In this document: one piece after another, positions 1 through 64,000 of the stretch
How the letters are laid out: each line of letters opens with the position of its first letter
Position numbering within the stretch: the first letter of the stretch is position 1
NCBI RefSeq assembly: GCF_001598215.1
Contig: NZ_BCXJ01000002.1
Location: 558,001-622,000 of the forward strand
Source of the DNA: Shouchella clausii
Lineage (GTDB): Bacteria; Bacillota; Bacilli; Bacillales; Bacillaceae_D
Reading direction: 5' to 3'
DNA: 64,000 nucleotides
Notes under the pieces: generated by a model
The model's database searches: none
Seen by the model: only the letters and a program-made list of their open reading frames with translations
What the model was told of the DNA's origin: nothing
Position numbers and translations under genes: made by a program

Positions 1-259
1 GGCCCGAAGTAGTCCGCAACTCGCCGCCCATTTCCGCTGCAATAATGGCTGCTAGCGTCGTTTTCCCCAGGCCCGGCGGTCCGTAAAGCAGGACATGGTC
101 AAGCGCTTCTTCGCGCATTTTTGCAGCCTCCATAAACACAGCAAGGTTGTGCTTAACGGTTTCTTGCCCGATGTAATCAGCTAATTTCTTTGGCCGTAAC
201 CCTTGCTCGCTCTGTTCTTCCAACTCCGTTGCTTCAGCGGAAACAATTCGTTCTTCCAT
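1..259 (-). CDS. ruvB: RuvB Holliday junction helicase, N-terminal part (truncated by window edge)
   Basis: ATPase motor of the RuvABC branch-migration complex. Only the first 86 residues lie in the window and the rest runs off the left edge. The Walker A motif GPPGLGKTT is at residues 60-68, and LADYIGQ, typical of the RuvB N-terminus, precedes it. The ATG at 257-259 follows a GGGGG ribosome binding site. It lies 15 nt after the ruvA stop on the same strand, so ruvA-ruvB is one operon. Identification is firm; completeness cannot be judged. Confidence 0.97.
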
Positions 260-274
260 TGTCATCCCCCTTAC

Positions 275-874
275 TTAAGGACGTTTTAACATAAGCGCAA
301 GAGCACGCCTAATATATTCATCTGTTTCCAGCGTTTCCGCTTTTAACTGTTTTTCCACTTTTTTCAGCTCTTTTTCGACATAGCCCAAAGCACGCAACGC
401 TTCTAATGCATCCTCAAGCTGTGGATTTCTATGCTGCTTGTCAGCAACAGCCGCAGGTTCCAACATGGGCGCCATATCATCAAGCTTCCCTTTTAAGTCA
501 AGAATGATTTGTCTTGCTGTTTTTTTGCCGACTCCAGGGAAACGGACAAGCAGTGCCTCATCTTCTTGTTCAATTGCATGAATAACATCTTCCGGTTCTC
601 CCGAAGCCAGAATAGCGAGCGCTCCTTTTGGGCCAATGCCAGAGACATTCAAAAGTTTTTCAAACAACAAGCGTTCTGTCCTCGTTGTAAACCCAAAAAG
701 GCGTTGGCTGTCTTCGCGAACATGGTGGTGTGTGGGAATTACTACCTCCCGATTTAAGTCGCTTATAAAGCGGTAAGGGTTTGCACAGTAAATTTGGAAA
801 CCAACCCCGTTGGCCTCGACCACGAGATAGGCAGGTTCAACTGCTACCAAATTCCCTTTAATATAATCAATCAC
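275..874 (-). CDS. ruvA: RuvA Holliday junction DNA-binding subunit
   Basis: Tetrameric DNA-binding partner of RuvB in Holliday junction migration. The protein is 199 aa, the family's usual length. It opens with VIDYIKGNLV (OB-fold domain) and has two helix-hairpin-helix motifs around residues 74-89 (GIGPKGA) and 109-124 (GVGKKTA). The linker and domain III that contacts RuvB follow. I chose the GTG at 874 because AGGAGA precedes it at good spacing and family members start with (M/V)IDY-type residues. An upstream ATG at 898 in frame would add eight residues without a ribosome binding site. Operon with ruvB. Confidence 0.95.
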   Translation of the reverse strand: MIDYIKGNLVAVEPAYLVVEANGVGFQIYCANPYRFISDLNREVVIPTHHHVREDSQRLFGFTTRTERLLFEKLLNVSGIGPKGALAILASGEPEDVIHAIEQEDEALLVRFPGVGKKTARQIILDLKGKLDDMAPMLEPAAVADKQHRNPQLEDALEALRALGYVEKELKKVEKQLKAETLETDEYIRRALALMLKRP

Positions 875-1004
875 AAGCATTCTCCTCTGCATGGCCAAAA
901 AGCGAACATTTATTTCTATTTTAGCATAGCAGATAGCTTTCCGTCATTAAGTTGCTATTAGGCAGGCAAGTGGCTAAAACGATAGCCAATGCTGCATTTG
1001 CCCG

Positions 1005-1523
1005 TTACTGCCATTGTGCTAACAGTTTTTGCAAATGATCAAGACTTTCAATCTGGATGCCTTGTTCAAGCGCCGCAACATCCGCATCGCTTAACTTCGA
1101 TGCTTTCATTTCGCTATAACGTGTGACAATCTGTCCAGCTTCTAGTTGCCCCGTGTAAAGCACGATCCCCTTATCGGCATCTATGCCTAAATAACCACTC
1201 TTTTTTATTTCTGGTGAAAGGTCAAGAATGGTTTTCCGAAAGTGGACAAAGTTGTTGCTTTGGTTCACAAGCTGCCATTCTTCGTATTCCGCCCAAAAAT
1301 CGTCAATTGCCCAAATGGTCTCATCAATACGTTCTGTTCGTATATTTCCATCAGCGAATACAGTTTCAAGTAACACTTCCGTTGTGTTAGGCGGATTTGC
1401 CATTTGTGGAGAATCATAGGATTCGTCTTCGCTAAGAATCAGAAACGTTCCCAGTAGCAAAGCAAATGAGACAGCTCCAAGAGAAAACGGAAGCCAATGT
1501 TTGTGGACAACTTGTTTTAGCAT
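1005..1523 (-). CDS. bofC: BofC, forespore intercompartmental signalling protein
   Basis: In B. subtilis BofC is a forespore-secreted protein that restrains SpoIVB signalling to the SigmaK checkpoint. The product here is about 172 aa, with an N-terminal signal/anchor segment at about residues 10-31 and a BofC-type C-terminal domain (PEIKKSGYLGIDADKGIV). Two ATGs are close together. The downstream one (1521-1523) has AAAGGG at about 9 nt, while the upstream one at 1532 touches the ribosome binding site, so the downstream start is preferred. It lies upstream of ruvA in the same orientation, as in B. subtilis. Confidence 0.85.
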   Translation of the reverse strand: MLKQVVHKHWLPFSLGAVSFALLLGTFLILSEDESYDSPQMANPPNTTEVLLETVFADGNIRTERIDETIWAIDDFWAEYEEWQLVNQSNNFVHFRKTILDLSPEIKKSGYLGIDADKGIVLYTGQLEAGQIVTRYSEMKASKLSDADVAALEQGIQIESLDHLQKLLAQWQ

Positions 1524-1677
1524 GATGAACATCCCTTTCCAATCTTACTACTGGCTTTATCCTCGGCATTTAGCATATAAACTATACGAAAATGACACAG
1601 GATTTTCATAAAAATTGCCAATAAAAGCGAGTGGTTATTGATAAAATGAACAGAGAAGTCATAAGGAGGGAAAGATA

Positions 1678-2067
1678 GTGAGAAAATTAGCTAGAGTGGT
1701 TATGGCCTGTTTGCTTTTTTTTATTTTGGCAGCATGCGGGGGGCAAGAAGATAGCGGACAAGAAGATAGCGGACAAGAAGATAGCAGCATTGCGGAATCA
1801 AGTGAAACCGTTGTCATTAAAGCAATGAACTGGCAATTTGATAAAGAAGAATATGCGGCTGGCGCTGGCGACGTGACGGTGGAACTTAAAAATGAAGAGG
1901 GCAACCACGGCATTGTCATTGTCGGTGCAGATAACGGCTCAGATCTTGTCATTAGCGGTTCGGGCTCAAAAACCGTCACACTTGAACCAGGGGAGTATGA
2001 AATCCAGTGCAACATTCCATGCGGCCCTGGCCATGAAGAAATGGTCTCTACTCTGGTTGTCTCCTAA
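1678..2067 (+). CDS. CuA-type cupredoxin lipoprotein (cytochrome c oxidase subunit II-like)
   Basis: Small (129 aa) secreted lipoprotein. The signal peptide ends in lipobox LAAC with lipidated Cys20. An acidic linker of three GQEDS units follows (15-bp tandem repeat in the DNA, about 1740-1785), then a cupredoxin domain. The end carries the CuA ligand pattern C-x3-C-x3-H-x2-M (Cys111, Cys115, His119, Met122), with His77 as the upstream ligand. Unlike COX subunit II it has no transmembrane hairpin and no neighbouring oxidase genes. The GTG start follows AAGGAGGG. It probably binds copper outside the membrane; electron transfer or copper delivery to an oxidase is inference. Confidence 0.75.
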   Translation: MRKLARVVMACLLFFILAACGGQEDSGQEDSGQEDSSIAESSETVVIKAMNWQFDKEEYAAGAGDVTVELKNEEGNHGIVIVGADNGSDLVISGSGSKTVTLEPGEYEIQCNIPCGPGHEEMVSTLVVS

Positions 2068-2077
2068 TTGCTATGTA

Positions 2078-2100
2078 GCTCCCCATTATTGGGGAGTTTT
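2078..2100 (+). terminator. Terminator of the CuA lipoprotein gene; left copy of a 23-bp duplication
   Basis: CTCCCC-ATTATT-GGGGAG hairpin followed by TTTT, 10 nt after the stop codon at 2067. The same 23 bases recur at 2255-2277 with one change, on the far side of an inserted repeat element. Confidence 0.85.
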
Positions 2101-2254
2101 CAGACTGTAGACAAACGCTCGCATACGTCGTCGTTTGTCTCGGTCATATGCTCATGAACGCCTGTTCTATTCGCATCTTCCCTCACCTGCACTCCTCGTC
2201 TGACAAGCGTTTTCTATCAGTCTGAGGGCGGTTATCGACTTTGTCGACAACCTC
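2101..2254 (-). mobile_element. MITE-like CAGACTG element, full-length copy 1 (154 bp)
   Basis: Read on the minus strand the unit runs from GAGGTTGTCGAC (a small hairpin with arms around an AAA loop) to CAGTCTG. Imperfect terminal inverted repeats bound the inner 124 bp (2101-2224): CAGACTGTAGACAAACGC at one end and CAGACTGATAGAAAACGC read inward from the other. It is flanked by a 23-bp direct repeat of the neighbouring terminator (22/23 identical). It closely matches the copy at 10142-10296. No ORF of substance. Confidence 0.85.
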
Positions 2255-2277
2255 GCTCCCCATTACTGGGGAGTTTT
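2255..2277 (+). repeat. Right copy of the duplicated terminator hairpin
   Basis: GCTCCCC-ATTACT-GGGGAG-TTTT repeats 2078-2100 with a single substitution in the loop. The T-run is on the plus strand, so it is a copy of the plus-strand gene's terminator rather than an independent terminator for the minus-strand coxA that ends at 2278. This is what a target-site duplication would look like. Confidence 0.8.
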
Positions 2278-3114
2278 TTACTTATTTTGAAACGGACGTC
2301 TTGCTGCATTGCCCAAATCACGCATCATGTCTGTAAACGTGTCTTGGACATCGTCAAAAGCGGCGCCTGAACGTAGCCTGTCGTCCATTCGTTGCATATT
2401 TGAAAAAATGTCGTTGTCTGCACTAACAACTACATTTTTGCCTTCGCCGGCCAATTTGCGGACACGGTTTTCGACACGCTGTTTCACATCGTCTGCGTTT
2501 TCGTCTTGCTCATAGCCTACAACAACGTCGTCGCGATTGACAATAACGCGTGCCTCTCGAACACCGTCGATTTTTTCAACTTCTTCGCGGATTTGTTCCA
2601 CCCGGTCGCCGTCATAATTACGGTGGTAACGAACTTCCTCTGTTTCCATTCCCTGCCGCATGTTTCCGTCTTGGTTCGTAGAACGCTGGACGTTCATACC
2701 GCGGTTTCCGTCTTGGTTCATCGTAGTGCGTTGGAAATTCATGCCGCGGTTACCGTAGTCTGCTCTTCGATTTAGAAAACCATTTTCATCAACCATTCCT
2801 GGACGGTTGTTCCCAGTTATACCACGAACATAGCCATTACGTCCTTGATTATACTGGTTTGTCCGGTTCATGCGTTGGTTTTTATTTGAAAAGCGATTGT
2901 CGTCAAAGAATGTTTTATCATTCGTGTTGTACGCGTTCGGCCCATAATACGGGTAGTTGCGGTTGTTGAAGTTGTTGTCCCCATTCATATTGGCTTCTTG
3001 ATTGCGGTACGTGTTTGGCTGCATTCCGGCGCGGTCGTTATCTTGTGTTCCGCAGCCTGCAAGCCCTGTAAGAAGCACGCTCGCGCAAATAAACGATAAA
3101 GCTGTTTTTTTCAA
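2278..3114 (-). CDS. coxA: CoxA/YhcN-YlaJ family spore cortex lipoprotein
   Basis: 278-aa lipoprotein with signal peptide and lipobox LAGC (Cys21). A long Asn/Arg/Tyr/Met-rich low-complexity region (about residues 25-160, with repeats such as NRGMN and NQDGN) leads into a C-terminal YhcN/YlaJ domain (about 165-278, VEKIDGVREARVIVN). In B. subtilis the cortex lipoprotein CoxA is encoded just downstream of safA, and the order here is the same, which supports the symbol. It would be made during sporulation and located in the spore cortex/inner coat (family knowledge). Confidence 0.8.
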   Translation of the reverse strand: MKKTALSFICASVLLTGLAGCGTQDNDRAGMQPNTYRNQEANMNGDNNFNNRNYPYYGPNAYNTNDKTFFDDNRFSNKNQRMNRTNQYNQGRNGYVRGITGNNRPGMVDENGFLNRRADYGNRGMNFQRTTMNQDGNRGMNVQRSTNQDGNMRQGMETEEVRYHRNYDGDRVEQIREEVEKIDGVREARVIVNRDDVVVGYEQDENADDVKQRVENRVRKLAGEGKNVVVSADNDIFSNMQRMDDRLRSGAAFDDVQDTFTDMMRDLGNAARRPFQNK

Positions 3115-3186
3115 TGGAAATTCCCCCTTTCGGTCTTAGTATGTACCAAAAAGGGGGAACTACGCTGTTAGATTATGGCTGGCAAA

Positions 3187-3200
3187 AAGACGTTAGTCTT
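3187..3200 (-). terminator. Small stem-loop at the safA stop codon
   Basis: AAGAC-GTTA-GTCTT encloses the safA stop and is followed on the minus strand by a short T-run. It is weak (5 bp), so it may be a partial internal terminator between safA and coxA. Confidence 0.3.
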
Positions 3201-4638
3201 GTTGGTCTTCTTCTTCGTATGCGTTTACTTGTTCCTCTGGCTCGTATTCCTGCTCTTGCGAATACGGGCTTTGTGGGTGCGCCCATTGATGGGGCTGGGT
3301 TAAAAAGGATGGAGCTTGGTTCGTGTAATAGGGCTGCTGGTGTGTTTGGTCATCTGGCTGGCCTGTAGGCGTCTGCCTATAGAAGCCTGCCTGTTGATTT
3401 AACGTTTCTGGACTAACAAAAGGCATGTGCGGTGGCAAATAGCCGTTTGCTACTGGCATGTGCGGCAAACCGGCTGGCTGCCACCCTTGGTAGCTCTGAA
3501 TTGGCGGAGTATCACCTACTTCTCCTTGATAAGGAGAGTAGCGGTTGTACTGTCCCCAATTGATGTCCATTTGCTGAAAATGTGGTTGCGGCCCGTTGTT
3601 TTGCCCCCAGTTCATTTCTACTTGGTGGGCATACGCTTGTTCTTGGCCTTTGTTTTGCTGCTGTGGCCAAGGCGTAAAGTCTTGTTGCCCTTGGAAAGCC
3701 TTATTTTGATTTTCTTGGATTGGATAACTTTGTTGATTCCATCCCCCGCCTTGCTGAATAAACGGGGCGTTGCTTCCCCACGGAGACTGCTGACCATAAG
3801 AGCCGTTTTTTGAGCTTGCCTCATGTGCCTGTGGCTGTACCCCATTCCATTCCCCCGTCTTATTGTCCTTCTTATCCTGATGTTTGCCCGAGGTTTCTTG
3901 ATGCTTAGGCCCATGCAACTGAGCTTGGAGCTGTGCATTTTCTCCATACGCTTGTGGTTGATTTGCTTGTGGCTGATATGTCTGTGGCTGGTACGGCTGC
4001 GGTTGGTTTGCTTGTGGCTGGTACAACTGTGGCTGATATAACTGCGGTTGGTTTGCTTGTGGCTGGTATGACTGTGACTGGTATAACTGCGGTTGGTTTG
4101 CTTGTGGCTGGTATGACTGTGACTGGTACGACTGCGGTTGGCTCATTTGCTGGCTGTAAAGCTGTTGGTTTGGTACGTAAGACTGCTGGTACATATTTGC
4201 TTGTGGCGCAAAAAAACCAGCTTGCCCTTGGTAAGCATTTTCTTGGCAAGGTGTGCAAGGCGGTTTTGGTGGAAGCGGCGGATATTCTGGCGTTTTTGCT
4301 ACACCTTGTTGCATCTGGGCATAATATGGTGGCGCCGGTGGGACATTCGCCGCTTGTGTTTTCTCTGACTCCTTCAGCTCCGGCTTTTTAGGCGGTTTAG
4401 TTGATTGTTCTTTCGTTTTTTGCGGCTTCTTATCTGCTTCTTTTGCTTTTGGCGTCGTCTTTTTCTGTTCTTTCCGGACAGCAACTGAGCCAGCAGGCAC
4501 TTTCACTTTCATGCCTGGCATCAACATTTCAGGGTTTGTTAAATTCGGGTTTGCTTCTTTTAATTGTTCGTAATCGACTTCATACTTCTGCGCTAATTTC
4601 CATAAAGTATCTCCCTTTTGGACAATATGGATTCTCAC
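3193..4638 (-). CDS. safA: SafA, spore coat morphogenetic LysM protein
   Basis: 481-aa protein that organises the inner spore coat in bacilli. The N-terminal LysM domain (residues 2-48, VQKGDTLWKLAQKYEVDY) should bind cortex peptidoglycan. A Lys/Pro-rich linker (52-90) and a very long Gln/Pro/Tyr-rich region follow. Residues about 165-231 are a run of near-identical YQPQANQPQ units, repetitive in the DNA too (3946-4146). The C-terminus is acidic. B. subtilis also makes a shorter form from an internal Met164; a Met lies at 165 here but no clear ribosome binding site precedes it. Its neighbours nadA and coxA match B. subtilis. Confidence 0.93.
   Translation of the reverse strand: MRIHIVQKGDTLWKLAQKYEVDYEQLKEANPNLTNPEMLMPGMKVKVPAGSVAVRKEQKKTTPKAKEADKKPQKTKEQSTKPPKKPELKESEKTQAANVPPAPPYYAQMQQGVAKTPEYPPLPPKPPCTPCQENAYQGQAGFFAPQANMYQQSYVPNQQLYSQQMSQPQSYQSQSYQPQANQPQLYQSQSYQPQANQPQLYQPQLYQPQANQPQPYQPQTYQPQANQPQAYGENAQLQAQLHGPKHQETSGKHQDKKDNKTGEWNGVQPQAHEASSKNGSYGQQSPWGSNAPFIQQGGGWNQQSYPIQENQNKAFQGQQDFTPWPQQQNKGQEQAYAHQVEMNWGQNNGPQPHFQQMDINWGQYNRYSPYQGEVGDTPPIQSYQGWQPAGLPHMPVANGYLPPHMPFVSPETLNQQAGFYRQTPTGQPDDQTHQQPYYTNQAPSFLTQPHQWAHPQSPYSQEQEYEPEEQVNAYEEEDQQD
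3946..4146 (-). repeat. Tandem repeats encoding YQPQANQPQ units in safA
   Basis: In-frame degenerate repeats of about 27-45 bp within safA, built on TACCAGCCACAAGCAAACC-like units as read on the minus strand. Protein-level repeats of Gln/Pro/Tyr are typical of coat scaffold proteins. Copy number is likely to vary between strains. Confidence 0.8.
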
Positions 4639-4760
4639 AGGCTGTTCCCTCCTTACTAGGCATTCATCCTATAGACTATGCAAGAGCATAAAATCGGTTC
4701 ACATGCAACGTTCCCCAATACTTATGTATAGACTGCTCGGCCTAGACCAAAAAAATCAAT

Positions 4761-4869
4761 CAAACCATTTGAAAACCCTAGTCAGACGAGGGGTGAAGCC
4801 GCCAGGAGATACGAATAGGACCGGGATTCATGAGCAGTGGTTTTCTTACTTTGACGTCTGCGAGCGTTT
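4761..4869 (+). mobile_element. MITE-like CAGACTG element, degenerate copy 2
   Basis: The inner part still matches the family (GTCAGACGAGGGGTGAAG, then ACGAATAGGA, TTCATGAGCA and GCGAGCGTTT), but the 5' inverted repeat is eroded and the 3' one ends at GCGAGCGTTT. A strong terminator hairpin follows directly at 4870. It lies in the 298-bp gap between nadA and safA, which otherwise shows no gene. Confidence 0.65.
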
Positions 4870-4916
4870 ACAACCCAAAAGAGCGGATCAGTGTAGTGTC
4901 CGCTCTTTTGGGTTGT
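4870..4916. terminator. Strong hairpin downstream of nadA
   Basis: Arms ACAACCCAAAAGAGCGGA and TCCGCTCTTTTGGGTTGT pair perfectly over 18 bp around an 11-nt loop. It sits 20 nt beyond the nadA stop, on the downstream side for that minus-strand operon, and would end nad transcription before safA. Confidence 0.75.
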
Positions 4917-4936
4917 CGCTCCGGTCGACAAAACCA

Positions 4937-6031
4937 CTAGACTGTCGCCAGCATCCGCGCTAACGCCGTTCTTGCTTCATCAGCGACGTCTTCAGGGACC
5001 GTAATGTCAAATTGACGTTTGCCTTCCCGCAGCAAATCCAGTGACCAAGCAAGGTGATCCAAATCAATGCGGTTCATTGTTAAGCAAAGGCACATAGTTG
5101 AGTGAAGAGAAAACACTTGCTTATCCGGATGCTGTTTCGCTAAACGATTGACCAAGTTCATTTCCGTCCCAATTGCCCAGGATGTTCCCGGCTCCGCTTG
5201 TTTTAATGTTTCAATAATGTAGTGTGTGCTCCCAGCTTTATCTGCAGCTTGTACAACTTCGTGGGTGCACTCTGGATGAACAATAACTTGTGTATGCGGG
5301 GAACGGGCGCGCACTTTTTTAATTTGCTCCACTGTAAATTTTTCATGAACAGAACAGTGCCCTTTCCATAAAATGACGGTGATTTCTTCTATGTTCGCAC
5401 CAGGGATGAGCTCGAGTTCATGTGTATGAGGATTCCAGACCGCCATTTTTTCTAAAGGAATGCCAAGTGCAAAAGCTGTGTTTCTCCCCAGGTGTTGGTC
5501 AGGCAAAAACAATAACCTTGGCTTTTGAGCAAACGCCCACTTCACCATGTTTTTAGCGTTTGATGACGTTACGCAAGCACCGCCATGGCGACCGCAAAAC
5601 GCTTTAATTTCAGCGGTGCTGTTGACATACGTCAGCGGCAATATCGTGTCTCCGAATCGTTCCGTCAGCGCTTCCCAAGCGCGCTCCGTTTGGGCGATCG
5701 AAGCCATATCGGCCATCGAACAGCCAGCAGCAAGATCAGGCAGGATCACATGCTGCTCTCGACTCGTTAGCATGTCTGCTGTCTCCGCCATAAAATGAAC
5801 ACCGCAAAAAACGATATTGGCGGATGACGTTTGCCTGCACAGTTGCGCAAGTTGCAATGAATCGCCAGTGAAGTCAGCAAATTGGATGACGTCCTCTCGC
5901 TGGTAATGGTGGCCTGGGATGAGTAGGTCATTGCCAAAAAATGCTTTCGCTTCGCGAATGCGCGCTTCTTTTTCAGCACTTGACATTTCCCGATAGTGAT
6001 GAGGCAATCTCGCTGGTTGCATTACTTCCAT
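4937..6031 (-). CDS. nadA: NadA quinolinate synthase
   Basis: Condenses iminoaspartate with dihydroxyacetone phosphate to quinolinate, using a [4Fe-4S] cluster. 364 aa, the usual length. It has GHHYQRED near residue 40 and cluster/conserved cysteines at 104 (AAGCSMADM), 226 (KGHCSVHE), 255 (HPECTHEV) and 314/316 (MCLCLTMN). The ATG at 6031 overlaps the nadC stop by 10 nt, so translation is coupled. Third gene of nadB-nadC-nadA. Its cluster is presumably built with help from the divergent IscS/NifS homologue. Confidence 0.97.
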
Positions 6032-6870
6032 TGTCCTTCCCCCTTTTGTATAAGCATGCTCAAATCGAGTGCGACAACTGAATGTGTCAAAAATCCGAGC
6101 GACAGAAAATCAACGCCAGTATTGGCAAATTGCCGCAAATTGGCCATCGTTATCCCTCCTGAGGCCTCCGTCTTTATTCCAGTTGGGACATATTCCAAGT
6201 AGGTTCTAATCGCCTCTGGAGTAGCGTTATCAAACATGATGACGTCCGCCTGCGCTGCGACTGCTTCTTTGACCTCGTCTAAAGTCGTCGTCTCTACTTC
6301 AATTTTTGCCATCGGCCCAGCATAAGCGCGGGCTTTTTCGATTGCAGCAGCAATCGACGTGCAAGCGGCAATATGGTTTTCTTTTAACATGACGGCATCG
6401 TCAAGACCAAAACGGTGGTTGGCTCCCCCTCCTATCCTGACTGCATATTTGTCAAACATTCTAAGCCCTGGCGCTGTTTTTCGGGTATCGCAAACACGAA
6501 TGCTTGGATCGCCTAATTCTTCGACTGCTTTTGCTGTCAGTGTGGCAATGCCGCACATTCGCTGCAGTAAATTGAGCAATACCCGTTCGCCCGATAATAG
6601 CGATTTGACAGGCCCTGTAAACCGAGCCAATTGCTGCCCTCGTTTCACTTGCTCTCCATCACCAATAAACAGTTCGACTTCGATATCAGAATCGAGCAAA
6701 GCGTATAGCTGGTTGACTACTTGTGTTCCTGCAAAAATGCCTTCTCCTTTGGCAATCATAACAGCCTCTGCTCTTTCGATCGTGAACAGCGCTTCAGCTG
6801 TACGGTCTCCATAACCAATGTCTTCTGCCAAAAATCCTCTTAACTGCTGATCAAGCTTGAGCGGGTTCAT
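6022..6870 (-). CDS. nadC: NadC quinolinate phosphoribosyltransferase
   Basis: Converts quinolinate and PRPP to nicotinate mononucleotide, the last step of de novo NAD precursor synthesis. 282 aa. Family signatures are TRKTAPGLR near residue 140, [19 protein letters not shown] and the C-terminal IKTEASGGI. The start overlaps the end of nadB by 20 nt and the end overlaps nadA by 10 nt, a tightly coupled operon. Confidence 0.97.
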
Positions 6871-8395
6871 ATTCTCTCTCCTCTGTTTTCACAAATGCTT
6901 TATCCTGTACAGAAAAACAAATCGAGCGCTTCCGCCATTGTTCGTCTGCTGCCGGATAATCGCTGCGCCTATGGGTGCCTCTTGTTTCCGTACGCAACAA
7001 AGCTGCTTTTACAACAAGTGTTGCGAGCTCATACAAAGTACCCGTTTCTAAATCGTCAACATGCACAACCGTTTTCTTTGGCATCTGTTGAAACGAAGCA
7101 AGCCAATCAGCCGCTGTTTGCAATCCATAGGCGTCACGTTCAATACCTGCATAGGCACTCATCATTTTTTGCAATTCGCTACGTTCAGGAATCCCATGCA
7201 CCAATGCCTTATTCGGCTGCGGCTTAACCGCTCCCGCTTTTGTTTGTTGATCAGCTAACAAAGCCGCTGCCACTCCTTGCCCGTAAACAAGTGCCTCGAC
7301 GAGCGAATTGCTAGCTAAACGATTTGCGCCATGAACACCAGTACAAGCAGCTTCGCCAATTGCGTACAACCCGTTTACCGAAGTGCGGCCAAATTGGTCT
7401 GTCTCAATGCCGCCGCATAAAAAATGGGCGCCTGGTTCAATCGGGATTAAGTCTTTGCGAACATCATAGCCATTTCGCTGCAGACGTCGAAAAATCGCAG
7501 GAAACCGACTTGGAAAATCATGCAAATGTCTAGCATCTAAAAAAACACGCTCGCCAGATTGCAACGCTTTATGTAATGTGGCCGCTACAACGTCCCGCCC
7601 TTCAAGTTCCCCTTTTGCCCATTTTCCCATTAGCCGATCGCCTGCCCGATTGACCAAGTAAGCACCTTCGCCACGGACTGCTTCGCTAATGAGGCCTGGT
7701 TCTTTCCCTTTTAAAATCGTCGGATGGAATTGGATGAACTCAAGATCTTTAAGGATAGCGCCAGCACGATAAGCTAACATTAACCCGTCTCCCGTTGCTC
7801 TCTGCTCATTCGAACTATTTTCATACAATTGTCCAGAGCCGCCAGTTGCTAGGATCACGCTATCGCCGTAAAAAGCGTGATTAACAGTACGAACGCCTTG
7901 GATTGTTTGATTTTTCACAATCAGCTCCAGCACATATTGGTTTTCGTACACATGCACGTTGTCACTAAGTGTCCGCCATAACGTTTCGACAACAGCCAAG
8001 CCTGTTTGATCTTGATAAGCATGCAAAATGCGCCGCTTGCTATGCGCCCCTTCATGGCCTAGGACATATTGGCCAGCTGCTTTTTCAAACGGGACCCCTA
8101 AAGCATCGAGCTCTTTAATCATTGCTGGAGCCTGCCGAGCGAGCTCAAACGCACGGTTAAACGCATTAAAACCGCTGCCTGCGACAAACGTATCTCTCGC
8201 ATGGAGTGTTGGATGATCGGTTTCGCCTACTGCGGCCGCAATCCCCCCTTGAGCCATACATGAATTGCTGTCCAACCTGCCCGCCTTCATTAGGAGCGAT
8301 ACCTCTGCTTTATCCGCCAATTTATGGGCAGCCATTAGCCCAGCTATACCGGCGCCAATAATGATGACTGATTTCTTTTTCATAGACTCACTCAC
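6851..8395 (-). CDS. nadB: NadB L-aspartate oxidase
   Basis: FAD enzyme that oxidises L-aspartate to iminoaspartate, the first step of NAD synthesis. About 514 aa. The dinucleotide-binding GAGIAGL is near residue 14, and CMAQGGIAAA, QFHPT, SEAVRGEG and GVHGANRLASNSL are flavoprotein/succinate-dehydrogenase family motifs. The start is uncertain: GTG at 8395 has no clear ribosome binding site, and the ATG at 8383 (MKKKSVIIIGAG) has a weak one. Divergent from iscS, with a candidate NiaR operator in the shared 5' region. Confidence 0.95.
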   Translation of the reverse strand: MSESMKKKSVIIIGAGIAGLMAAHKLADKAEVSLLMKAGRLDSNSCMAQGGIAAAVGETDHPTLHARDTFVAGSGFNAFNRAFELARQAPAMIKELDALGVPFEKAAGQYVLGHEGAHSKRRILHAYQDQTGLAVVETLWRTLSDNVHVYENQYVLELIVKNQTIQGVRTVNHAFYGDSVILATGGSGQLYENSSNEQRATGDGLMLAYRAGAILKDLEFIQFHPTILKGKEPGLISEAVRGEGAYLVNRAGDRLMGKWAKGELEGRDVVAATLHKALQSGERVFLDARHLHDFPSRFPAIFRRLQRNGYDVRKDLIPIEPGAHFLCGGIETDQFGRTSVNGLYAIGEAACTGVHGANRLASNSLVEALVYGQGVAAALLADQQTKAGAVKPQPNKALVHGIPERSELQKMMSAYAGIERDAYGLQTAADWLASFQQMPKKTVVHVDDLETGTLYELATLVVKAALLRTETRGTHRRSDYPAADEQWRKRSICFSVQDKAFVKTEEREYEPAQA

Positions 8396-8400
8396 TTTAC

Positions 8401-8445
8401 AGTTGTCTTGTCACCTATATTTACATAAACTAATAGAAAACACAA
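8401..8445 (-). promoter_or_regulatory. nadB promoter with candidate NiaR operator
   Basis: On the minus strand TTGTGT (8440-8445), 16 nt and TAAATA (8418-8423) form a possible SigmaA promoter for nadB. Just downstream, at the expected start of transcription, AGTTGTC-TT-GTCACCT (8401-8416) is an imperfect inverted repeat. NiaR (YrxA) represses nadB and iscS in B. subtilis and is encoded two genes away, so this is the best operator candidate. Assignment by position and symmetry only. Confidence 0.45.
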
Positions 8446-8466
8446 CCTTTAAGAATGGAGATTGCC

Positions 8467-9582
8467 ATGTATTATTTAGACTACAGCGCTACTACGCCGC
8501 TTTCGCCCCTTTGCTTAGACGTATACCAAAATACGGCGCAAGTGGCTTTTGCCAATTCAAATAGCCTCCACACCTTTGGGCTTGAAGCAAGAGCGATCCT
8601 TGAACAGGCGCGTGCTAAGTTTGCATTATTGCTTCGCCTTACAGAAGAAGAACTGTATTTTACTGGATCAGGTTCTGAAAGCAATTTTTTGGCGATTGTC
8701 TCGTTAGCGTTCGCTTACCGTGATAAAGGTCGGCACCTTGTCTCCACCAAGACGGAGCACCCTTCTGTCCTTGAAGCACTGCACTACTTAGAAAAACACG
8801 GGTATGAAATCACATATGTGCCTGTAACGAAAGAAGGAAACATAACAGTCGAAGCGCTTCGTGCTTGCTTACGCCCTGACACCGTGCTTGCCTCGATTGC
8901 TGTCGCTTCCAGTGAAATTGGCACAGTCCAAGATGTAGCTGTCCTTAGCAACGTACTACGCTCCCGTGGTATACTGTTTCATAGTGACTGTGTACAAGCG
9001 TTAGGAAAAATCGAAATTGATTTTTCATTGCTTGATGCAGCAAGTTTTTCGGCTCATAAATTGTATGCTCCAAAAGGGACAGGTGCTGTATATTTGTCGA
9101 GACGCCTCCATTGGCGAGGTTTTTACGAACAAGCGCGTCATGAATCAGGGTTTCGTCCAGGTACAGTGGACACGCCAGCAGTTGCTGCCTTTGCCTCTGC
9201 AGTCGAACACGCTCTTTCAATTCGGGAAAAAAGGATGACTGAGCTAGCGGATCTACGGAATACAATCATTCGCCAGCTGACTGCAACAGGGCATTTTCAA
9301 TTAGTCGGATCGAAAGAAGAGCGCCTGCCTTTTCATATTGGCATGCTCGTCGAGGGATGGAGCGGACAGCAATTCATGCTTGAATGCGACCGGGCTGGCT
9401 TTGCGATTGCCACTGGTTCCGCTTGCCATGCTGGCCAAACAAGTCCGCCTCTCTCCCTTTTGGCGCTTGGTTTGACAAACGAGCAAGCTGACCGCTATGT
9501 GAGGGTTACGTTAGGAGAACCGACTACGGAAGAAGAAGTTATTATGTTTATTAGACAATGTACCAAGATTGTATGTAGGTGA
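8467..9582 (+). CDS. iscS: IscS/NifS-type cysteine desulfurase
   Basis: PLP enzyme that removes sulfur from cysteine to build Fe-S clusters. 371 aa. PLP lysine K198 lies in SFSAHKLYAPKG, and the catalytic cysteine C320 in ATGSACHAG. The ATG at 8467 follows GGAG at 6 nt and gives MYYLDYSATTP, the normal family N-terminus; an ATG at 8455 has no ribosome binding site. Divergent from nadB and followed by niaR, as in B. subtilis, where NifS matures the NadA cluster. Dedicated service to NadA is inferred from that context. Confidence 0.95.
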   Translation: MYYLDYSATTPLSPLCLDVYQNTAQVAFANSNSLHTFGLEARAILEQARAKFALLLRLTEEELYFTGSGSESNFLAIVSLAFAYRDKGRHLVSTKTEHPSVLEALHYLEKHGYEITYVPVTKEGNITVEALRACLRPDTVLASIAVASSEIGTVQDVAVLSNVLRSRGILFHSDCVQALGKIEIDFSLLDAASFSAHKLYAPKGTGAVYLSRRLHWRGFYEQARHESGFRPGTVDTPAVAAFASAVEHALSIREKRMTELADLRNTIIRQLTATGHFQLVGSKEERLPFHIGMLVEGWSGQQFMLECDRAGFAIATGSACHAGQTSPPLSLLALGLTNEQADRYVRVTLGEPTTEEEVIMFIRQCTKIVCR

Positions 9583-9589
9583 GATAAAG

Positions 9590-10126
9590 ATGAAAAAAGA
9601 GAAAAAGTTAATGTCAAATGAGCGGCGGGCCGCGATTGTTGAGTGGCTTAAAAAGGAAAACGCCCCGCTAAAAGGCAGTGATCTCGCTAAGCGGGCAGGC
9701 GTCAGCAGGCAAGTCGTTGTACAAGACATGTCGCTTTTAAAAGCGAAAGGGGAACCGATTTTTGCTACTGCACAAGGGTACATGTACTTGGCCCCTGCTA
9801 CCCAGCAAAAAGTCCAGCGTTTGATTGCTGTACAGCATCGCCCGGAAGATACACGGGAAGAACTTTACACATTTGTGGACCATGGCCTTACTGTCATCAA
9901 CGTTTCGATTGAACATGCGATTTATGGTGAATTAACGGGAGCGATGCATGTTTCCAACCGCCAAGAAGTCGACGCTTTTTGCGCGAACCTTGCTGACACG
10001 AAAGCAAGCCTTCTGTCTGAGCTGACAGAAGGCGTCCACCTTCATTTAGTGGAAGGGCAAAACGAAGCACAAGTGGAAAAGGCGATCGCCGCACTCCGAG
10101 AAAAGGCGTTTTTGCTAGAAGAGTAG
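9590..10126 (+). CDS. niaR: NiaR (YrxA) NAD biosynthesis repressor
   Basis: Niacin-responsive repressor of NAD synthesis and niacin uptake genes. 178 aa. N-terminal helix-turn-helix (HTH_11, about residues 5-60: SDLAKRAGVSRQVVVQDM) and C-terminal 3H domain with the conserved histidines (DHGLTVINVSIEHAIYG, AMHVSNR, GVHLHLVEG). The ATG at 9590 has AGGTGA 7 nt upstream and lies 7 nt after the iscS stop, so the two are co-transcribed. Its likely target is the nadB-iscS intergenic region. Confidence 0.93.
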   Translation: MKKEKKLMSNERRAAIVEWLKKENAPLKGSDLAKRAGVSRQVVVQDMSLLKAKGEPIFATAQGYMYLAPATQQKVQRLIAVQHRPEDTREELYTFVDHGLTVINVSIEHAIYGELTGAMHVSNRQEVDAFCANLADTKASLLSELTEGVHLHLVEGQNEAQVEKAIAALREKAFLLEE

Positions 10127-10141
10127 CGCTTAGCTACTCTT
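10117..10141 (+). terminator. Hairpin after niaR; left copy of a 25-bp duplication
   Basis: AGAGTAGC-GCTTA-GCTACTCT stem-loop overlapping the niaR stop codon. The same 25 bases occur at 10297-10321 with one loop substitution, on the far side of a full-length repeat element. Confidence 0.75.
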
Positions 10142-10296
10142 GAGGTTGTCGACAAAGTCGATAACCTCGCTCAGACTGATAGAAAGCGCTTGTCAGACGA
10201 GGAGTGAAGACGAGGGAAGATGCGAATAGAACAGGGGTTCATGAGCATATGACCGAGGCAAAATGACGAAGTATGCGAGCGTTTGTCTACAGTCTG
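10142..10296 (+). mobile_element. MITE-like CAGACTG element, full-length copy 3 (155 bp)
   Basis: Runs from GAGGTTGTCGAC to CAGTCTG, exactly the boundaries seen at 2101-2254 in the other orientation. It begins with a hairpin (arms GAGGTTGTCGAC and GTCGATAACCTC, AAA loop, 10142-10168) and then the 125-bp part with terminal inverted repeats (10172-10296). It is flanked by a 25-bp direct repeat of the terminator hairpin (24/25). It separates the convergent niaR and pheA genes. Confidence 0.87.
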
Positions 10297-10321
10297 AGAA
10301 GAGTAGCGCCTAGCTACTCTT
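10297..10321. repeat. Right copy of duplicated hairpin, next to the pheA stop
   Basis: AGAGTAGC-GCCTA-GCTACTCT with flanking bases identical to 10117-10141 apart from one loop base. It ends 2 nt before the pheA stop and could serve as the pheA terminator. Direct orientation of the asymmetric loop shows that this is a duplication, not an inverted pair. Confidence 0.78.
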
Positions 10322-10322
10322 C

Positions 10323-11198
10323 TTAATTAATGGAGGCTGTCGCCTTTGAACTGTATGTCGCATAGCTGCCAAGGACTTCGACTTTGCAGCCAAGCGCAGT
10401 AAGTTCAGCGATGGCTCCTGGCACTAGAACGTCATCCATTAACTGGTCGATGTCAATCAGAAAAAAGTAATTTCCGAGGCCTGTTTTCGTTGGACGTGAT
10501 TCGATTTTGGACAAATTCAGTTTTCGCCAAGCAAAAGCCGACAACACTTGATGGAGGGCTCCGGCAAAATCAGACGGCAGCGTCACCATCAATGTCGTTT
10601 TATCTCCTGTATGCTCTGGGCCTACTATGAAAGGAGCTTGTTCCTTTTTGGCCGTTAGCACGACAAAACGCGTCCGATTATGTTCGAAATCGTGGATGTC
10701 CTCTTGAGCGACAACTAATCCATAAGTCGAAGCCGCTTGCGCGTTGGCGATGACACAAGCATCGGCTTGGGGGTTTTCAGCGAGCCAAGCGGCAGCCGAA
10801 CCGGTTGAATCGGCGTACTCGATTTCAATTTCAGGATAGTGCTTTTGCAAAAATTGATGGCACTGGGCAATTGCTTGTGGATGGGAAACCACTTTCTTAG
10901 GAACGAACGTTTCCCGGTCTTTTTTTGGCGAAAACAGCAAATGTTGCGCGATTTCCATAGATATGCTTGCTACGATTGGCATCGGTTTATGGTGGATTAA
11001 ATAATCGAGCGTAATATTCACAGTGCCTTCGATTGCATTTTCAATTGGTACAACTGCATAGTCAATCCCTTTTGCAAATGCGAGATCCAGCACTTTTGGG
11101 ATGGTTTTCAGTGGAACTAATTCTTCTTTCGGAAACAGGCTGTATGCTGCCATTTCCGTAAACGTGCCTTTCGGGCCTAAAAAACCGACTTTTTTCAC
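10323..11198 (-). CDS. pheA: PheA prephenate dehydratase
   Basis: Makes phenylpyruvate from prephenate in phenylalanine synthesis. 291 aa. It begins KKVGFLGPKGTFTEMAA, has the catalytic-domain motif VPIENAIEGTVN near residue 55, DSTGSAAAWLAENP, HNRTRFVVL, and a C-terminal ACT domain containing the ESRPTK phenylalanine-binding signature. GTG start at 11198 with AAAGGAAG upstream. Cotranscribed with pheB 15 nt upstream, as in B. subtilis. Confidence 0.96.
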   Translation of the reverse strand: MKKVGFLGPKGTFTEMAAYSLFPKEELVPLKTIPKVLDLAFAKGIDYAVVPIENAIEGTVNITLDYLIHHKPMPIVASISMEIAQHLLFSPKKDRETFVPKKVVSHPQAIAQCHQFLQKHYPEIEIEYADSTGSAAAWLAENPQADACVIANAQAASTYGLVVAQEDIHDFEHNRTRFVVLTAKKEQAPFIVGPEHTGDKTTLMVTLPSDFAGALHQVLSAFAWRKLNLSKIESRPTKTGLGNYFFLIDIDQLMDDVLVPGAIAELTALGCKVEVLGSYATYSSKATASIN

Positions 11199-11213
11199 AA
11201 AAACGCTTCCTTT

Positions 11214-11663
11214 CTATGATCCTGAACCAACTAGTTCCACCCGTTCAACAGACTCAAGCGCTTCCATCCGTTCAAACAGTTCGTTGATGTCTATTTCAAT
11301 TGGAGCCGTGTCGACAGATAGCGTTATATTTGCTCTGCCTTGCAGGGGAATCGTTTGGTTAATCGTCAAAATATTGGCTCCGGTATCAGCAACAATGTTT
11401 AACAATTGCGATAAGGTGCCAGATCGATCTGCAAGGTTGATGGAGAACGTCATGATTCGTTCTTTTGCAATGGCATGGAACGGAAAAATACCATCTTTGT
11501 ATTTGTAAAATGCGCTCCTGCTTAAACCGACACGATGGACAGCTTCATTGATTTTGCGGACCTTTCCCGCAGAAAGAAGCGCTTTGGCTTCAAGCGTACG
11601 CTGCATCGCATCTGTAAGCATATCTTCCCTGACCAGATAAAACTGCTTTTTCGACATTGGCAC
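11214..11663 (-). CDS. pheB: PheB, ACT domain protein
   Basis: 149-aa ACT-domain protein of the spo0B-obg-pheB-pheA cluster. The N-terminal part (FYLVREDMLTDAMQRTLEAK) contains a helix-turn-helix-like stretch (VHRVGLSRSAFYKYKDGIF), and the C-terminal ACT domain is at about 75-145. It was once called chorismate mutase, but its exact role is not settled. GTG at 11663 has AAGGAG at 5 nt; the ATG at 11657 is an alternative at 11 nt. The ribosome binding site sits in the loop of a small GCCC/GGGC hairpin. Confidence 0.9.
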   Translation of the reverse strand: MPMSKKQFYLVREDMLTDAMQRTLEAKALLSAGKVRKINEAVHRVGLSRSAFYKYKDGIFPFHAIAKERIMTFSINLADRSGTLSQLLNIVADTGANILTINQTIPLQGRANITLSVDTAPIEIDINELFERMEALESVERVELVGSGS

Positions 11664-11717
11664 GCCCTCTCCTTCGGGCAGTTTTTTGGGACTGTGTAAA
11701 CACCCGTGCTACATCTG

Positions 11718-11747
11718 ATTATAAAAGATCTGTGTCTTTCGTTTCAA
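11718..11747 (-). promoter_or_regulatory. SigmaA-type promoter for pheB-pheA
   Basis: TTGAAA (11742-11747), 18-nt spacer, perfect TATAAT (11718-11723) on the minus strand, giving a leader of about 45 nt before pheB. This separates pheBA transcription from obg, which ends in its own terminator just upstream. Confidence 0.7.
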
Positions 11748-11802
11748 CAAATCATTTAGAGATAGGCAGCAGAAGCAACTGTACAAAGCTTTCCCCCTTT
11801 TT

Positions 11803-11835
11803 AAAAAAGGCCAGCACAGCATAGGCTGCCTGGCC
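11803..11835 (-). terminator. Terminator of the spo0B-obg unit
   Basis: Minus strand: GGCCAG-GC-AGC-CTAT-GCT-GTG-CTGGCC followed by TTTTTT, just after the obg stop at 11844. Confidence 0.8.
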
Positions 11836-11843
11836 CGACTTGC

Positions 11844-13130
11844 TCATTCGACAAACTCAAATTCAAATTTCATAATCCGGACTAGGTCGCCGTCTTTTGC
11901 GCCTCGCTTCCGCAATGCTTCGTCGACGCCCATTTTCCTCATCCTCCGGGCAAAGCGGCGTACAGATTCTTCCCTAGCAAAATCAGTCATTTTAAAGGCA
12001 CGCTCAAGTTCCGCTCCCGACAATTCAAACACACCATCGTCTCCACGGGTAATTGTAAACGGCTCAACTGGCATTTCATGCTTATAAAGAACCCTTCCCT
12101 CTACGTGCTCTTCGCTGTCATGCAATGGAAACTCTGGCGCATGCTCTAATTCATCAGCAATCGCAAGAACCAATTCACGGACACCGTCTTTCGTGATCGC
12201 CGAAACTGGAAAAACTTTTGCTTCTTCGCCAAGTGCCTCTTTAAATCGCTTAAGATTTTCACCTGCTTCTGGCATGTCCATCTTGTTGGCGACTACTAAT
12301 TGGGGGCGTTCCGTCAACCGGTAATTGTACTGGGAAAGCTCTTCATTAATTTTGTGATAGTCTTCCACAGGATCGCGCCCTTCCATTGCCGACATATCAA
12401 CAATGTGGACAATGACGCGCGTCCGCTCAATGTGCCGCAAAAACTGGTGACCGAGCCCGACGCCTTCATGGGCGCCTTCGATTAAACCAGGCAAATCTGC
12501 CATAACAAAACTGCGTCCGTCCTGTGCATCCACTACCCCAAGGTTCGGTGTAATCGTTGTAAAGTGGTATTCAGCAATTTTTGGTTTAGCGGCCGACACA
12601 ATCGATAGGAGCGTCGATTTTCCGACGCTCGGAAAACCAACCAAGCCAACGTCGGCAAGCACTTTTAATTCAAGGAGCAAATTCCGTTCTTCCCCTGGCT
12701 CGCCATTTTCCGCATGGTCTGGAGCTGGGTTGGCAGGTGTCGCAAAGCGGACATTCCCGCGCCCGCCTCGACCGCCTTTAGCAACAACAGCTCGTTGGCC
12801 ATGGGCAGTCAAATCAGCAAGCAGTGCACCTGTCTCCTCATCGGTTACCATTGTACCAGGAGGAACTTTCACAACTAGGTCTTCGGCATTTTTGCCGTGC
12901 ATGTTTTTAGACATGCCGTGCTCGCCCCGTTTTCCTTTAAAATGTTTGTTGTAGCGAAAATCCATTAATGTCCGCAAGCCTTCATCTACTTCAAGGATAA
13001 CACTCGCGCCGCGGCCTCCATCTCCTCCGGCTGGTCCGCCGTCAGGCACGTATTTTTCTCTTCGATAAGCAACCATGCCGTTCCCGCCGTCTCCACCTTT
13101 GGCGTATACTTTCACTTTATCGACAAACAT
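11844..13130 (-). CDS. obg: Obg GTPase (CgtA)
   Basis: Essential ribosome-associated GTPase, 428 aa. The N-terminal glycine-rich Obg fold (1-158, [21 protein letters not shown]), GTPase domain (about 159-330) with G1 [10 protein letters not shown]3 DLPG and NKMD, and C-terminal OCT domain (about 345-428) are all present. Spo0B lies 18 nt upstream on the same strand. The rplU-rpmA genes that precede spo0B in B. subtilis are not here. Confidence 0.97.
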
Positions 13131-13148
13131 CTTCGTTCACTCCATTTC

Positions 13149-13700
13149 CTAATTGGAAGCTGTTGCATCCAGTAAAAACGTTACTGTATAACCTGCTTGT
13201 CCTTCCCTAGTTACGTCGACGACGACTGAAGGAGGCATCTCGCTAAAGCAGTTGGAGATACCGTCATTTCTGTATATATGCCCTTGATAGTCAAGTTCGA
13301 TTAAACAGTTTTGGTCAAAAAACGTGTACGTAACAAAAACGGAACTAGGTCCCTCCAGTTGCGGCCATTCAGACAGCAGCGAAAAAAAGCGGGCAAAACA
13401 TGTAGAAAAAGTATCATCATACTTTGCTAAGTTCAGAAGAGGACCATCCACTTCGTACGCAATCTCATAAGCTGATTGGTGCCATTTTTGCTCAAGCAAA
13501 ACAAGCGCTGTTTTTGGCATCCCAATGTTGCACAGGCGGCTCTCATTTGTCGTTTGTTCAACCGCCTCCTCAAGAACAGCCTCAGCCCGCTCCTGATTGC
13601 CGATCGCCAAGTTTCCTTTTATTAACTGGAGCACATTCAGCCAGTCATGGCGAATAGATCCCAATATGCGAATCAATTCGTCGTTGCTCCTCATTTCCAT
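13149..13700 (-). CDS. spo0B: Spo0B sporulation phosphotransferase
   Basis: Transfers phosphate from Spo0F to Spo0A in the sporulation phosphorelay. 183 aa. The histidine that would be phosphorylated is His18 in SIRHDWLNVLQLIKGNL, matching the HDW-N-LQLIKGN core of the family. The C-terminal half is a degenerate ATPase-like domain. It is shorter at the N-terminus than B. subtilis Spo0B. In operon with obg, as in B. subtilis. Confidence 0.92.
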   Translation of the reverse strand: MEMRSNDELIRILGSIRHDWLNVLQLIKGNLAIGNQERAEAVLEEAVEQTTNESRLCNIGMPKTALVLLEQKWHQSAYEIAYEVDGPLLNLAKYDDTFSTCFARFFSLLSEWPQLEGPSSVFVTYTFFDQNCLIELDYQGHIYRNDGISNCFSEMPPSVVVDVTREGQAGYTVTFLLDATASN

Positions 13701-13833
13701 ACGTCCCCTTCTCTACTCACAATTTCCTGCATATCTTTTCAATTGTACCACACTGTTATGGCGATTTCATAACAGAATCGGGATGTGTTTTTTTAGTGCC
13801 TGTACCTAATTTATTTGCTTTTCTGAAAAAGCC

Positions 13834-13862
13834 TTTACAGTTTTGTGAACAACGAATATAAT
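13834..13862 (+). promoter_or_regulatory. Strong SigmaA promoter of the YrzI leader transcript
   Basis: TTTACA (13834-13839), 17-nt spacer, TATAAT (13857-13862). It reads into a leader holding a 29-codon ORF, two tandem hairpins, a 25-codon ORF and a YrzI-family gene. Confidence 0.75.
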
Positions 13863-13901
13863 AAAAAAGGTGTTCAATCAAACGCAAAGGAGATGAACAA
13901 A

Positions 13902-13991
13902 ATGACAACAATCATGCCATTAACTATTCAACTGCATCATTCTTTTTGTTCACCCACTATGTGCGTTTTTGCATTGGCTTCAACAGTTTGA
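13902..13991 (+). CDS. Putative leader peptide (29 aa) upstream of yrzI-like gene
   Basis: ATG at 13902 is preceded by AAAGGAG at 9 nt, a very good ribosome binding site. The peptide begins MTTIMPLTIQLHHSFC and ends ALASTV, with no family that I recognise. Two consecutive terminator-like hairpins follow within 70 nt. Strong promoter, strong ribosome binding site, short ORF and terminators together are the layout of a translation-controlled attenuator. The inducing signal is unknown, and a plain short peptide gene is the alternative. Confidence 0.45.
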   Translation: MTTIMPLTIQLHHSFCSPTMCVFALASTV

Positions 13992-14006
13992 GCTTATGAA
14001 CAATCG

Positions 14007-14057
14007 CAGGGTGATAGCCCTGTTTTTTGACTGCAGGGGACATCTGCGGTTTTTTTG
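14007..14057 (+). terminator. Two tandem intrinsic-terminator-like hairpins in the yrzI leader
   Basis: First: CAGGG-TGATAG-CCCTG then TTTTTT (14007-14028). Second: ACTGCAG-GGGACAT-CTGCGGT then T7 (14030-14057). Both have T-runs on the plus strand and lie between the 29-codon ORF and the next genes, so most transcripts should stop here unless readthrough is induced. Confidence 0.6.
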
Positions 14058-14094
14058 TGGGCAAAAGCTGGAAAAAAATGAGAGGGGGATAAAA

Positions 14095-14172
14095 ATGTAT
14101 GGTTTGTTACAACAACTGGAAAGAAATGCAAAGCAATTGATTTTAAATAAGCAGGTGCCAGGTTCTACCTAA
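14095..14172 (+). CDS. Short ORF (25 aa) before the yrzI-like gene
   Basis: ATG at 14095 has GAGAGGGGG 6 nt upstream. The product starts MYGLLQQLERNAKQLILNK. It sits 36 nt before the YrzI-family start. No family recognised; the good ribosome binding site and position support translation, but function is unknown. Confidence 0.4.
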   Translation: MYGLLQQLERNAKQLILNKQVPGST

Positions 14173-14208
14173 TGACCGCACCTTCAGAGGAAGGAGGCGA
14201 TTTAGCAG

Positions 14209-14358
14209 ATGACGTTTTCATTTATTTTTTTTACGATAAGCATTAAAAAGCGCAAACGCCCCGAGTATTCGCGCGCCGAACTAGAAGCTTTTATCCGTGC
14301 CGAAAAAATGGAGCAGGAATATGAAGAGCTAAAAACGCGCTATTTGCATCACCTTTAA
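14209..14358 (+). CDS. yrzI: YrzI-family small protein, paralogue 1
   Basis: 49-aa protein beginning MTFSFIFFTISIKKRKRPEY, with a short hydrophobic N-terminus, a basic patch and a charged helix ending YLHHL. It resembles the YrzI family of tiny Bacillus proteins (unknown role, sometimes present in several copies). A strong AAGGAGG lies upstream. A second copy with the same length and about the same sequence is at 42226-42375. The hydrophobic/basic build also recalls small membrane-active peptides, but that is speculative. Confidence 0.7.
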   Translation: MTFSFIFFTISIKKRKRPEYSRAELEAFIRAEKMEQEYEELKTRYLHHL

Positions 14359-14371
14359 TCAATGAGAAAAT

Positions 14372-14418
14372 CAGACTGATAGAAAACCTTGTCAATGCGA
14401 GCGTTTGTCTACAGTTTG
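14372..14418 (+). mobile_element. MITE-like CAGACTG element, minimal copy 4 (47 bp)
   Basis: CAGACTGATAGAAAAC joined almost directly to GCGAGCGTTTGTCTACAG: both inverted repeats survive and nearly all the middle is deleted. A perfect terminator hairpin begins at its last base. Confidence 0.8.
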
Positions 14419-14451
14419 AAACGACGTAGGGCTTTTGCCCTACGTCGTTTC
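14418..14451. terminator. Bidirectional terminator between yrzI and hemY
   Basis: GAAACGACGTAGGGC-TTTT-GCCCTACGTCGTTTC, a perfect 15-bp stem that includes the last codons of hemY. It serves the convergent yrzI unit and the hem operon. Confidence 0.85.
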
Positions 14452-15816
14452 GTTAATTAATTCCTTCGCGCATGCCTGTCCTTGGTCAATACAATCAGGT
14501 ACACCTACTCCGCCAAAATAAGCACCCGTCACGTACAAGCCTGGATGCTTGGCACAGGCTTTTTTAAAGCGTTCAATCCGCTGAAGATGGCCGACTTTAT
14601 ATTGGGGCATCGCCTTCTTCCAGCGGGTGACACGATAAAAGGTAGGCCGGATTCGAATTGCCATAATGTTCTCCAAATCGGCTAAAACGGTATTTAAAAT
14701 CGTATGATCATTTTCCTCTACGATTGCCTCTTCGCCTGGCCGACCAACATAAGCGCGCAACAACGTTTCTCGAGAAGGGCTTGTATGGGGCCATTTTAAA
14801 TCAGTCCATGTGCAAGCAGTAATGCTTTCATCGCCTCCCCTGGCGACAACAAATCCTGTCCCCTCATGCTCATTGTCGACAGCGCCCTCAGGAAAGACCA
14901 TGGCGACAGTGGCGCACGACGTCGCCTCGATGCTTTCAACATCGCTAAACGGGTTAATCTCTACGAACAATTTTGCCGCTTGTTGTGGCGGGATCGTGAC
15001 CATCACAGCATCATAACGTCTTTGGGCGCCGTTGACAAACACGGTAAAAGCCCCGTCGTCCCGCACATCAATCCGTTCTACCGCTGCATTTAAATGAACA
15101 GACCCAGAGCGAAGCTGCTCGGCAGCAGCCTCCAGCACCGACGCCAAACCGGATTTGACCGTTAAAAACATCCCTTGCTTTTTCGCTTGCTTACTTGTGG
15201 ATTTCGTCGCGGCTACCCCTTTTAATAGGCTGCCGTATTCTGCTTCATATTTAAGGAAATGAGGGAATGTCGCTTTCATGCTTAGTTCATAAATGTTGCC
15301 GCCGTAGATGCCGCCGAGCAAAGGTTCAATGAGCGAATCGACCATTTCTTTTCCTAAGCGGTATTCAAAAAAAGCACCTGCTGAGACGTCTTCTCCTGGT
15401 TTTGCGAATCGCGGCTTATCATATTCTTTTAATAAGTTGCGTTTCCCTTCATCCGAAATTAGTTTCGTTTCTAAAAACGCATCTATGTCTGTCGGAATGC
15501 CTAACACCGTGTTTTTCGGAGTCGGAAAAAGCGTACCCTTTTTTAAAATATAGGATTGCCCCACTTCATTGCGAACGAGGGAATCGCCAAGGCCCACACG
15601 CTGAATGAAATGAGTCATGCTCGCTTTCCGCTCCAAATAAGAGTCAGCGCCTCCCTCTATCACAAAACCATGGTCTTTGTACGTAATAATTTTGCCGCCA
15701 ACTTGATTTGAAGCTTCATATACATCGTATTGTAAGTCGCTATGATCATGGAGCCAGAGTGCAGCTGACAGCCCTGTCGCTCCAGCGCCAATAATCGCAA
15801 CACGCTTTTGCTTCAT
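14440..15816 (-). CDS. hemY: HemY coproporphyrinogen III oxidase (CgoX)
   Basis: FAD enzyme oxidising coproporphyrinogen III in the coproporphyrin-dependent heme pathway of Gram-positives. 458 aa. N-terminal FAD motif [16 protein letters not shown] and C-terminal [18 protein letters not shown] close the FAD fold. The ATG overlaps the hemH stop (ATGA), so translation is coupled. Last gene of hemE-hemH-hemY. Confidence 0.94.
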
Positions 15817-16751
15817 TTGGCAACCACAGCCGCCAGACGTTTTGTCACTACATTAGCAAGCGCCTTTAAAAAACGAGTGTCTGCATTTGGCATCGGCGGG
15901 CGCAAATAGCGAACGCCAAGTTCGTCTGTGACCAATTTGCATTCATAATCATTGTCGTAAAGCACTTCCAAGTGCTCTGCCACAAAACCGACTGGACAGT
16001 ACATAAAGGTTTTGTAGCCTTTTTTTGCGTATAGTTCCCGTGTGAGGTCTTGGACATCCGGCCCAAGCCATGGCTCAGGGGTGTTCCCTTCGCTTTGCCA
16101 CCCAATTTCATAATTCGGTACGTTGGCCATGTCAGCAAGCAAGTCCGCCGTTTCCCGCAATTGCTCTGGATAAGGGTCATTTGCTTGAATAATTTTCTCC
16201 GGTAAACTATGAGCTGAAAAAATGACACAAAGGTCATCGACAGAATCGGCCTTCTTCATTTCATTTTCAATTTGCTCTTTCCAAAACTGCAAGAACCCCG
16301 GCTCTTTATACCAGCTTTCGATCGTATAAATCGTTGGCCCGCCAATTCGGTCGGCTTCTTCCTGAGCGCGCTTATTATAAGACTGCACGCTAAACGTAGA
16401 AAAATGGGGAGCAAGGACAATCGAAACAGCCGTTTTTATTCCATCGCTCTTCATTTTTTGAACAGCATCTTCAATAAATGGATCAATGTGTTTAAGGCCT
16501 AGATAAGGGACAAAAACGATGTCTTCGTGCTGCTCATTTAAAACAGCAGCAAGCCCGTTTGCCTGCTCATCAGTAATGCGCGCCAAAGGGCTTGTGCCCC
16601 CAATCGCTTCATAGCGTTCCTGCAAATCAACGAGTGCCTCTTCTGAAGGCGGGCGTCCGTGGCGAATATGTGTGTAGTACGGTTCAATTTCTTCTTTCTT
16701 GCGCGGCGTTCCATAAGCCATCACAAGCAATCCTATTTTTTTCTTCTCCAT
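15813..16751 (-). CDS. hemH: HemH coproporphyrin ferrochelatase (CpfC)
   Basis: Inserts iron into coproporphyrin. 312 aa. Family motifs: LLVMAYGTP at the N-terminus, [23 protein letters not shown] (metal-binding His), and [17 protein letters not shown] with the acidic active-site face. I chose the ATG at 16751 (AGGATAGG upstream) over an in-frame start further out at 16799, because it gives the normal N-terminus. Four nt separate it from hemE. Confidence 0.96.
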
Positions 16752-16755
16752 TGTC

Positions 16756-17808
16756 CTATCCTTTCTGTTGTTTTTTTTCTGATGAGTAATCGTGAACAAA
16801 CGCGGTGAGTCGTCTCAATGTTTCAGGTTTTACTTCAGGAAAGACGCCTTGTCCAAGATTAAAAATAAACCGATTTGACTTCATGCCTTCATCAAGAATG
16901 GCTTTTGCTTCCGCCTCAATCACAGGCCATGGCGCAAGCAAAAGAGAAGGGTCCATATTGCCTTGCAATGTGTTGTTAATGCCAAGGCGTCTCGCTTCCG
17001 GAACGGTCGTACGCCAATCAATGCCTATCACATCAACAGGCATGTCTTTCCATTCGGACAATAAATGAGGTGTTCCGACTCCATGTAAAATGAGCGGTAC
17101 GTCCTCTGTCTGAACTTCATCCAGAATCCGTACCATCACCGGTTTGATCAATCGTTTATAGTCAGCAACGCTAACGGCGCCAATCCAGGAATCAAACAAC
17201 TGAATCGCTTGGGCACCAGCTTGTATCTGGGCTTTTATGTAGTCGATTGTCATCTTCGCAAGCTTGTCCATTAGACGCTGCCACGCTTCCGGTTCTGCAT
17301 GCATAAATGCTTTCGTTTTATGGTAATTCCGAGAGGGCCCGCCTTCAATCATATAGCTAGCAAGCGTAAACGGCGCACCGGCAAAGCTAATCAACGGCAC
17401 GTCAAGCTGTGTGCGTAATAGCTTAATCGTATCAAGCACATGTTTCACATCACGTTCAGGATCGATTTCCCCTAGCCTCTCAACATCGCTGAGGCCGCTG
17501 ATTGGATTGTCAATCACCGGTCCAATTCCAGCCTTTATGTCCACTTCAACGCCGATAAAAGGAAGCGGTGTCATTATGTCCTTGTACAAAATGGCCGCAT
17601 CATTGTTGTATTGGTCAACTGGTAGCTTCGTCACATACGCACAAAGCTCCGGATCATGGGTAATATCGAATAAAGAATGCGTTTCTTTAATTTTCCGGTA
17701 CTCAGGTTGCGACCTTCCCGCCTGCCTCATATACCACACAGGCACATGGCCATGTTTTTCCCCTTTGCACGCTTTCAAGAACGTGTCATTGAATGTTTTG
17801 GTGTTCAT
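16756..17808 (-). CDS. hemE: HemE uroporphyrinogen decarboxylase
   Basis: Decarboxylates uroporphyrinogen III to coproporphyrinogen III. 350 aa. It contains [16 protein letters not shown] near residue 22 (substrate arginines), [17 protein letters not shown], and FDSWIGA. The ATG at 17808 has AGGTGG at 5 nt; the GTG at 17817 lies inside that ribosome binding site. First gene of the hem operon, directly downstream of pbpF, which has its own terminator. Confidence 0.96.
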
Positions 17809-18026
17809 CTTTTCCACCTTTCATTGCATCTGGCGTGACAAATCGTTTTCCATTTTACGCGAAACCTATTTAAAATTCGATTAATCTGCCTATACTCAAT
17901 CTCTTCCTCTACTACTATAATAACCTCACTGCTTTTTGTATACACCTCTAGGACGATTGTCACGAAATTGAGCTATTCTAAACCATCCCCTCGTTATATT
18001 TAGAGTTGCCAAATCCATAAAAATAA

Positions 18027-18050
18027 ATAAAGCCGCTACAGTAGCGGCTT
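18027..18050 (-). terminator. pbpF terminator
   Basis: AAAGCCGCTA-CAG-TAGCGGCTTT immediately at the pbpF stop, followed on the minus strand by ATTTATTTTTAT. The 17809-18026 gap holds the hemE 5' region; I see no gene in it. Confidence 0.75.
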
Positions 18051-20197
18051 TAGAATGAAAATGAAAACGAAGGTTCGAGCGCTTCAGAAGCAGCCCCTTC
18101 AGTATCCGTCTCTAGGTCATAGGTGACCACTTGGTATTTCGGCAAAGAGAATGGATTCATTTTCCCAATCGTAAAATGAGGTTCTGTTAATTTTGAAGCG
18201 ACTTGTTTCTTCGCATCTCCGTCGACTTCATACACATTAAAAGCAATTCGCTCATCTTCAACCGCGTCCCATTCTAACTGCACACTTATTAAACCTTTGC
18301 CGCCAATCGTGTATTGGGCGGTGAATTCTTCAATTTTTTCCATTGCTAGCGGTGAAGCCAAATCGGTTGTGCCTTCAGGCTGTTCAAAAGCCGTGTCCTG
18401 CATTGAAGCAGGAAGGGAGTTGACTATTTCTTTGAACAGCCGTGTCGGATAGCCACTCCCTCCGGCAAAGTACTGACTTTCGTTTGTTTGGTCATACCCC
18501 ATCCAAACGGCCCCCACTACTTTTGGCGTATAGCCGACAAACCACACATCGCTGTTTGCGCCAGCAACTGCCTCGTACCCTTGCGTCCCCGTTTTGCCAG
18601 CAATAGCAGATGTAGAGGCAGGCCCACTTGCGCCAGTGCCAGCAGCCATGACATTTTCTAGCATTCTTGTCATCGACCATGCTGTTTGGGCACTAATGAC
18701 TTCTGTTTCAACAGGCTTAGCCCCGCCGATACGTTTGTCATTGCTGTCATAGATGTCTTTAATTGTATGAGGTTCAATAATTTGACCTTCATGGGCAAAT
18801 GCTCGGTAAGCGCGTACCATCTCATAAGGAGTTACACCCTCTCGCAAGCCTCCAAGTGCTAGGGAGAGCTGCCTATCAGGTAAGAGAAAGCCAAACTTTT
18901 TTAGCATCGACACAGAATCCTGAATGCCAATTTCGTTTAAAAGCCATACAGCTGGAGCGTTGGCGGATGTGGTCAGTGCCTCATACATCGTCATTTCGCC
19001 ACTATATTCGCCATTTACATTTTTTGGCGTATAGCCATCATCATACTGAAGCAATTCATCGCGCAACAGCGAGTAAGGCTGGTACATGCCACTTTCCAAC
19101 GCTGGAGCAAACACCGCTAAAGGCTTAAATGTTGAAGCAGGCGCCCGCTTTACATTCACGCGGTTTAAGCCACGCCGCACATAATCACGGCCTCCTTGGA
19201 CAGCGAGAATGCCGCCTGTTTCTGAGTCCATAAACATCATAGCGCTTTGGGCGTCTTTGTTTTCTTCTGGGAAGAAACGATCGTTTTGCAGTGCCTCATA
19301 TGTTTTCTTTTGCAACTCCATGTTAATTGGGACAACAATTCGGTACCCGCCAGTTAGCAGCTCTTCGTGGCTAATATTGAATCGCTCACTCGCTTCATCC
19401 ATGACCATGTCAATGTACGTATATAACGACTCATCCACCGTTTGTTCTTGTCTGTTGGTTTCTAGCGGTTGGCTCTGTGCTTCTTCAGCTTCCTCAGTAC
19501 TTAAATAACCTTGCTGCGCCATCACCTTTAGTACTAAATCACGCCGTTCTTTGTTGCGCTCCGGTTCATCAATTGGCGAAAATGCGCTTGGTGCATTCAC
19601 GACAGCTACAAGGGAAGCTCCTTCATAAATCGTTAATTCTGAAGCTGGTTTGTTAAAATACAAATGAGCAGCTGCTTCAATCCCGTAAGCGCCGTGGCCA
19701 AAATAAACTTGATTTAAGTACTTTTCCAATATCTCGCTTTTGCTGTAACGCCGCTCTAAATTCATCGCAATGAGTACTTCATTTGTTTTCCGCAGCCACG
19801 CTTTTTCGTTAGATAGAAACAAATTTTTAGCAAGTTGCTGTGTAAGGGTGCTGCCCCCTTCTACTTTGGCACCTGCTAAAATATCACGGTAAAGGGCACG
19901 GCCAATCGCTTTAAAATCAATGCCCTGGTGTTCATAAAAACGGGAATCTTCCATTGCTACAAACGCTTGTTGCACAAGTTCAGGGACTTGTTCAATCGGA
20001 ATGACTTCACGATTTTCCATATATAAGTTCGTGATGACGTTGCCTTCCGTATCAACGATCACACTCGAATTGTTCATCATTAGCTTCTCTTCATCTATTT
20101 GGTACGTGCCCGCCAATATGGCAACGGCAAAGATTAAAAAGGAAAGCACCATCATTGCTGCTACTACACCAGCCGCTAGTGCGAGTTTTTTTACCAT
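18050..20197 (-). CDS. pbpF: PbpF, class A penicillin-binding protein
   Basis: Bifunctional peptidoglycan glycosyltransferase/transpeptidase, 715 aa. One N-terminal transmembrane helix (about 8-31). GT51 domain with EDSRFYEHQGID (catalytic Glu83) and GGSTLTQQLAKNLFLS (114-129). Transpeptidase with STFK (355-358), SAN (411-413) and KTGT (535-538). ATG at 20197 has AAAGGGGG upstream. Length and position next to hemE equal B. subtilis pbpF, a forespore-expressed (SigmaG) gene in that species. Regulation here was not established. Confidence 0.9.
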   Translation of the reverse strand: MVKKLALAAGVVAAMMVLSFLIFAVAILAGTYQIDEEKLMMNNSSVIVDTEGNVITNLYMENREVIPIEQVPELVQQAFVAMEDSRFYEHQGIDFKAIGRALYRDILAGAKVEGGSTLTQQLAKNLFLSNEKAWLRKTNEVLIAMNLERRYSKSEILEKYLNQVYFGHGAYGIEAAAHLYFNKPASELTIYEGASLVAVVNAPSAFSPIDEPERNKERRDLVLKVMAQQGYLSTEEAEEAQSQPLETNRQEQTVDESLYTYIDMVMDEASERFNISHEELLTGGYRIVVPINMELQKKTYEALQNDRFFPEENKDAQSAMMFMDSETGGILAVQGGRDYVRRGLNRVNVKRAPASTFKPLAVFAPALESGMYQPYSLLRDELLQYDDGYTPKNVNGEYSGEMTMYEALTTSANAPAVWLLNEIGIQDSVSMLKKFGFLLPDRQLSLALGGLREGVTPYEMVRAYRAFAHEGQIIEPHTIKDIYDSNDKRIGGAKPVETEVISAQTAWSMTRMLENVMAAGTGASGPASTSAIAGKTGTQGYEAVAGANSDVWFVGYTPKVVGAVWMGYDQTNESQYFAGGSGYPTRLFKEIVNSLPASMQDTAFEQPEGTTDLASPLAMEKIEEFTAQYTIGGKGLISVQLEWDAVEDERIAFNVYEVDGDAKKQVASKLTEPHFTIGKMNPFSLPKYQVVTYDLETDTEGAASEALEPSFSFSF

Positions 20198-20495
20198 CCG
20201 ATGACCCCCTTTAGGCCACTGGCACTTGCTTGACCTTTGGCGCAAGCACATAAACGTTGCTTGCCAATGCTTCAATTATCATACCGGAAAATGCAAAAGT
20301 GCGCACAGTCATTCGTGTTTTTACAACTTATTTCGCAATTATCCACGCAAACTTCATAACTTCCGCCTAAAACGCTTGTTTTCAATGAGCTAGTTCGTGA
20401 TTTTTTGACAAAACCCTTCGCGCTTCTTTCTAAGCATGTTACACTTAAGCTAGCATACTATATGGATAGACGAGTTTAAGGCAAGAAGGAGTGTC
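20198..20495. other. Divergent intergenic region between pbpF and ccdA-like gene
   Basis: 298 bp without an ORF of interest. A TTGACA hexamer at about 20406-20411 precedes the ccdA-like gene, but no convincing -10 follows at normal spacing. A GGTATGATAATTG stretch read on the minus strand could serve pbpF. Repeated GCAAGC/GCTTGC words between 20228 and 20270 could pair. Nothing firmer can be said. Confidence 0.4.
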
Positions 20496-21221
20496 ATGTT
20501 CAAAATGGAAGTCACCGTAAGCGTTGCATTTCTAGCAGGACTCGTTTCTTTTTTTTCACCCTGCATATTCCCGCTGTTGCCTGCCTATTTATCTCAATTG
20601 ACTGGATCAGCGGTTTCAGCCGGCGCGGTTTCTGCCCCTCGCCGTGTCATCCTATCGCGAAGCCTTGGCTTTATCGCCGGGTTTACTGTTGTCTTTATGT
20701 TGTTTGGCCTAACGAGCACGGCAATCGGCCAATTGTTTATGGGCAACCGTTTTTTGCTTGAGCGAATCGGTGGCATTATTATTATTTTATTCGGATTGCA
20801 AATGGCCGGTCTTTTGTCAATCCGTGCTTTGTTCACAGACAAACGCTTGCATGCAGAACCAAAATCGGCGGCGAGCTTTTCAAAATCGCTGTTGCTAGGC
20901 TTCCTATTTGCAGCAGGATGGACGCCTTGCGTTGGTTTGGTTCTGTCAGCGATTTTGGCACTTGCCTCAACGACAGGCAAGCTCTGGGACGGCACATTCC
21001 TGTTGTTTGTTTATTCAGCAGGGCTTGGCATTCCTTTTTTGTTGATTGCCCTTCTTTGGTCCCGCTCCTTACATAAAATGAAGCGACTGAACAGGTACTT
21101 GCCAACGATTCAGAAAGTAAGCGGGTACATGATGATTGTCCTCGGCCTTCTGCTGTTTACTGGCCAATTTTCCGCCCTTGCTGCTATTATGTCCCGTTAT
21201 ACGCCGTCATGGCTCGGATAA
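20496..21221 (+). CDS. CcdA/DsbD-type membrane thiol-disulfide transporter
   Basis: 241-aa integral membrane protein with about six transmembrane segments. The redox cysteines lie where CcdA has them: Cys23 in SPCIFPLLPAYL of helix 1 and Cys145 in GWTPCVGLVL of helix 4. CcdA moves electrons from thioredoxin across the membrane to apocytochrome c or other secreted thiol proteins. AAGGAG precedes the ATG. No thioredoxin-like partner gene adjoins it, so the exact client is unknown. Confidence 0.88.
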   Translation: MFKMEVTVSVAFLAGLVSFFSPCIFPLLPAYLSQLTGSAVSAGAVSAPRRVILSRSLGFIAGFTVVFMLFGLTSTAIGQLFMGNRFLLERIGGIIIILFGLQMAGLLSIRALFTDKRLHAEPKSAASFSKSLLLGFLFAAGWTPCVGLVLSAILALASTTGKLWDGTFLLFVYSAGLGIPFLLIALLWSRSLHKMKRLNRYLPTIQKVSGYMMIVLGLLLFTGQFSALAAIMSRYTPSWLG

Positions 21222-21270
21222 CATAATAGCATATAAGCGAGGCAAGTGAGACGAAGGCGACAAAATCACT

Positions 21271-21338
21271 CAGACTGATAGAAAACGGTTGTCAGCCGAG
21301 ACGAACAACGAAGGTTGCGAGCGTTTGACTACAGTCTG
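21271..21338 (+). mobile_element. MITE-like CAGACTG element, copy 5 (68 bp, internal deletion)
   Basis: Starts CAGACTGATAGAAAACG and ends GCGTTTGACTACAGTCTG. The middle is shortened. Upstream GGCGACAAAATCACT is a remnant of the tail hairpin. A perfect terminator hairpin begins 1 nt after it. It separates ccdA from that terminator. Confidence 0.82.
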
Positions 21339-21339
21339 A

Positions 21340-21363
21340 AGGGAGCGCAACGTTGCGCTCCCT
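21340..21363. terminator. Terminator between ccdA-like and ecsC
   Basis: Perfect palindrome with arms AGGGAGCGCAAC and GTTGCGCTCCCT, followed by TTTG. It lies between convergent genes. Confidence 0.75.
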
Positions 21364-21382
21364 TTGTCGTTTCACCGTATGG

Positions 21383-22093
21383 TTATTGCGTTTTCAAGCG
21401 ATTTAGCCAGCGCATCCGGTAGACGTTCATTGCTGTTTCTTCCAGCTTCTCGAGCAATGTATGGTTCACTGCTCCACCAACAAAAGCGCCGAAGCCAGGA
21501 ATAAGCTGAAACATTTTGGGCACATCAATATAATCTCGATAGCGCAACTGCAATGTTCGCCAATCGGTCTCTAGGAGACGTTGTTCTAAATGGTCGCTAA
21601 TGGCCTCCAACAATTCTGTTCTATCGTCACCAGACGAATAAGCGAGCTGAAAAATGAGCAAAATCAGTTGGCGTTCCGACTCTTTCTTGGGTGAATATCC
21701 GTACGCCGCGGCCGTAGCAAACAGTGCTTTAAATTTGATGGAAAGCAATAAAGGAAAATCACTTAAGCCTAAAAGTACGCCCCCTGCTCCAGTGCCAATT
21801 CCTTCAAAAACAGCGGTTCGCCGGTATAGTTGGAAAATGCGACGCACTTCGTCGTCGCACTCTTTCAACGTCACTGGCTTTTCCTCAGGCTCTTTTGTCG
21901 CGAAAGTATTCCCTGCAAGCACAGCTTCAATCGTTTTCTGGACACAAATTGTTGCTGTTTGGTGGTAAATGGCCGGAAGCCTGTCGTTGATTTTATTTTG
22001 CCATTCCTTTGTTTTAGTTGAAAGACGCGATGGCCGCTTTTTGATCCTACGCTGCCAGCGCCTTAGCTCCTCTTCCACTTCTTTTTCATACAT
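21383..22093 (-). CDS. ecsC: EcsC
   Basis: 236-aa EcsC family protein, third gene of the ecsABC operon. Contains the family's GTGAGGVLLGLSDFPLLLSIK stretch near residue 120 and GFGAFVGGAVNH near the end, both probably membrane-associated. EcsC has no settled biochemical role. ATG at 22093 follows GAGGAG; an in-frame upstream start at 22174 would run back into ecsB. Same order as B. subtilis. Confidence 0.92.
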   Translation of the reverse strand: MYEKEVEEELRRWQRRIKKRPSRLSTKTKEWQNKINDRLPAIYHQTATICVQKTIEAVLAGNTFATKEPEEKPVTLKECDDEVRRIFQLYRRTAVFEGIGTGAGGVLLGLSDFPLLLSIKFKALFATAAAYGYSPKKESERQLILLIFQLAYSSGDDRTELLEAISDHLEQRLLETDWRTLQLRYRDYIDVPKMFQLIPGFGAFVGGAVNHTLLEKLEETAMNVYRMRWLNRLKTQ

Positions 22094-22118
22094 GAAATCA
22101 CTCCTCATTTCATGTATA

Positions 22119-23345
22119 TTACCGAATGCGCCGGTATTTTCCTCTTTTGCGATGAATGAGCGTCTGGCTGCCATAAAACGCTAATACACCAGTAGCAACA
22201 AGTGTAAGCAAGCCGAAGATCGCTGAGGTAGATGCAAAGACAATGAGGGCAAATACAAGCACTAACACGGCTAACAATCGTAATACCAACTGAGACATAG
22301 CCGTTTTTTGCTCTCCTGGCCTAATCGGGTACAAATCGACCCACATGCTTGTAGAATGATGGAAAGACAACGTCGAAAGCTGCATCATTGTCATATGGGT
22401 AAACAAAAAAGCAACCCCAACTTGCATCCAGCCTGAAGGAAGAATGTAAAGAATAAGGGAACCGACTAGCAATAAACGGACATACGTTCCAAAATAATCA
22501 TTGGCTCGAATAAACGACCGGGCGTATAAGTACTGGTAAACAGCGCGCTTGTCGCCGCCAAGCAGAGGAATTGCCCATTGCATATAAACCCTTGCTCGTA
22601 CTTTCTTCCGAAGTTGAGGCACATCCGTAAAGGCATTGGCAATCCGGTAAAAAAACAAAACCATTCCGCTTTCGATTTCAATTAAACGTTCCCATTTTAG
22701 TACATGCTTCGTTTTAAGCATCCGGAAATAAAAGACATACAATAACACCATCAACAAAACCAATGCAAGCGTGAGCCAGTAAGGCGCTTGATCAAACAGC
22801 AAATACGCAACAGCCGTGTTCAACAATAGCCGCAAAACGATATGTGAAGCTCGCTCCCCTCTGGATGAAAGACGTTGCTCATACCACACCGCTAACATAT
22901 TCCATGCTTTAACCGCCAACAGCAAGACAAGCGTTACCCAAAAAACAGCTCCGCCTCCTCCTCTTGCTGTAAACATTGGCCCGCTCGCCATAAACAACAG
23001 CACTATATAGCCTGATTGCCAAGCAATGGAATAAGCAATGGAGCGGGCAAAATAAGGACGGAGCCGCTCTTCATACGGCAACAAAAAGACAATATCGGCG
23101 GGCTTGACAAAGGTGCGGATATGGCCGGCTGTCAGCCTCCAGGCAAATAGTACCGTAAGCAGCTCTGCAACAGGAAAATCTGCCGGCATTGTCTCAATAA
23201 ATTGTTGGTAATAGACCGTTAAAAACAGAAACAAAAAGAAAACCGAACCGACAAAACCACTGTTTAAAATCAGCTTTAAATAACCTTGCGCTTCCCTCCA
23301 GTAGTTGTGGCAGCGGTCTGCCCACAATGATTTGCCATCAATCAT
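22119..23345 (-). CDS. ecsB: EcsB, ABC transporter permease
   Basis: 408-aa polytopic membrane protein (strong hydrophobic segments at about 38-58, 100-165, 170-215 and 330-400) that pairs with EcsA. In B. subtilis Ecs affects protein secretion, competence and RasP-dependent regulated proteolysis. ATG overlaps the end of ecsA by 8 nt. Confidence 0.92.
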   Translation of the reverse strand: MIDGKSLWADRCHNYWREAQGYLKLILNSGFVGSVFFLFLFLTVYYQQFIETMPADFPVAELLTVLFAWRLTAGHIRTFVKPADIVFLLPYEERLRPYFARSIAYSIAWQSGYIVLLFMASGPMFTARGGGGAVFWVTLVLLLAVKAWNMLAVWYEQRLSSRGERASHIVLRLLLNTAVAYLLFDQAPYWLTLALVLLMVLLYVFYFRMLKTKHVLKWERLIEIESGMVLFFYRIANAFTDVPQLRKKVRARVYMQWAIPLLGGDKRAVYQYLYARSFIRANDYFGTYVRLLLVGSLILYILPSGWMQVGVAFLFTHMTMMQLSTLSFHHSTSMWVDLYPIRPGEQKTAMSQLVLRLLAVLVLVFALIVFASTSAIFGLLTLVATGVLAFYGSQTLIHRKRGKYRRIR

Positions 23346-24075
23346 GGCGCTCTTCCCTCGTCATCTCAATATAAATGTCATCAAGCGTTGCGTCCGGTTT
23401 GCCGATCGCATCGCGCATGTCGGCAAGCGTTCCAGCCAAAACAACTTGCCCTTGGTGTAAAATGACAAAGCGGTCGCAATAGCGTTCTGCTGTAGCAAGA
23501 ATATGGGTAGACATTAACACGGCAGCGCCCCTGTCTTTCATTTTTGAAATCCAATTTAAAAACGATGTAATCCCTACAGGGTCAAGGCCAACAATGGGCT
23601 CATCGACAACATAAAGGGACGGCTCTGTCAAAAATGCGCTCATGATCATCACTTTTTGGCGCATCCCTTTTGAAAAATGGTTCGGATACCATTTTTTCAT
23701 TTTCGCCATATTAAATTCGTTTAACAGCCTTTCAGCCCTTTCTTCAAAAACGTTGTCGTCAATTCCATAAGCGACACTCGTTAAACGCAAGTGCTCCCAC
23801 AATGTTAACTCATCATACAGGAGCGGCGTTTCGGGTATGTAGGCAAAAGAGCGTCTATATGTGTCGGCATCATCGGCAAAAGCAAGTCCATTTATTCTCA
23901 CGTCTCCGCTCATCGGGTCCATTAATCCTAAGACATGTTTGATGGTAGTACTTTTACCCGCACCATTCAATCCGATTAAGCCGACAATTTCTTGCTTGTT
24001 TACAGTAAAAGACACATCATGCAAAACCGGTTTTTTCGGCGAATAACCGCCGGTCAAATGTTCAATTGTCAGCAC
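23338..24075 (-). CDS. ecsA: EcsA, ABC transporter ATPase
   Basis: 245-aa ATP-binding subunit of the Ecs transporter. Walker A GLNGAGKST (34-42), Walker B YVVDEPIVGLD and the switch STH are clear; the signature is degenerate (FSKGMRQK). First gene of ecsA-ecsB-ecsC and divergent from hit, as in B. subtilis. The gap to hit (24076-24246) should hold both promoters. Confidence 0.95.
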   Translation of the reverse strand: MLTIEHLTGGYSPKKPVLHDVSFTVNKQEIVGLIGLNGAGKSTTIKHVLGLMDPMSGDVRINGLAFADDADTYRRSFAYIPETPLLYDELTLWEHLRLTSVAYGIDDNVFEERAERLLNEFNMAKMKKWYPNHFSKGMRQKVMIMSAFLTEPSLYVVDEPIVGLDPVGITSFLNWISKMKDRGAAVLMSTHILATAERYCDRFVILHQGQVVLAGTLADMRDAIGKPDATLDDIYIEMTREERHD

Positions 24076-24246
24076 GTCCTAATCACTCCTTGAAGTAAGT
24101 GTAGCAAATTTTTTTACATCGCGCACATTCTATGGTCAGCCATACCCCTTTCCACATTGTCGTTCTGTATTCCTTTATTGAAAAGACGTTGCTTCTCCTT
24201 TTTATTGCAGGTAAACTGGCTGTATATCAAATGATGAGGTGATAGT

Positions 24247-24672
24247 ATGTCCGGTAATTGCGTATTTTGTAAAATTGTCCAAGGAGATATTCCTGCTGTC
24301 AAACTCTACGAAGATGATGAGATTGTTGCCTTTTTTGACATCTCGCAAGTGACAAAAGGACACGCATTAGTTATCCCTAAAGCACACCATGCCGATATTT
24401 TTAGCCTGCCTGAAAAAACAGCAGCAACGCTGTTTGCGGCAGTGCCAAAGCTAGCTTCAGCCTTGAAAGCAGAGTTCGCTCCTGCAGGAATGAACATCTT
24501 AAATAACAATGGCGAGGCTGCCGGGCAAACCGTCTTTCATTACCATCTCCATCTCCTTCCTCGGTATGGCGAGACGGGTTTATATGGCTCACTATGGAAA
24601 GAAGCTACCGTAGGAACGACCGACATGGAATCATTGCAAGCGTCCGCTGAAAAGATAAAGATGAATCTTTAA
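24247..24672 (+). CDS. hit: HIT family nucleotide hydrolase
   Basis: 141-aa histidine-triad protein. It contains CVFCKIVQGDIPA at the N-terminus and the triad HYHLHLLPR near residue 98. HIT proteins hydrolyse adenosine phosphoramidates and similar nucleotides. Divergent from ecsA as in B. subtilis. Confidence 0.93.
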   Translation: MSGNCVFCKIVQGDIPAVKLYEDDEIVAFFDISQVTKGHALVIPKAHHADIFSLPEKTAATLFAAVPKLASALKAEFAPAGMNILNNNGEAAGQTVFHYHLHLLPRYGETGLYGSLWKEATVGTTDMESLQASAEKIKMNL

Positions 24673-25226
24673 ATGAATGTCAGTGTTTACGATCCTTCGC
24701 CTCCCAAAGTTGGTTTCTAGATATGTTGATTTCTAGATATTTTGAGCATTAGAAGTCACTGGCGTTTTTTTCGCCTTTTTAATGTGGCTATCCTTTCCTA
24801 GCTTCATTACAGGGCATCCCTGCCATTGGCGGGACACACTTAGCCTGGAACTTTGCTGGAAAAACAAATCGGCATTTATATTAGCTGAGGATGTACGTAA
24901 TAAGAGGTCAAGAGACTGCCAGGCTGTAGACAAACGCGCCAACTGTCGTGTTCGACAGGCGTTTTCTATCAGTCTGATTGACTTTGTCGACAACATTAGG
25001 ACTGACATGATCACATGTTCGCTAAAAACGCTGCCGCAAGACGGAGTATAGAAGGAGCACACGCTATAGAACCAAGCTTTTAAAGATTGGATTGATGGGT
25101 TAAGGAGAGAGTAAGTCATTTTTTCATAAAACTTTTTTGGAAAAATGCACATGATGACGCCAAACTGTGGTATGATTCTGATAATAACACACTTTAAAGC
25201 AATAAAGATACTAGGAGTGGTCAGCC
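24673..25226. other. Gene-poor interval between hit and serC
   Basis: 554 bp with no credible gene. An antisense open frame at 24733-25152 has no ribosome binding site and no recognisable sequence. The interval holds a weak GGCG-T7-CGCC-TTTTT hairpin near 24761, one copy of the CAGACTG element, and an extended -10 box TGGTATGAT (25168-25176) that probably serves serC. Confidence 0.6.
24921..24976 (-). mobile_element. MITE-like CAGACTG element, copy 6 (56 bp)
   Basis: Minus orientation: AGGCTGTAGACAAACGC on the left, GCGTTTTCTATCAGTCTG on the right, then the tail-hairpin remnant TTGACTTTGTCGACAAC (24978-24994). The centre is deleted to about 20 bp and contains a TGTCG-TGT-TCGACA inverted repeat. 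Confidence 0.8.
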
Positions 25227-26321
25227 TTGAACGATGTGCATAACTTTAACGCAGGCCCTGCAGCTCTTCCAAAGCAAGCCTTAGAAAGAGCGCAAAAAGA
25301 ACTGGTCAATTTTGATGGGACAGGCATGTCGGTCATGGAACTGAGCCACCGCAGCGACACGTATGACCGCATCCATACTCATGCGATTAAGCAAACAAGG
25401 AAATTGTTGGAAGTGCCTGATGACTACCACATCCTGTTTTTGCAAGGAGGCGCCAGCTTACAATTCCCAATGGTGCCGATGAATTTTCTTGATCAGCAAG
25501 CAACTTATGTACTAACAGGTGCATGGTCAGAAAAAGCGCTCGCAGAAGCCAAACATTTCGGCAAAACGGCGATTGGCGCATCAGGAAAAGACGGCAATTA
25601 TAAACAAATTCCTGCTTTAAACCAGATTAGCGAACATGCGCAAGACTCGTATGTCCACATGACATCAAACAATACGATATATGGAACCCAGTGGCATGCC
25701 TTTCCCAATACGAAAGCGCCACTCGTCTGTGATATGTCAAGCGACATTTTCTCGCGCCGCATCCCCGTAAACCAATTTGGCCTAATTTATGCCGGAGCCC
25801 AAAAAAACTTAGGCCCTTCAGGGGTGACGCTTGTATTGATCCAAGATTCGTTTTTGCAGCGAGCTAAAAGCGGCCTTCCGGCAATGTTGTCTTATGATAC
25901 GTTTGTTAAATCAAATTCCCTTTACAATACGCCGCCTGTGTTTTCGATTTATATGCTCGGTCTAGTCCTTGACTGGCTAGAAGAATCTGGTGGTTTAACA
26001 GAAATCGAAAACAGGAATAAAGCAAAAGCGCAACTTTTATATGATGCGATAGATGAAAGCGATGGCTTTTACATGGGTCATGCCAACCAAGATTCACGCT
26101 CAAATATGAACGTCACGTTTACATTGGCCAATGATGCGTTGACTTCTTTGTTCTTGCAGGAAGCGAAAGAAGAAGGGTTTGTCGGCCTTAACGGCCACCG
26201 TTCAGTCGGAGGGCTAAGGGCGTCCATTTATAATGCTGTTCCTTACGCCTCTTGTGAAGCGCTTGTTGATTTTATGAAACAATTTAAAAATAAACATGCC
26301 GAGAAAGGAGCCACCGTATGA
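25227..26321 (+). CDS. serC: SerC phosphoserine aminotransferase
   Basis: PLP enzyme of serine synthesis (3-phosphohydroxypyruvate to phosphoserine). 364 aa. Starts NDVHNFNAGPAALPKQ, has the PLP-lysine segment YAGAQKNLGPSGVTLV near residue 195 and GLNGHRSVGGLRASIYNA at the C-terminal end. TTG start at 25227 with AGGAG about 9 nt upstream. The stop overlaps the yhaH start (ATGA). trpP, which belongs to this cluster in B. subtilis, is absent. Confidence 0.96.
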   Translation: MNDVHNFNAGPAALPKQALERAQKELVNFDGTGMSVMELSHRSDTYDRIHTHAIKQTRKLLEVPDDYHILFLQGGASLQFPMVPMNFLDQQATYVLTGAWSEKALAEAKHFGKTAIGASGKDGNYKQIPALNQISEHAQDSYVHMTSNNTIYGTQWHAFPNTKAPLVCDMSSDIFSRRIPVNQFGLIYAGAQKNLGPSGVTLVLIQDSFLQRAKSGLPAMLSYDTFVKSNSLYNTPPVFSIYMLGLVLDWLEESGGLTEIENRNKAKAQLLYDAIDESDGFYMGHANQDSRSNMNVTFTLANDALTSLFLQEAKEEGFVGLNGHRSVGGLRASIYNAVPYASCEALVDFMKQFKNKHAEKGATV

Positions 26322-26674
26322 AAAAATGTTCCTTTGTAGCCGGAATTGCTGTAGGCTTTGTCTCTGCTGGCATTGCTACTTTGCTGTCAGCGCCACGCAG
26401 TGGCGGGGAAACGCGGGCATGTTTGCAACAAACATACAACTCCAGCAAAGATTGTCTTCAAACCATTTCCTTGCAAGCCAAACAAGTCGCCAGCCAAACG
26501 GCAACAGTGGTCGATTTAGCTAAATCTGTCGGTAAACAAACCGCTTCCGAACTTAGCCAATCGATAGAGCAATGGAAAACAGATACGAAGCCAGCTACCG
26601 AAGCATTACAACGCCACATTAATGAAGCACAAGCGTCTATTAGCCAGTTAAATCAAGAGAAATCCCGTGCTTAA
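26318..26674 (+). CDS. yhaH: YhaH (YtxH-domain) protein
   Basis: 118 aa. N-terminal glycine-rich hydrophobic segment (FVAGIAVGFVSAGIATLLSA, 6-25) with the YtxH/GvpT-type ending APRSGGETR, then a long amphipathic helical/coiled region rich in Gln, Ala and Ser. Probably a membrane-anchored general-stress-type protein by family. Translationally coupled to serC. Confidence 0.8.
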   Translation: MKKCSFVAGIAVGFVSAGIATLLSAPRSGGETRACLQQTYNSSKDCLQTISLQAKQVASQTATVVDLAKSVGKQTASELSQSIEQWKTDTKPATEALQRHINEAQASISQLNQEKSRA

Positions 26675-26700
26675 ACGTCATGTTTAGGCACGGGGACGCT
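26664..26700 (+). terminator. serC-yhaH terminator
   Basis: CCGTGCTTAAAC-GTCAT-GTTTAGGCACGG (12-bp stem with one G-T pair, containing the yhaH stop) followed by a short spacer and TTTTTT. Confidence 0.75.
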
Positions 26701-26809
26701 TTTTTCCTGAAAATTGGCTCTTTATTTATTGTCGGTTTTTCGGCATAATATAAGAAAATATATAAAGATAACATTTGTTTTACAAGTTTTCGGAATGGAG
26801 GAGATGGAT

Positions 26810-27385
26810 TTGAACCACCCACTAAAAGAATCGATTGTCTTTAGCCATAAAATGGCGCTGTTAAGCAAAGCCCTCTGGAAATCTGTTGAAAAAGATTGGC
26901 AAGCATGGATTAAACCATTCCACCTAAATTTAAACGAACACCATATTCTTTGGATTGCCTATCAGCTTAATGGCGCCACCATTTCAGACATCGCTTCACA
27001 CGGTGTTATGCATGTCTCCACCGCCTTTAATTTTTCAAAAAAACTTGAAGCAAGAGGATTGCTTTCATTTTCAAAGAAAAAAGACGACAAGCGGAATACG
27101 TATATTTGTCTAACAGAGTCTGGCCGACAACTGTTCCTTGAGACAATGAGAGCCTTTAATGAGCATACTTACCATGTCTACCAAGGAGCGATGCCGATGA
27201 AAGAACTTTATGGAAAATTTCCGGAATTCTCTGAGCTTATTTGTATTGTCCGCCATATTTACGGCACTGAGTTTATTGAGCAGTTTGATGCCTGTCTAAC
27301 TGATTTTCAAAATAACGTTGAAGAAAAAGACGGCCATTTAAAACTGGCTTCTGCCAGCCCCTTCCCCTTGCAACCTGCAAAGTAA
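26810..27385 (+). CDS. scoC: ScoC/Hpr transition-state repressor
   Basis: MarR-family repressor of protease, sporulation and peptide transport genes. 191 aa. Highly conserved core SKALWKSVEKDWQAWIKPF, LNEHHILWIAYQLNGATISDIA and the wing/recognition segment GVMHVSTAFNFSKKLE. I chose TTG at 26810 because GGAGG stands 8 nt before it and the preceding ATG (26804) is too close. Same cluster position as B. subtilis. Confidence 0.93.
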   Translation: MNHPLKESIVFSHKMALLSKALWKSVEKDWQAWIKPFHLNLNEHHILWIAYQLNGATISDIASHGVMHVSTAFNFSKKLEARGLLSFSKKKDDKRNTYICLTESGRQLFLETMRAFNEHTYHVYQGAMPMKELYGKFPEFSELICIVRHIYGTEFIEQFDACLTDFQNNVEEKDGHLKLASASPFPLQPAK

Positions 27386-27387
27386 AA

Positions 27388-27416
27388 AAACGGCGGATTA
27401 TTAAATCCGCCGTTTT
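27388..27416. terminator. Bidirectional terminator between scoC and ypmS-like gene
   Basis: AAACGGCGGATT-ATTA-AATCCGCCGTTT, perfect 12-bp stem with A/T runs on both sides, between convergent genes. Confidence 0.85.
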
Positions 27417-28035
27417 AATTATCCACCGTGCTATTATTAGAGCGCACCAAACCTAGCTCAATTTCATCATTAGCTAAATCAACTTTGTTGAAGTGCAAGC
27501 CATACGGCAATGTCGCTTTTATTTCGCTCGGATGTAGCAGCACACTTTCTTCTGAAGGGTAAATCGTCACCCATTCAGGCAAATCAGCGAGTTGGGAAAA
27601 AATCCGTAATGCATATGCTGGAGAAATGTGGAGGGCACCAGCGTTTAAATGTTCAGCCCTTAATAAAAGCGACCCATCCTCACGCACTTCAGGTGCAAAC
27701 CTCATTGATAAATCAACGTCTCCAATAAAAACATCGACTTCTCCTGTCAAGTAAACGCCGTCTTCCGCTAAGTGAAAAGCAAAAGGCACGTCTTCTCCAG
27801 ACTTTGTCAAATCGGCTAGCAGTATATTCATTTGGTTACGGTTAAGCTGAATGGACAACACGTCACCGCTTGTCCCCGGTTGTTCTTTTGCAGGCAAACG
27901 CCCCTCTCCGGAGCCTGCGAATAAATAGACAAAAAACACGATGATAGCCGTTACTAGCAGTACAAACAGGCCAGCCGCAACAAAAAAGCCGACTTTGTAG
28001 AATCGGTCTGTCTGTGTCACTCTTTTTTGCTGCAT
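27415..28035 (-). CDS. YpmS-like membrane-anchored protein (DUF2140)
   Basis: 206 aa. One N-terminal transmembrane helix (about 15-40), then an extracellular domain with the YpmS pattern: repeated beta-rich segments, VFIGDVDLSMRFAPEVREDGSLLLRAE and LPEWVTIYPSEESVLL. Function is unknown in the family. Position beside prsA may hint at a cell-envelope role, but this is inference. Confidence 0.7.
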   Translation of the reverse strand: MQQKRVTQTDRFYKVGFFVAAGLFVLLVTAIIVFFVYLFAGSGEGRLPAKEQPGTSGDVLSIQLNRNQMNILLADLTKSGEDVPFAFHLAEDGVYLTGEVDVFIGDVDLSMRFAPEVREDGSLLLRAEHLNAGALHISPAYALRIFSQLADLPEWVTIYPSEESVLLHPSEIKATLPYGLHFNKVDLANDEIELGLVRSNNSTVDN

Positions 28036-28135
28036 CCCCTACACACCTTTCATTAGCTTGTCCAAAAGAAAAAAGCACCTGTTTACCGTTATACCCTTTT
28101 TTACCCGTTTTGCATAGTCCCCTTTTAATTGAAAA

Positions 28136-28160
28136 GCCATCCGGGGGAGAGCCGGATGGC
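28136..28160 (-). terminator. Terminator of the YjcZ-type gene
   Basis: GCCATCCGG-loop-CCGGATGGC, followed on the minus strand by TTTTC, 10 nt after the micro-gene stop. Confidence 0.75.
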
Positions 28161-28169
28161 ATGAGCGGA

Positions 28170-28271
28170 TTAGCAAATCCAAGATGCACCAATAATGACT
28201 AGCAAAATGAAAAGCACAACAATTAAGGCGAATCCGCTATTGTATCCGTATCCTCCGCCTGCATAACTCAT
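28170..28271 (-). CDS. YjcZ-family sporulation micro-protein (33 aa)
   Basis: Begins MSYAGGGYGYNSGFALIVVL and ends with a hydrophobic helix and IIGASWIC. Gly/Tyr-rich start plus the FALIVVLFILLVIIGA segment is the YjcZ family pattern. These are tiny spore-associated membrane proteins. The ribosome binding site AAAGGAGG lies about 9 nt upstream of the ATG at 28271. Too short for ordinary ORF calling but well supported by its terminator and ribosome binding site. Confidence 0.85.
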   Translation of the reverse strand: MSYAGGGYGYNSGFALIVVLFILLVIIGASWIC

Positions 28272-28632
28272 GTACATTTCCTCCTTTGATAATTTCACAA
28301 GATATTTGATAAAGCATGTTAGAGGGTTGCTGCCTTGTTCGACCTAAGCGCACTGTTTTGCCTGTAAGGCGGGAAAAACAATACGATAAATGGCGTGATC
28401 GCGCTTTTTTGCTTGGCTTTCAAACAGCTCCTCTATGCTTTGTTACCATATCCTATGCAAAAACACATTATGGGTACTGGGCAATTTGCCCAATTTCAAT
28501 CCTTGCGGCCAAGATTGTTGGCAACACGTATTTATGGTATAGTATGGTTTGTGAACCTGGATAAACTAGCTGTTTGTATATGGACAAGCAGTTTGAAAAA
28601 AGAAAATTAGTATCACCGAGGAGTGTGCCTTA
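28272..28632. other. Intergenic region upstream of prsA
   Basis: 361 bp between divergent genes. It holds the prsA promoter near its right end and TTTGATAAAGCATG-type AT-rich words near 28310. A GGGCAATTTGCCC palindrome lies at about 28480-28492. No credible ORF: overlapping open frames lack ribosome binding sites and conserved sequence. Confidence 0.55.
28515..28543 (+). promoter_or_regulatory. prsA promoter
   Basis: TTGTTG (28515-28520), 17-nt spacer, TATAGT (28538-28543), about 90 nt before the prsA ATG. Confidence 0.65.
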
Positions 28633-29679
28633 ATGAAAAAGTTGGTATTAGCAGCAGTAGGTGCTGTCAGCTTAACCGTCTTTGCTGGTTGTAGCGATGA
28701 CAGCGAAAACGCAGTAGTGGAAATTGATGGGGAAACAGCTCTCACGAAAGATGATCTATATGATTCTTTTAAAGAGACGCAGCAAGCCCAACAGCAGTTT
28801 GTCAACCAAATGAGCACAGCCTTGCTAACACGTGCTAGTGAGGATATGGACATTAGTGATGATGAAATAAATGAAATGATCGAAGATTTAAAATCCGATT
28901 ATAATGTGGAGTCTGATGAAGACTTAGTCAACTTCTTTACGAATTCCGGCTATCCGCTTGACGATATTGACCAATTAAAGGAAGAACTCATTGTGCCTGA
29001 AATCGCCATGAAGCAACTTAGTGCAGAAGGCGTGGACACGTCAGACGAGACCCTTCAAACTTATTTTGAAGAAAACCAAGAACAATTTGAACAGATTACA
29101 GCGCGCCACATTCTTGTAGAAGATGAAGAAACAGCGAATGAAGTCAAAGACCGCTTAAACGATGGCGAAGACTTTGCTGAGTTGGCCGAAGAGTATTCTA
29201 CAGACACTCAATCAGCTGCAAATGGCGGCGACCTTGGTACATTTGACCGTGAGCAAATGGTGCCTGAATTTTCAGAGGTTGCCTTCAGTTTGGATGTGAA
29301 TGACATTAGTGATCCTGTCGAATCTCAGTTCGGGTTTCACATTATTGAAGTAACAGACAAACTCGATACATTTGAAGACAACCGTGACTTTGTATATGAC
29401 CAAATCATCTCCGAGCAAGGGAAAGACTTTACCACTGTTTTAGGAGAGCTGATTGACAAATACAACGTTAAGATTAATGACGAGCAATTCGATGCCATTG
29501 TCACCCAGTACACAACGCCAATCGAAGAGCCTGCCGTTGAAGAAGAGGGTCCTGCTGACGAAGAGACCACAGAAGAAGAGGGTCCTGCTGACGAGGAAAA
29601 CACAGAGGAAAATGAATCTGCTGAAGATACAGAAGCAGATGCCTCTGACGAAGGCAACGGCGAAGATACTGAAGAGTAA
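28633..29679 (+). CDS. prsA: PrsA peptidyl-prolyl isomerase foldase lipoprotein
   Basis: Essential extracytoplasmic folding factor for exported proteins in bacilli. 348 aa. Signal peptide with lipobox FAGC (Cys19), N-terminal NC-domain part, parvulin PPIase domain (about residues 155-245: [25 protein letters not shown]). The last about 50 residues are an extremely acidic tail with a repeated EEEGPADEE unit, absent from ordinary PrsA; at alkaline pH such tails are common. ATG follows GAGGAG. Own promoter and terminator. Confidence 0.95.
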
Positions 29680-29686
29680 TGAAGAA

Positions 29687-29723
29687 AAGAGCAAGCAACA
29701 GCGCGATGCTGTCGCTTGCTCTT
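29687..29723 (+). terminator. prsA terminator
   Basis: AAGAGCAAGC and GCTTGCTCTT arms enclosing a second small stem (ACAGC/GCTGT), then TATTTC. It also touches the yhaL stop on the other strand. Confidence 0.75.
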
Positions 29724-30000
29724 ATTTCTGTTGTGCTTCCCTGCGAGCTTTGGCGGCCTCCAAGCGGGCCATGTAAACATTTCCCTCTTGCTCGATCCAC
29801 TCCTGATCAGCCTCGTTTTCTTCCTTCATTGTTTTTACCCACATATATCCGCTAAACAAAATGCCGATAATCAAACCATACATCCACCAAGGGCTGCTTG
29901 TTATGACTGATAGTAGCGAAGTTTGAGTCACAATGAAGACAATCGTTAAGGCGGCAACAGCTCCGAGAGCAATGAACTGGCTTGTCTTTTTAGGTTTCAT
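29722..30000 (-). CDS. yhaL: YhaL sporulation-associated membrane protein
   Basis: 92 aa: one hydrophobic segment at about 9-28 and a second WWMYGLIIGILFSGYMW, then a charged helix ending EGNVYMARLEAAKARRE. The second half matches the YhaL family (about 70 aa in B. subtilis, sporulation, unknown function). The start at 30000 has GGATGG at 8 nt; an ATG 12 nt upstream is an alternative. Adjacent to yhaM and prsA as in B. subtilis. Confidence 0.72.
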   Translation of the reverse strand: MKPKKTSQFIALGAVAALTIVFIVTQTSLLSVITSSPWWMYGLIIGILFSGYMWVKTMKEENEADQEWIEQEGNVYMARLEAAKARREAQQK

Positions 30001-30103
30001 CGTATCGTCCATCCTTCCGCATCCGTTTTGGCTTTCTAGTAAAACGTATGCATTAGAAAAATAGAATAGAACTGTAGAGATGATCAAAGTCGACAAAACC
30101 ATC

Positions 30104-30218
30104 CAGACTGATAGAAAATGCATGTCTACCGATGTACGAAGCCGAGTGAAAATGAGAATAGAACAGCGTTCATGACGGGTTCCAAGCATAGGAACGAAGG
30201 CGTTTGTTTAACAGTTGG
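30104..30218 (+). mobile_element. MITE-like CAGACTG element, copy 7 (115 bp, diverged)
   Basis: Preceded by the tail remnant AAAGTCGACAAAACCATC. Starts CAGACTGATAGAAAATGC and ends GCGTTTGTTTAACAGTTGG. The centre retains GAGAATAGAACAGCGTTCAT and holds an extra GGTTCCAAGCATAGGAAC inverted repeat. It sits between yhaL and yhaM and is one of the few copies between co-directional genes. Confidence 0.75.
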
Positions 30219-30221
30219 AAC

Positions 30222-31181
30222 CTATAACTCTATTGGCTTTTTATGAAAGCTGGGCTTATAAAAACTGCGATTATCAAGAGCCATAACCCGTTCCGAAAAC
30301 TCTCCCGGCTGTACCCGTTCAAGCGCCCGATCCATCATATTAATCTTCGCATCAATATTATCAATTAAATGGAGAACTTCTGCCTCCCTCACTACAGGAG
30401 TTTTTGGACTGCCCCATTCCCCTTTCCCATGGTGACTTAAAATAAGATGCTGAAGAATAAGAACCTCTTCCCCGTCAATTTCTAATTCTTTCGCTGCTTG
30501 AGCAATTTCATTGGACATGATCGATATATGGCCGAGAAGCTTTCCTTCTAGCGTATAGGTTGTATCAATCGCGCCAGATAGTTCACGGACTTTGCCTAAA
30601 TCGTGCAAAATGATGCCTGCGTAAAGCAAGTCTTTGTCAAGAGTTGGATAAAGCTCTATTAAGCTTTTGCCAATCCGTAGCATCGATACAACATGGAATG
30701 CCAAGCCGGACATAAATTCATGATGGTTTTTTGTTGCCGCTGGCGATTCTAAAAATGCCTGTTGGTGTTTTTTTAGAAGAAAGCGTGTAATCCGTTGGAT
30801 ATGGGGATTATGGATTTCAAAAATGTATTGATTGACTTCATCGAGCATATCATTTGGCGCCAAGGGAGCTGACCGGACAAAATCATTTAAGTGAACGCCA
30901 TCCATCGCGGATGTTGGGCGGATGCTGGCAATTTTAAGCTGAAGCCGCCCTCGATAGTCAATCACGTCTCCTTGGATATGAACAATTGTTTTATTGACAA
31001 AGGTCGCTTCATCTTCTGGAGAAACGCCCCAAAGTTTGGCCTCAATTTCACCCGTATGGTCGCCAAGAATCAACGTCAAAAAAGGCTTTGAGTTGCTAGC
31101 GATTTGTTTTGTGGCGGTTTTAATTAATAAATAACCATCTACCGCTTCCCCCACTCGATGATGTCTAATGCCTTTTGCCAT
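30222..31181 (-). CDS. yhaM: YhaM 3'-5' exoribonuclease
   Basis: 319 aa. N-terminal OB-fold nucleic-acid-binding domain (about 10-100) and C-terminal HD-domain phosphohydrolase (about 140-300) with His-Asp motif ILHDLGK and [12 protein letters not shown]. YhaM degrades short RNA and has DNase activity in B. subtilis. ATG at 31181 follows AGAGGTGAG; upstream in-frame extension is unlikely. Confidence 0.94.
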
Positions 31182-31251
31182 CGTCTCACCTCTTAAGCTT
31201 CTAATCTTCCTTTCAGTATAGCATACGATTCGCTTTAAAGGGGTTGAAATC

Positions 31252-31286
31252 AAAAAGAGCGCACCCGTAGGCTAGCGCTCTTTTTT
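31252..31286 (-). terminator. cssRS terminator
   Basis: AAAAAGAGCGC-loop-GCGCTCTTTTTT encloses the cssS stop region, symmetric A/T runs. Confidence 0.75.
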
Positions 31287-32681
31287 GTCAGCTTTTGCTT
31301 CTTTTCGCCGTTCTTTCCGTTTTGGTTCAATAGGTTTAGGCTTGACTGTCTTCGGCAACGTAATGGTGAATCGGACGCCATCATCGATATTTTCCACTCG
31401 GGCGCTACCACGATGAAGCTCCGCTATTTGCTTGACGATGGCTAGCCCAAGTCCAAATTTGCCTTTATTGCCTTTATAAAAGGGGTTAAATAGCTTAGTC
31501 AAATCAGCGTCAATCGGCTCCCCTTCATTTTCGACAATGAGATAACAGTTCCTCTCATCTTGTTCAGCGCGAATACACAAGCGATGCTTCGCATAACGCA
31601 AGCCGTTTTCAACGAGGTTTTCCAACAACACTTCGCATTGTTCAATGTCGGCTTCGACAACGACTTCTGCGCCTTCGACGTAAATGGTCACATCATCGCG
31701 CTGGTAGCGGAACCGTTCTTCAATCTGGTATGCAAGCTTTCCAAACGGGAATGGCCCAACGTTAAGCTGATCTTTCTTCATTTGGTCGAGCTTTGTATAA
31801 TAGAGCATGTCAATTACGCGGCGTTCCATCCGGTTTGCCTCTTCCGTGATAACGTCCATCGTTTGCTCCAAATTTTCTTTTGGCAAAATCCCGTCTTTCA
31901 CAGACTGGGAGTAGCTTTTAATGACCATAATTGGCGTTTTGAGCTCGTGGGACGCATGTTGGATGAATGTCTTTTGCGCTCGGTCATAGCTATTTAAATT
32001 TTGCCGCATCCGTTCAAATTGATAAGAGAGGCGTTCGAAATCCTTATCTCCTTCCCACCGCAATGGCTCTTGCCAATTACGGTTGGCAATTTGCTCAAGA
32101 TGGTTCTCAAGTACAGTAAGAGGCTGGCGTAAATAATGTTTTAGCCAAATCGCCGGGAACAAACTTAAGGCGCTCGCTAACAACAGCAAGTATAGCAGCC
32201 GCTCCCATAAACGGTTTACCATCTCGTCACGGTATGTGTCCCACATATACGTGACAAGGAATTGGCTGTCCGAGATTTTGGTGATCACATAAAATAGCGT
32301 TTGTTCATCAAATGTGGTTTCATAACGGCCATGTTGCCGTTTTTGTTCTAACGCATTCCGGACTACTTCTTCATTCACTTCAAAAGGCGGGACTAACCGT
32401 GGGTCATTATAGCTAACGCCTGCTTCCGATACTCGAAATAAATAAGAAACGGTTGAACGTTGCTCCCTGGCCTGGTAAAACCCAGGCTGGAACGGAAACT
32501 GTGAGTAGTCATTCTCGCCAGAAAGAAGCTGCCTTACATCGTTTTCAATTAAACGATACGTTTCCTCGGTAAGCGTTCCTCTGATCGAAAGTGGGTAAAC
32601 AATGGTGATCGAAAGGACGACAAGCACAATTAACGAAACGAATGCAAGCCAGATTCGTCTCGTCAAGTTGATTTTAATCAT
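31272..32681 (-). CDS. cssS: CssS secretion-stress sensor histidine kinase
   Basis: 469 aa. Two transmembrane helices (about 9-31 and 165-182) flank an extracytoplasmic sensor domain. HAMP-like linker, H-box HASHELKTPIMVIKSYSQSV with the phosphorylated His, and ATPase N/G boxes (ENLVENGLRYA, FGLGLAIVKQI). The stretch after helix 2 (YRDEM, PAIWLKHYLRQPL) matches B. subtilis CssS well. CssS senses misfolded exported proteins and drives htrA/htrB. A Lys/Arg-rich C-terminal tail is extra. Four-nt overlap with cssR. Confidence 0.85.
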   Translation of the reverse strand: MIKINLTRRIWLAFVSLIVLVVLSITIVYPLSIRGTLTEETYRLIENDVRQLLSGENDYSQFPFQPGFYQAREQRSTVSYLFRVSEAGVSYNDPRLVPPFEVNEEVVRNALEQKRQHGRYETTFDEQTLFYVITKISDSQFLVTYMWDTYRDEMVNRLWERLLYLLLLASALSLFPAIWLKHYLRQPLTVLENHLEQIANRNWQEPLRWEGDKDFERLSYQFERMRQNLNSYDRAQKTFIQHASHELKTPIMVIKSYSQSVKDGILPKENLEQTMDVITEEANRMERRVIDMLYYTKLDQMKKDQLNVGPFPFGKLAYQIEERFRYQRDDVTIYVEGAEVVVEADIEQCEVLLENLVENGLRYAKHRLCIRAEQDERNCYLIVENEGEPIDADLTKLFNPFYKGNKGKFGLGLAIVKQIAELHRGSARVENIDDGVRFTITLPKTVKPKPIEPKRKERRKEAKADKKER

Positions 32682-33358
32682 GAAGACAAAATGCGGTATC
32701 CGTAACCATAGAGCGTTTCTAAGTGGATACGCGGCATTTTTTTACGGACGCGGCGGACCACATCGTCCACTGCCCGTTCTGAACCAAAATAATTTTCGCC
32801 CCAAACATGCTCAATGATTTTTTCCCGAGAAAACGCCTTGCCAATATCAGCAGACAACAACAACATTAAATCCATTTCTTTTGTCGTTAAATCAACCGTG
32901 TCATTATTGGCCTCTAAATCGACGATCGTGCGGCCGATTGGGTCAATGCTGTAGTTGTTTAGCTCAATTTTTTGCGATTCTGCTGACGACGTACCGTAAA
33001 CACGATTAAGCAGCTTTTTTACGCGGATAATCAGTTCCTGAGGCAAAAACGGCTTTGCCAAATAATCATCGCTGCCCATCTCAAGGCCAAGCACACGATC
33101 TAAGTCTTGGTCACGTGCTGAAATAAAAATAACTGGCGTATCTTCTTGCTCTTTAATAGCTTTCAAAACTTGGTAGCCGTCGGTCCCAGGCAGCATAATA
33201 TCCAATACCCACAAATGCGGTTTATCCGGGACCGCCTCAATAGCAGCATTGCCGTCGAGAAAAACGGTGACGTTCCATCCTTCCTTTTGCAAATAAGCCT
33301 TTAATACCTCTGATAAATTCGCTTCATCTTCCACTAGGTAAATATTATATGTTTCCAT
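32678..33358 (-). CDS. cssR: CssR response regulator
   Basis: 226-aa OmpR-family regulator. Receiver domain with phosphorylated Asp in HLWVLDIMLPGTDGYQ and IFISARD, and a winged-helix DNA-binding domain (about 130-226: RAVDDVVRRVRKKMP, TLYGYGYRI). Receiver and output closely resemble B. subtilis CssR. ATG at 33358 has AGGAGG at 7 nt. The prsA foldase gene nearby fits a secretion-stress neighbourhood. Confidence 0.87.
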   Translation of the reverse strand: METYNIYLVEDEANLSEVLKAYLQKEGWNVTVFLDGNAAIEAVPDKPHLWVLDIMLPGTDGYQVLKAIKEQEDTPVIFISARDQDLDRVLGLEMGSDDYLAKPFLPQELIIRVKKLLNRVYGTSSAESQKIELNNYSIDPIGRTIVDLEANNDTVDLTTKEMDLMLLLSADIGKAFSREKIIEHVWGENYFGSERAVDDVVRRVRKKMPRIHLETLYGYGYRILSS

Positions 33359-33579
33359 CTGCAATCCTCCTAACAGCTCCAGTCAATTTCATCTACATTT
33401 GTGTCTAAAAGCTTGTCCTCTTCAGGTTTTCACTTTCAGTTACCTGCCCATAAACAGGAAATCCATAACCATTTATCGACACCTTCAAGTGGTATAGCTT
33501 TATTTTACATAATTTCGTTTTAAATCGCGAACTTTCCGCTGAATTTACGTAATCTTCCTCACTCTCAAGAAATATGTAA

Positions 33580-33606
33580 AGGCATGCCCTTAACCGGAGC
33601 ATGCCT
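33580..33606 (-). terminator. Terminator of the 106-aa protein gene
   Basis: AGGCATGC-loop-GCATGCCT overlapping the stop codon at 33605, followed on the minus strand by TTTACAT. Confidence 0.7.
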
Positions 33607-33925
33607 ATAACAGAGCAATAGCAGCAAGGGCTGCAAGCGGTAGCACCCAGCGACGCCAGCCAAATGGCCTGACGCCAAACCCGTAAGGCGGGTAGCCATA
33701 GTATGGATAGCTATACGGATAGCGCATTTCCATTGCGCTAGAAAACCCTTCTAATTGGGACAAGCGTATCGGTTTTTCATTCTCGTCGACTGGATAAAGG
33801 ACATGGGCATTCTCATTGTCAACATATTCAATGATGGCTTCAAGCTCGACGCCGTCATGGGCCGTCAATTTGACGGGATAATTGGTGTACCGCTGGCATA
33901 ATGACTTAATTGTTTCTACTGACAT
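33605..33925 (-). CDS. Uncharacterised protein with Sm-like look and Tyr/Pro-rich hydrophobic tail
   Basis: 106 aa. Residues 15-60 (VKLTAHDGVELEAIIEYVDNE) resemble the beta-strand pattern of Sm/Hfq-like or spore YqfC-type small barrels, but I cannot assign a family. Residues 66-90 are aromatic and proline-rich (YPYSYPYYGYPPYGFG), and the end is a hydrophobic segment (WVLPLAALAAIALL), suggesting membrane or spore-surface attachment. GGGGG precedes the ATG at 33925. Function unknown. Confidence 0.6.
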   Translation of the reverse strand: MSVETIKSLCQRYTNYPVKLTAHDGVELEAIIEYVDNENAHVLYPVDENEKPIRLSQLEGFSSAMEMRYPYSYPYYGYPPYGFGVRPFGWRRWVLPLAALAAIALL

Positions 33926-33995
33926 CCACTATTCCCCCTTTGCCGATATTGTATTCACTCATGAAAAATAGGTGAATGCACACTTTTTTTCATGC

Positions 33996-34001
33996 TATAC
34001 T
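33996..34001 (+). promoter_or_regulatory. Extended -10 box for yhzD-like gene
   Basis: TGCTATACT (33993-34001) with no good -35, 34 nt before the ATG. Confidence 0.4.
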
Positions 34002-34034
34002 AATGTAAACGCTAACAAACAAAAGGAGGAGCCC

Positions 34035-34214
34035 ATGGTTTACTATTTGACTGCTTTCCAAAAAGACAGTTCAGAAGTGTTAAATGAACGGTTTGAAGCA
34101 GCAACAGACGAGGAAGCCATCCGAACAGCCAAATTACGGTTAAAAGAAGCGCAGGCGGAAAAGCTCACTCATCGCTTGACAAGAAATGGCAAGCTGCTGC
34201 TATTCTGTCGTTGA
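34035..34214 (+). CDS. YhzD-like small protein
   Basis: 59 aa, starting MVYYLTAFQKDSSEVLNERF and ending RNGKLLLFCR. Pattern and length resemble YhzD of B. subtilis (unknown function), which lies in the same genomic neighbourhood. The ATG at 34035 follows AAAAGGAGG. The stop codon is the last base triplet before an IS605-type right end at 34215. Confidence 0.65.
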   Translation: MVYYLTAFQKDSSEVLNERFEAATDEEAIRTAKLRLKEAQAEKLTHRLTRNGKLLLFCR

Positions 34215-34219
34215 ACTAC

Positions 34220-34249
34220 CCACCACTTCGCTTACGCTTGAAGTGGTGG
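34220..34249. repeat. IS605-type right-end hairpin
   Basis: CCACCACTTC (34220-34229), 10-nt loop, GAAGTGGTGG (34240-34249). In IS605 elements this subterminal hairpin is recognised by TnpA and ends the guide RNA used by TnpB. Confidence 0.8.
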
Positions 34250-34285
34250 ATTCCTAAGAACACCTTCGTAACCGAAAGTTATTGA

Positions 34286-34489
34286 TTAAGCTATCCCTGC
34301 GGTCCCCGCAGTTAGAAGTCTTATCGCTTCGTTTTTAAGATTGATACTTGCGTTACGATCTCGATCGTGATGTGTACTACAAGAAGGGCATTCCCATTGA
34401 CGGAGGTTCAGATTCTTAACGTCTTTGTTTTGATAGCCACACCTAGAACATAGCTGAGAACTAGCGAATGTTTTTGATACATTCCCACC
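34286..34489 (-). pseudogene. tnpB: tnpB C-terminal fragment (RNA-guided nuclease relic)
   Basis: Open frame of 67 codons, reading [20 protein letters not shown], then the second zinc-finger half [20 protein letters not shown] and the usual ending [10 protein letters not shown]. This is the TnpB four-cysteine zinc ribbon plus the last catalytic Asp of the RuvC domain (DRDRNAS). A TAG stop lies just upstream at 34490-34492 and the rest of the gene is gone, so it cannot make an active nuclease. Confidence 0.88.
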
Positions 34490-34542
34490 CTACTCATTAG
34501 GCTACGCCCTTCCCATTCCTCGAGAATAGGGTAGTCTCGCCT

Positions 34543-34678
34543 AAAACTGATAAAAAACACCGCCCTTTCTTAAAAGAGCGGATACAGAATGTTTCCCTAT
34601 TCAAAACAGTGAAGATGCGAATCGATGAGCATCTGAGCAAAAAACGACAGCGCCTGATGAGCGTTTGCCTATCGTCTG
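34543..34678 (+). mobile_element. MITE-like CAGACTG element, degenerate copy 8
   Basis: Begins AAAACTGATAAAAAACACC (diverged inverted repeat). It keeps GAAGATGCGAAT, GATGAGCATCTGAGC and GATGAGCGTTTGCCTAT, and ends CGTCTG. Its end forms a CGTCTGT/ACAGAGACG hairpin with the following bases. It adjoins the tnpB relic and precedes the yhaX-like stop. Confidence 0.65.
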
Positions 34679-34699
34679 TACCCTACGACAGAGACGATC

Positions 34700-35551
34700 C
34701 TAATCCACTTGCAGCCGTAGTTGCTTTCGGAACAGTTCATGGACCATAAAAGCAAAGCCGTCTTGGTCAACAGTCCGTGTGACCCAGGAGGCTTTTTCTT
34801 TTAGTTTTCCACTGGCATTGCCCATCGCTACCCCGAGGCCTGCCATTTCTATCATGTCAATATCCTCCTCACCAATGCCAATTGCAACAACATCTTCCAT
34901 CTCCATGCTGCGCTGTTTCGTAAGCCATTGCAATGCCCGTGCTTTTCCGGCTCCAGCACCAACGAATATGCACTCTTTCCTGCTGATGCGGCTAATCTCA
35001 ATGCTTTGGATCTCTTTCTGTAACACCTCGCAAATATGGTCCAAGTCTGCCCTGTTTTCACATTTTACGGAGATATTAAGAGGTCCGCTCCCTTCTTTGA
35101 GAACTTGCTCATAAAGAGAGTCAACATAAGTGGTCGGGTACATTAACTGTTCACCAGGAGAACTAAATGACATTCGTGCAAGCAAATTTTGTTTTTGCAA
35201 GGGCCGAGTCGCTACAGCGTGGTCGCCGTATAATAGGCGGGCATCACAGTCGAAACGTTCAAGGATATGGCAGAAATCAAGTGTTGTATCCATTTCGAGT
35301 TGGCGATTAAACCATTCATTTCTATCTGTATCTGCAACAAGCGCTCCTCCATGAGCGATTACCATGCCATCAAGCTTTAATGCTTTCGCTGCTTTTTGTG
35401 CCCGCGAAAAAGGCTGTGATGTCGTCAGGACAACTGTGATCCCTTTATACTTTAAATAATTGATCGCCTCTTTCGTCCTCCTGCTAATCTTTGAATCTTT
35501 GCCAAAAATGGCTCCATCAATATTGACCGCCAGCAGTTTGTAGGCCTTCAC
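34700..35551 (-). CDS. YhaX-like Cof-type HAD phosphatase
   Basis: About 284 aa HAD-superfamily IIB hydrolase. Motif I is LLAVNIDGAIFG, motif II TSQPFSR, C-terminal motifs AIGIGEEDIDMIEMAG and GVAMGNASGKLKEKA. The first motif reads NIDG rather than DxDG/T, so the nucleophile Asp is kept but its +2 general acid position is D-G-A; B. subtilis YhaX also has NIDG. Likely sugar-phosphate or FMN-type substrate. GTG at 35551 has AGGGGG at 7 nt; ATG at 35557 is an alternative. Confidence 0.8.
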   Translation of the reverse strand: MKAYKLLAVNIDGAIFGKDSKISRRTKEAINYLKYKGITVVLTTSQPFSRAQKAAKALKLDGMVIAHGGALVADTDRNEWFNRQLEMDTTLDFCHILERFDCDARLLYGDHAVATRPLQKQNLLARMSFSSPGEQLMYPTTYVDSLYEQVLKEGSGPLNISVKCENRADLDHICEVLQKEIQSIEISRISRKECIFVGAGAGKARALQWLTKQRSMEMEDVVAIGIGEEDIDMIEMAGLGVAMGNASGKLKEKASWVTRTVDQDGFAFMVHELFRKQLRLQVD

Positions 35552-35666
35552 ATCCATTCCCCCTTCAATTCTCTTGATGTACTGTGAACTTGCCTCATTC
35601 TGTACTAGTATTATGATGACGAGGAAAAAAGTAGAACTGGCTGTTTGCCGCTTGCAGCCCCCCATA

Positions 35667-35697
35667 AAAAAACGACCTGCCTTGTTAGACAGATCGT
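35667..35697 (-). terminator. yheA terminator
   Basis: Minus strand ACGATCTGTC-loop-GGCAGGTCGT (with G-T pairs) followed by TTTTTTT, just after the yheA stop. Confidence 0.65.
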
Positions 35698-35704
35698 AAA
35701 AGAC

Positions 35705-36061
35705 TTATTGCTCTTGTGGCGGTTCGCCATAAATACGCTCAAGTGGCTCGGTAATGATTTTATTCAAGTCTGTAATAATCACACTTAAACGTTGTTCCGC
35801 ATCCATCAATTTTGAAATCAATTCATGCTGGGAAACAAGCTCAAATTGCTGCTGTGCTTGTTGCGCTTCTTCTTCGCTAATTTGCACACCTTGCATTTGT
35901 TTTTGCTGCAAATCGAGCTGAAGCTTCCGGAAATTCTCAAGCATTTTTTTAGCGATGTCGTCCGCATCGATTTGCCGATGCAAGTCGTAAAGCGACTTAA
36001 ATTCTTGCGTTTCTGCTAACGCTTCTTTTAGCTCGTGCGCTTTATCATACGCATTGCTCAT
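35705..36061 (-). CDS. yheA: YheA, YlbF/YmcA-family protein
   Basis: 118 aa all-helical protein of the YlbF/YmcA/YheA family (Pfam Com_YlbF). The family's YmcA and YlbF belong to the Y-complex affecting RNase Y and development, while YheA's own role is unclear. Sequence is Gln/Glu-rich (LQLDLQQKQMQGVQISEEE). Upstream is yheB on the same strand. Confidence 0.85.
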   Translation of the reverse strand: MSNAYDKAHELKEALAETQEFKSLYDLHRQIDADDIAKKMLENFRKLQLDLQQKQMQGVQISEEEAQQAQQQFELVSQHELISKLMDAEQRLSVIITDLNKIITEPLERIYGEPPQEQ

Positions 36062-36135
36062 TCATTATCACTCCTATAGGCTAGTCTCACCGACTATAAC
36101 ACGAAGTCGGACGTAAATCACGCCATATGGGCCAA

Positions 36136-37281
36136 TTAATAGAAAAAATGTACGATAACGGCTTGAACGAGACCAACGATTCCGCCAATCAAGCCGCCGA
36201 GAAGGGTAATCATGTGCAATTCCCGTCTCGTAATGTTCATAATTAATTTTTCTAAATGCGCCATTGAGAAGGAGGCTACTTGCGCTTCAATCACTTCCTC
36301 CAGGCGGAGCTTACTAAGGATATCGGCAATATGTTGTTCCATGTAAGCCGTCACCATGCCGACAATGACAGGGACCCCCCGTTCAACAAGCGGTTCTGTA
36401 TAAGGAGTTGTCCATGTACGCAAAGGCGCGTTATACCAATTTAGAACAGGTATCTTGCCTTCAAGCTCTTCTGCAGCTTTATCGACAAACTGATCGACAT
36501 AGTTCTCTGCCTGAAAAGAAGCAAGCGGTCGGTTGAGCATACGGTGCCACTCACTTTGAAGCAGGCTTTGTACCGTTTCCTTTGTCTGTTCATCATGAAG
36601 GAATTTTTTAATTTCAGGCAATACATATTCCGTCAACTTATCAGCAGAAAAAAACATGGATACCATGCTGCCGACTTTTCCTTTTGTCGACAAGAACTGT
36701 CTCACCATTGCACCAATCCGCTGCTCGCCTTCTTCACTGTCAATATAAGCGGTTGCCCGTTTTAACAACAAGGCGGACGCCTCTGGCAGCCAGTCCGTCA
36801 AACGATCCTGCAATTCTTGTGGGACGACGCTTTTAATAGGCACTTCTTTGTTTTTTTGTAAATAACGTTTGAGGCGATCCTTCAGCCATGATTTGGAGTG
36901 GACGACAAGCTGTTCACGGCCAATATCTGCTTGAAACAGCGGTTTTACAATCGACTCAACGGTTCGTTCGCTCCTAAGCCAGCTCGCAAGCTGTTTTTTA
37001 AGCCAATTGGTTAGTTCAGCCGCAAAAGCGGTACTGCCAAATTTTTTGCCGAGACCCTCAGCGGTAAGCAAATGATTGGCGACAATATTGCCAAGCTGGA
37101 CGGCAAGCTCCTTTTGCCGACGAGGCAGTAAGCCAGGTGTAAAGGGGAGTTGCCATTTGCCGATTGAGTATGCCCGATGGGGACGGAATAACATGCGGAT
37201 TGCAAGGGCGTTGGTCGCCGCACCCACAATAGCGCCGACGACGGCGAGTAAAAGTACTAACCATATCCAGTGCACTGTCAT
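36136..37281 (-). CDS. yheB: YheB, DUF445 membrane protein
   Basis: 381 aa. N-terminal transmembrane helix (5-26) containing the DUF445 motif GAATNALAIRMLFRPHRA, long helical middle, C-terminal transmembrane helix (LLGGLIGGIVGLVQAVIVHF). Found in spore-formers; B. subtilis YheB has the same layout. The ATG at 37281 is separated from its AGGAGG ribosome binding site by a 24-nt hairpin (see findings). In-frame CTG codons nearer the site are an alternative start. Confidence 0.88.
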   Translation of the reverse strand: MTVHWIWLVLLLAVVGAIVGAATNALAIRMLFRPHRAYSIGKWQLPFTPGLLPRRQKELAVQLGNIVANHLLTAEGLGKKFGSTAFAAELTNWLKKQLASWLRSERTVESIVKPLFQADIGREQLVVHSKSWLKDRLKRYLQKNKEVPIKSVVPQELQDRLTDWLPEASALLLKRATAYIDSEEGEQRIGAMVRQFLSTKGKVGSMVSMFFSADKLTEYVLPEIKKFLHDEQTKETVQSLLQSEWHRMLNRPLASFQAENYVDQFVDKAAEELEGKIPVLNWYNAPLRTWTTPYTEPLVERGVPVIVGMVTAYMEQHIADILSKLRLEEVIEAQVASFSMAHLEKLIMNITRRELHMITLLGGLIGGIVGLVQAVIVHFFY

Positions 37282-37283
37282 AT

Positions 37284-37315
37284 GCCTGCTTTCTAATGCC
37301 AGCAGGCTTCCTCCT
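37284..37315 (-). promoter_or_regulatory. Hairpin between ribosome binding site and start codon of yheB
   Basis: AGGAGG at 37310-37315, then GCCTGCT (37301-37307) paired with AGCAGGC (37284-37290) on the minus strand, then AT and the ATG at 37279-37281. Linear spacing is 28 nt, but only 4 nt remain when the hairpin is folded. Confidence 0.6.
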
Positions 37316-37367
37316 TTTTCTCAGGAATGCGGACCTAAATCCATTGTTCTATTATAGCTGATTTTTT

Positions 37368-37414
37368 TTGATCATGAAATGCCACCTATGGTACACTCTA
37401 TGTAAGCCCTTACA
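37368..37414 (+). promoter_or_regulatory. yheE promoter with TGTAAG inverted repeat at the start site
   Basis: TTGATC (37368-37373), 18-nt spacer, TACACT (37392-37397) with TG in extended position. TGTAAGCCCTTACA (37401-37414, wider symmetry TATGTAAG/CTTACATA) lies over the likely transcription start. It is one base off the CcpA cre consensus and shares CCCTTACATAAA with a second site at 38937 (opposite strand). Confidence 0.5.
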
Positions 37415-37434
37415 TAAAAATGGAGGTGTTTTCT

Positions 37435-37659
37435 GTGCTTGTCCATTTCCAATACAAGCCTCTTTCTGTCCACGGCCGTAAACAAAAATGGAGTTTTTCT
37501 TGCTATTTTGAAGGGCGCTTTGTCGCTGGCACGTACCATCATGACGGCTCGATTTTGTGGCAAAACGCCCCTCATGACATAAATAAACAATTGCAATTAG
37601 AAAAATCAATCCATGATTTAATGCTTTACCATGTGTATGAAGCAGAACAGCATATTTAA
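37435..37659 (+). CDS. yheE: YheE-like small protein
   Basis: 74 aa: VLVHFQYKPLSVHGRKQKWS, YFEGRFVAGTYHHDGSILW, HDLMLYHVYE. This pattern and length match YheE of B. subtilis, next to yheB there too. GTG at 37435 has GGAGGTG at 6 nt; the ATG at 37420 lies inside the ribosome binding site. Function unknown. Confidence 0.75.
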   Translation: MLVHFQYKPLSVHGRKQKWSFSCYFEGRFVAGTYHHDGSILWQNAPHDINKQLQLEKSIHDLMLYHVYEAEQHI

Positions 37660-37704
37660 TCATTTTGACTCTTTTGGTGCATGCTAATACCAGGAGGGAT
37701 GATC

Positions 37705-37866
37705 ATGCCAAACAAAGAAAAACGGGACTCTGAAGCGCGGGCAAAATTTGAACTGGACGTCGACCGATATGTGAATGAAGGTTTACATGGAGGAACCGTT
37801 AACCCCCGCTCAGGCGGACGGATTGAAGAAGACATTCCCCAAGAAAAACAAAGCAAGCGGTCATAG
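37705..37866 (+). CDS. Small hydrophilic protein (53 aa)
   Basis: Starts MPNKEKRDSEARAKFELDVD and ends with charged residues. Central RYVNEGLHGGTVNPRSGGRI is a motif I associate with small Bacillaceae (often sporulation-linked) proteins but cannot name. Perfect AGGAGG 7 nt before the ATG at 37705. No hydrophobic segment. Followed by element copy 9 and a terminator. Confidence 0.65.
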   Translation: MPNKEKRDSEARAKFELDVDRYVNEGLHGGTVNPRSGGRIEEDIPQEKQSKRS

Positions 37867-37875
37867 CTTTTCGTA

Positions 37876-37942
37876 GTCCGACAAACGCAAACGGTAGAGC
37901 GAGACAAACGATGAAGTATGCGAGCGTTTTTCTACAGTCTGA
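37876..37942 (+). mobile_element. MITE-like CAGACTG element, copy 9 (67 bp)
   Basis: Begins GTCCGACAAACGC and ends GCGAGCGTTTTTCTACAGTCTG, with GAGACAAACGATGAAGTATG from the family's 3' half. The 5' end is diverged. A terminator begins 1 nt after it. Confidence 0.75.
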
Positions 37943-37943
37943 A

Positions 37944-37971
37944 AGAAGCCCTGAGAGGCTTCTTTTTTGTT
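37944..37971 (+). terminator. Terminator after element copy 9
   Basis: AAGAAGCC-CTGAG-AGGCTTCTT followed by TTTT; it ends transcription of the 53-aa gene across the repeat. Confidence 0.8.
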
Positions 37972-38008
37972 ATACTAGCCTAAAAAGACCTGGAAAGGTA
38001 AGTGAACG

Positions 38009-38872
38009 ATGATCACTGAACTAAAAACACAATTTGCCCATGCGTTATGGAAACCTGGGGACAACCTGTCGGATCGTTGGGCGCTGCAATCAGAAAATCG
38101 TGATACTGTTTCTTTTAACCGCCAAAAGCTAACAGACAGAGAGCAGCTTTTGTTGTCTTTGCTTTTAAGTGAACCTCTGCCTCCTCCTGCTCCACAAACA
38201 AAAGTAGAACATGCATGGCATGCTTATTTATTCGGCGACGGGCAACAGCCGCCGACAGAAGAAACGATTTGTGCTGTTCATTTTCAATTGGAAAAGCCTC
38301 TTGAAGACTTTGCCGCTTTTCGTGAAGCGGTCCTTAATACATTTCCTCTATATACTTGTTTCGTATGGCAAAACAGCATGTCCGGCATGTTGTTGTTTCC
38401 TTCGGCCGCAGAGGATGTTGATTTAGATGCAGTTGTCGAATTGATTGAAACAGACTTTTACATCGGGATCTCGTTCATGGTGGGCACACCAGTGGAAGCG
38501 CAAAAAGCAAAGGCGGCATGGCGATTTGAAAGCGAGTTGTTTGCTTGCTGGAAAGACGATCAAACAAAAAAGAAGCGCCACGTATTGCAAGCGGCGGAAG
38601 CTGGTTTAGCTTACTTACTAAAGCAAACCCCTTCGCTTGAGCTCAAAAAGCTGCGCGCCCATTTTCTTCCTCAGGAAATTGTTGACGACAAAGAGTTGGT
38701 AAGGACTGTACGCGTGTACTTGCTCGAAAATATGAATAGCACAAAAGCGGCTAAAACACTCCATTTGCACCGCAATAGCTTACAATACAGAATCGACAAG
38801 TTTGTTGCCGTCACTGGAATTGATATACGCACTTTTCCAAACGCTGCCTTTGTCGCTTTGCTGCTTCCATAA
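38009..38872 (+). CDS. PucR/CdaR-type helix-turn-helix regulator
   Basis: 287 aa. The C-terminal about 60 residues are a PucR-type HTH (ELVRTVRVYLLENMNSTKAA, LHLHRNSLQYRIDKF). The N-terminal 220 residues form a sensory region that I cannot assign. Directly upstream of an MsmX-like sugar ABC ATPase, so control of that gene is a reasonable inference. Near-identical inverted repeats lie on either side of this gene (37401 and 38937). Confidence 0.75.
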   Translation: MITELKTQFAHALWKPGDNLSDRWALQSENRDTVSFNRQKLTDREQLLLSLLLSEPLPPPAPQTKVEHAWHAYLFGDGQQPPTEETICAVHFQLEKPLEDFAAFREAVLNTFPLYTCFVWQNSMSGMLLFPSAAEDVDLDAVVELIETDFYIGISFMVGTPVEAQKAKAAWRFESELFACWKDDQTKKKRHVLQAAEAGLAYLLKQTPSLELKKLRAHFLPQEIVDDKELVRTVRVYLLENMNSTKAAKTLHLHRNSLQYRIDKFVAVTGIDIRTFPNAAFVALLLP

Positions 38873-38936
38873 CCCGCGGCATGCTGCACAGGTTGACCGT
38901 TATTTTTTGTGCACCTTTTCCATAGCGTCACCTTTA

Positions 38937-38950
38937 TGTAAGGGGTTACA
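38937..38950 (+). promoter_or_regulatory. TGTAAG inverted repeat upstream of msmX-like gene
   Basis: TGTAAGGGGTTACA overlaps a possible -10 (TACAAT, 38947-38952), 34 nt before the ATG. It differs from the cre consensus TGWAANCGNTNWCA at one base. Either CcpA or the PucR-type regulator next door could bind it. Confidence 0.5.
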
Positions 38951-38983
38951 ATACAAATAATAACTAAGGAGGGGAAACGACAA

Positions 38984-40081
38984 ATGGCTTCGATTCAATT
39001 AAAAAACGTGTATAAAGTATATGATGGGGATGTTACGGCTGTTACAGACTTCAACTTGGACATTGAAGACAAGGAGTTTATTGTTTTCGTCGGCCCATCA
39101 GGCTGTGGCAAGTCCACTACATTGCGGATGATCGCTGGCCTTGAAGAGATTTCCCAAGGCGACCTTATCATTGGTGATAAACGAATGAATGATGTCGCTC
39201 CAAAAGACCGGGACATCGCAATGGTTTTCCAAAACTACGCGTTGTATCCACATATGAACGTATACGATAATATGGCATTCGGGCTTAAACTGCGCAAATT
39301 TAAAAAAGAAGAAATTAAAACCCGCGTACATAATGCGGCGAAAATCCTTGGACTTGAGGAAATGCTTGACCGGAAACCGAAAGCAATGTCCGGCGGACAA
39401 CGTCAACGTGTTGCTCTTGGACGGGCGATCGTCCGTGATCCGCAAGTGTTTTTGATGGACGAACCGCTATCCAACTTGGATGCGAAGCTTCGTGTGCAAA
39501 TGCGTGCCGAGATTACAAAATTGCATAAGCGCTTACAAACGACGACGATTTATGTAACCCATGACCAAACAGAAGCAATGACGATGGCGACAAGGATTGT
39601 CATCATGAAAGATGGCTTTATCCAACAAATCGGCACACCGAAAGATGTGTACGACAATCCGGAAAATATTTTCGTCGGTGGCTTTATCGGCTCTCCATCT
39701 ATGAACTTTATTTCAGGCCATTTAGATGGAAATGATTTCGTTGTCAAAGAACAGCGCATACGCGTCCCAGAAGGAAAAATGTCTATCTTACGGGAACAAG
39801 GCTTTCAAGATAAAGAACTGATTCTCGGCATACGCCCTGAGGACATTCATGATGAGCCCGTATTCATTTCTTCATCGCCAGACACGAAAATCAATGCATT
39901 GATCGATGTAGCGGAATTGACTGGTGCTGAAATGGTGCTTTACTCATCGATTGACGGCCAAGAATTCGTCGCTCGTGTTGATTCACGGACAACGGCCCAA
40001 AGCGGCGATACGATTGAACTTGCTTTTAATATGAATAAAGCACACTTCTTTAATCCAGAAAATGAACAACGCATTCGCTAA
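38984..40081 (+). CDS. msmX: MsmX/UgpC-type sugar ABC transporter ATPase
   Basis: 365-aa ATPase energising carbohydrate importers. Walker [10 protein letters not shown] (about 37-45), Q-loop QNYALYPHM, signature MSGGQRQR, Walker [14 protein letters not shown]-loop THD, and a C-terminal TOBE-type regulatory domain (about 240-365). No permease or binding-protein gene is nearby, as expected for the shared MsmX ATPase that serves several importers. AAGGAGGGG precedes the ATG. Confidence 0.88.
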
Positions 40082-40125
40082 AAAACGTTCTCACTTCTAA
40101 AACCGGATATGATGAAAAGCCCCTA

Positions 40126-40168
40126 AAGCGGCCTTATCTCTGTACGTAACAGGGTAAGGCTGCTTTCT
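40126..40168 (+). terminator. msmX terminator
   Basis: AAAGCGGCCTTA and TAAGGCTGCTTT arms with an inner CTGT/ACAG stem, then CTTCTT. Confidence 0.65.
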
Positions 40169-40356
40169 TCTACATAATGACTTCCTCCCTTCCACTAAAA
40201 TCCTCTTTTCTTGAAGCCCTTCCTATTGTTTAAAACATTTTTTCAACAAATGACCAACAGTTTCGTTCGTTGAAACGTTCTCTTAACAAGAGGAGAAAAA
40301 TGAATCTTAATTGAATGTACAATAAACGGAGGACAGATGCAGAATAGGTGAGTGAC

Positions 40357-40815
40357 ATGTTGGCAATGTTTGAAGATTTACATGGAGATTTACGGCGCTT
40401 CGCTTATTCGATTGCCCGCCATGAACACGAAGCCAATGACTTGCTTCAAGACGCGTTTGAGAAAGCATTGGTACACAGCGAACTTGAACAGTGGCCTCGC
40501 CATAAACAAAAGGCATGGTTTTATCGAGTAATGAAAAACGAGCTGATCGACCAGCGGCGCAAGCTCCAACGAGAAATGGAGTGGGAAGAAGCAAACGAAC
40601 CAGCCTTTCAATTTGCTGGCCTAACAGCGATCGAAACAGCGGACTTGCTTCGCTCCCTCTCCCCTATTCAAAGTGATATTGTTTTCAAACGCTATTGGAT
40701 TGGGCTTTCCAGCAATGAAATTAGCGAACAAACAGCGTTAACGGCATCAACCGTACGCTATCATTTGGCGCAAGCAATCAAGACGCTGCGCAAACAATTA
40801 GAGGAGGATGAATAA
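40357..40815 (+). CDS. ECF-type sigma factor
   Basis: 152 aa. Region 2 (about 8-75: RRFAYSIARHEHEANDLLQDAFEKAL, then WFYRVMKNELIDQRRK) and region 4 (about 95-148: LSPIQSDIVFKRYWIGLSSNEISEQTALTASTVRYHLAQAIKTL) are clear. ATG at 40357 has AGGTGAG 4-5 nt upstream; a GTG at 40348 lies inside that site. It abuts the next gene by one base, with no transmembrane anti-sigma factor, which is unusual. Confidence 0.85.
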   Translation: MLAMFEDLHGDLRRFAYSIARHEHEANDLLQDAFEKALVHSELEQWPRHKQKAWFYRVMKNELIDQRRKLQREMEWEEANEPAFQFAGLTAIETADLLRSLSPIQSDIVFKRYWIGLSSNEISEQTALTASTVRYHLAQAIKTLRKQLEEDE

Positions 40816-42009
40816 ATGGGAATGACGATTGGAAATGTCGGATTGTTAAACATGGTGAACGCCACCGAAGAGAGCATCCGCGATATTGAAAAGATCGAAA
40901 ATGTCGGACTTGTACTCTATGCAAAAGAGACAGCGCCTCTCCTTTCAAAATTAAATATCAACAACATCGGCCAGACATTGGAAACGAGTCATCAAGCACG
41001 GATCGTTAACGGTCGTTTGCTCATTGATTCTGCCTTTTTGGAGGCGATGCTAGAACCATGTACCTTTCTAGTGAACGGCCTGGTTATAGTCGCAAAGGAT
41101 GTGACGATCGAGCAGCTCAAACAGGCAGCCTGCCAAATCGTTGTCAACGGTAGCGTCTATGCTCCTCCCGCTCTAAAAGGGGCAGTCAACCTTCTTTTAA
41201 AAACCGTCTCTGGTTCAGTTGAAACGTACACAGACCACTTGCCCCGAATTGAAACGGGCATCGTTCAACTGACAAACAGCTATTTAGAGGCCCTCCCACC
41301 TAGCCAACATATCATCGTCACTGGCAAGATCGAATTGATGCCAGACCTTGATATGACCTTGTTTTCAGAAAGAATTGCACGTCTCACTATTAACGGAAAA
41401 GTGCTTCTTTACATCACACAAGAGCAGGCTTTTTACGAGAAGGCTTCTGTTGTTGGCAAAGTGGCGGTCGTTCCTTCTGGCTTTCAAGCAACGAAGGGGA
41501 CATTACGCTTAAATGAACATTCAATCAAGCGGTTTAATGGCACCTCGCTATACACGACACAGCCGTTGCTGTTACAAAAGGGCGTTTCTAGAGAACAACT
41601 GAAAGCCGCTTTTGCTGCTATTCACTCAACTTCCTACATCGTCTGCCATGAGGAACTTGAAGACTTAGTGTACGAACGCTTGGACCGATTTGAAACAGAC
41701 GTTCTTTCATACCCTACTGCATGCCGTTTTATCGAAAAAGAAGACTGGAGCCTAGAAGACGTTGAGCGGTTGGAAGCAAATACGACCATCATTGTCGACG
41801 ACACATTAACCATTACAGAGAAGATAGCCGAGAATGTTCTAAACGAAAAAATTGGCACACTTGATTTATTTGGCACCATCTATACGGCTGATGCAGCCCA
41901 AAAAGCATTGCTGCAAAGCAAACTACGCACGCCTAAAGGAATCATGATCGACCAATCCAATCAAAGTACCAGAAGCGGAATGGACAACATTGGAGAGCTC
42001 ACCCTTTAA
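40816..42009 (+). CDS. Repeat-rich protein cotranscribed with the ECF sigma factor
   Basis: 397 aa, no signal peptide and no transmembrane helix. Short motifs of type h(I/V)NG recur about every 20-28 residues: NNIG 49, VNG 64, VNG 86, VNG 110, VSG 131, VTG 168, ING 192, VVG 212, FNG 240. They alternate with helical stretches, suggesting a beta-solenoid-like array loosely like bactofilins. The start is one base after the sigma stop, so translation is coupled. It may be a soluble regulator, scaffold or the main target of the sigma factor. I do not recognise the family. Confidence 0.6.
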   Translation: MGMTIGNVGLLNMVNATEESIRDIEKIENVGLVLYAKETAPLLSKLNINNIGQTLETSHQARIVNGRLLIDSAFLEAMLEPCTFLVNGLVIVAKDVTIEQLKQAACQIVVNGSVYAPPALKGAVNLLLKTVSGSVETYTDHLPRIETGIVQLTNSYLEALPPSQHIIVTGKIELMPDLDMTLFSERIARLTINGKVLLYITQEQAFYEKASVVGKVAVVPSGFQATKGTLRLNEHSIKRFNGTSLYTTQPLLLQKGVSREQLKAAFAAIHSTSYIVCHEELEDLVYERLDRFETDVLSYPTACRFIEKEDWSLEDVERLEANTTIIVDDTLTITEKIAENVLNEKIGTLDLFGTIYTADAAQKALLQSKLRTPKGIMIDQSNQSTRSGMDNIGELTL

Positions 42010-42225
42010 AACGGAGTAAAATCGATGGGCTTTTAATCAACAGGCCCAGTCCCTTTCCTGCACTCTTTATTAAAAAGAAGCAGGGGGTCGTTTCATACAC
42101 GTGCACAGCAAGTGGGAGCCATTTGTCCTGAGATTCGTCATGAAAAGCAAGCCTGGAAAAACCAAGTGAAAATAGCTGGCAACGACGAAAAGCATACCGT
42201 TAATAGAAAGGAGGCAGCAAAAACA
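42010..42225. other. Leader region of the second YrzI gene
   Basis: 216 bp. A CCTGC-AC-TCTTT / AAAGA-A-GCAGG stem-loop lies at about 42058-42084. Upstream reading frames continuous with yrzI lack a ribosome binding site. No sequence similarity to the leader of the first YrzI copy. Confidence 0.4.
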
Positions 42226-42375
42226 ATGACATTTTCATTCCTTTTTTTCACGATAACCATTAAAAAGCGCAAGCGCTTAGAATGTTCACAAGCTGAACTG
42301 GAAGCGTTTATCCATGACGAAAAAATCGAAAAGCAAATAGAAGCGATCAAAACGCGTTATTGGCACCATCTTTAA
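42226..42375 (+). CDS. yrzI: YrzI-family small protein, paralogue 2
   Basis: 49 aa starting MTFSFLFFTITIKKRKRLEC and ending TRYWHHL; nearly the same as the copy at 14209-14358, including length and the last residues. AAAGGAGG at 10 nt supports the ATG at 42226; a longer in-frame ORF from 42112 has no ribosome binding site. Function unknown. Confidence 0.75.
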   Translation: MTFSFLFFTITIKKRKRLECSQAELEAFIHDEKIEKQIEAIKTRYWHHL

Positions 42376-42501
42376 TTGAACATCGTAAAACGAGACCAAA
42401 TTAGGTCTACTGTTGTTACAGTGCCTGTCCTCAAAATATTCCTAGCCGTATACGAGAAGAAAATCAAGTTGGGTGATTGTTTGGTGATCATCTATCCTGA
42501 C

Positions 42502-42539
42502 GAAAAAGGCCCATAAGACCGTTACTGGCCTTATCGGGC
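42502..42539 (-). terminator. Terminator of the yngJ-H-HB-F-E operon
   Basis: Minus strand GCCCGATAAGGCC-loop-GGTCTTATGGGC then CTTTTTCG, about 40 nt after the yngE stop. Confidence 0.65.
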
Positions 42540-42576
42540 AAAAGGGATTTGTCATTATATTTTCAAGCGTTACGCC

Positions 42577-44106
42577 TTAAACAGGATAAACGGGATGCTT
42601 TCGTTCGCTAAATACCATCCGCTTGCTTTCATAAAAAGCAAAGCGCTGCACCAATTCTTGTCGTAAGTCATTGCCGTTGACAATCCCGTCGATGACTAGC
42701 TCTGAAGCAAGGCGATAAACATCGATATCCCGTTTATATGCTTCACGTTTTTCCTCTATAAACGCTTTTCGCTCCTGTTCCCCGAGTTCAGCCATTTTGT
42801 TTGCATATACGGCGTTGACCGCAGCTTCTGGCCCCATCACCGCAATTTGTGCTTGCGGAAGGGCGAGGCAACAATCTGGATCAAACGCAGGCCCGGCCAT
42901 TGCATACAGTCCGGCCCCGTATGCTTTTCGAATGATGACAGAAATTTTCGGTACTGTCGCTTCAGCCATAGCGGCAATCATTTTTGCGCCATGGCGGATA
43001 ATGCCAGCACGCTCGACTTTGGTACCGATCATAAAGCCTGGAATATCCGCTAAAAACAAAAGCGGCAGATGAAAAGCATCACAAAGTGTAATAAAGCGAG
43101 CGGCTTTGTCGGCTGAGTCAGGAAACAATACTCCACCTTTTGCTTTTGGTTGATTGGCGACAATGCCGATTGCCTGTCCGTTTAACCGTGCAAAACCGGT
43201 GATCAGTTCAGGAGCGAAGTTTCGCTTGATTTCAAAAAAACTGTCGTTGTCAACGAGGCGCTCGAGCAAGTCATACATGTTAAAAGGTGCATTTTGATTT
43301 TGCGGAATCAAGTCCTCGATCGTTTTTGGCACATCTTTTGGCGGGCGTGCCTCTATACTAGGTGGCTTCTCTTTATAGCTTGGCGGCAAATAACTTAAAT
43401 AAGCACGCGCTTGGGAAATCGCGTCTTCCTCGTTTTTGGCTAGAATATCGCCGCAGCCTGACACACTGCAATGCATGCGGGCGCCGCCCATTTCTTCAAG
43501 TGTGACATCCTCGCCAATAACCATCTGTGCCATCCGCGGCGAACCTAAATACATGGAAGCATTTCCGTCCACCATAATGACAACATCGCAAAATGCAGGA
43601 ATGTACGCGCCGCCCGCCGCTGAAGGACCGAAAAGAATACAAATTTGTGGAATTCTTCCTGACAGCTTTACTTGATTGCTAAAAATACGGCCTGCCCCTC
43701 TCCGCCCTGGAAACATCTCAACTTGGTCAGTAATTCTTGCCCCAGCCGAGTCAACCAAATACAACAACGGCACGGACAATTTTTCTGCCGTTTCTTGAAT
43801 ACGGATGATTTTTTCAACCGTTCGCGCTCCCCAAGAACCAGCCTTAACAGTCGAATCATTCGCCATCACACAAACAGGCTTGCCGTCTATCGTACCCATT
43901 CCGCAAATGACACCGTCTGCTGGCAGACTGTCCGCTTCACAGTTAGCAAACAAGCCATCTTCAGTAGTCAAGCCGTCATCAAGCAACAACCGCAAACGCT
44001 CCCTGGCAAACAGTTTGCCTTTCTTCGCATTTTGCTGATGGTATTTCGTGTGGCCGCCTTTAAAAATTTCCGTTTCCTTCGCCAATTTGGTTTGCTCAAA
44101 TGTCAT
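42577..44106 (-). CDS. yngE: Acyl-CoA carboxylase carboxyltransferase subunit (YngE/MccB-like)
   Basis: 509 aa, biotin-dependent carboxyltransferase (crotonase fold, duplicated). Signatures: RERLRLLLDDG, GGRGAGRIF-type segment with GPSAAGGAYIPAFCD, GARMHCSVSGCGD, and C-terminal IIRKAYGAGLYAMAGPAFDP. By operon context the likely substrate is 3-methylcrotonyl-CoA (leucine breakdown), but propionyl-CoA or geranyl-CoA cannot be excluded. Last gene of the operon, 14 nt after the hydratase gene. Confidence 0.9.
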   Translation of the reverse strand: MTFEQTKLAKETEIFKGGHTKYHQQNAKKGKLFARERLRLLLDDGLTTEDGLFANCEADSLPADGVICGMGTIDGKPVCVMANDSTVKAGSWGARTVEKIIRIQETAEKLSVPLLYLVDSAGARITDQVEMFPGRRGAGRIFSNQVKLSGRIPQICILFGPSAAGGAYIPAFCDVVIMVDGNASMYLGSPRMAQMVIGEDVTLEEMGGARMHCSVSGCGDILAKNEEDAISQARAYLSYLPPSYKEKPPSIEARPPKDVPKTIEDLIPQNQNAPFNMYDLLERLVDNDSFFEIKRNFAPELITGFARLNGQAIGIVANQPKAKGGVLFPDSADKAARFITLCDAFHLPLLFLADIPGFMIGTKVERAGIIRHGAKMIAAMAEATVPKISVIIRKAYGAGLYAMAGPAFDPDCCLALPQAQIAVMGPEAAVNAVYANKMAELGEQERKAFIEEKREAYKRDIDVYRLASELVIDGIVNGNDLRQELVQRFAFYESKRMVFSERKHPVYPV

Positions 44107-44120
44107 CTCGCTCTCAACTC

Positions 44121-44909
44121 CTATTTTCCTTTGTAAACGGGAGGGCGCTTTTCTTTGAATGAAGCAAGCCCTTCTAAACGATCCTCGGTTTGCAATGTCT
44201 GTAAATATGCTTCGCGTTCCACAGCCAAAGCGGCTTCAAGAGGAAGGGCTGCCCCTTCGTTGATTGCTTTTTTTGCTGCTCGCAGCGCAATCGGGCCGTT
44301 GCCCGCCATCTCGATCGCCAACTGTGAAGCGGCTGCGGATGTTTTTTCTCGAGGCAGTGCCCATTCGCACAAACCGTAATTACAGGCTTCTGTTCCAGTT
44401 AAACGCCTTGCCGTGAAAATCAGTTCCTTTGCCTTTCCTGGGCCAATTAAACGAGGCAGCCGTTGCGTCCCTCCAGCTCCTGGAATAATTGCCAATTTTG
44501 TTTCCGTCAAACCATAAAAACGGTCTTCGGCAAAAATGCGGACATCGCAAGCAAGGCACAGTTCTAACCCGCCGCCAAAGGCACTGCCTCCAACTTCGGC
44601 AATGACAGGCTGTGGAAGCTTTTCAACACGGGCAATGACTTCGCCAATCCGCTTGACCGCATAGATGGCCTCGCTTTCTGTCATGTTTGCCCGTTCTTTT
44701 AAGTCAGCACCGGCACAAAACGCTTTTTCGCCTGCGCCGGATAAAATAACAGCACGGATGCTGCTCTCTTGTTCAACCCAGTCGCAAGCCGCTTCAAGTT
44801 CATCTAAAAGCGCAAGCGAGAGCGCATTGGCTGCTTGTGGACGGTTTAATGTAATACGGGCAATTCCATCGTCAGCTGCTGTCTGCACAAGCGTTTTACT
44901 CGAGCTCAA
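44121..44909 (-). CDS. yngF: Enoyl-CoA hydratase (YngF-like)
   Basis: 262 aa crotonase-family protein. Oxyanion-hole segments [13 protein letters not shown] (about 60) and [16 protein letters not shown] (about 105), and Glu-containing [16 protein letters not shown] (about 135). Likely methylglutaconyl-CoA hydratase in leucine catabolism by context. TTG start at 44909 overlaps the biotin carrier gene; GGGG lies 9 nt upstream. Confidence 0.88.
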
Positions 44910-45108
44910 TCAAAACGTCCCCTTCATTGACAAACTCCCCTTCTGGCTTTACGATCGCCTTTACTTTCCCTGAACGCTCTGCCTCAATTGGAATTTCCAT
45001 TTTCATTGATTCTAAAATGGCGACTTCATCCCCAGCCTTTACTTCGTCTCCTTCTTTTACTGTAACTTTCCAAACGTTCCCTGCCATTGTCGCTGTAATG
45101 TGGTTCAT
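44896..45108 (-). CDS. yngHB: Biotin carboxyl carrier protein (YngHB)
   Basis: 70-aa single biotinyl domain with the biotinylated lysine K36 in [10 protein letters not shown]. Carries CO2 from the biotin carboxylase to the carboxyltransferase. Its ends overlap both neighbours by a few bases. Confidence 0.93.
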
Positions 45109-46466
45109 GCTTCTCTCTCCTTTATGAAAAGTTCTTCTTTGTAATCGTTTAAAAAGGATGTTGGCGTGTTGCCTTCATTAAAAGCTTGATGGTCGCATAT
45201 TGCCCGCAAAAGAGGCAGATTGGTTTTTACCCCAGTTATTTCATATTCATTAAGCGCCCCCTTTAGTCGAGTAATCGCTTCAGCGCGCGTGCCCCCTTTG
45301 ACAATGAGCTTAGCGATCATCGGGTCATAAAACGGCGTAATCACGCTTCCTGCTTTTACCGGACATTCATGGCGGATAAAAGGTTGTTTCGGGAGAGAGA
45401 TGTCCTTTATCGTCCCAGGTGAAGGGAAAAAGCGTATTGGGTCTTCTGCGTAAATGCGGACTTCGATCGCATGGCCGCTGCCTCTTAGCTCATGCTGCTG
45501 CCACGGCAGCACATCGCCATTTGCTATCCGCAATTGCCATTCCACAAGATCAATGCCAAAGACTTCCTCTGTCACTGGATGTTCGACTTGCAGCCGTGTA
45601 TTCATTTCCAAAAAGTAATAATTTCCGTCGCTGTCTAGCAAACATTCAATTGTGCCAGCATTTTCATAACCAATGGCGGCCGCTGCTTTTTTCGCCATTT
45701 CTTCCATCGCCTCGCGAGTCGTTTGGTCTAAAAAAGGAGACGGCGCTTCTTCTACGACTTTTTGGTGCCTCCTTTGAATCGAACATTCCCGTTCCCCAAA
45801 TGCGAGGATATGGCCATTGCTGTCAGCAAGCACTTGAATTTCAATGTGGCGTGGCCGCTCAAGCAACTTCTCCAAATAAAGGGAGCTGTCGCCAAAAAAC
45901 ATACGTGCTTTCTTTTCGTTTCGGGCAAATGCCGCTTCGATTTCCTCTTCATTCCGGCACACATCAATGCCAATGCCGCCGCCACCTGAAGCAGCTTTGA
46001 CCATAACCGGAAAGCCAATTTCCCTTGCTTTCGTCTTTGCTTCGGCTGCTGAGGCAAGGGCGCCACTTCCTGGAATAACAGGAATGCCCGCTGCTTCCAT
46101 CGTCTTTCTAGCTTGCAATTTATCGCCCATCAGCGCAATTGCTGTCGCTGATGGGCCGATAAATGTTAGCCCATTGTCTTTACAGGCGGTCGCAAATGAA
46201 GCCTGCTCTGACAACAGTCCGTAACCGGGATGGATGGCATCAGCTTTTGCTTGTTTGGCAACGGCCAAAATCTGTTCTTGGTTTAAATAGCTCTCCTGGA
46301 CACGTGAACCGCCGATGCAGTAGGCTTCGTCAGCAAGCGCGACGTGTTCTGCACCACAATCAGCTTCTGAATAAACAGCGATTGTCTTTACCCCAAGCTG
46401 TTTGCATGTACGGATAATTCGTGAGGCAATTTCGCCACGGTTGGCAATTAATACTGTGTTGATCAC
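45105..46466 (-). CDS. yngH: Acetyl/acyl-CoA carboxylase biotin carboxylase subunit (YngH)
   Basis: 453 aa ATP-grasp biotin carboxylase. N-terminal [20 protein letters not shown], glycine loop [17 protein letters not shown]-type [36 protein letters not shown]. Start overlaps the dehydrogenase stop (ATGA). Distinct from a housekeeping accC by its operon. Confidence 0.92.
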
Positions 46467-47635
46467 TGTTTCGCCTCCTTTTGCTGTAAAGAAGCTAACC
46501 CTAAATGCCTAGCAATGACAAGGCGTTGGATTTCCGAAGTGCCTTCGCCGATTTCCAACAGTTTGGCATCACGGAGCATCCGTTCAACTTCATATTCGCG
46601 CATATACCCATAGCCGCCATGAATTTGCAAGGCCTGGTTGCATGTACGTGTTGCCATTTCAGAAGCAAACAGTTTGGCATAGGCAGCTTCTTTGCCAAAC
46701 GGTGCTCCTGCGTCCTTTAAAGCGGCTGCTTTGTGAACCATATTACGAGCAAGTTCAATTTCCATCGCCATATCAGCTAGCTTAAATTGAATCGCTTGGA
46801 ATGAGCCGATCGGCTTCGAAAATTGTTTTCTTTCCTTCGCATAGGCTAACGCCCGGTCAAAGGCAGCTTGGGCAATGCCGACTGCAAGGGCGGCAATCGA
46901 AATTCGCCCACCATCCAGCGTATAAAGGAACTGGCTGAAGCCTTTTCCAGGATCGCCGAGCAAATTGCTTTCAGGGACACGGACATCTTCAAGAACAAGT
47001 TCACATGTGTTTGAAGCGCGGACACCCATTTTGTCGTAGGGAGCCGTAATCGTAAAACCAGGCGTATTTGTTGGTACAATAAACGCAGAAATCTGTTTTT
47101 TGCCGTTTGATTGCGTTCCGGTAACAGCAGTAATGATAACGGTTTGCGCGTACATGGCATTCGTAATCCAACATTTCTCGCCATTGAGAATATATTCGCC
47201 ATTTTCAAAAACAGCTTTCGTTTGCGTCCCTCCGGCGTCAGAACCAGCATTTGGTTCTGTTAGCCCGAATGCACCAAGGGACTCGCCTTTAGCAAGTGGG
47301 ACTAAATACGTTTGCTTTTGCTCTTCTGTGCCGTAGTAGAAAATCGGGCTTGCACCAAGGGATACGGCCGCGGCATAACTTAAGCCCGTACCGCCGCATG
47401 CGTAGCCGATTTCTTCAACAGCTAGTGCATAAGAGACCGTATCTCCTCCTGACCCACCGTATTTTTCGGGGAATGGCAAACCGAGCAATCCAAGCTGCCC
47501 CATCTTTTTAAAAATCGCCTCTGGAAAACGCGAATCTCGATCTAGCTCTTGCGCTAGTGGGGCAATTTCCTTGCGTGCAAATTGCCTTACCATGTCTTTA
47601 ATCATTTCTTGGTCTTTTGTCAGTCTGACTGTCAT
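46463..47635 (-). CDS. yngJ: Acyl-CoA dehydrogenase (YngJ, isovaleryl-CoA type)
   Basis: 390-aa FAD dehydrogenase. Family motifs: [30 protein letters not shown], and C-terminal [41 protein letters not shown]. It leads the operon, matching isovaleryl-CoA oxidation as step one of leucine degradation after transamination. Context-based substrate assignment. Confidence 0.9.
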
Positions 47636-47660
47636 GGCATGCTCTCCTTCTTTTCATAAT

Positions 47661-47676
47661 CTGAGCGACCGTTCAG
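47661..47676. promoter_or_regulatory. Palindromic operator upstream of yngJ
   Basis: CTGAGCGACCGTTCAG, symmetric as CTGANCG-NN-CGNTCAG, between the promoter and the yngJ ribosome binding site. The shape resembles sites of TetR-family acyl-CoA-responsive repressors (FadR/LiuR-like). No such regulator gene is in the window next to it. Confidence 0.55.
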
Positions 47677-47712
47677 GAAAAAGCCAACCTCGGAAATGAA
47701 AGCGTTACCAAA

Positions 47713-47741
47713 ATCGTATCGTACTCTTTTTCGTAAGTCAA
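47713..47741 (-). promoter_or_regulatory. SigmaA promoter of the yng operon
   Basis: TTGACT (47736-47741), 17-nt spacer, TACGAT (47713-47718) on the minus strand; start expected near 47706, placing the palindrome about 30 nt downstream in a roadblock position. Confidence 0.7.
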
Positions 47742-47884
47742 ATCCTTTCTGTTTATCCTATTTGCCCCATCCAGTGGCTATGCTGTTCTTTTCGCGCCAT
47801 CCATGCTAGACTTTTTTTATGGAAAAACGAAACTTCGATTTTTGCTGTTCGTAAATGGTATAAAAAGAAAGGTGGTACATAGAG

Positions 47885-48433
47885 ATGATCATTCTTATCA
47901 TCGTCATTATTGCTGTTATTGCGCTTGCTTGGATTGCTAGCTACAACTCTCTCGTCAAGCACCGAAATTGGGCCGAGGAATCGTGGGCACAAATTGATGT
48001 GCAGTTAAAGAGACGCTATGATTTAATTCCCAATCTCGTTGAAACCGTAAAAGGCTACGCTAAACATGAACAGGAAACGTTGACTGGCGTCATTGAAAAA
48101 CGAAACGCCATTGCCCAGCCGAATGCGAGCCGCCACGAACGTGTCGAGCAAAATGCTGAGCTAAACGGCATGCTTCGGCAACTGTTTGCCCTCGGGGAAT
48201 CATACCCCGATTTAAAAGCGAACAAAAACTTTTTGCAGCTACAGGAAGAGCTTGCTGGAACAGAAAATAAAATTGCTTATGCCCGTCAAGCTTATAATTC
48301 AACCGTGATGCGCTATAATACAAAGCTGGAGTCGTTTCCATCCAATCTAATCGCTAATATTCATTCTTTTATGCGCATGGAACTCCTTGACATTCCTGAT
48401 GAAGAAAAAGAACCGGTAAAAGTGCAATTTTAA
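47885..48433 (+). CDS. lemA: LemA family protein
   Basis: 182 aa. N-terminal hydrophobic anchor (2-19), then the LemA coiled/helical domain with YNSLVKHRNWAEESWAQIDVQLKRRYDLIPNLVETVKGYA. Function unsettled; LemA genes often pair with HtpX-type proteases, as here. AAGGTGG lies upstream. Operon with the peptidase gene 12 nt downstream. Confidence 0.93.
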   Translation: MIILIIVIIAVIALAWIASYNSLVKHRNWAEESWAQIDVQLKRRYDLIPNLVETVKGYAKHEQETLTGVIEKRNAIAQPNASRHERVEQNAELNGMLRQLFALGESYPDLKANKNFLQLQEELAGTENKIAYARQAYNSTVMRYNTKLESFPSNLIANIHSFMRMELLDIPDEEKEPVKVQF

Positions 48434-48445
48434 GGAGGGGAGCCA

Positions 48446-49321
48446 TTGTTTCATATCCAAATTGCCCGCAATAAACGAAAGACGGTTTTTTTAGTCGCCC
48501 TCTTTATTGCTTTTGTTCTCTTGATCGGCGCAGCAATTACGTACGTACGTGCCGGCGATTATGTGAGCGGCGCCATTTTTGCCGCTGTCATCGCCGGAGG
48601 CTATACGATTTTTATGATTTCCACGAGCACGAATATTGTCATGCGCATGAACCATGCCCGTGAGATCACTTCATCAACGGAACAGCCGTTTTTGTGGCAT
48701 ACCGTCGAGGGATTAGCAATTGCAGCGCGGATCCCGATGCCGCGGATTTTTATTATTCAAGACAAAAGCCCGAACGCCTTTGCAACAGGGATTTCGCCAA
48801 AATCAGGCGCTGTAGCCGTCACTTCCGGATTGATGGAGCGCCTCTCCCGCGAAGAAATTGAAGGCGTGCTTGCTCATGAAGTGGCCCATATTCGCAATTA
48901 TGATATTCGCTTATCAACCATTGCTGTCGCTCTCGTATCAGCTATCGCGATTTTGAGCGACCTCGGTATGCGTTTTTTCGTGTTTTCTGGAGGACGTAAT
49001 AAAGACAACAAGCACCCGCTTATTCTCATCATTGCCATTTTCCTCGTCTTGCTTTCGCCGCTTGTGGCGACGATGATGCAGCTTGCCATTTCCCGCAACC
49101 GCGAATATTTGGCTGATGCAAGCGCCGTAGAGTTGACCCGCAACCCTGTAGCATTGGCAAGCGCACTAGAAAATATTACGAATACGCGCACCCCTGTGGA
49201 AGAAGCATCCTCTTCAACCGCATCGCTATACTTTGCTGACCCATTAAAAAAGAAAGCCGCTTCGTTATTTTCAACCCATCCGCCCCCAGAGGAACGGATA
49301 AAACGATTGCGGAATATGTAA
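48446..49321 (+). CDS. htpX: HtpX-like membrane zinc metallopeptidase (M48)
   Basis: 291 aa. Two N-terminal transmembrane helices (about 14-32 and 40-60), zinc site HEVAH (His144, Glu145, His148), a second pair of helices (about 160-178 and 190-213) and third-ligand region NREYLADASAVEL. TTG start at 48446 follows AAGGAGGGG. Quality control of membrane proteins by family. Followed by element copy 10. Confidence 0.9.
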   Translation: MFHIQIARNKRKTVFLVALFIAFVLLIGAAITYVRAGDYVSGAIFAAVIAGGYTIFMISTSTNIVMRMNHAREITSSTEQPFLWHTVEGLAIAARIPMPRIFIIQDKSPNAFATGISPKSGAVAVTSGLMERLSREEIEGVLAHEVAHIRNYDIRLSTIAVALVSAIAILSDLGMRFFVFSGGRNKDNKHPLILIIAIFLVLLSPLVATMMQLAISRNREYLADASAVELTRNPVALASALENITNTRTPVEEASSSTASLYFADPLKKKAASLFSTHPPPEERIKRLRNM

Positions 49322-49331
49322 AAAATTATTT

Positions 49332-49388
49332 AGACGGATAGAAAACGCTTGTCAGCTGAGATGAACAACAAAGGATGCGAGCGTTTGC
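49332..49388 (+). mobile_element. MITE-like CAGACTG element, copy 10 (57 bp)
   Basis: AGACGGATAGAAAACGCTTG with GTCAGCTGAGATGAACAACA and GCGAGCGTTTGCC. It is similar to copy 5 (same internal deletion, AACAACRAAGG). The last inverted-repeat bases are replaced by the terminator hairpin. Confidence 0.75.
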
Positions 49389-49390
49389 CA

Positions 49391-49432
49391 AAAGAAAGAC
49401 AGCCTCGTCCAAGACGAGGCTGTCTTTCTTTT
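49391..49432. terminator. Terminator between htpX and aminotransferase gene
   Basis: Arms AAAGAAAGACAGCCTCGTC and GACGAGGCTGTCTTTCTTT pair perfectly over about 19 bp, with A/T runs on both sides; serves convergent genes. Confidence 0.88.
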
Positions 49433-49441
49433 GCTAAACGA

Positions 49442-50644
49442 TTAGTTCAATAGCAATGACTGCTCTTTCGCTTCTTCAAAAATGCCGAGCATAACGCTCA
49501 TACCTTTTTCAATTTCGGCATCAGTGGCATGAGTGAAGTTAAGGCGCAGTGTATTTAATTGCGGTGATCCTGCATAAAAAGGCCTTCCTGGTACATAGGC
49601 CATTCCCTTTTCTACAGCGCGTGGCAGCAAAGCTTCTGTATGAATGTGTGGTTCTGCCTCCACCCATAGGAACATGCCACCTTCTGGTTCGATAAACTGG
49701 ATGGAACCGCGCTCTTTCGCCTCTTGCAAACAATCAACCATGACATTCTTGCGGTGTCCATACAACTCACGGATGTTGTCGATATGGCCGTCAAGATCGA
49801 AGTTGCGACATAGATGGTAAAGTGCCTGATGCCCAATCGAGTTGGAATGCAAGTCATTGGCTTGTTTTGCTTGTGCCATCATGCGAATAATTTGGTATGG
49901 GCCCGTGATCCAACCCGTCCGCAAAGCAGGAACGGCCGTTTTGGAAAATGTGCTCGTATACAGCACATGAGAGCCATCATCAAGAGCCGCAATTGGCGTA
50001 TAGCCCCCTGGAGTAAATTGGATGTCGCCGTATGGATCGTCTTCAAAAATAAGGACATGGTGCTTACGCGCTAGGCCCACTAATTCTTTGCGCCGCTCAA
50101 GCGTCCAAACACGGCCTGTCGGGTTTGAAAATGTTGGAACCACATAAATGACTTTAGGCTTATATTCTTTTATTTTTCGAACTAAATCGTCGATCATCAT
50201 TCCGTCTGCGTCGCATTTAACAGGAATGACTGTTGCTTCGTACGACTGGAAAACTTGCAATGCAGCTAAATAAGTTGGCTCTTCCGTAAAAATGACGTCC
50301 CCTGGCCCGATCATCACGCGGGAAAATAAATCGATTGCCTGCTGCGAACCAGTCGTCAATAACATTTCATCAGCTGTTAAGCCTGTTATGCCTTTTTTCT
50401 CCATCCGTTCGAGAATCACTTCACGCAGAGGCAGATAACCTTCTGTTTCTCCGTATTGCAATGCCTTATTTCCACTTGCAAACACGCGGCTAAACGCTTC
50501 TTCAATCGCCTTTCGCGGAAATAAACCATCATCTGGCAAGCCTCCTGCAAAGGAAATGACGTCCCCTCGGTTTACCACTTTTAATATGTCCCGTACAGCC
50601 GATGACTTCAAATGGCGGACCCTTTTTGCAAATGCATATTTCAT
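49442..50644 (-). CDS. PLP-dependent aminotransferase (2-aminoadipate/aromatic type)
   Basis: 400-aa fold-type I aminotransferase. ISFAGGLPDDGLFP, LLTTGSQQAIDLFSRV, VPTFSNPTGRVW, YTSTFSKTAVPALRTGWI with the PLP lysine in STFSKT, and C-terminal LRLNFTHA. Resembles LysN/aromatic transaminases without a GntR domain. ATG at 50644 has GGGGTG upstream; the longer in-frame start at 50695 is less likely. Substrate not determinable. Confidence 0.82.
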   Translation of the reverse strand: MKYAFAKRVRHLKSSAVRDILKVVNRGDVISFAGGLPDDGLFPRKAIEEAFSRVFASGNKALQYGETEGYLPLREVILERMEKKGITGLTADEMLLTTGSQQAIDLFSRVMIGPGDVIFTEEPTYLAALQVFQSYEATVIPVKCDADGMMIDDLVRKIKEYKPKVIYVVPTFSNPTGRVWTLERRKELVGLARKHHVLIFEDDPYGDIQFTPGGYTPIAALDDGSHVLYTSTFSKTAVPALRTGWITGPYQIIRMMAQAKQANDLHSNSIGHQALYHLCRNFDLDGHIDNIRELYGHRKNVMVDCLQEAKERGSIQFIEPEGGMFLWVEAEPHIHTEALLPRAVEKGMAYVPGRPFYAGSPQLNTLRLNFTHATDAEIEKGMSVMLGIFEEAKEQSLLLN

Positions 50645-50768
50645 CTCTAACACCCCGAAATCTCTTAGTCTTTTTCTCTTTTTTTGTCCACTCACAAAAA
50701 AATCTGATTAATTGAATGACTTCTATTCTACTCCTCCTTTGACGAAAAAGTCAATCAATTTATTCGTT

Positions 50769-50807
50769 GAAAAAAGCTTCCTCCTTTGCCGGAGGAAAGC
50801 TTTTTTT
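50769..50807 (-). terminator. Terminator of the bmrCD operon
   Basis: AAAAAGCTTTCCTCC-GGCAAA-GGAGGAAGCTTTTTT type hairpin on the minus strand at the bmrD stop. Confidence 0.8.
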
Positions 50808-52620
50808 AATCCTTGATTGCCGCATATTGCGACTTGACGAGACCAAAATAGGTCCCTTTCTTTTCCATCAGCTGGTCATGGGTACCTTGTTCAATCACAT
50901 TGCCATGTTCAAGGACAATGATGTTGTCGGCGTCACGAATGGTCGAGAGGCGATGGGCAATCATAATCGCCGTTCTTCCCGCCAACAGTGTTTTAAGCCC
51001 GTTTTGGATTTTCACTTCGGTTTCTGTATCAATACTGGCGGTAGCTTCATCCAAAATTAAAATACGCGGATCGGCAATTAACGCCCTAGCAAAGGAAAGA
51101 AGTTGCCTTTCTCCTACAGATAGCACATTCCCTTGTTCTTCGACCTCGGTTTGGTAGCCTTTTTCCAACTTTTCGATAAAGGAATGTGCTCCAATTGCTT
51201 TTGCTGCCGCCATGATTTCTTCGTCTGTTGCCGAAGGATTGCCAAAGCGAATGTTTTCCATGATTGTGCCTGCGAAAATAAACGTGTCTTGGAGGACATA
51301 GCTAACGTGTTTGCGCAAGTCAGCAAGGCGAATATCTTTTAAATCAACGCCATCCAAATGGATTTCCCCAGAAGTCGGATCATAAAAACGACTCATCAAG
51401 TTAACAATTGTTGACTTGCCTGAACCGGTATGGCCGACAAGAGCGACTGTCGTGCCTGCATGAAATGTGAGATCAATGCCGTTTAATGCCCGGCGTTTGC
51501 CGTCGTAAGAAAACTCGACATCTTTAAAGACAATTTCTCCTTTTATGTCCGTAAGCGGCTCCGCATCAGGCTTATCTTCCACATTTGGCTTTTCATCGAG
51601 AAATTCAAAAATCCGCTCACTCGAAGCCATGCCGACAAGAAGCTGGTTGTACACTTGCCCTAAACGGGAAATCGGCTCCCAAAACATGCCAATGTAAAAA
51701 GCAAACGATACAAACACACCTAATTCTAACGTACTGGCATCGCTTTGGATTAAAAACGCGCCATACCAAATTAATATCGCTCCGCCAAGGGCACTTGCCA
51801 TTTCAACAAACGGCCGGAACAATGCGTTCATGCGTGTAGCCTGGCGCCAGCTCTCATAGTTTTGGCTGTTCACTTCGTCAAAGAAATCCATGTTTTCATG
51901 TTCTTGTGCATAGGCTTGTGTAACACGAATTCCTTGAATGCTCTCATTTAAATGGGAATTCAGCCTAGATTGGCGCAAGCGCACAGTTTGCCAGGCGCGG
52001 CGAATTTGCCGACGCAGTTTTGTAGAAATAAAAAACATAATCGGCAAAACGATGAGAATGACAAGCGCAAGTTCTGGACTGAGCGAGAATAAAATGACGA
52101 CAATCCCAATGAGCATGACCGCATCCATCAACAAATTAATAACGCCGTTTGTAAACAAATCTTGGAGTGAATTGACATCATTGATTACTCTTACAAGAAT
52201 CGATCCAGCCGAACGCTGGTCATAAAATCGATGGGACAAATGCTGGATATGGTCAAACAGCTTTTTGCGAATGTCAAAAATAACATGCTGGCCAAGCTGA
52301 TTCGTCCAGCGGATACGGAAAAGATTGGCCACATAGGCGAATAGATACAAGCCTAAAACAATGCCTGCATAAAGCACCATATCAGCCGTGGTCGCTAACC
52401 CTTTTTCCAGCCGGTCGACAGCGAATACGCCGATAAATATTGGAACAATTAACCGCACTGCCGTCGCCAGCAGCATAACAAAAATTGTTTTTGGCAACAG
52501 GCTTTTTGCGTAAGGCGCCAAAAACGAAAACAGACGCGTCATTTGTTTCCAGTTAAAGGGTTTTTCAATAATTTCCTCAGTTGAATAGTGAAAACGAGCT
52601 TTCCTTCTTGCCTGTTCCAT
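50806..52620 (-). CDS. bmrD: BmrD-like ABC exporter half-transporter
   Basis: 604 aa. Six transmembrane helices in the first about 330 residues and an ATPase domain (about 365-600) with Walker A GHTGSGKST, signature LSVGERQLLSFARA, Walker B ILILDEATASID. The signature reads LSVGE and the Q-loop is present. Second gene of a heterodimeric multidrug exporter pair like B. subtilis YheH (BmrD), 14 nt after bmrC. Confidence 0.88.
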   Translation of the reverse strand: MEQARRKARFHYSTEEIIEKPFNWKQMTRLFSFLAPYAKSLLPKTIFVMLLATAVRLIVPIFIGVFAVDRLEKGLATTADMVLYAGIVLGLYLFAYVANLFRIRWTNQLGQHVIFDIRKKLFDHIQHLSHRFYDQRSAGSILVRVINDVNSLQDLFTNGVINLLMDAVMLIGIVVILFSLSPELALVILIVLPIMFFISTKLRRQIRRAWQTVRLRQSRLNSHLNESIQGIRVTQAYAQEHENMDFFDEVNSQNYESWRQATRMNALFRPFVEMASALGGAILIWYGAFLIQSDASTLELGVFVSFAFYIGMFWEPISRLGQVYNQLLVGMASSERIFEFLDEKPNVEDKPDAEPLTDIKGEIVFKDVEFSYDGKRRALNGIDLTFHAGTTVALVGHTGSGKSTIVNLMSRFYDPTSGEIHLDGVDLKDIRLADLRKHVSYVLQDTFIFAGTIMENIRFGNPSATDEEIMAAAKAIGAHSFIEKLEKGYQTEVEEQGNVLSVGERQLLSFARALIADPRILILDEATASIDTETEVKIQNGLKTLLAGRTAIMIAHRLSTIRDADNIIVLEHGNVIEQGTHDQLMEKKGTYFGLVKSQYAAIKD

Positions 52621-52634
52621 GCCTGGTCACATCC

Positions 52635-54383
52635 TTACGCTTGTTGCAGCACATATTGTTGATCCTGGTTTTGGATATCGTAAATCCGCCTATATAGCCC
52701 TTCTTCTTGCAGAAGGCTTTCGTGATCTCCGTCTTGAACAATGTTCCCATCATCAAGAACGAGAATCTTGTCACAATGCTTTACAGATGATATCCGATGG
52801 GCAATGACAAACGTTGTCCGCCCTTCCATTATTTCTTTTAGCGCTTGCTGGATTTTCATTTCTGTTTGCATATCAACAGCGCTTGTCGCATCGTCTAGGA
52901 TAAGAATGCTTGGGTTTAAGATCATCGCCCTGGCAATGGCAATCCGCTGTTTTTGCCCGCCGGAAAGACCGAGGCCCCGTTCGCCGAGAATTGTATCGTA
53001 TCCGTCTGGAAGCGAGCTGATAAAGTCATGTGCATCTGCACGCTTAGCCGCCGCTACAATCTCTTCCATCGGAACATCAGGGTTTCCATAGGCAAGGTTG
53101 TCACGGATAGAAGAAGAGAACAAAAACGTTTGTTGAAGCACGAGGCCGATATTGCTCCTCAGTTCTTTTACGTCATATTCTTCTACAGGCTTGCCGTCAA
53201 TGAGAATGTCCCCCGCTGTTTTTTCATAAAAGCGCATGATAAGCTGGATAATGCTTGATTTTCCTGAGCCTGTTGCGCCGACAAGCCCAATTGTCGACCC
53301 TTTAGGTGCATGGAAAGAAATGTTCGTGAGCGCATTTTTGGCTTTGTTGTTATAGCGTAGCTCGACATTTTTAAAAACCACATCGCCATCAAGCTTTGCA
53401 TACGAGCTTGTTTGCTCTACTCCGTTTTTCCGTTCCTCTTCATCCAATATTTCAAGCAAACGTTCTCCTGACGCTTTTGACTGTGAAAACGTATTGATAA
53501 TAAATCCAAGGTTCATAATCGGGCCAATAATAAACCATACAAGGCTGAAGAAAGCCGTTAATTCGCCAGCTGTCAATTGGCCTTGTACCGCTAAATATCC
53601 GCCAAAACCAAGAAGCAGCACAGCAGACGTGTTGCCGATGAATTCCATTAACGGAAAATACGTTCCCCATACATTAGCGACTTCTACGTTTTTTGCACGG
53701 TAATCGTCATTTTGTTTATGGAAACGGCTTTTTTCTGTATCTTCCTGGGCAAGCGCTTTAACAGTGTGCATGCCGCTTACATTTTCTTGCACTTTTGTGT
53801 TGAGCGAAGCAAGTGATTTACGGACACGACGAAATCCCGGATGTACCCGTTTATCAAACTTGTAAACAACCACACTTAAAAACGGCAACGTCACCATTGT
53901 CACAATTGTCAAAGGGACTGAATAGTAAAACATAACGATCAGCGAAAAGCCGACAAGCAGGACAAAGTTGACAAGCTGAGCGCAACCAAACGAAAGAAAA
54001 AAGCGGAATGCTTCCACGTCCGCTGTTAGCCTTGACATCAAATCGCCGGTTTTAGCATTATCGTAATAAGTAAATGGAAGAAATTGCAGTTTTTTATAAA
54101 GCGCTTTCCGCAGGCGGTAAACAGCCCGTACGCCAAACAAATCACCAAAATATTGATTGATATACGTGGCGATTCCTTTTACTGCCATGATTAAAATTAA
54201 ACCGATCGCCAAGTAAGGGATAATGCCGTATTCTCCGCCGCTAATCCCGACATCAATGGCGATTTGCAAAACGACCGGGTAAACAACCGTGATCGCTGTC
54301 ACAAAAAACAATGCGATCAAAGAAAACACGAAAAACCTTTTATCTGGAAGATAAAACGTTGCCAGACGCCTAAAAGTCTCCAC
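52635..54383 (-). CDS. bmrC: BmrC-like ABC exporter half-transporter
   Basis: 582 aa with six transmembrane helices and ATPase domain: Walker A GATGSGKSS, signature LSGGQKQRIAIARA, Walker B ILILDDATSAVD. The residue after Walker B is Asp rather than the catalytic Glu (DDATS), so this is the degenerate-site half, typical of heterodimeric BmrCD-type exporters. GTG start at 54383 has GAGGTGG at 7 nt; the TTG at 54407 lies upstream of it. Confidence 0.87.
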   Translation of the reverse strand: METFRRLATFYLPDKRFFVFSLIALFFVTAITVVYPVVLQIAIDVGISGGEYGIIPYLAIGLILIMAVKGIATYINQYFGDLFGVRAVYRLRKALYKKLQFLPFTYYDNAKTGDLMSRLTADVEAFRFFLSFGCAQLVNFVLLVGFSLIVMFYYSVPLTIVTMVTLPFLSVVVYKFDKRVHPGFRRVRKSLASLNTKVQENVSGMHTVKALAQEDTEKSRFHKQNDDYRAKNVEVANVWGTYFPLMEFIGNTSAVLLLGFGGYLAVQGQLTAGELTAFFSLVWFIIGPIMNLGFIINTFSQSKASGERLLEILDEEERKNGVEQTSSYAKLDGDVVFKNVELRYNNKAKNALTNISFHAPKGSTIGLVGATGSGKSSIIQLIMRFYEKTAGDILIDGKPVEEYDVKELRSNIGLVLQQTFLFSSSIRDNLAYGNPDVPMEEIVAAAKRADAHDFISSLPDGYDTILGERGLGLSGGQKQRIAIARAMILNPSILILDDATSAVDMQTEMKIQQALKEIMEGRTTFVIAHRISSVKHCDKILVLDDGNIVQDGDHESLLQEEGLYRRIYDIQNQDQQYVLQQA

Positions 54384-54416
54384 CGTTACACCACCTCTTA
54401 AATTCAATGCTTAGAA

Positions 54417-54440
54417 TTACGAAATACCGTAGAGTCGTAA
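54417..54440. promoter_or_regulatory. Inverted repeat at the bmrC transcription start
   Basis: TTACGA-N12-TCGTAA overlapping the expected start of transcription. Probable operator of a local or global repressor; identity unknown. Confidence 0.55.
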
Positions 54441-54445
54441 AATCT

Positions 54446-54474
54446 ATCTTACTCTGAAACGAAACGACCGTCAA
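54446..54474 (-). promoter_or_regulatory. bmrCD promoter
   Basis: TTGACG (54469-54474), 17-nt spacer, TAAGAT (54446-54451) on the minus strand. Confidence 0.65.
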
Positions 54475-54542
54475 TTAATATATCGATCATTTTGAAATTT
54501 TTTTGTTTGTCTATGTAACTTAAAGACATTCGCTTACGTTGC

Positions 54543-54572
54543 ACAAAAAAAGGGCTGTCTGCTGCCGCCCCT
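54543..54572 (-). terminator. Possible spoVR terminator
   Basis: GGGC-loop-GCCC stem at the spoVR stop followed by TTTTTTTG on the minus strand. Stem is short (4-5 bp), T-run good. Confidence 0.5.
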
Positions 54573-55962
54573 ATAAATACTTGCGGTGCATTTTGCCACC
54601 GTCGTAAATAAAAACGATCTGCTTTTCATTAATTTCTGTTTCCAAATGAACCGTGCGGCCCCATAGTTGATAAAGATAAGGAAGGACTCTCTCCAAATGG
54701 CCAACATCAAGTTCAATCCCTTCAAAACGATGTGTAATATAAAGTTCACCATTTTTTAAGTAATCGCCATCCGTCACCACTAGGTACGGAAAGCCGCCAT
54801 TGACCCGCGATTGAGTAATGTGGTCACGTACACCTTCCCAAGCTTTGTCGACAATCTTATAGTCCGAACCTTGTTTTTGGAATAAGTACATGTCTTCCCG
54901 GTGGACGAGCTCTTTTGTTAAATAGTTGCGGATAAACGACGTATCCGATTCAATTTCACGGACTTCAAAGATTTTCTCACGCCCGCTTCCTGGCTTAATC
55001 CCTTGTTTGCGCTGCATTTCCTCTGTCGGCTCGTTGTAGCGTTGTTCAATATCCTCAAAAATTTTCAATCCTAAGTAATAAGGATTAATGGATGTTTTCG
55101 ATGGTTGGACAACAGCAGCGTTCAACTTCGCAAATTCAACTGCCTCTTCGCTCGTTAAATCCATCTCTCTAATAATCCGTGCATGCCAAAAAGAGGCCCA
55201 GCCTTCATTCATGATTTTCGTTTCCAATTGCGGCCAGAAATAAAGCATTTCTTCCCGCATCATTGTCAAAATATCACGCTGCCAAGGTTCCAATTCCCTG
55301 CTATGGTGTTCGATAAAACGAAGCACGTCTTTTTCAGGACTTTCAGGAAAACGTTTCTTTTTTGGAGATGTTTCCTTTTTAGGCTGCTCTTCTAAATTCC
55401 ACAAATCCTCATATTCAGAAGCCCGCGGCTTTTCAAATGTCAAGTCGCTGTTCTCTACTGGCTTGACAAGCCCAGGGTCAATATGTTCTTGAATCGCCAA
55501 AACGGCATCAAGAAAATTTTCGACTTGCTCTTTGCCATGAATATGTTCATAGTGGGCAACCCGTTCAGCCGTAGCGCTCATGCTCTCCACCATATCGCGC
55601 CGTGTATTTGAAAAGCGAATGTTGTTTTTGAAAAAGTCACAATGGGCCAACACATGGGCGACAATAAGCTTGTTTTGGATCAAACTATTGCTGTCTAATA
55701 AAAAGGCATAGCATGGATCGGAATTAATAACGAGCTCATAAATTTTGCTTAACCCTAAATCATACTGGAGCTTCATTTTGTGGTATTGCTTGCCAAACGA
55801 CCAATGGTTATACCGTGTTGGCATCCCATAAGCCCCGAATGTGTAAATGATATCCGCTGGGCAAATTTCATAGCGCATTTCATAAAAATCAAGGCCAAAC
55901 CCTTTAGCAATTTCAGTAATCTCTTCAATCGCATATTGCAGTTCTTTCCAATTGTCAGACAA
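54571..55962 (-). CDS. spoVR: SpoVR family protein
   Basis: 463 aa, SpoVR family (spore cortex formation in B. subtilis). Conserved pieces: [48 protein letters not shown]-type segment, [27 protein letters not shown]. Broadly conserved outside spore-formers as well, biochemical role unknown. Single-gene unit. Confidence 0.95.
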
Positions 55963-56028
55963 CGCACTCCCTCCTTCGTTGTCTTCCTATTCTATGAACA
56001 GCAGTAGAGTTACATGAACAAGAAAAAG

Positions 56029-56063
56029 CCCTTGGCGTACAGCAAGCCTGTACGCACAAGGGA
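56029..56063 (-). terminator. pgcA terminator
   Basis: CCCTTG-GCGTACAG and CTGTACGC-CAAGGG arms (small bulge) then CTTTTTCTTG on the minus strand, just after the pgcA stop. Confidence 0.78.
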
Positions 56064-56067
56064 AATG

Positions 56068-57807
56068 TTAAGAAATAAAAGCTTCCATATAAGACATGAC
56101 CGCTTGTTGCAACTGATTTAGTTTTTGTTCACTCTCTTCATTGCTTGAGCCGACAACACCAAAATAAAACTTCACTTTAGGTTCTGTTCCCGAAGGACGC
56201 ACACAGAACCACGAGCCGTCCTCAAGTGTGTACTTCAGCACATTGGATGCTGGCAACTCAATCGCTGTCCGTTCTCCTGTTGCAGTGGCAAGCGCTTGTC
56301 TCGATTCAAAATCTTCGACTGTTGTAATGAGCCTACTAGCCATATGTGTAGGCGCTTCTTGACGGAGAGAGGCAAGAATAGAAGCAATTTTTTCTGCCCC
56401 TTCTTTTCCTTTTAACGTTAAGGATTGCAACCCTTCACGGTAATAGCCGTACTTGCGATAGACTTGCTGCAATGCTTCATAAACCGTCATGCCTTTACGC
56501 TTATAATGGAGTGCCAACTCAGCGGCAAACAGGCAAGCTTGAATAGCGTCTTTATCGCGGACGAAATCTCCTATTAAATAGCCATAGCTTTCTTCATAGC
56601 CGAACAAAAATGTATGTTCACCGGAACGTTCATATTCGCCCATCTTTTCGCCGATAAACTTGAAGCCTGTTAATGTATCGATGGTTGTCAGCCCGTAAGC
56701 GTCAGCAATTACTCGGCCTAGTTCAGACGTGACAATCGTCTTGAGGACTACGCCATTTTTCGGAAGCGTCCCCTTTTGCTGGCGTGTTTCGAGAAGATAG
56801 TCAAGCAAGAGCGCGCCAGTTTGGTTTCCAGTCAAGACAATGTAGTTCCCCTCGTCATCTTTCACCGCAAGCCCTACACGGTCTGCATCCGGGTCTGTAG
56901 CAAGCAAAAGGTCTGCCCCTTGGCGCTCCCCATAATCCATCGCCAATGTAAAAGCTGCATGTTCCTCTGGGTTTGGTGAAGAAACAGTTGAAAAATCAGG
57001 ATCAGGTTGCTCTTGTTCAGCGACCACTGTAACGTTTGTAAACCCGCTCTCCTTTAGGGCACGCCTGACCGCAACATTCGCTGTGCCATGGAGCGGTGTA
57101 AACACAATAGCCAACTCATCGCCATCATTCTTGTCCATTTCAGGCTGGAGCAAAATCGTCTTCAATTGTTCGTTATAAGCATCGTCCATTTCAGTAGAAA
57201 TGAGCTCGTATAACTGTGCTGCTTTCAATTCTTCTTCATCGCCAACTTCAATAGCCAATTCGTCTTCGATTGATTGCACACAAGCGACAAGCTCTTCTGC
57301 AGGGGCAGGCGGGAATTGGCAGCCATCTGCGCCGTATACTTTAAAGCCATTATACTCAGGCGGGTTATGTGAAGCAGTAATCACAATACCTGCTTCAGCT
57401 CCGAGATAACGGACGGCAAATGACAATTCTGGCGTCGGCCGCAAACTTTCAAAAACGTATGCTTTAATGCCATGAGCGCCTAACGTGATTGCTGCTTCAT
57501 GAGCAAACTTTGCTGACTTATGGCGGGAATCAAAAGCGATCGCCACTCCTTTGCTTTTCGCTGTCTCGCCTCGTTTTTCAATAAAGCGGGCCAATCCTTC
57601 GGCTGCTTTTCGAACAGTATATGTATTCATCCGGTTTGGTCCTGGCCCGATTTCCCCACGCATGCCTCCTGTTCCAAAGGCAAGTTCCCGGTAAAAACAA
57701 TCTTCAAGTGCCTTATCATTATCCAAAATGGCGTCCAATTGTTGACGCACATCTGGTTCTAATTGTGCAAATTGGTTCCAGCGTTCCACTTTCTCCGCAA
57801 TATTCAA
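56068..57807 (-). CDS. pgcA: PgcA alpha-phosphoglucomutase
   Basis: Interconverts glucose 6-phosphate and glucose 1-phosphate for UDP-glucose, lipoteichoic acid anchor and exopolysaccharide. 579 aa. Catalytic Ser146 in TASHNP, metal loop TDPDADRVG, sugar loop GYEESYGY, phosphate loop [16 protein letters not shown] at 57807 has GGAGGG at 6 nt; the ATG at 57822 precedes the ribosome binding site. Confidence 0.94.
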
Positions 57808-57884
57808 AAGAGTCCCTCCCATAAAAACTGCTCTACGCTATCATTTTACACAGCATTCCCCTGGTTTGCCAGCAAAAAAACGGC

Positions 57885-59492
57885 TCATCTGCTTGCAGGC
57901 TTGATCAAGGCATCCAATTCCAATCGGTATTGCGCTTCCTGCTCCTCACTCCAATTAAAGCGATCACGCATATACCGAAAAACCGCTTCTTGGACATGTA
58001 CCGCTTCTGTTTTATTAAAATAGAACATCGCCGTGCGCCTGACCAAAAAGTCTGCGGGCGTAACTGCCATTTCTTCTTCAATCGAAAACAGCAGCTGCGC
58101 AAAAATAACCGGCGGCAACCCAAATAGACGCGCTTGTTTTTTATAAGACCAAAAACGTGCATAAATTGCCCCTACATTCGACCCATACATATCGACTAAT
58201 TCTTGTGCCTTTTCTCGGCTAATTCCATACTGTACCCCTTCAGCAAGGCGTTTTTCTTTATAATTGTCAAATTGGTCAACGCTGCCTGCATAGCCGCCGG
58301 AAAGGGTGACTGTATCCGTTTCGCACGGAGAAAAAGGGCCTGCTTTTTTGGCGATACGGTCAAGAATTTGCTTGGCCAATAAACGATAACCAGTGGTGTG
58401 CCCACATACTACTGTTACAAGGCCTGAAGCGGATTCAAACCAGTCATTTTTCCTGATCGCTTCATGCTTTTTTTTGTTTGTTTCCATCACAATTGGCCGT
58501 TTAACATACCACGAGGCTTCAATATCATCGGGTGTGATCTGTACTTGCTGAAACGTCTGATTGATTTTCGCCAACATGACCTCTCGTTCGTTTTCGTCCC
58601 TTTCATCGCTGTTCGTCAAAGACAACACGACTTTCTTGCCTCTTGGCGCCAGACTAATCAGCTTTTTGTCGTCCAATTCCAAATAAACAACTTGGTCAAT
58701 CGCAAGCAGCTCTTTTGGAATGACCATATACGCATCAGTCATATAGCCAATCGTCTTTGCCGACATAGACCGGTCTTGCTCCCGAAGAGTATCTGCCTCA
58801 ATCCCTGTAGCATTAATAATCTTTTTAGCGAACACTTTATAAGCTTCGCCAGTCAACTGATCGATCGCAACCACACCGACGGCTTTCCCATTTTCATAGA
58901 GAAACGTCTCTGCTTTCATATAATTGAGCGCCATTGTTCCCCTTCTAGTTGCTTCTTTTAGCAAATCAAACACGAGCCGTGCATCGTCACGCCAAAATTC
59001 ATGGTAGAGAACAGCGCCTTTGATCGATTTATCAGAGAGTAAAGGCGCAAGGCGATTCAGTTCCTTTTTTGATAAATGTTTGCGCTTTTCCTTTCTTGCC
59101 AAGTCTGATATACGTTCAACCACCTTTGAACCAAAAGATTGCCTGCCAAACATGCTGACTTTAAAAGCAGGAAGCAGCAAAGGAAGCTGTTTCATTAAAT
59201 GCGGAGCATTTTCATGCAAAATCAAGCGCTCTTTGACATATTCTCCGTGCCATTTCATGTCAAGCTGGTGGGCCTGCCTACTCTCATTATGAAAAAGGGT
59301 TGACCAAGCTCCAGAAGAGCCTGAAGCAAAATCGGCACGTTCAATTAAAACCGTCTTCATTCCCCTGACTACTGCATCAAGGGCAATGCCCGCTCCGGCA
59401 ACCCCTCCGCCGATCACCAGCAGGTCAAAGACATCCCCTTCCAGCTGCTGTATATACTCACCCCGCAATTCACTTGAAAAAGAATGAACCAT
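57885..59492 (-). CDS. GlpD-like FAD glycerol-3-phosphate dehydrogenase, divergent
   Basis: 535 aa. N-terminal FAD motif DLLVIGGGVAGAGIALDAVVRGM and C-terminal domain typical of GlpD. The segment after DFASG, which in GlpD reads (S/T)SRSTKLxHGGLRYL, here reads SSGAWSTLFHNESRQ (59-73), so the conserved Lys and HGG are lost. The overall length and the rest of the fold are retained. No glpF/glpK neighbours. It may be a paralogue with changed substrate or lowered activity. Confidence 0.8.
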   Translation of the reverse strand: MVHSFSSELRGEYIQQLEGDVFDLLVIGGGVAGAGIALDAVVRGMKTVLIERADFASGSSGAWSTLFHNESRQAHQLDMKWHGEYVKERLILHENAPHLMKQLPLLLPAFKVSMFGRQSFGSKVVERISDLARKEKRKHLSKKELNRLAPLLSDKSIKGAVLYHEFWRDDARLVFDLLKEATRRGTMALNYMKAETFLYENGKAVGVVAIDQLTGEAYKVFAKKIINATGIEADTLREQDRSMSAKTIGYMTDAYMVIPKELLAIDQVVYLELDDKKLISLAPRGKKVVLSLTNSDERDENEREVMLAKINQTFQQVQITPDDIEASWYVKRPIVMETNKKKHEAIRKNDWFESASGLVTVVCGHTTGYRLLAKQILDRIAKKAGPFSPCETDTVTLSGGYAGSVDQFDNYKEKRLAEGVQYGISREKAQELVDMYGSNVGAIYARFWSYKKQARLFGLPPVIFAQLLFSIEEEMAVTPADFLVRRTAMFYFNKTEAVHVQEAVFRYMRDRFNWSEEQEAQYRLELDALIKPASR

Positions 59493-59557
59493 CTACAACT
59501 CCCCTATCTGTTTGCTCACTTTCCTTATCATAGCATTTTTTCACAATAACAGAGAAG

Positions 59558-60256
59558 TCAGACGATAACCGGAATCCGATTTTTTAAACAAATGTTCTGT
59601 TTGGATAGTGTCGTGCTCACTGCGCTAATGAACACGCCTTTATCGTTTGCTTCCTTGATCGCTTTGGCAAAATCAGCGTCTATGCTGCTTTCCATTTCCA
59701 CCGTGCTAATGTTGCTATGTTGAGAGACAAACAGAATCGCACTCTCATACTCAGGCAGCATATTCAAAGCAGTCAATTCCCGTACATGTTTTGCGCCCCT
59801 TTTCGTGATGGCATCTGGAAAAAACCCTTTGCTGTCGCGAGCAAGCGTTACACTCTTTACTTCAAGCACCAGCGTGCGTCCGTTTTTGGAAAGCAAAAAA
59901 TCAAAACGCGATTTGCCTATTGTTGCTTCTCTTTTTACTAGCTGCCAGCCACTAAATGCTTCAAGGGAATGGGAGGCTAGCGCCTCTTCTACTAGTTGGT
60001 TGGCAAAAGTCGTTTTTAGTGAAACAAGGTCACCGCCAGATGTCTCACATAACACAGCTGTCCATGCCGTTTTACGTAACGGCCCGACAGCAGGTTCAGC
60101 CCAAATGACGGCGCCTTCCACTAACAATTCACGCAAACGTCCTGGATCAGGCAAATGCGCCAGTACAGTTTCCCCTGTGTCTGTTCGCCTTAATTCGACA
60201 ACAAAGCGATTGGGGCGATGAATAAACTGCATTTTCGTTAATGGCGGCAATCGCAT
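59558..60256 (-). CDS. sfsA: SfsA family protein
   Basis: 232 aa, SfsA (sugar fermentation stimulation) family. OB-fold N-terminus (LPDPGRLRELL) and a nuclease-like C-terminal domain with RFDFLLSKNGRTLVLEVKSVTLA and FPDAITKRGAKHVREL, the Asp/Glu/Lys arrangement of PD-(D/E)XK-type enzymes. Role in the cell unclear. Confidence 0.92.
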   Translation of the reverse strand: MRLPPLTKMQFIHRPNRFVVELRRTDTGETVLAHLPDPGRLRELLVEGAVIWAEPAVGPLRKTAWTAVLCETSGGDLVSLKTTFANQLVEEALASHSLEAFSGWQLVKREATIGKSRFDFLLSKNGRTLVLEVKSVTLARDSKGFFPDAITKRGAKHVRELTALNMLPEYESAILFVSQHSNISTVEMESSIDADFAKAIKEANDKGVFISAVSTTLSKQNICLKNRIPVIV

Positions 60257-60314
60257 TGTGATCCTTCCTTTCTACTAAGACACACTCAATCGTGTCTGCT
60301 CAATCTGCTATCAC

Positions 60315-61853
60315 TTACTGTTTATAAACGACATGATAAATGTCATCTCGGCGGTCACGTAATTGATTAACGCTGCCAGAACGGCGGTGGCGCCGTAAAA
60401 TTTCTAAATCAACGTCTCCTACTACGACCGTTTCAATATTGGGGCTGCACTCCCCTACGATGCCGTCGCGTGGGAACGTGAAATCAGACGGCGTGAAAAT
60501 GCCAGATTGGGCATATTGGATATCCATATTGGCCACATCGGAAAGGTTGCCGACTGTGCCAGAAATGACGGTGTAAATTTGGTTTTCAATCGCCCGTGCC
60601 TGGGAACAGTAGCGGACACGCAAATAGCCTTGGCGGTCATCTGTGCAAAATGGCGAAAAGATGATGTTCGCCCCTTTGTCGGTGGCAATACGGCCCAATT
60701 CTGGAAACTCAATATCATAACAAATTTGGATGGCAATTTTGCCGCAGTCTGTGTCAAACACTTTTACTTCGTCGCCGCCGCTAATCCCCCAAAAAAGCCG
60801 TTCATTTGGGGTAATATGGAGTTTATATTGTTTTTCAATCGTACCATCACGGCGGAACAAATAGCTGATATTATAAATCTTCCCTTCTTCTTCTACATAA
60901 TGGGACCCGCCTATTATATTGACATTGTAGCGAACAGCAAGCGTCGTAAACAGCGCAATATATTCCTCTGTAAATTCCGTTAAACGGCGAATCGCCCGGC
61001 TTGGACTTTTCTCGGGAAGAAAGGATAATAGCTGAAGCGTAAAAATCTCAGGAAAAACAGCAAAATCGGATTGATAACTAGCTGCCACATCTGCATAATA
61101 CTCACATTGGACAGCAAAATCATCAAATGAAGCAATTTTTTTCATTTCGTATTGGATCGTCGTAATCCGTACAGGAAAAGACGTTTTAAAACGCCTTTTC
61201 GGCGTAGATGGCTGATAGTCAATGTTATTCCATTCCATCAATGTGGCATATTTCATACTCGCCTTGTCATCAGTCAAATAATTGGCATTAACGCGTTTAA
61301 GGGAAAAGCCATTAATGACTTGGAACGTCAAAACCGGGTCATAAATATTATGCATCGTTACTTGGTCAACATATTCCCGTGGTGAGATTTTGTCCGCATA
61401 TTTGTAGTAGTTTGGGATGCGACCGCCAATAATAATGCTTTTTAAATTTTTTTCCCGGCACAAGTCTTTCCGCGCTTCGTAAAGACGACGGCCAATTTTC
61501 ATACGGCGAAAGTCAGGATGCACCATGATTTCAATGCCGTATAAATTGTAGCCATCAGGATCATGGTTGGTAATATAGCCTTGGTCGGTAATTTCATCCC
61601 AAGTATGCTGGTCATCGTATTCATCAAAATTGATAATTAAACTAGAACATGAACCGATGATTTGCCCGTCGTATTCGACGCAAAATTGGCCCTCTGGAAA
61701 TATGGAAATGTGACTCTGTAATTCTTCACGGCGCCACGGCTCCATATTTGGAAAGCATCGTTTTGATAAATTTATAATATCGTTAAAATCCTTTTCTTCA
61801 ATATGGCGAAGAATGATTTTTTTTTCGAACTTAGACACATCAATTTCTTTCAT
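60315..61853 (-). CDS. yhcX: YhcX: GNAT acetyltransferase fused to nitrilase-type amidohydrolase
   Basis: 512 aa two-domain protein. N-terminal GNAT domain (about 10-190, MVHPDFRRMKIGRRLYEARK) and C-terminal carbon-nitrogen hydrolase (about 220-490) with catalytic triad Glu in FPEIF, Lys in YKLHITPNE and Cys in QICYDIEFPE. Same architecture and length as B. subtilis YhcX. Start at 61853 has AAAGGTG upstream; in-frame upstream ATG at 61886 is unlikely. Substrate unknown. Confidence 0.93.
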   Translation of the reverse strand: MKEIDVSKFEKKIILRHIEEKDFNDIINLSKRCFPNMEPWRREELQSHISIFPEGQFCVEYDGQIIGSCSSLIINFDEYDDQHTWDEITDQGYITNHDPDGYNLYGIEIMVHPDFRRMKIGRRLYEARKDLCREKNLKSIIIGGRIPNYYKYADKISPREYVDQVTMHNIYDPVLTFQVINGFSLKRVNANYLTDDKASMKYATLMEWNNIDYQPSTPKRRFKTSFPVRITTIQYEMKKIASFDDFAVQCEYYADVAASYQSDFAVFPEIFTLQLLSFLPEKSPSRAIRRLTEFTEEYIALFTTLAVRYNVNIIGGSHYVEEEGKIYNISYLFRRDGTIEKQYKLHITPNERLFWGISGGDEVKVFDTDCGKIAIQICYDIEFPELGRIATDKGANIIFSPFCTDDRQGYLRVRYCSQARAIENQIYTVISGTVGNLSDVANMDIQYAQSGIFTPSDFTFPRDGIVGECSPNIETVVVGDVDLEILRRHRRSGSVNQLRDRRDDIYHVVYKQ

Positions 61854-62515
61854 GCTGCTCACACCTTTCTCACTGGAACATGTCAATTCATTCCGTAGTT
61901 TACCTCTTTTTTAGCCGTTTGAATAGTGTTTTTCCCCGTTCCGCTAAACAAGGAAAAAGTTTTCAAAAAAGAAAGGGTGCGTTGTGAAGTGTCTCGTCCT
62001 GACGTGGTATGCCCACAGGTTGGGACAGATCCTATCATTGCTTTTATACTTGACTTTAGGAAAAAGTCCGTGACAGGCTTAACTACACAGACTCTGCTAA
62101 ACCGCAGTATGAAACGACTAACCTTAACGGAAATCATAGGGCTGCACACTAAAAATTTCAGCGTATAATGGCCGATTTTTAAGAGGAAGAATACACTAGC
62201 GAGCTAACGGGAGGGAATAAAGCAATGACTTTGGCAAAAGGCCGATCCTCCATTTGCCTAAAAATGATTGCTTGCTTTACGGCTTGTCGGTTTGAAAGGT
62301 AGTTAACGGGATGTCGCCACCGTTTGATAGCTACATGGACGTGGATATGTCCCCGATTCCAGTTGACGATAAGCAACAATCGGCATGCCGGAAACGGGGC
62401 TTATAAAAAAATAGATAAAAATGCATTGCATTTGAATGAGCAACGGTCTAATGGAAAAGGGGGTTCCTTTTGGAAAGGCACTAGAGAGCCGTAGCTCTAT
62501 GCACCCGTTGCCTTC
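61854..62515. other. Gene-poor gap between yhcX and the glycerophosphodiesterase gene
   Basis: 662 bp. Two opposing open frames (61883-62149 minus, 61926-62168 plus) lack ribosome binding sites and recognisable sequence. CCTGACGTGG-TATG-CCCACAGG near 62008 can fold. A TATAAT box (62164-62169) and a small ORF with good ribosome binding site (62225) suggest an expressed short transcript. An AGAGC-CGTA-GCTCT stem lies near 62486. No copy of the CAGACTG element. Confidence 0.5.
62225..62302 (+). CDS. Possible micro-protein (25 aa)
   Basis: ATG at 62225 has GGGAGGG about 8 nt upstream and a TATAAT box 56 nt upstream. Peptide starts MTLAKGRSSICLKMIACFTA and contains three cysteines. No family known to me. 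Only the signals around it support it. Confidence 0.35.
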   Translation: MTLAKGRSSICLKMIACFTACRFER

Positions 62516-63247
62516 CTACATAAACGCTTCACGAAGATGAAGCGCTCGTGTCGGAAAATCTGTGAAAACGGCTGGACAGCCCCAAGAAAATAACTTTTTC
62601 AAAGTTGTCGTGTCATTGACAGTGAAAGCCCGAACGGCAGTATTTGCCTGTTTCATTTCTTCGATTAATTCTTTTGACACGTACATACTGTCTAAATGGT
62701 AGCCTTTTGCCCCTAACTGCTTCAGATAGCTGGTTGCTTTAAATAAAGGCCCTTTTACAAGTGCGGCCGTTTCAATGAAAGGTAAATGGGCTTGGAATTT
62801 TGCTAGCAACATATGGTCAAATGAAGAAACAACAAGACGCTCTTTAAACCGGTTATCACGAATGAGCGGCAAAATCGCATCAATGACCCGCTCATGCGGC
62901 TGGCCGTACCCTTTTACTTCTAAGTTTAAATGGAGCGACGGATAACTCGCTGCCCAGTCGAGCAGTTCAGACAGGAAAGGGATGTTTTCTTGTTTTTGGT
63001 ACGTTTGCTTGGCAGCTGCATTCAATTGTTTCAACTCATTGGCCATGTATTGGCAAACAGGGCCTTGCCCATTGGTTGTTCGGTTGACCGTGCGGTCGTG
63101 AATGACAACAGGTACATCATCTTTCGTTAACTGGACATCAAATTCAATCCCGTCTGCCCCTGCTTTTGCTGCTTGTTCAAAAGCCTTCAGCGTGTTTTCC
63201 GGATAAGATCCAGATGCACCACGGTGGGCATAAATCAACGTTTTCAT
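62516..63247 (-). CDS. Glycerophosphodiester phosphodiesterase
   Basis: 243 aa GDPD-family enzyme, releasing sn-glycerol 3-phosphate from phospholipid head-group diesters. Active-site His and metal ligands in YAHRGASGSYPENTLKAF and GIEFDVQLTKDDVPVVIHD. Cytoplasmic (no signal peptide). Length equals B. subtilis YhdW. Could feed G3P to the GlpD-like enzyme at 57.9 kb, but they are not co-transcribed. Confidence 0.92.
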   Translation of the reverse strand: MKTLIYAHRGASGSYPENTLKAFEQAAKAGADGIEFDVQLTKDDVPVVIHDRTVNRTTNGQGPVCQYMANELKQLNAAAKQTYQKQENIPFLSELLDWAASYPSLHLNLEVKGYGQPHERVIDAILPLIRDNRFKERLVVSSFDHMLLAKFQAHLPFIETAALVKGPLFKATSYLKQLGAKGYHLDSMYVSKELIEEMKQANTAVRAFTVNDTTTLKKLFSWGCPAVFTDFPTRALHLREAFM

Positions 63248-63323
63248 CCATGCACCTCCTTTCCCCTCACGTTCATCAAAGGTTTGTCTTATGGTTAGCC
63301 AACTGAGACACCAAAGGGCTGTT

Positions 63324-63959
63324 TTATTCCTTGCTTTCCATTCTTACAAAGAAAGTCCCCTTTGTTTCTCCTTGAAATGCAAGGTTAAACTGATCGCCAT
63401 CAGCGATTGCCCCGACACCTTCTGGCGTGCCTGTAAATAGCAAATCGCCCTTTTTTAAGCCAAAAGCAAGGTGGCATTCCTGGACAATTTCACTAAACGA
63501 AAACAACATATTCTCCGTATTGCCTAGCTGGACGATCTTGCCATTTCGTTCGAGAGAAAAATCGATGCTTTTGCTTTCTTGTTCTCCTGGAAATGGGAAA
63601 AATGGCGTTAGGATGGCAGAGTTGCGGAATCCTTTGGCACGGAGCCAAGGGTGCCCTTTTTGCTTTAGCTTGCTTTGCAAGTCGCGCAACGTTAAGTCGA
63701 CACCTACTGCCATCTCCGTGACGACATCATCAAGTGTATCTCCATCCTCCATGTCTTTGTCAATTTTCAATACAATCTCGGCCTCATAATGGATGGCCCC
63801 TTTGTCACTTGGATAAAGAAGCGTGCTTCCGTTAGCCAACACAGCTGCGCTTTTAGGTTTGCCAAATAACAAAGGTTCCGTCGGTACTTCGTTTCCTAAT
63901 TCTTTCGCATGGTTGGCATAGTTACGGCCAATACAATAAATGCTCGCGATTTCCTCCAT
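63324..63959 (-). CDS. Fumarylacetoacetate hydrolase (FAH) family protein
   Basis: 211 aa. FAH-fold signatures: YCIGRNYANHAKELG, HYEAEIVLKI with the metal-binding glutamates, GVDLTLRDLQ, KGDLLFTGTPEGVG. Length is that of the short FAH proteins (acylpyruvase/oxaloacetate decarboxylase type), so a role on small 2-keto acids is more likely than tyrosine breakdown. ATG at 63959 is preceded by AGGGGGATGG. Confidence 0.85.
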   Translation of the reverse strand: MEEIASIYCIGRNYANHAKELGNEVPTEPLLFGKPKSAAVLANGSTLLYPSDKGAIHYEAEIVLKIDKDMEDGDTLDDVVTEMAVGVDLTLRDLQSKLKQKGHPWLRAKGFRNSAILTPFFPFPGEQESKSIDFSLERNGKIVQLGNTENMLFSFSEIVQECHLAFGLKKGDLLFTGTPEGVGAIADGDQFNLAFQGETKGTFFVRMESKE

Positions 63960-64000
63960 TCCATCCCCCTCTGTGTCATTGCACGGACGACACGATTTTA

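What the first reader, a model, noticed from the sequence alone, without database searches (positions are those of the whole stretch)
2101..49388. Dispersed MITE-like family with CAGACTG terminal inverted repeats, at least ten copies
Seen directly: copies at 2101, 4761, 10142, 14372, 21271, 24921, 30104, 34543, 37876 and 49332, all intergenic, in both orientations. They share CAGACTGATAGAAAACGC at one end, GCGTTTGTCTACAGTCTG at the other (imperfect inverted repeats), and an inner block with GAATAGAACAGGGGTTCATG. Most copies are internally deleted (47-70 bp) but keep both ends. This is the behaviour of a non-autonomous transposable element or REP/BIME-type repeat. At roughly one copy per 5-6 kb it could be the main repeat of this genome. 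I do not know a published description.
Basis: seen in the sequence. Interest (0 to 1): 0.85.

Follow-up and report, generated by a model that had tools for sequence, protein, structure and literature searches.

The report
Mini-transposon that copies transcription terminators
A short DNA parasite scattered through this bacterium is found mainly inside the hairpin stop-signals at the ends of genes, with a complete extra copy of the hairpin on its other side, a habit it shares with a group of larger jumping genes that probably move it.

Summary
The repeat is real: all ten window copies are confirmed, and its end motif occurs 73 times in the genome. It is a 142-191 bp (mostly 154 bp) non-autonomous transposable element (MITE). 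Of 40 distinct sites, 35 keep the direct repeat (14-34 bp, mean 24); its length follows the hairpin (r 0.97), and 32 of 35 are stem-spanned against 1.7% of random windows. Orthologous empty sites hold one intact hairpin; two insertions differ within the species. The likely mover is a group of IS1182-family insertion sequences with similar ends: five copies in a relative, no intact one found in this assembly. That group shows whole-hairpin duplication at 34 of 42 assessable loci; a second IS1182 group shows it at 0 of 30. Described IS1182 elements IS1272 and TnSha1 delete the hairpin instead. A DDE transposase whose target duplication is measured by the hairpin suggests joining at both 5' feet of a cruciform (inferred).

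The parts
2101..2254 (-). full-length element, 154 bp
2078..2100 (.). terminator hairpin, copy 1 of the target duplication (GCTCCCCATTATTGGGGAGTTTT)
   Evidence: single hairpin at the orthologous empty site of G001
2255..2277 (.). terminator hairpin, copy 2 of the target duplication (one mismatch)
10142..10296 (+). full-length element, 155 bp
10117..10141 (.). terminator hairpin, copy 1 of the target duplication
   Evidence: single hairpin (loop inverted) in G001 and G007
10297..10321 (.). terminator hairpin, copy 2 of the target duplication (one mismatch)
4752..4869 (+). decayed copy next to a long terminator hairpin
14372..14418 (+). internally deleted copy lacking the outer left end; abuts one hairpin; the site is a single hairpin in G001 and G007
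21250..21344 (+). internally deleted copy abutting a terminator hairpin
24920..24999 (-). internally deleted copy; no clear hairpin beside it
30085..30175 (+). decayed copy; right part not recognisable to the profile
34608..34680 (+). decayed copy, right part only; no clear hairpin beside it
37897..37947 (+). decayed copy, right part, abutting a terminator hairpin; G001 has a full copy with duplicated hairpin at this site
49328..49391 (+). decayed copy beside a terminator; in G001 that terminator hairpin is replaced by another IS1182-family element

Best explanation
The repeat is a MITE moved in trans by transposases of one group of the IS1182 family (group A here). The transposase appears to recognise a hairpin-forming inverted repeat, in practice an intrinsic transcription terminator, by its shape and not its sequence. 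[quoted passage not shown] gap filling then copies the entire hairpin on both sides. The target duplication is therefore as long as the hairpin (19-42 bp in the IS loci, 14-34 bp in the MITE sites), unlike the fixed length usual for DDE transposases. SHOWN: hairpin targets, whole-hairpin direct duplication, empty sites, similar ends and shared habit with group A IS1182 elements, and a contrast with a second IS1182 group. INFERRED: trans-mobilisation of this MITE by such a transposase; a cruciform (four-way junction, where the two 5' feet lie side by side whatever the arm length) or an exposed single-strand hairpin as the true target; a benefit for the element, in that insertion at a gene's end leaves a hairpin on both sides.
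For: MITE sites: 55 full copies gave 40 distinct sites; 35 of 40 have a direct repeat within 4 nt of both ends; a stem spans it in 32 of 35; length against stem span r = 0.97; pairing of the outer six positions is 0.83, falling to 0.32-0.63 at ten shifts between -6 and +6 nt. With a stability cut-off 32 of 35 pass, against 343 of 20,000 random windows and 319 of 20,000 starting outside long ORFs. An A- or T-tract lies at the edge of 32 of 35 (no background rate taken). Empty sites: seven G000 copies, and one copy each of G011, G001 and G007, face clean single-hairpin sites in at least one other genome (read by eye). One copy (G000 region 279177) is absent from G011 of the same species and one G011 copy is absent from G000. 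Partner: NF033551, E 4.9e-145; five copies in G001 and eleven matching pieces in G038, another genus. Ends, four IS types compared: MITE-left against IS-left 15, 16, 15, 13 of 18; MITE-right against IS-right 14, 14, 17, 15 of 18. Habit: hairpin direct repeat at 34 of 42 assessable group A loci, 0 of 30 in group B by the same blind test. Three named plasmid loci: two positive, of which one (L288) repeats a site already counted as L232. Independent hint: a survey finds IS1182 among ten IS families over-represented between convergent genes (PMC9208149, passages).
Against: No intact group A transposase was found in this genome at the limits used; only fragments of IS1182-like genes remain, so present mobility here is unproven. 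In 400 kb only 1 of 22 G000 sites and one G011 site differ within the species. The copy absent from G011 but present in G000 and G007 could be a precise loss by recombination between the repeats. Five of 40 sites and 8 of 42 group A loci lack a clean repeat. Only copies with both ends recognisable entered the 40; decayed copies were not tested, and three of the eight decayed window copies show no clear hairpin beside them. Of the seven empty-site pairs of G000, the occupied side has the hairpin on both sides in five; one (173582) keeps a partial second hairpin and one (200680) a single one. Group A and B loci were chosen by two query proteins, so their separation in the tree is partly by design. 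The insertion chemistry is not observed.
Confidence: 0.9

Rival explanations
1. The transposase acts on a hairpin formed in single-stranded DNA, for instance on the lagging strand, and not on a double-stranded cruciform; the duplication arises when the fork is repaired.
For: Any process that exposes one strand would present the same hairpins; the sequence data do not separate the two.
Against: The direct duplication at stem bases is most simply made by two staggered joins on duplex DNA; no replication-strand bias was tested here.
Confidence: 0.25
2. The terminator hairpins belong to the element: it carries or captures a hairpin, or lies between two tandem terminators, and no target duplication is involved.
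For: 35 of 40 full copies have matching hairpin repeats on both sides.
Against: Hairpin sequences differ from site to site, the two copies of a site match each other, and relatives hold a single copy of that same hairpin at the empty site.
Confidence: 0.02
3. A REP/BIME-like structural repeat kept for a host function (RNA stability, insulation, nucleoid binding) whose spread is ancient; the mobility is over.
For: Eight of ten window copies are decayed and 21 of 22 sites in 400 kb are shared by both genomes of the species; the consensus folds strongly as RNA; no intact partner found in this genome.
Against: 21 of 35 hairpin repeats are still exact; two within-species differences and species-specific sites. 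No Rfam match in the window.
Confidence: 0.07
4. An unrelated transposase family moves the element and the IS1182 end match is convergent.
For: No mobilisation was observed.
Against: Both ends match group A ends at 13-17 of 18 positions in the four IS types compared, in the right order, and the unusual whole-hairpin duplication is shared.
Confidence: 0.04

Closest known systems
IS1272 and TnSha1 (IS1182 family, staphylococci; PMC5678879 and PMC4923244, passages read)
   Same: Same transposase family by name; target is an inverted repeat or hairpin of any sequence, often a terminator. PMC5678879 (legend of Fig 13, pathway b) draws whole stem-loop duplication as a possible outcome of joining at the 5' feet.
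   Different: Those elements delete or replace the hairpin and leave no target duplication; here the whole hairpin is kept and duplicated. I did not place IS1272 in the tree.
IS1182-family elements with 4-bp duplications (ISPse1, PMC3281130; ISCaa15, PMC3196728; passages read)
   Same: Family assignment.
   Different: 4-bp duplications; group A shows 19-42 bp hairpin-long ones.
Group A IS1182 elements, including a 59% relative annotated ISEfa7 in plasmids (listing only)
   Same: Ends and whole-hairpin duplication in the loci tested (ISEfa7 itself not examined).
   Different: Autonomous, about 1.5 kb in G001; the window's element is 154 bp without a transposase gene.
Bacterial MITEs in general (review PMC10969869, passages read)
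   Same: Short, terminal inverted repeats, target duplications, truncated copies.
   Different: The text holds no occurrence of IS1182 or hairpin; terminators are mentioned for SPRITE-like elements, not as duplicated targets.
REP/BIME and RAYT-linked repeats (features recalled; PMC2817692 and PMC3733652 seen in search listings only)
   Same: Dispersed intergenic repeats with hairpins.
   Different: REPs are 20-40 bp palindromes tied to Y1 transposases; this element is 154 bp with DDE-type ends and target duplications.

Membership tests
MITE | short, too small to encode a transposase | tested here: met
   142-191 bp, mostly 154
MITE | terminal inverted repeats | tested here: met
   the two 18-nt ends agree at 12 of 18; imperfect
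MITE | target-site duplication | tested here: met
   35 of 40 sites
MITE | ends shared with an autonomous element | tested here: met
   group A IS1182 in G001, G038 and the order, 13-17 of 18 per end in four types; none intact found in G000
MITE | moved in trans by that transposase | not testable with these tools
   needs an experiment
IS1182 family (the partner) | transposase of the family | tested here: met
   NF033551 484 bits over a cut-off of 270; PF05598 and PF13751
IS1272-type stem-loop replacement | target hairpin lost on insertion, no duplication | tested here: not met
   hairpin duplicated. One group B element in G001 does replace a hairpin (one site)
REP/BIME | 20-40 bp palindrome units linked to RAYT (Y1) transposases | tested here: inconclusive
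   unit size and structure do not fit; RAYT genes were not searched for
known structured RNA | match to an Rfam family | tested here: not met
   0 matches in the window at gathering thresholds

The most novel reading that the evidence does not exclude
A group of DDE transposases (IS1182 group A) whose staggered joining is set by DNA secondary structure and not by a fixed protein ruler: both joins occur at the 5' feet of a cruciform, so that any hairpin, 19 to 42 bp in the loci tested, is duplicated exactly. Another IS1182 group does not duplicate it, and at the one site where I could compare, removed it. The MITE family in the window is a large natural record of the duplicating outcome, and it seeds genomes with duplicated terminators.
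Probability: 0.6. Interest if true: 0.8.

Novelty: new variant of a known kind. Interest (0 to 1): 0.66.

Why it matters
Target duplications of DDE elements are normally of fixed length, because the transposase holds the two strands a set distance apart (established knowledge, recalled). Here the length follows the target's own hairpin over a twofold range, which points to direct recognition of a cruciform or hairpin. It gives dozens of natural cases of a pathway that PMC5678879 drew as a possibility (Fig 13b). It makes a clear test possible: two IS1182 groups, one that duplicates hairpins at most loci tested and one that shows no such duplication. It also shows a way for a parasite to enter gene ends while leaving a hairpin at both junctions, and a way for bacteria to gain tandem terminators.

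Tried and rejected
Rfam scan of the window: no match. PF05598 in the own genome: no match at 0.001. A paper search with Bacillus clausii and MITE terms gave nothing relevant in its list, as did Shouchella and transposase terms. Three large inserts at orthologous sites in G001 were looked at as possible autonomous partners: one holds an IS30-like ORF, one reverse-transcriptase-like ORFs (both labels from reading, no search made), one is the group B IS1182 with other ends. Some sites scored 'empty' are not truly empty: G001 (and G007 at the first) at the orthologues of G000 137014, 191037 and 305922, and G000/G011 at the orthologues of G001 28201, 57569 and 283003, keep remnants below the detection limit; G001 63561 is unclear. 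Only clean single-hairpin sites are counted as empty. Tandem pre-existing terminators were rejected on the empty sites. Ten paper searches listed no paper in which I saw whole-hairpin duplication by IS1182 elements or this MITE; I opened seven papers and read passages only. Subscription reviews and ISfinder pages are not held. I recall, from no call, that ISfinder-based tables give IS1182 duplications of 0-60 bp, so curators may have noted long repeats.

Full report
WHAT WAS CHECKED. The end motif CAGACTGATAGAAAACGC, the opposite end GCGTTTGTCTACAGTCTG and the inner block match 7, 7 and 3 times in the window with up to three mismatches; shuffles give 0.04, 0.02 and 0.00. All ten copies of the finding are recovered by a profile built from full-length copies. 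In the whole genome (G000, 4.66 Mb, 14 contigs) a 25-base stretch of the left half matches 73 times with up to three mismatches; the same pattern read backwards matches 0 times. G011 of the same species has 78, G001 73, G007 34, and the other 7 of the 11 genomes searched have 0. One of those seven, G009, does hold diverged copies by BLAST. With a full unit as query the family is found in 6 of 13 genomes of the genus, one of them (G006) weakly; only 40 candidates per genome were scored, so its copy counts are lower bounds. Contig lengths and the loci suggest that G011 is Shouchella tritolerans FJAT-45399 and G007 S. rhizosphaerae DSM 21911; this is inference.

ANATOMY. Thirty copies with their flanks and a consensus of 33 elements show a 154-bp unit. 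The left end is GAGGTTGTCGACAAAGTCGATAACC, itself a small palindrome, followed by CAGACTGATAGAAAACGCTTGTCAGACGAGG; the right end is GAGCGTTTGTCTACAGTCTG. The two outer ends agree at 12 of 18 positions. As RNA the consensus folds into two hairpins (-64.5 kcal/mol, z about -6 against simple letter shuffles). Variants of 178-191 bp carry an extra internal stretch.

THE TARGET. Full copies sit inside an intrinsic-terminator hairpin, and the hairpin is present twice, once on each side, in the same orientation. In the window: 2078-2100 and 2255-2277 around the copy at 2101-2254; 10117-10141 and 10297-10321 around the copy at 10142-10296. From every locus then held I took copies with both ends recognisable (at most three substitutions per end): 55, which collapse to 40 distinct sites. 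A direct repeat within 4 nt of both ends is found at 35 of 40. The five misses are one site with the hairpin duplicated but altered (L054), two decayed ones (L041, L026), one beside a hairpin that resembles the element's own left end (L039), and one tandem array that is probably not a real full copy (L057). Repeat length is 14-34 bp, mean 24.4; a stem spans the repeat end to end (at most two unpaired nt) in 32 of 35; length and stem span correlate at 0.97; pairing of the outer six positions is 0.83 in register and 0.32-0.63 at ten shifts between -6 and +6 nt. With a stability cut-off, 32 of 35 repeats qualify, against 343 of 20,000 random windows of the same lengths and 319 of 20,000 starting outside long ORFs. 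Of the 35, 21 are exact repeats and 32 have an A- or T-tract at the edge of the stem (no background rate was taken); the stem could be continued beyond the repeat by 0 or 1 pairs in 27. Decayed copies were not part of this count; of the eight in the window, five still abut a hairpin and three do not clearly (read by eye).

EMPTY SITES. I took syntenic stretches of 400 kb from G000, G011, G001 and G007. They hold 33 distinct sites. Seven G000 copies face clean empty sites with one intact hairpin in a relative (G000 region positions 173582, 188383, 196423, 200680, 270266, 279177 and 319613). On the occupied side five of the seven have the hairpin on both sides, 173582 keeps a partial second hairpin and 200680 (window 14372) a single one. 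Copies of G011 (71286), G001 (262600) and G007 (132433) likewise face single-hairpin sites in the other three genomes. Several other sites scored empty keep remnants and are not counted. Within the species, the copy at 279177 is present in G000 and G007 but absent from G011 and G001, and the G011 copy at 71286 is absent from G000, G001 and G007. The first could be a loss by recombination between repeats; the second looks like a gain.

THE PARTNER. No DUF772 match was found in G000 at 0.001. At the site of the window's copy at 49328, G001 carries an IS1182-family element of about 1.8 kb (group B here) that has replaced the terminator hairpin. Searching its 625-aa ORF in the genus led to a second IS1182-family element in G001 with five copies of 1.54 kb, whose ends resemble those of the MITE and of which four of five lie between duplicated terminator hairpins. 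Its transposase matches NF033551 (484 bits, cut-off 270), PF05598 and PF13751. Relatives occur in 4 of 41 genomes of the family at 1e-60 and 48 of 397 of the order at 1e-90. Four IS types were compared with the MITE ends (G001, G379, G286, G371): left ends agree at 15, 16, 15 and 13 of 18, right ends at 14, 14, 17 and 15 of 18.

GENERALITY AND CONTROL. A blind test looked for an exact direct repeat of at least 13 nt, itself a hairpin, between the 500 bp on either side of each transposase gene. Group A: 46 loci given, 4 too close to a contig end, 34 of the remaining 42 positive, with repeats of 19-42 bp that abut the element ends within a nucleotide (CAG...CTG). The eight misses are L215, L224, L227, L211, L243, L248, L255 and L256; L224 and L256 show imperfect hairpin duplicates by eye and L227 a 13-nt piece. 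Group B, gathered the same way with the other protein: 33 loci, 3 at contig ends, 0 of 30 positive. That result alone does not show replacement; it shows absence of a hairpin repeat. The two groups separate with full support in a tree of 64 rows; since they were fetched with two queries this is expected. Of three named plasmid loci, Sutcliffiella and Peribacillus are positive and Exiguobacterium is not; the Sutcliffiella one has the same hairpin and nearly the same coordinates as L232 and is not independent.

MECHANISM. A fixed protein ruler would not give repeats of 19 to 42 bp that end at the base of each stem. In an extruded cruciform the two 5' feet are neighbours at the four-way junction whatever the arm length; joining one element end to each 5' foot, followed by repair, duplicates the whole arm. 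PMC5678879 (passages read) draws this as pathway b while arguing for 3'-foot joining and loss of the hairpin in IS1272; PMC4923244 (passages read) reports deletion of part of the hairpin and no duplication for TnSha1. PMC12056078 (passages read) says in general terms that IS1182-related elements act with or without target duplication and on sequence or structure. PMC9208149 (passages read) lists IS1182 among ten families over-represented between convergent genes, which fits a terminator target. I saw no report of hairpin-long duplication in ten searches; curated IS tables were out of reach. That the MITE is moved by such a transposase, and that the target is a cruciform and not a single-strand hairpin, are inferences.

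VERDICT. I rate it a new variant of a known kind.

Noticed in passing
window 10117-10141 and its G001/G007 empty site; G001 region 262600; G007 region 132433: The loop of the terminator hairpin is inverted between species at three sites, seen at empty and occupied sites alike, as if whole hairpins flip.
   Followed up: partly
G001 region, orthologues of window 49328 and of G000 region 170710 and 305922: Terminator neighbourhoods that hold a MITE remnant also took a group B IS1182, an insert with an IS30-like ORF, and an insert with reverse-transcriptase-like ORFs (last two labels from reading only).
   Followed up: partly
window 14209-14359 and 42226-42376 (family D3): A second dispersed repeat, 151 nt at 78% identity, not part of this family.
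   Followed up: no
window 3938-4177 (family D1): Run of 15-bp units inside the ORF at 3193-4638 (minus strand).
   Followed up: no
G038 loci L214, L217, L221, L222: Several group A copies in this outgroup match only parts of the transposase in separate pieces yet keep both ends and a duplicated hairpin, possibly steps on the way to non-autonomous forms.
   Followed up: partly
L039: A full copy lies beside a hairpin that closely resembles the element's own left-end palindrome, possibly an insertion into an older copy.
   Followed up: no
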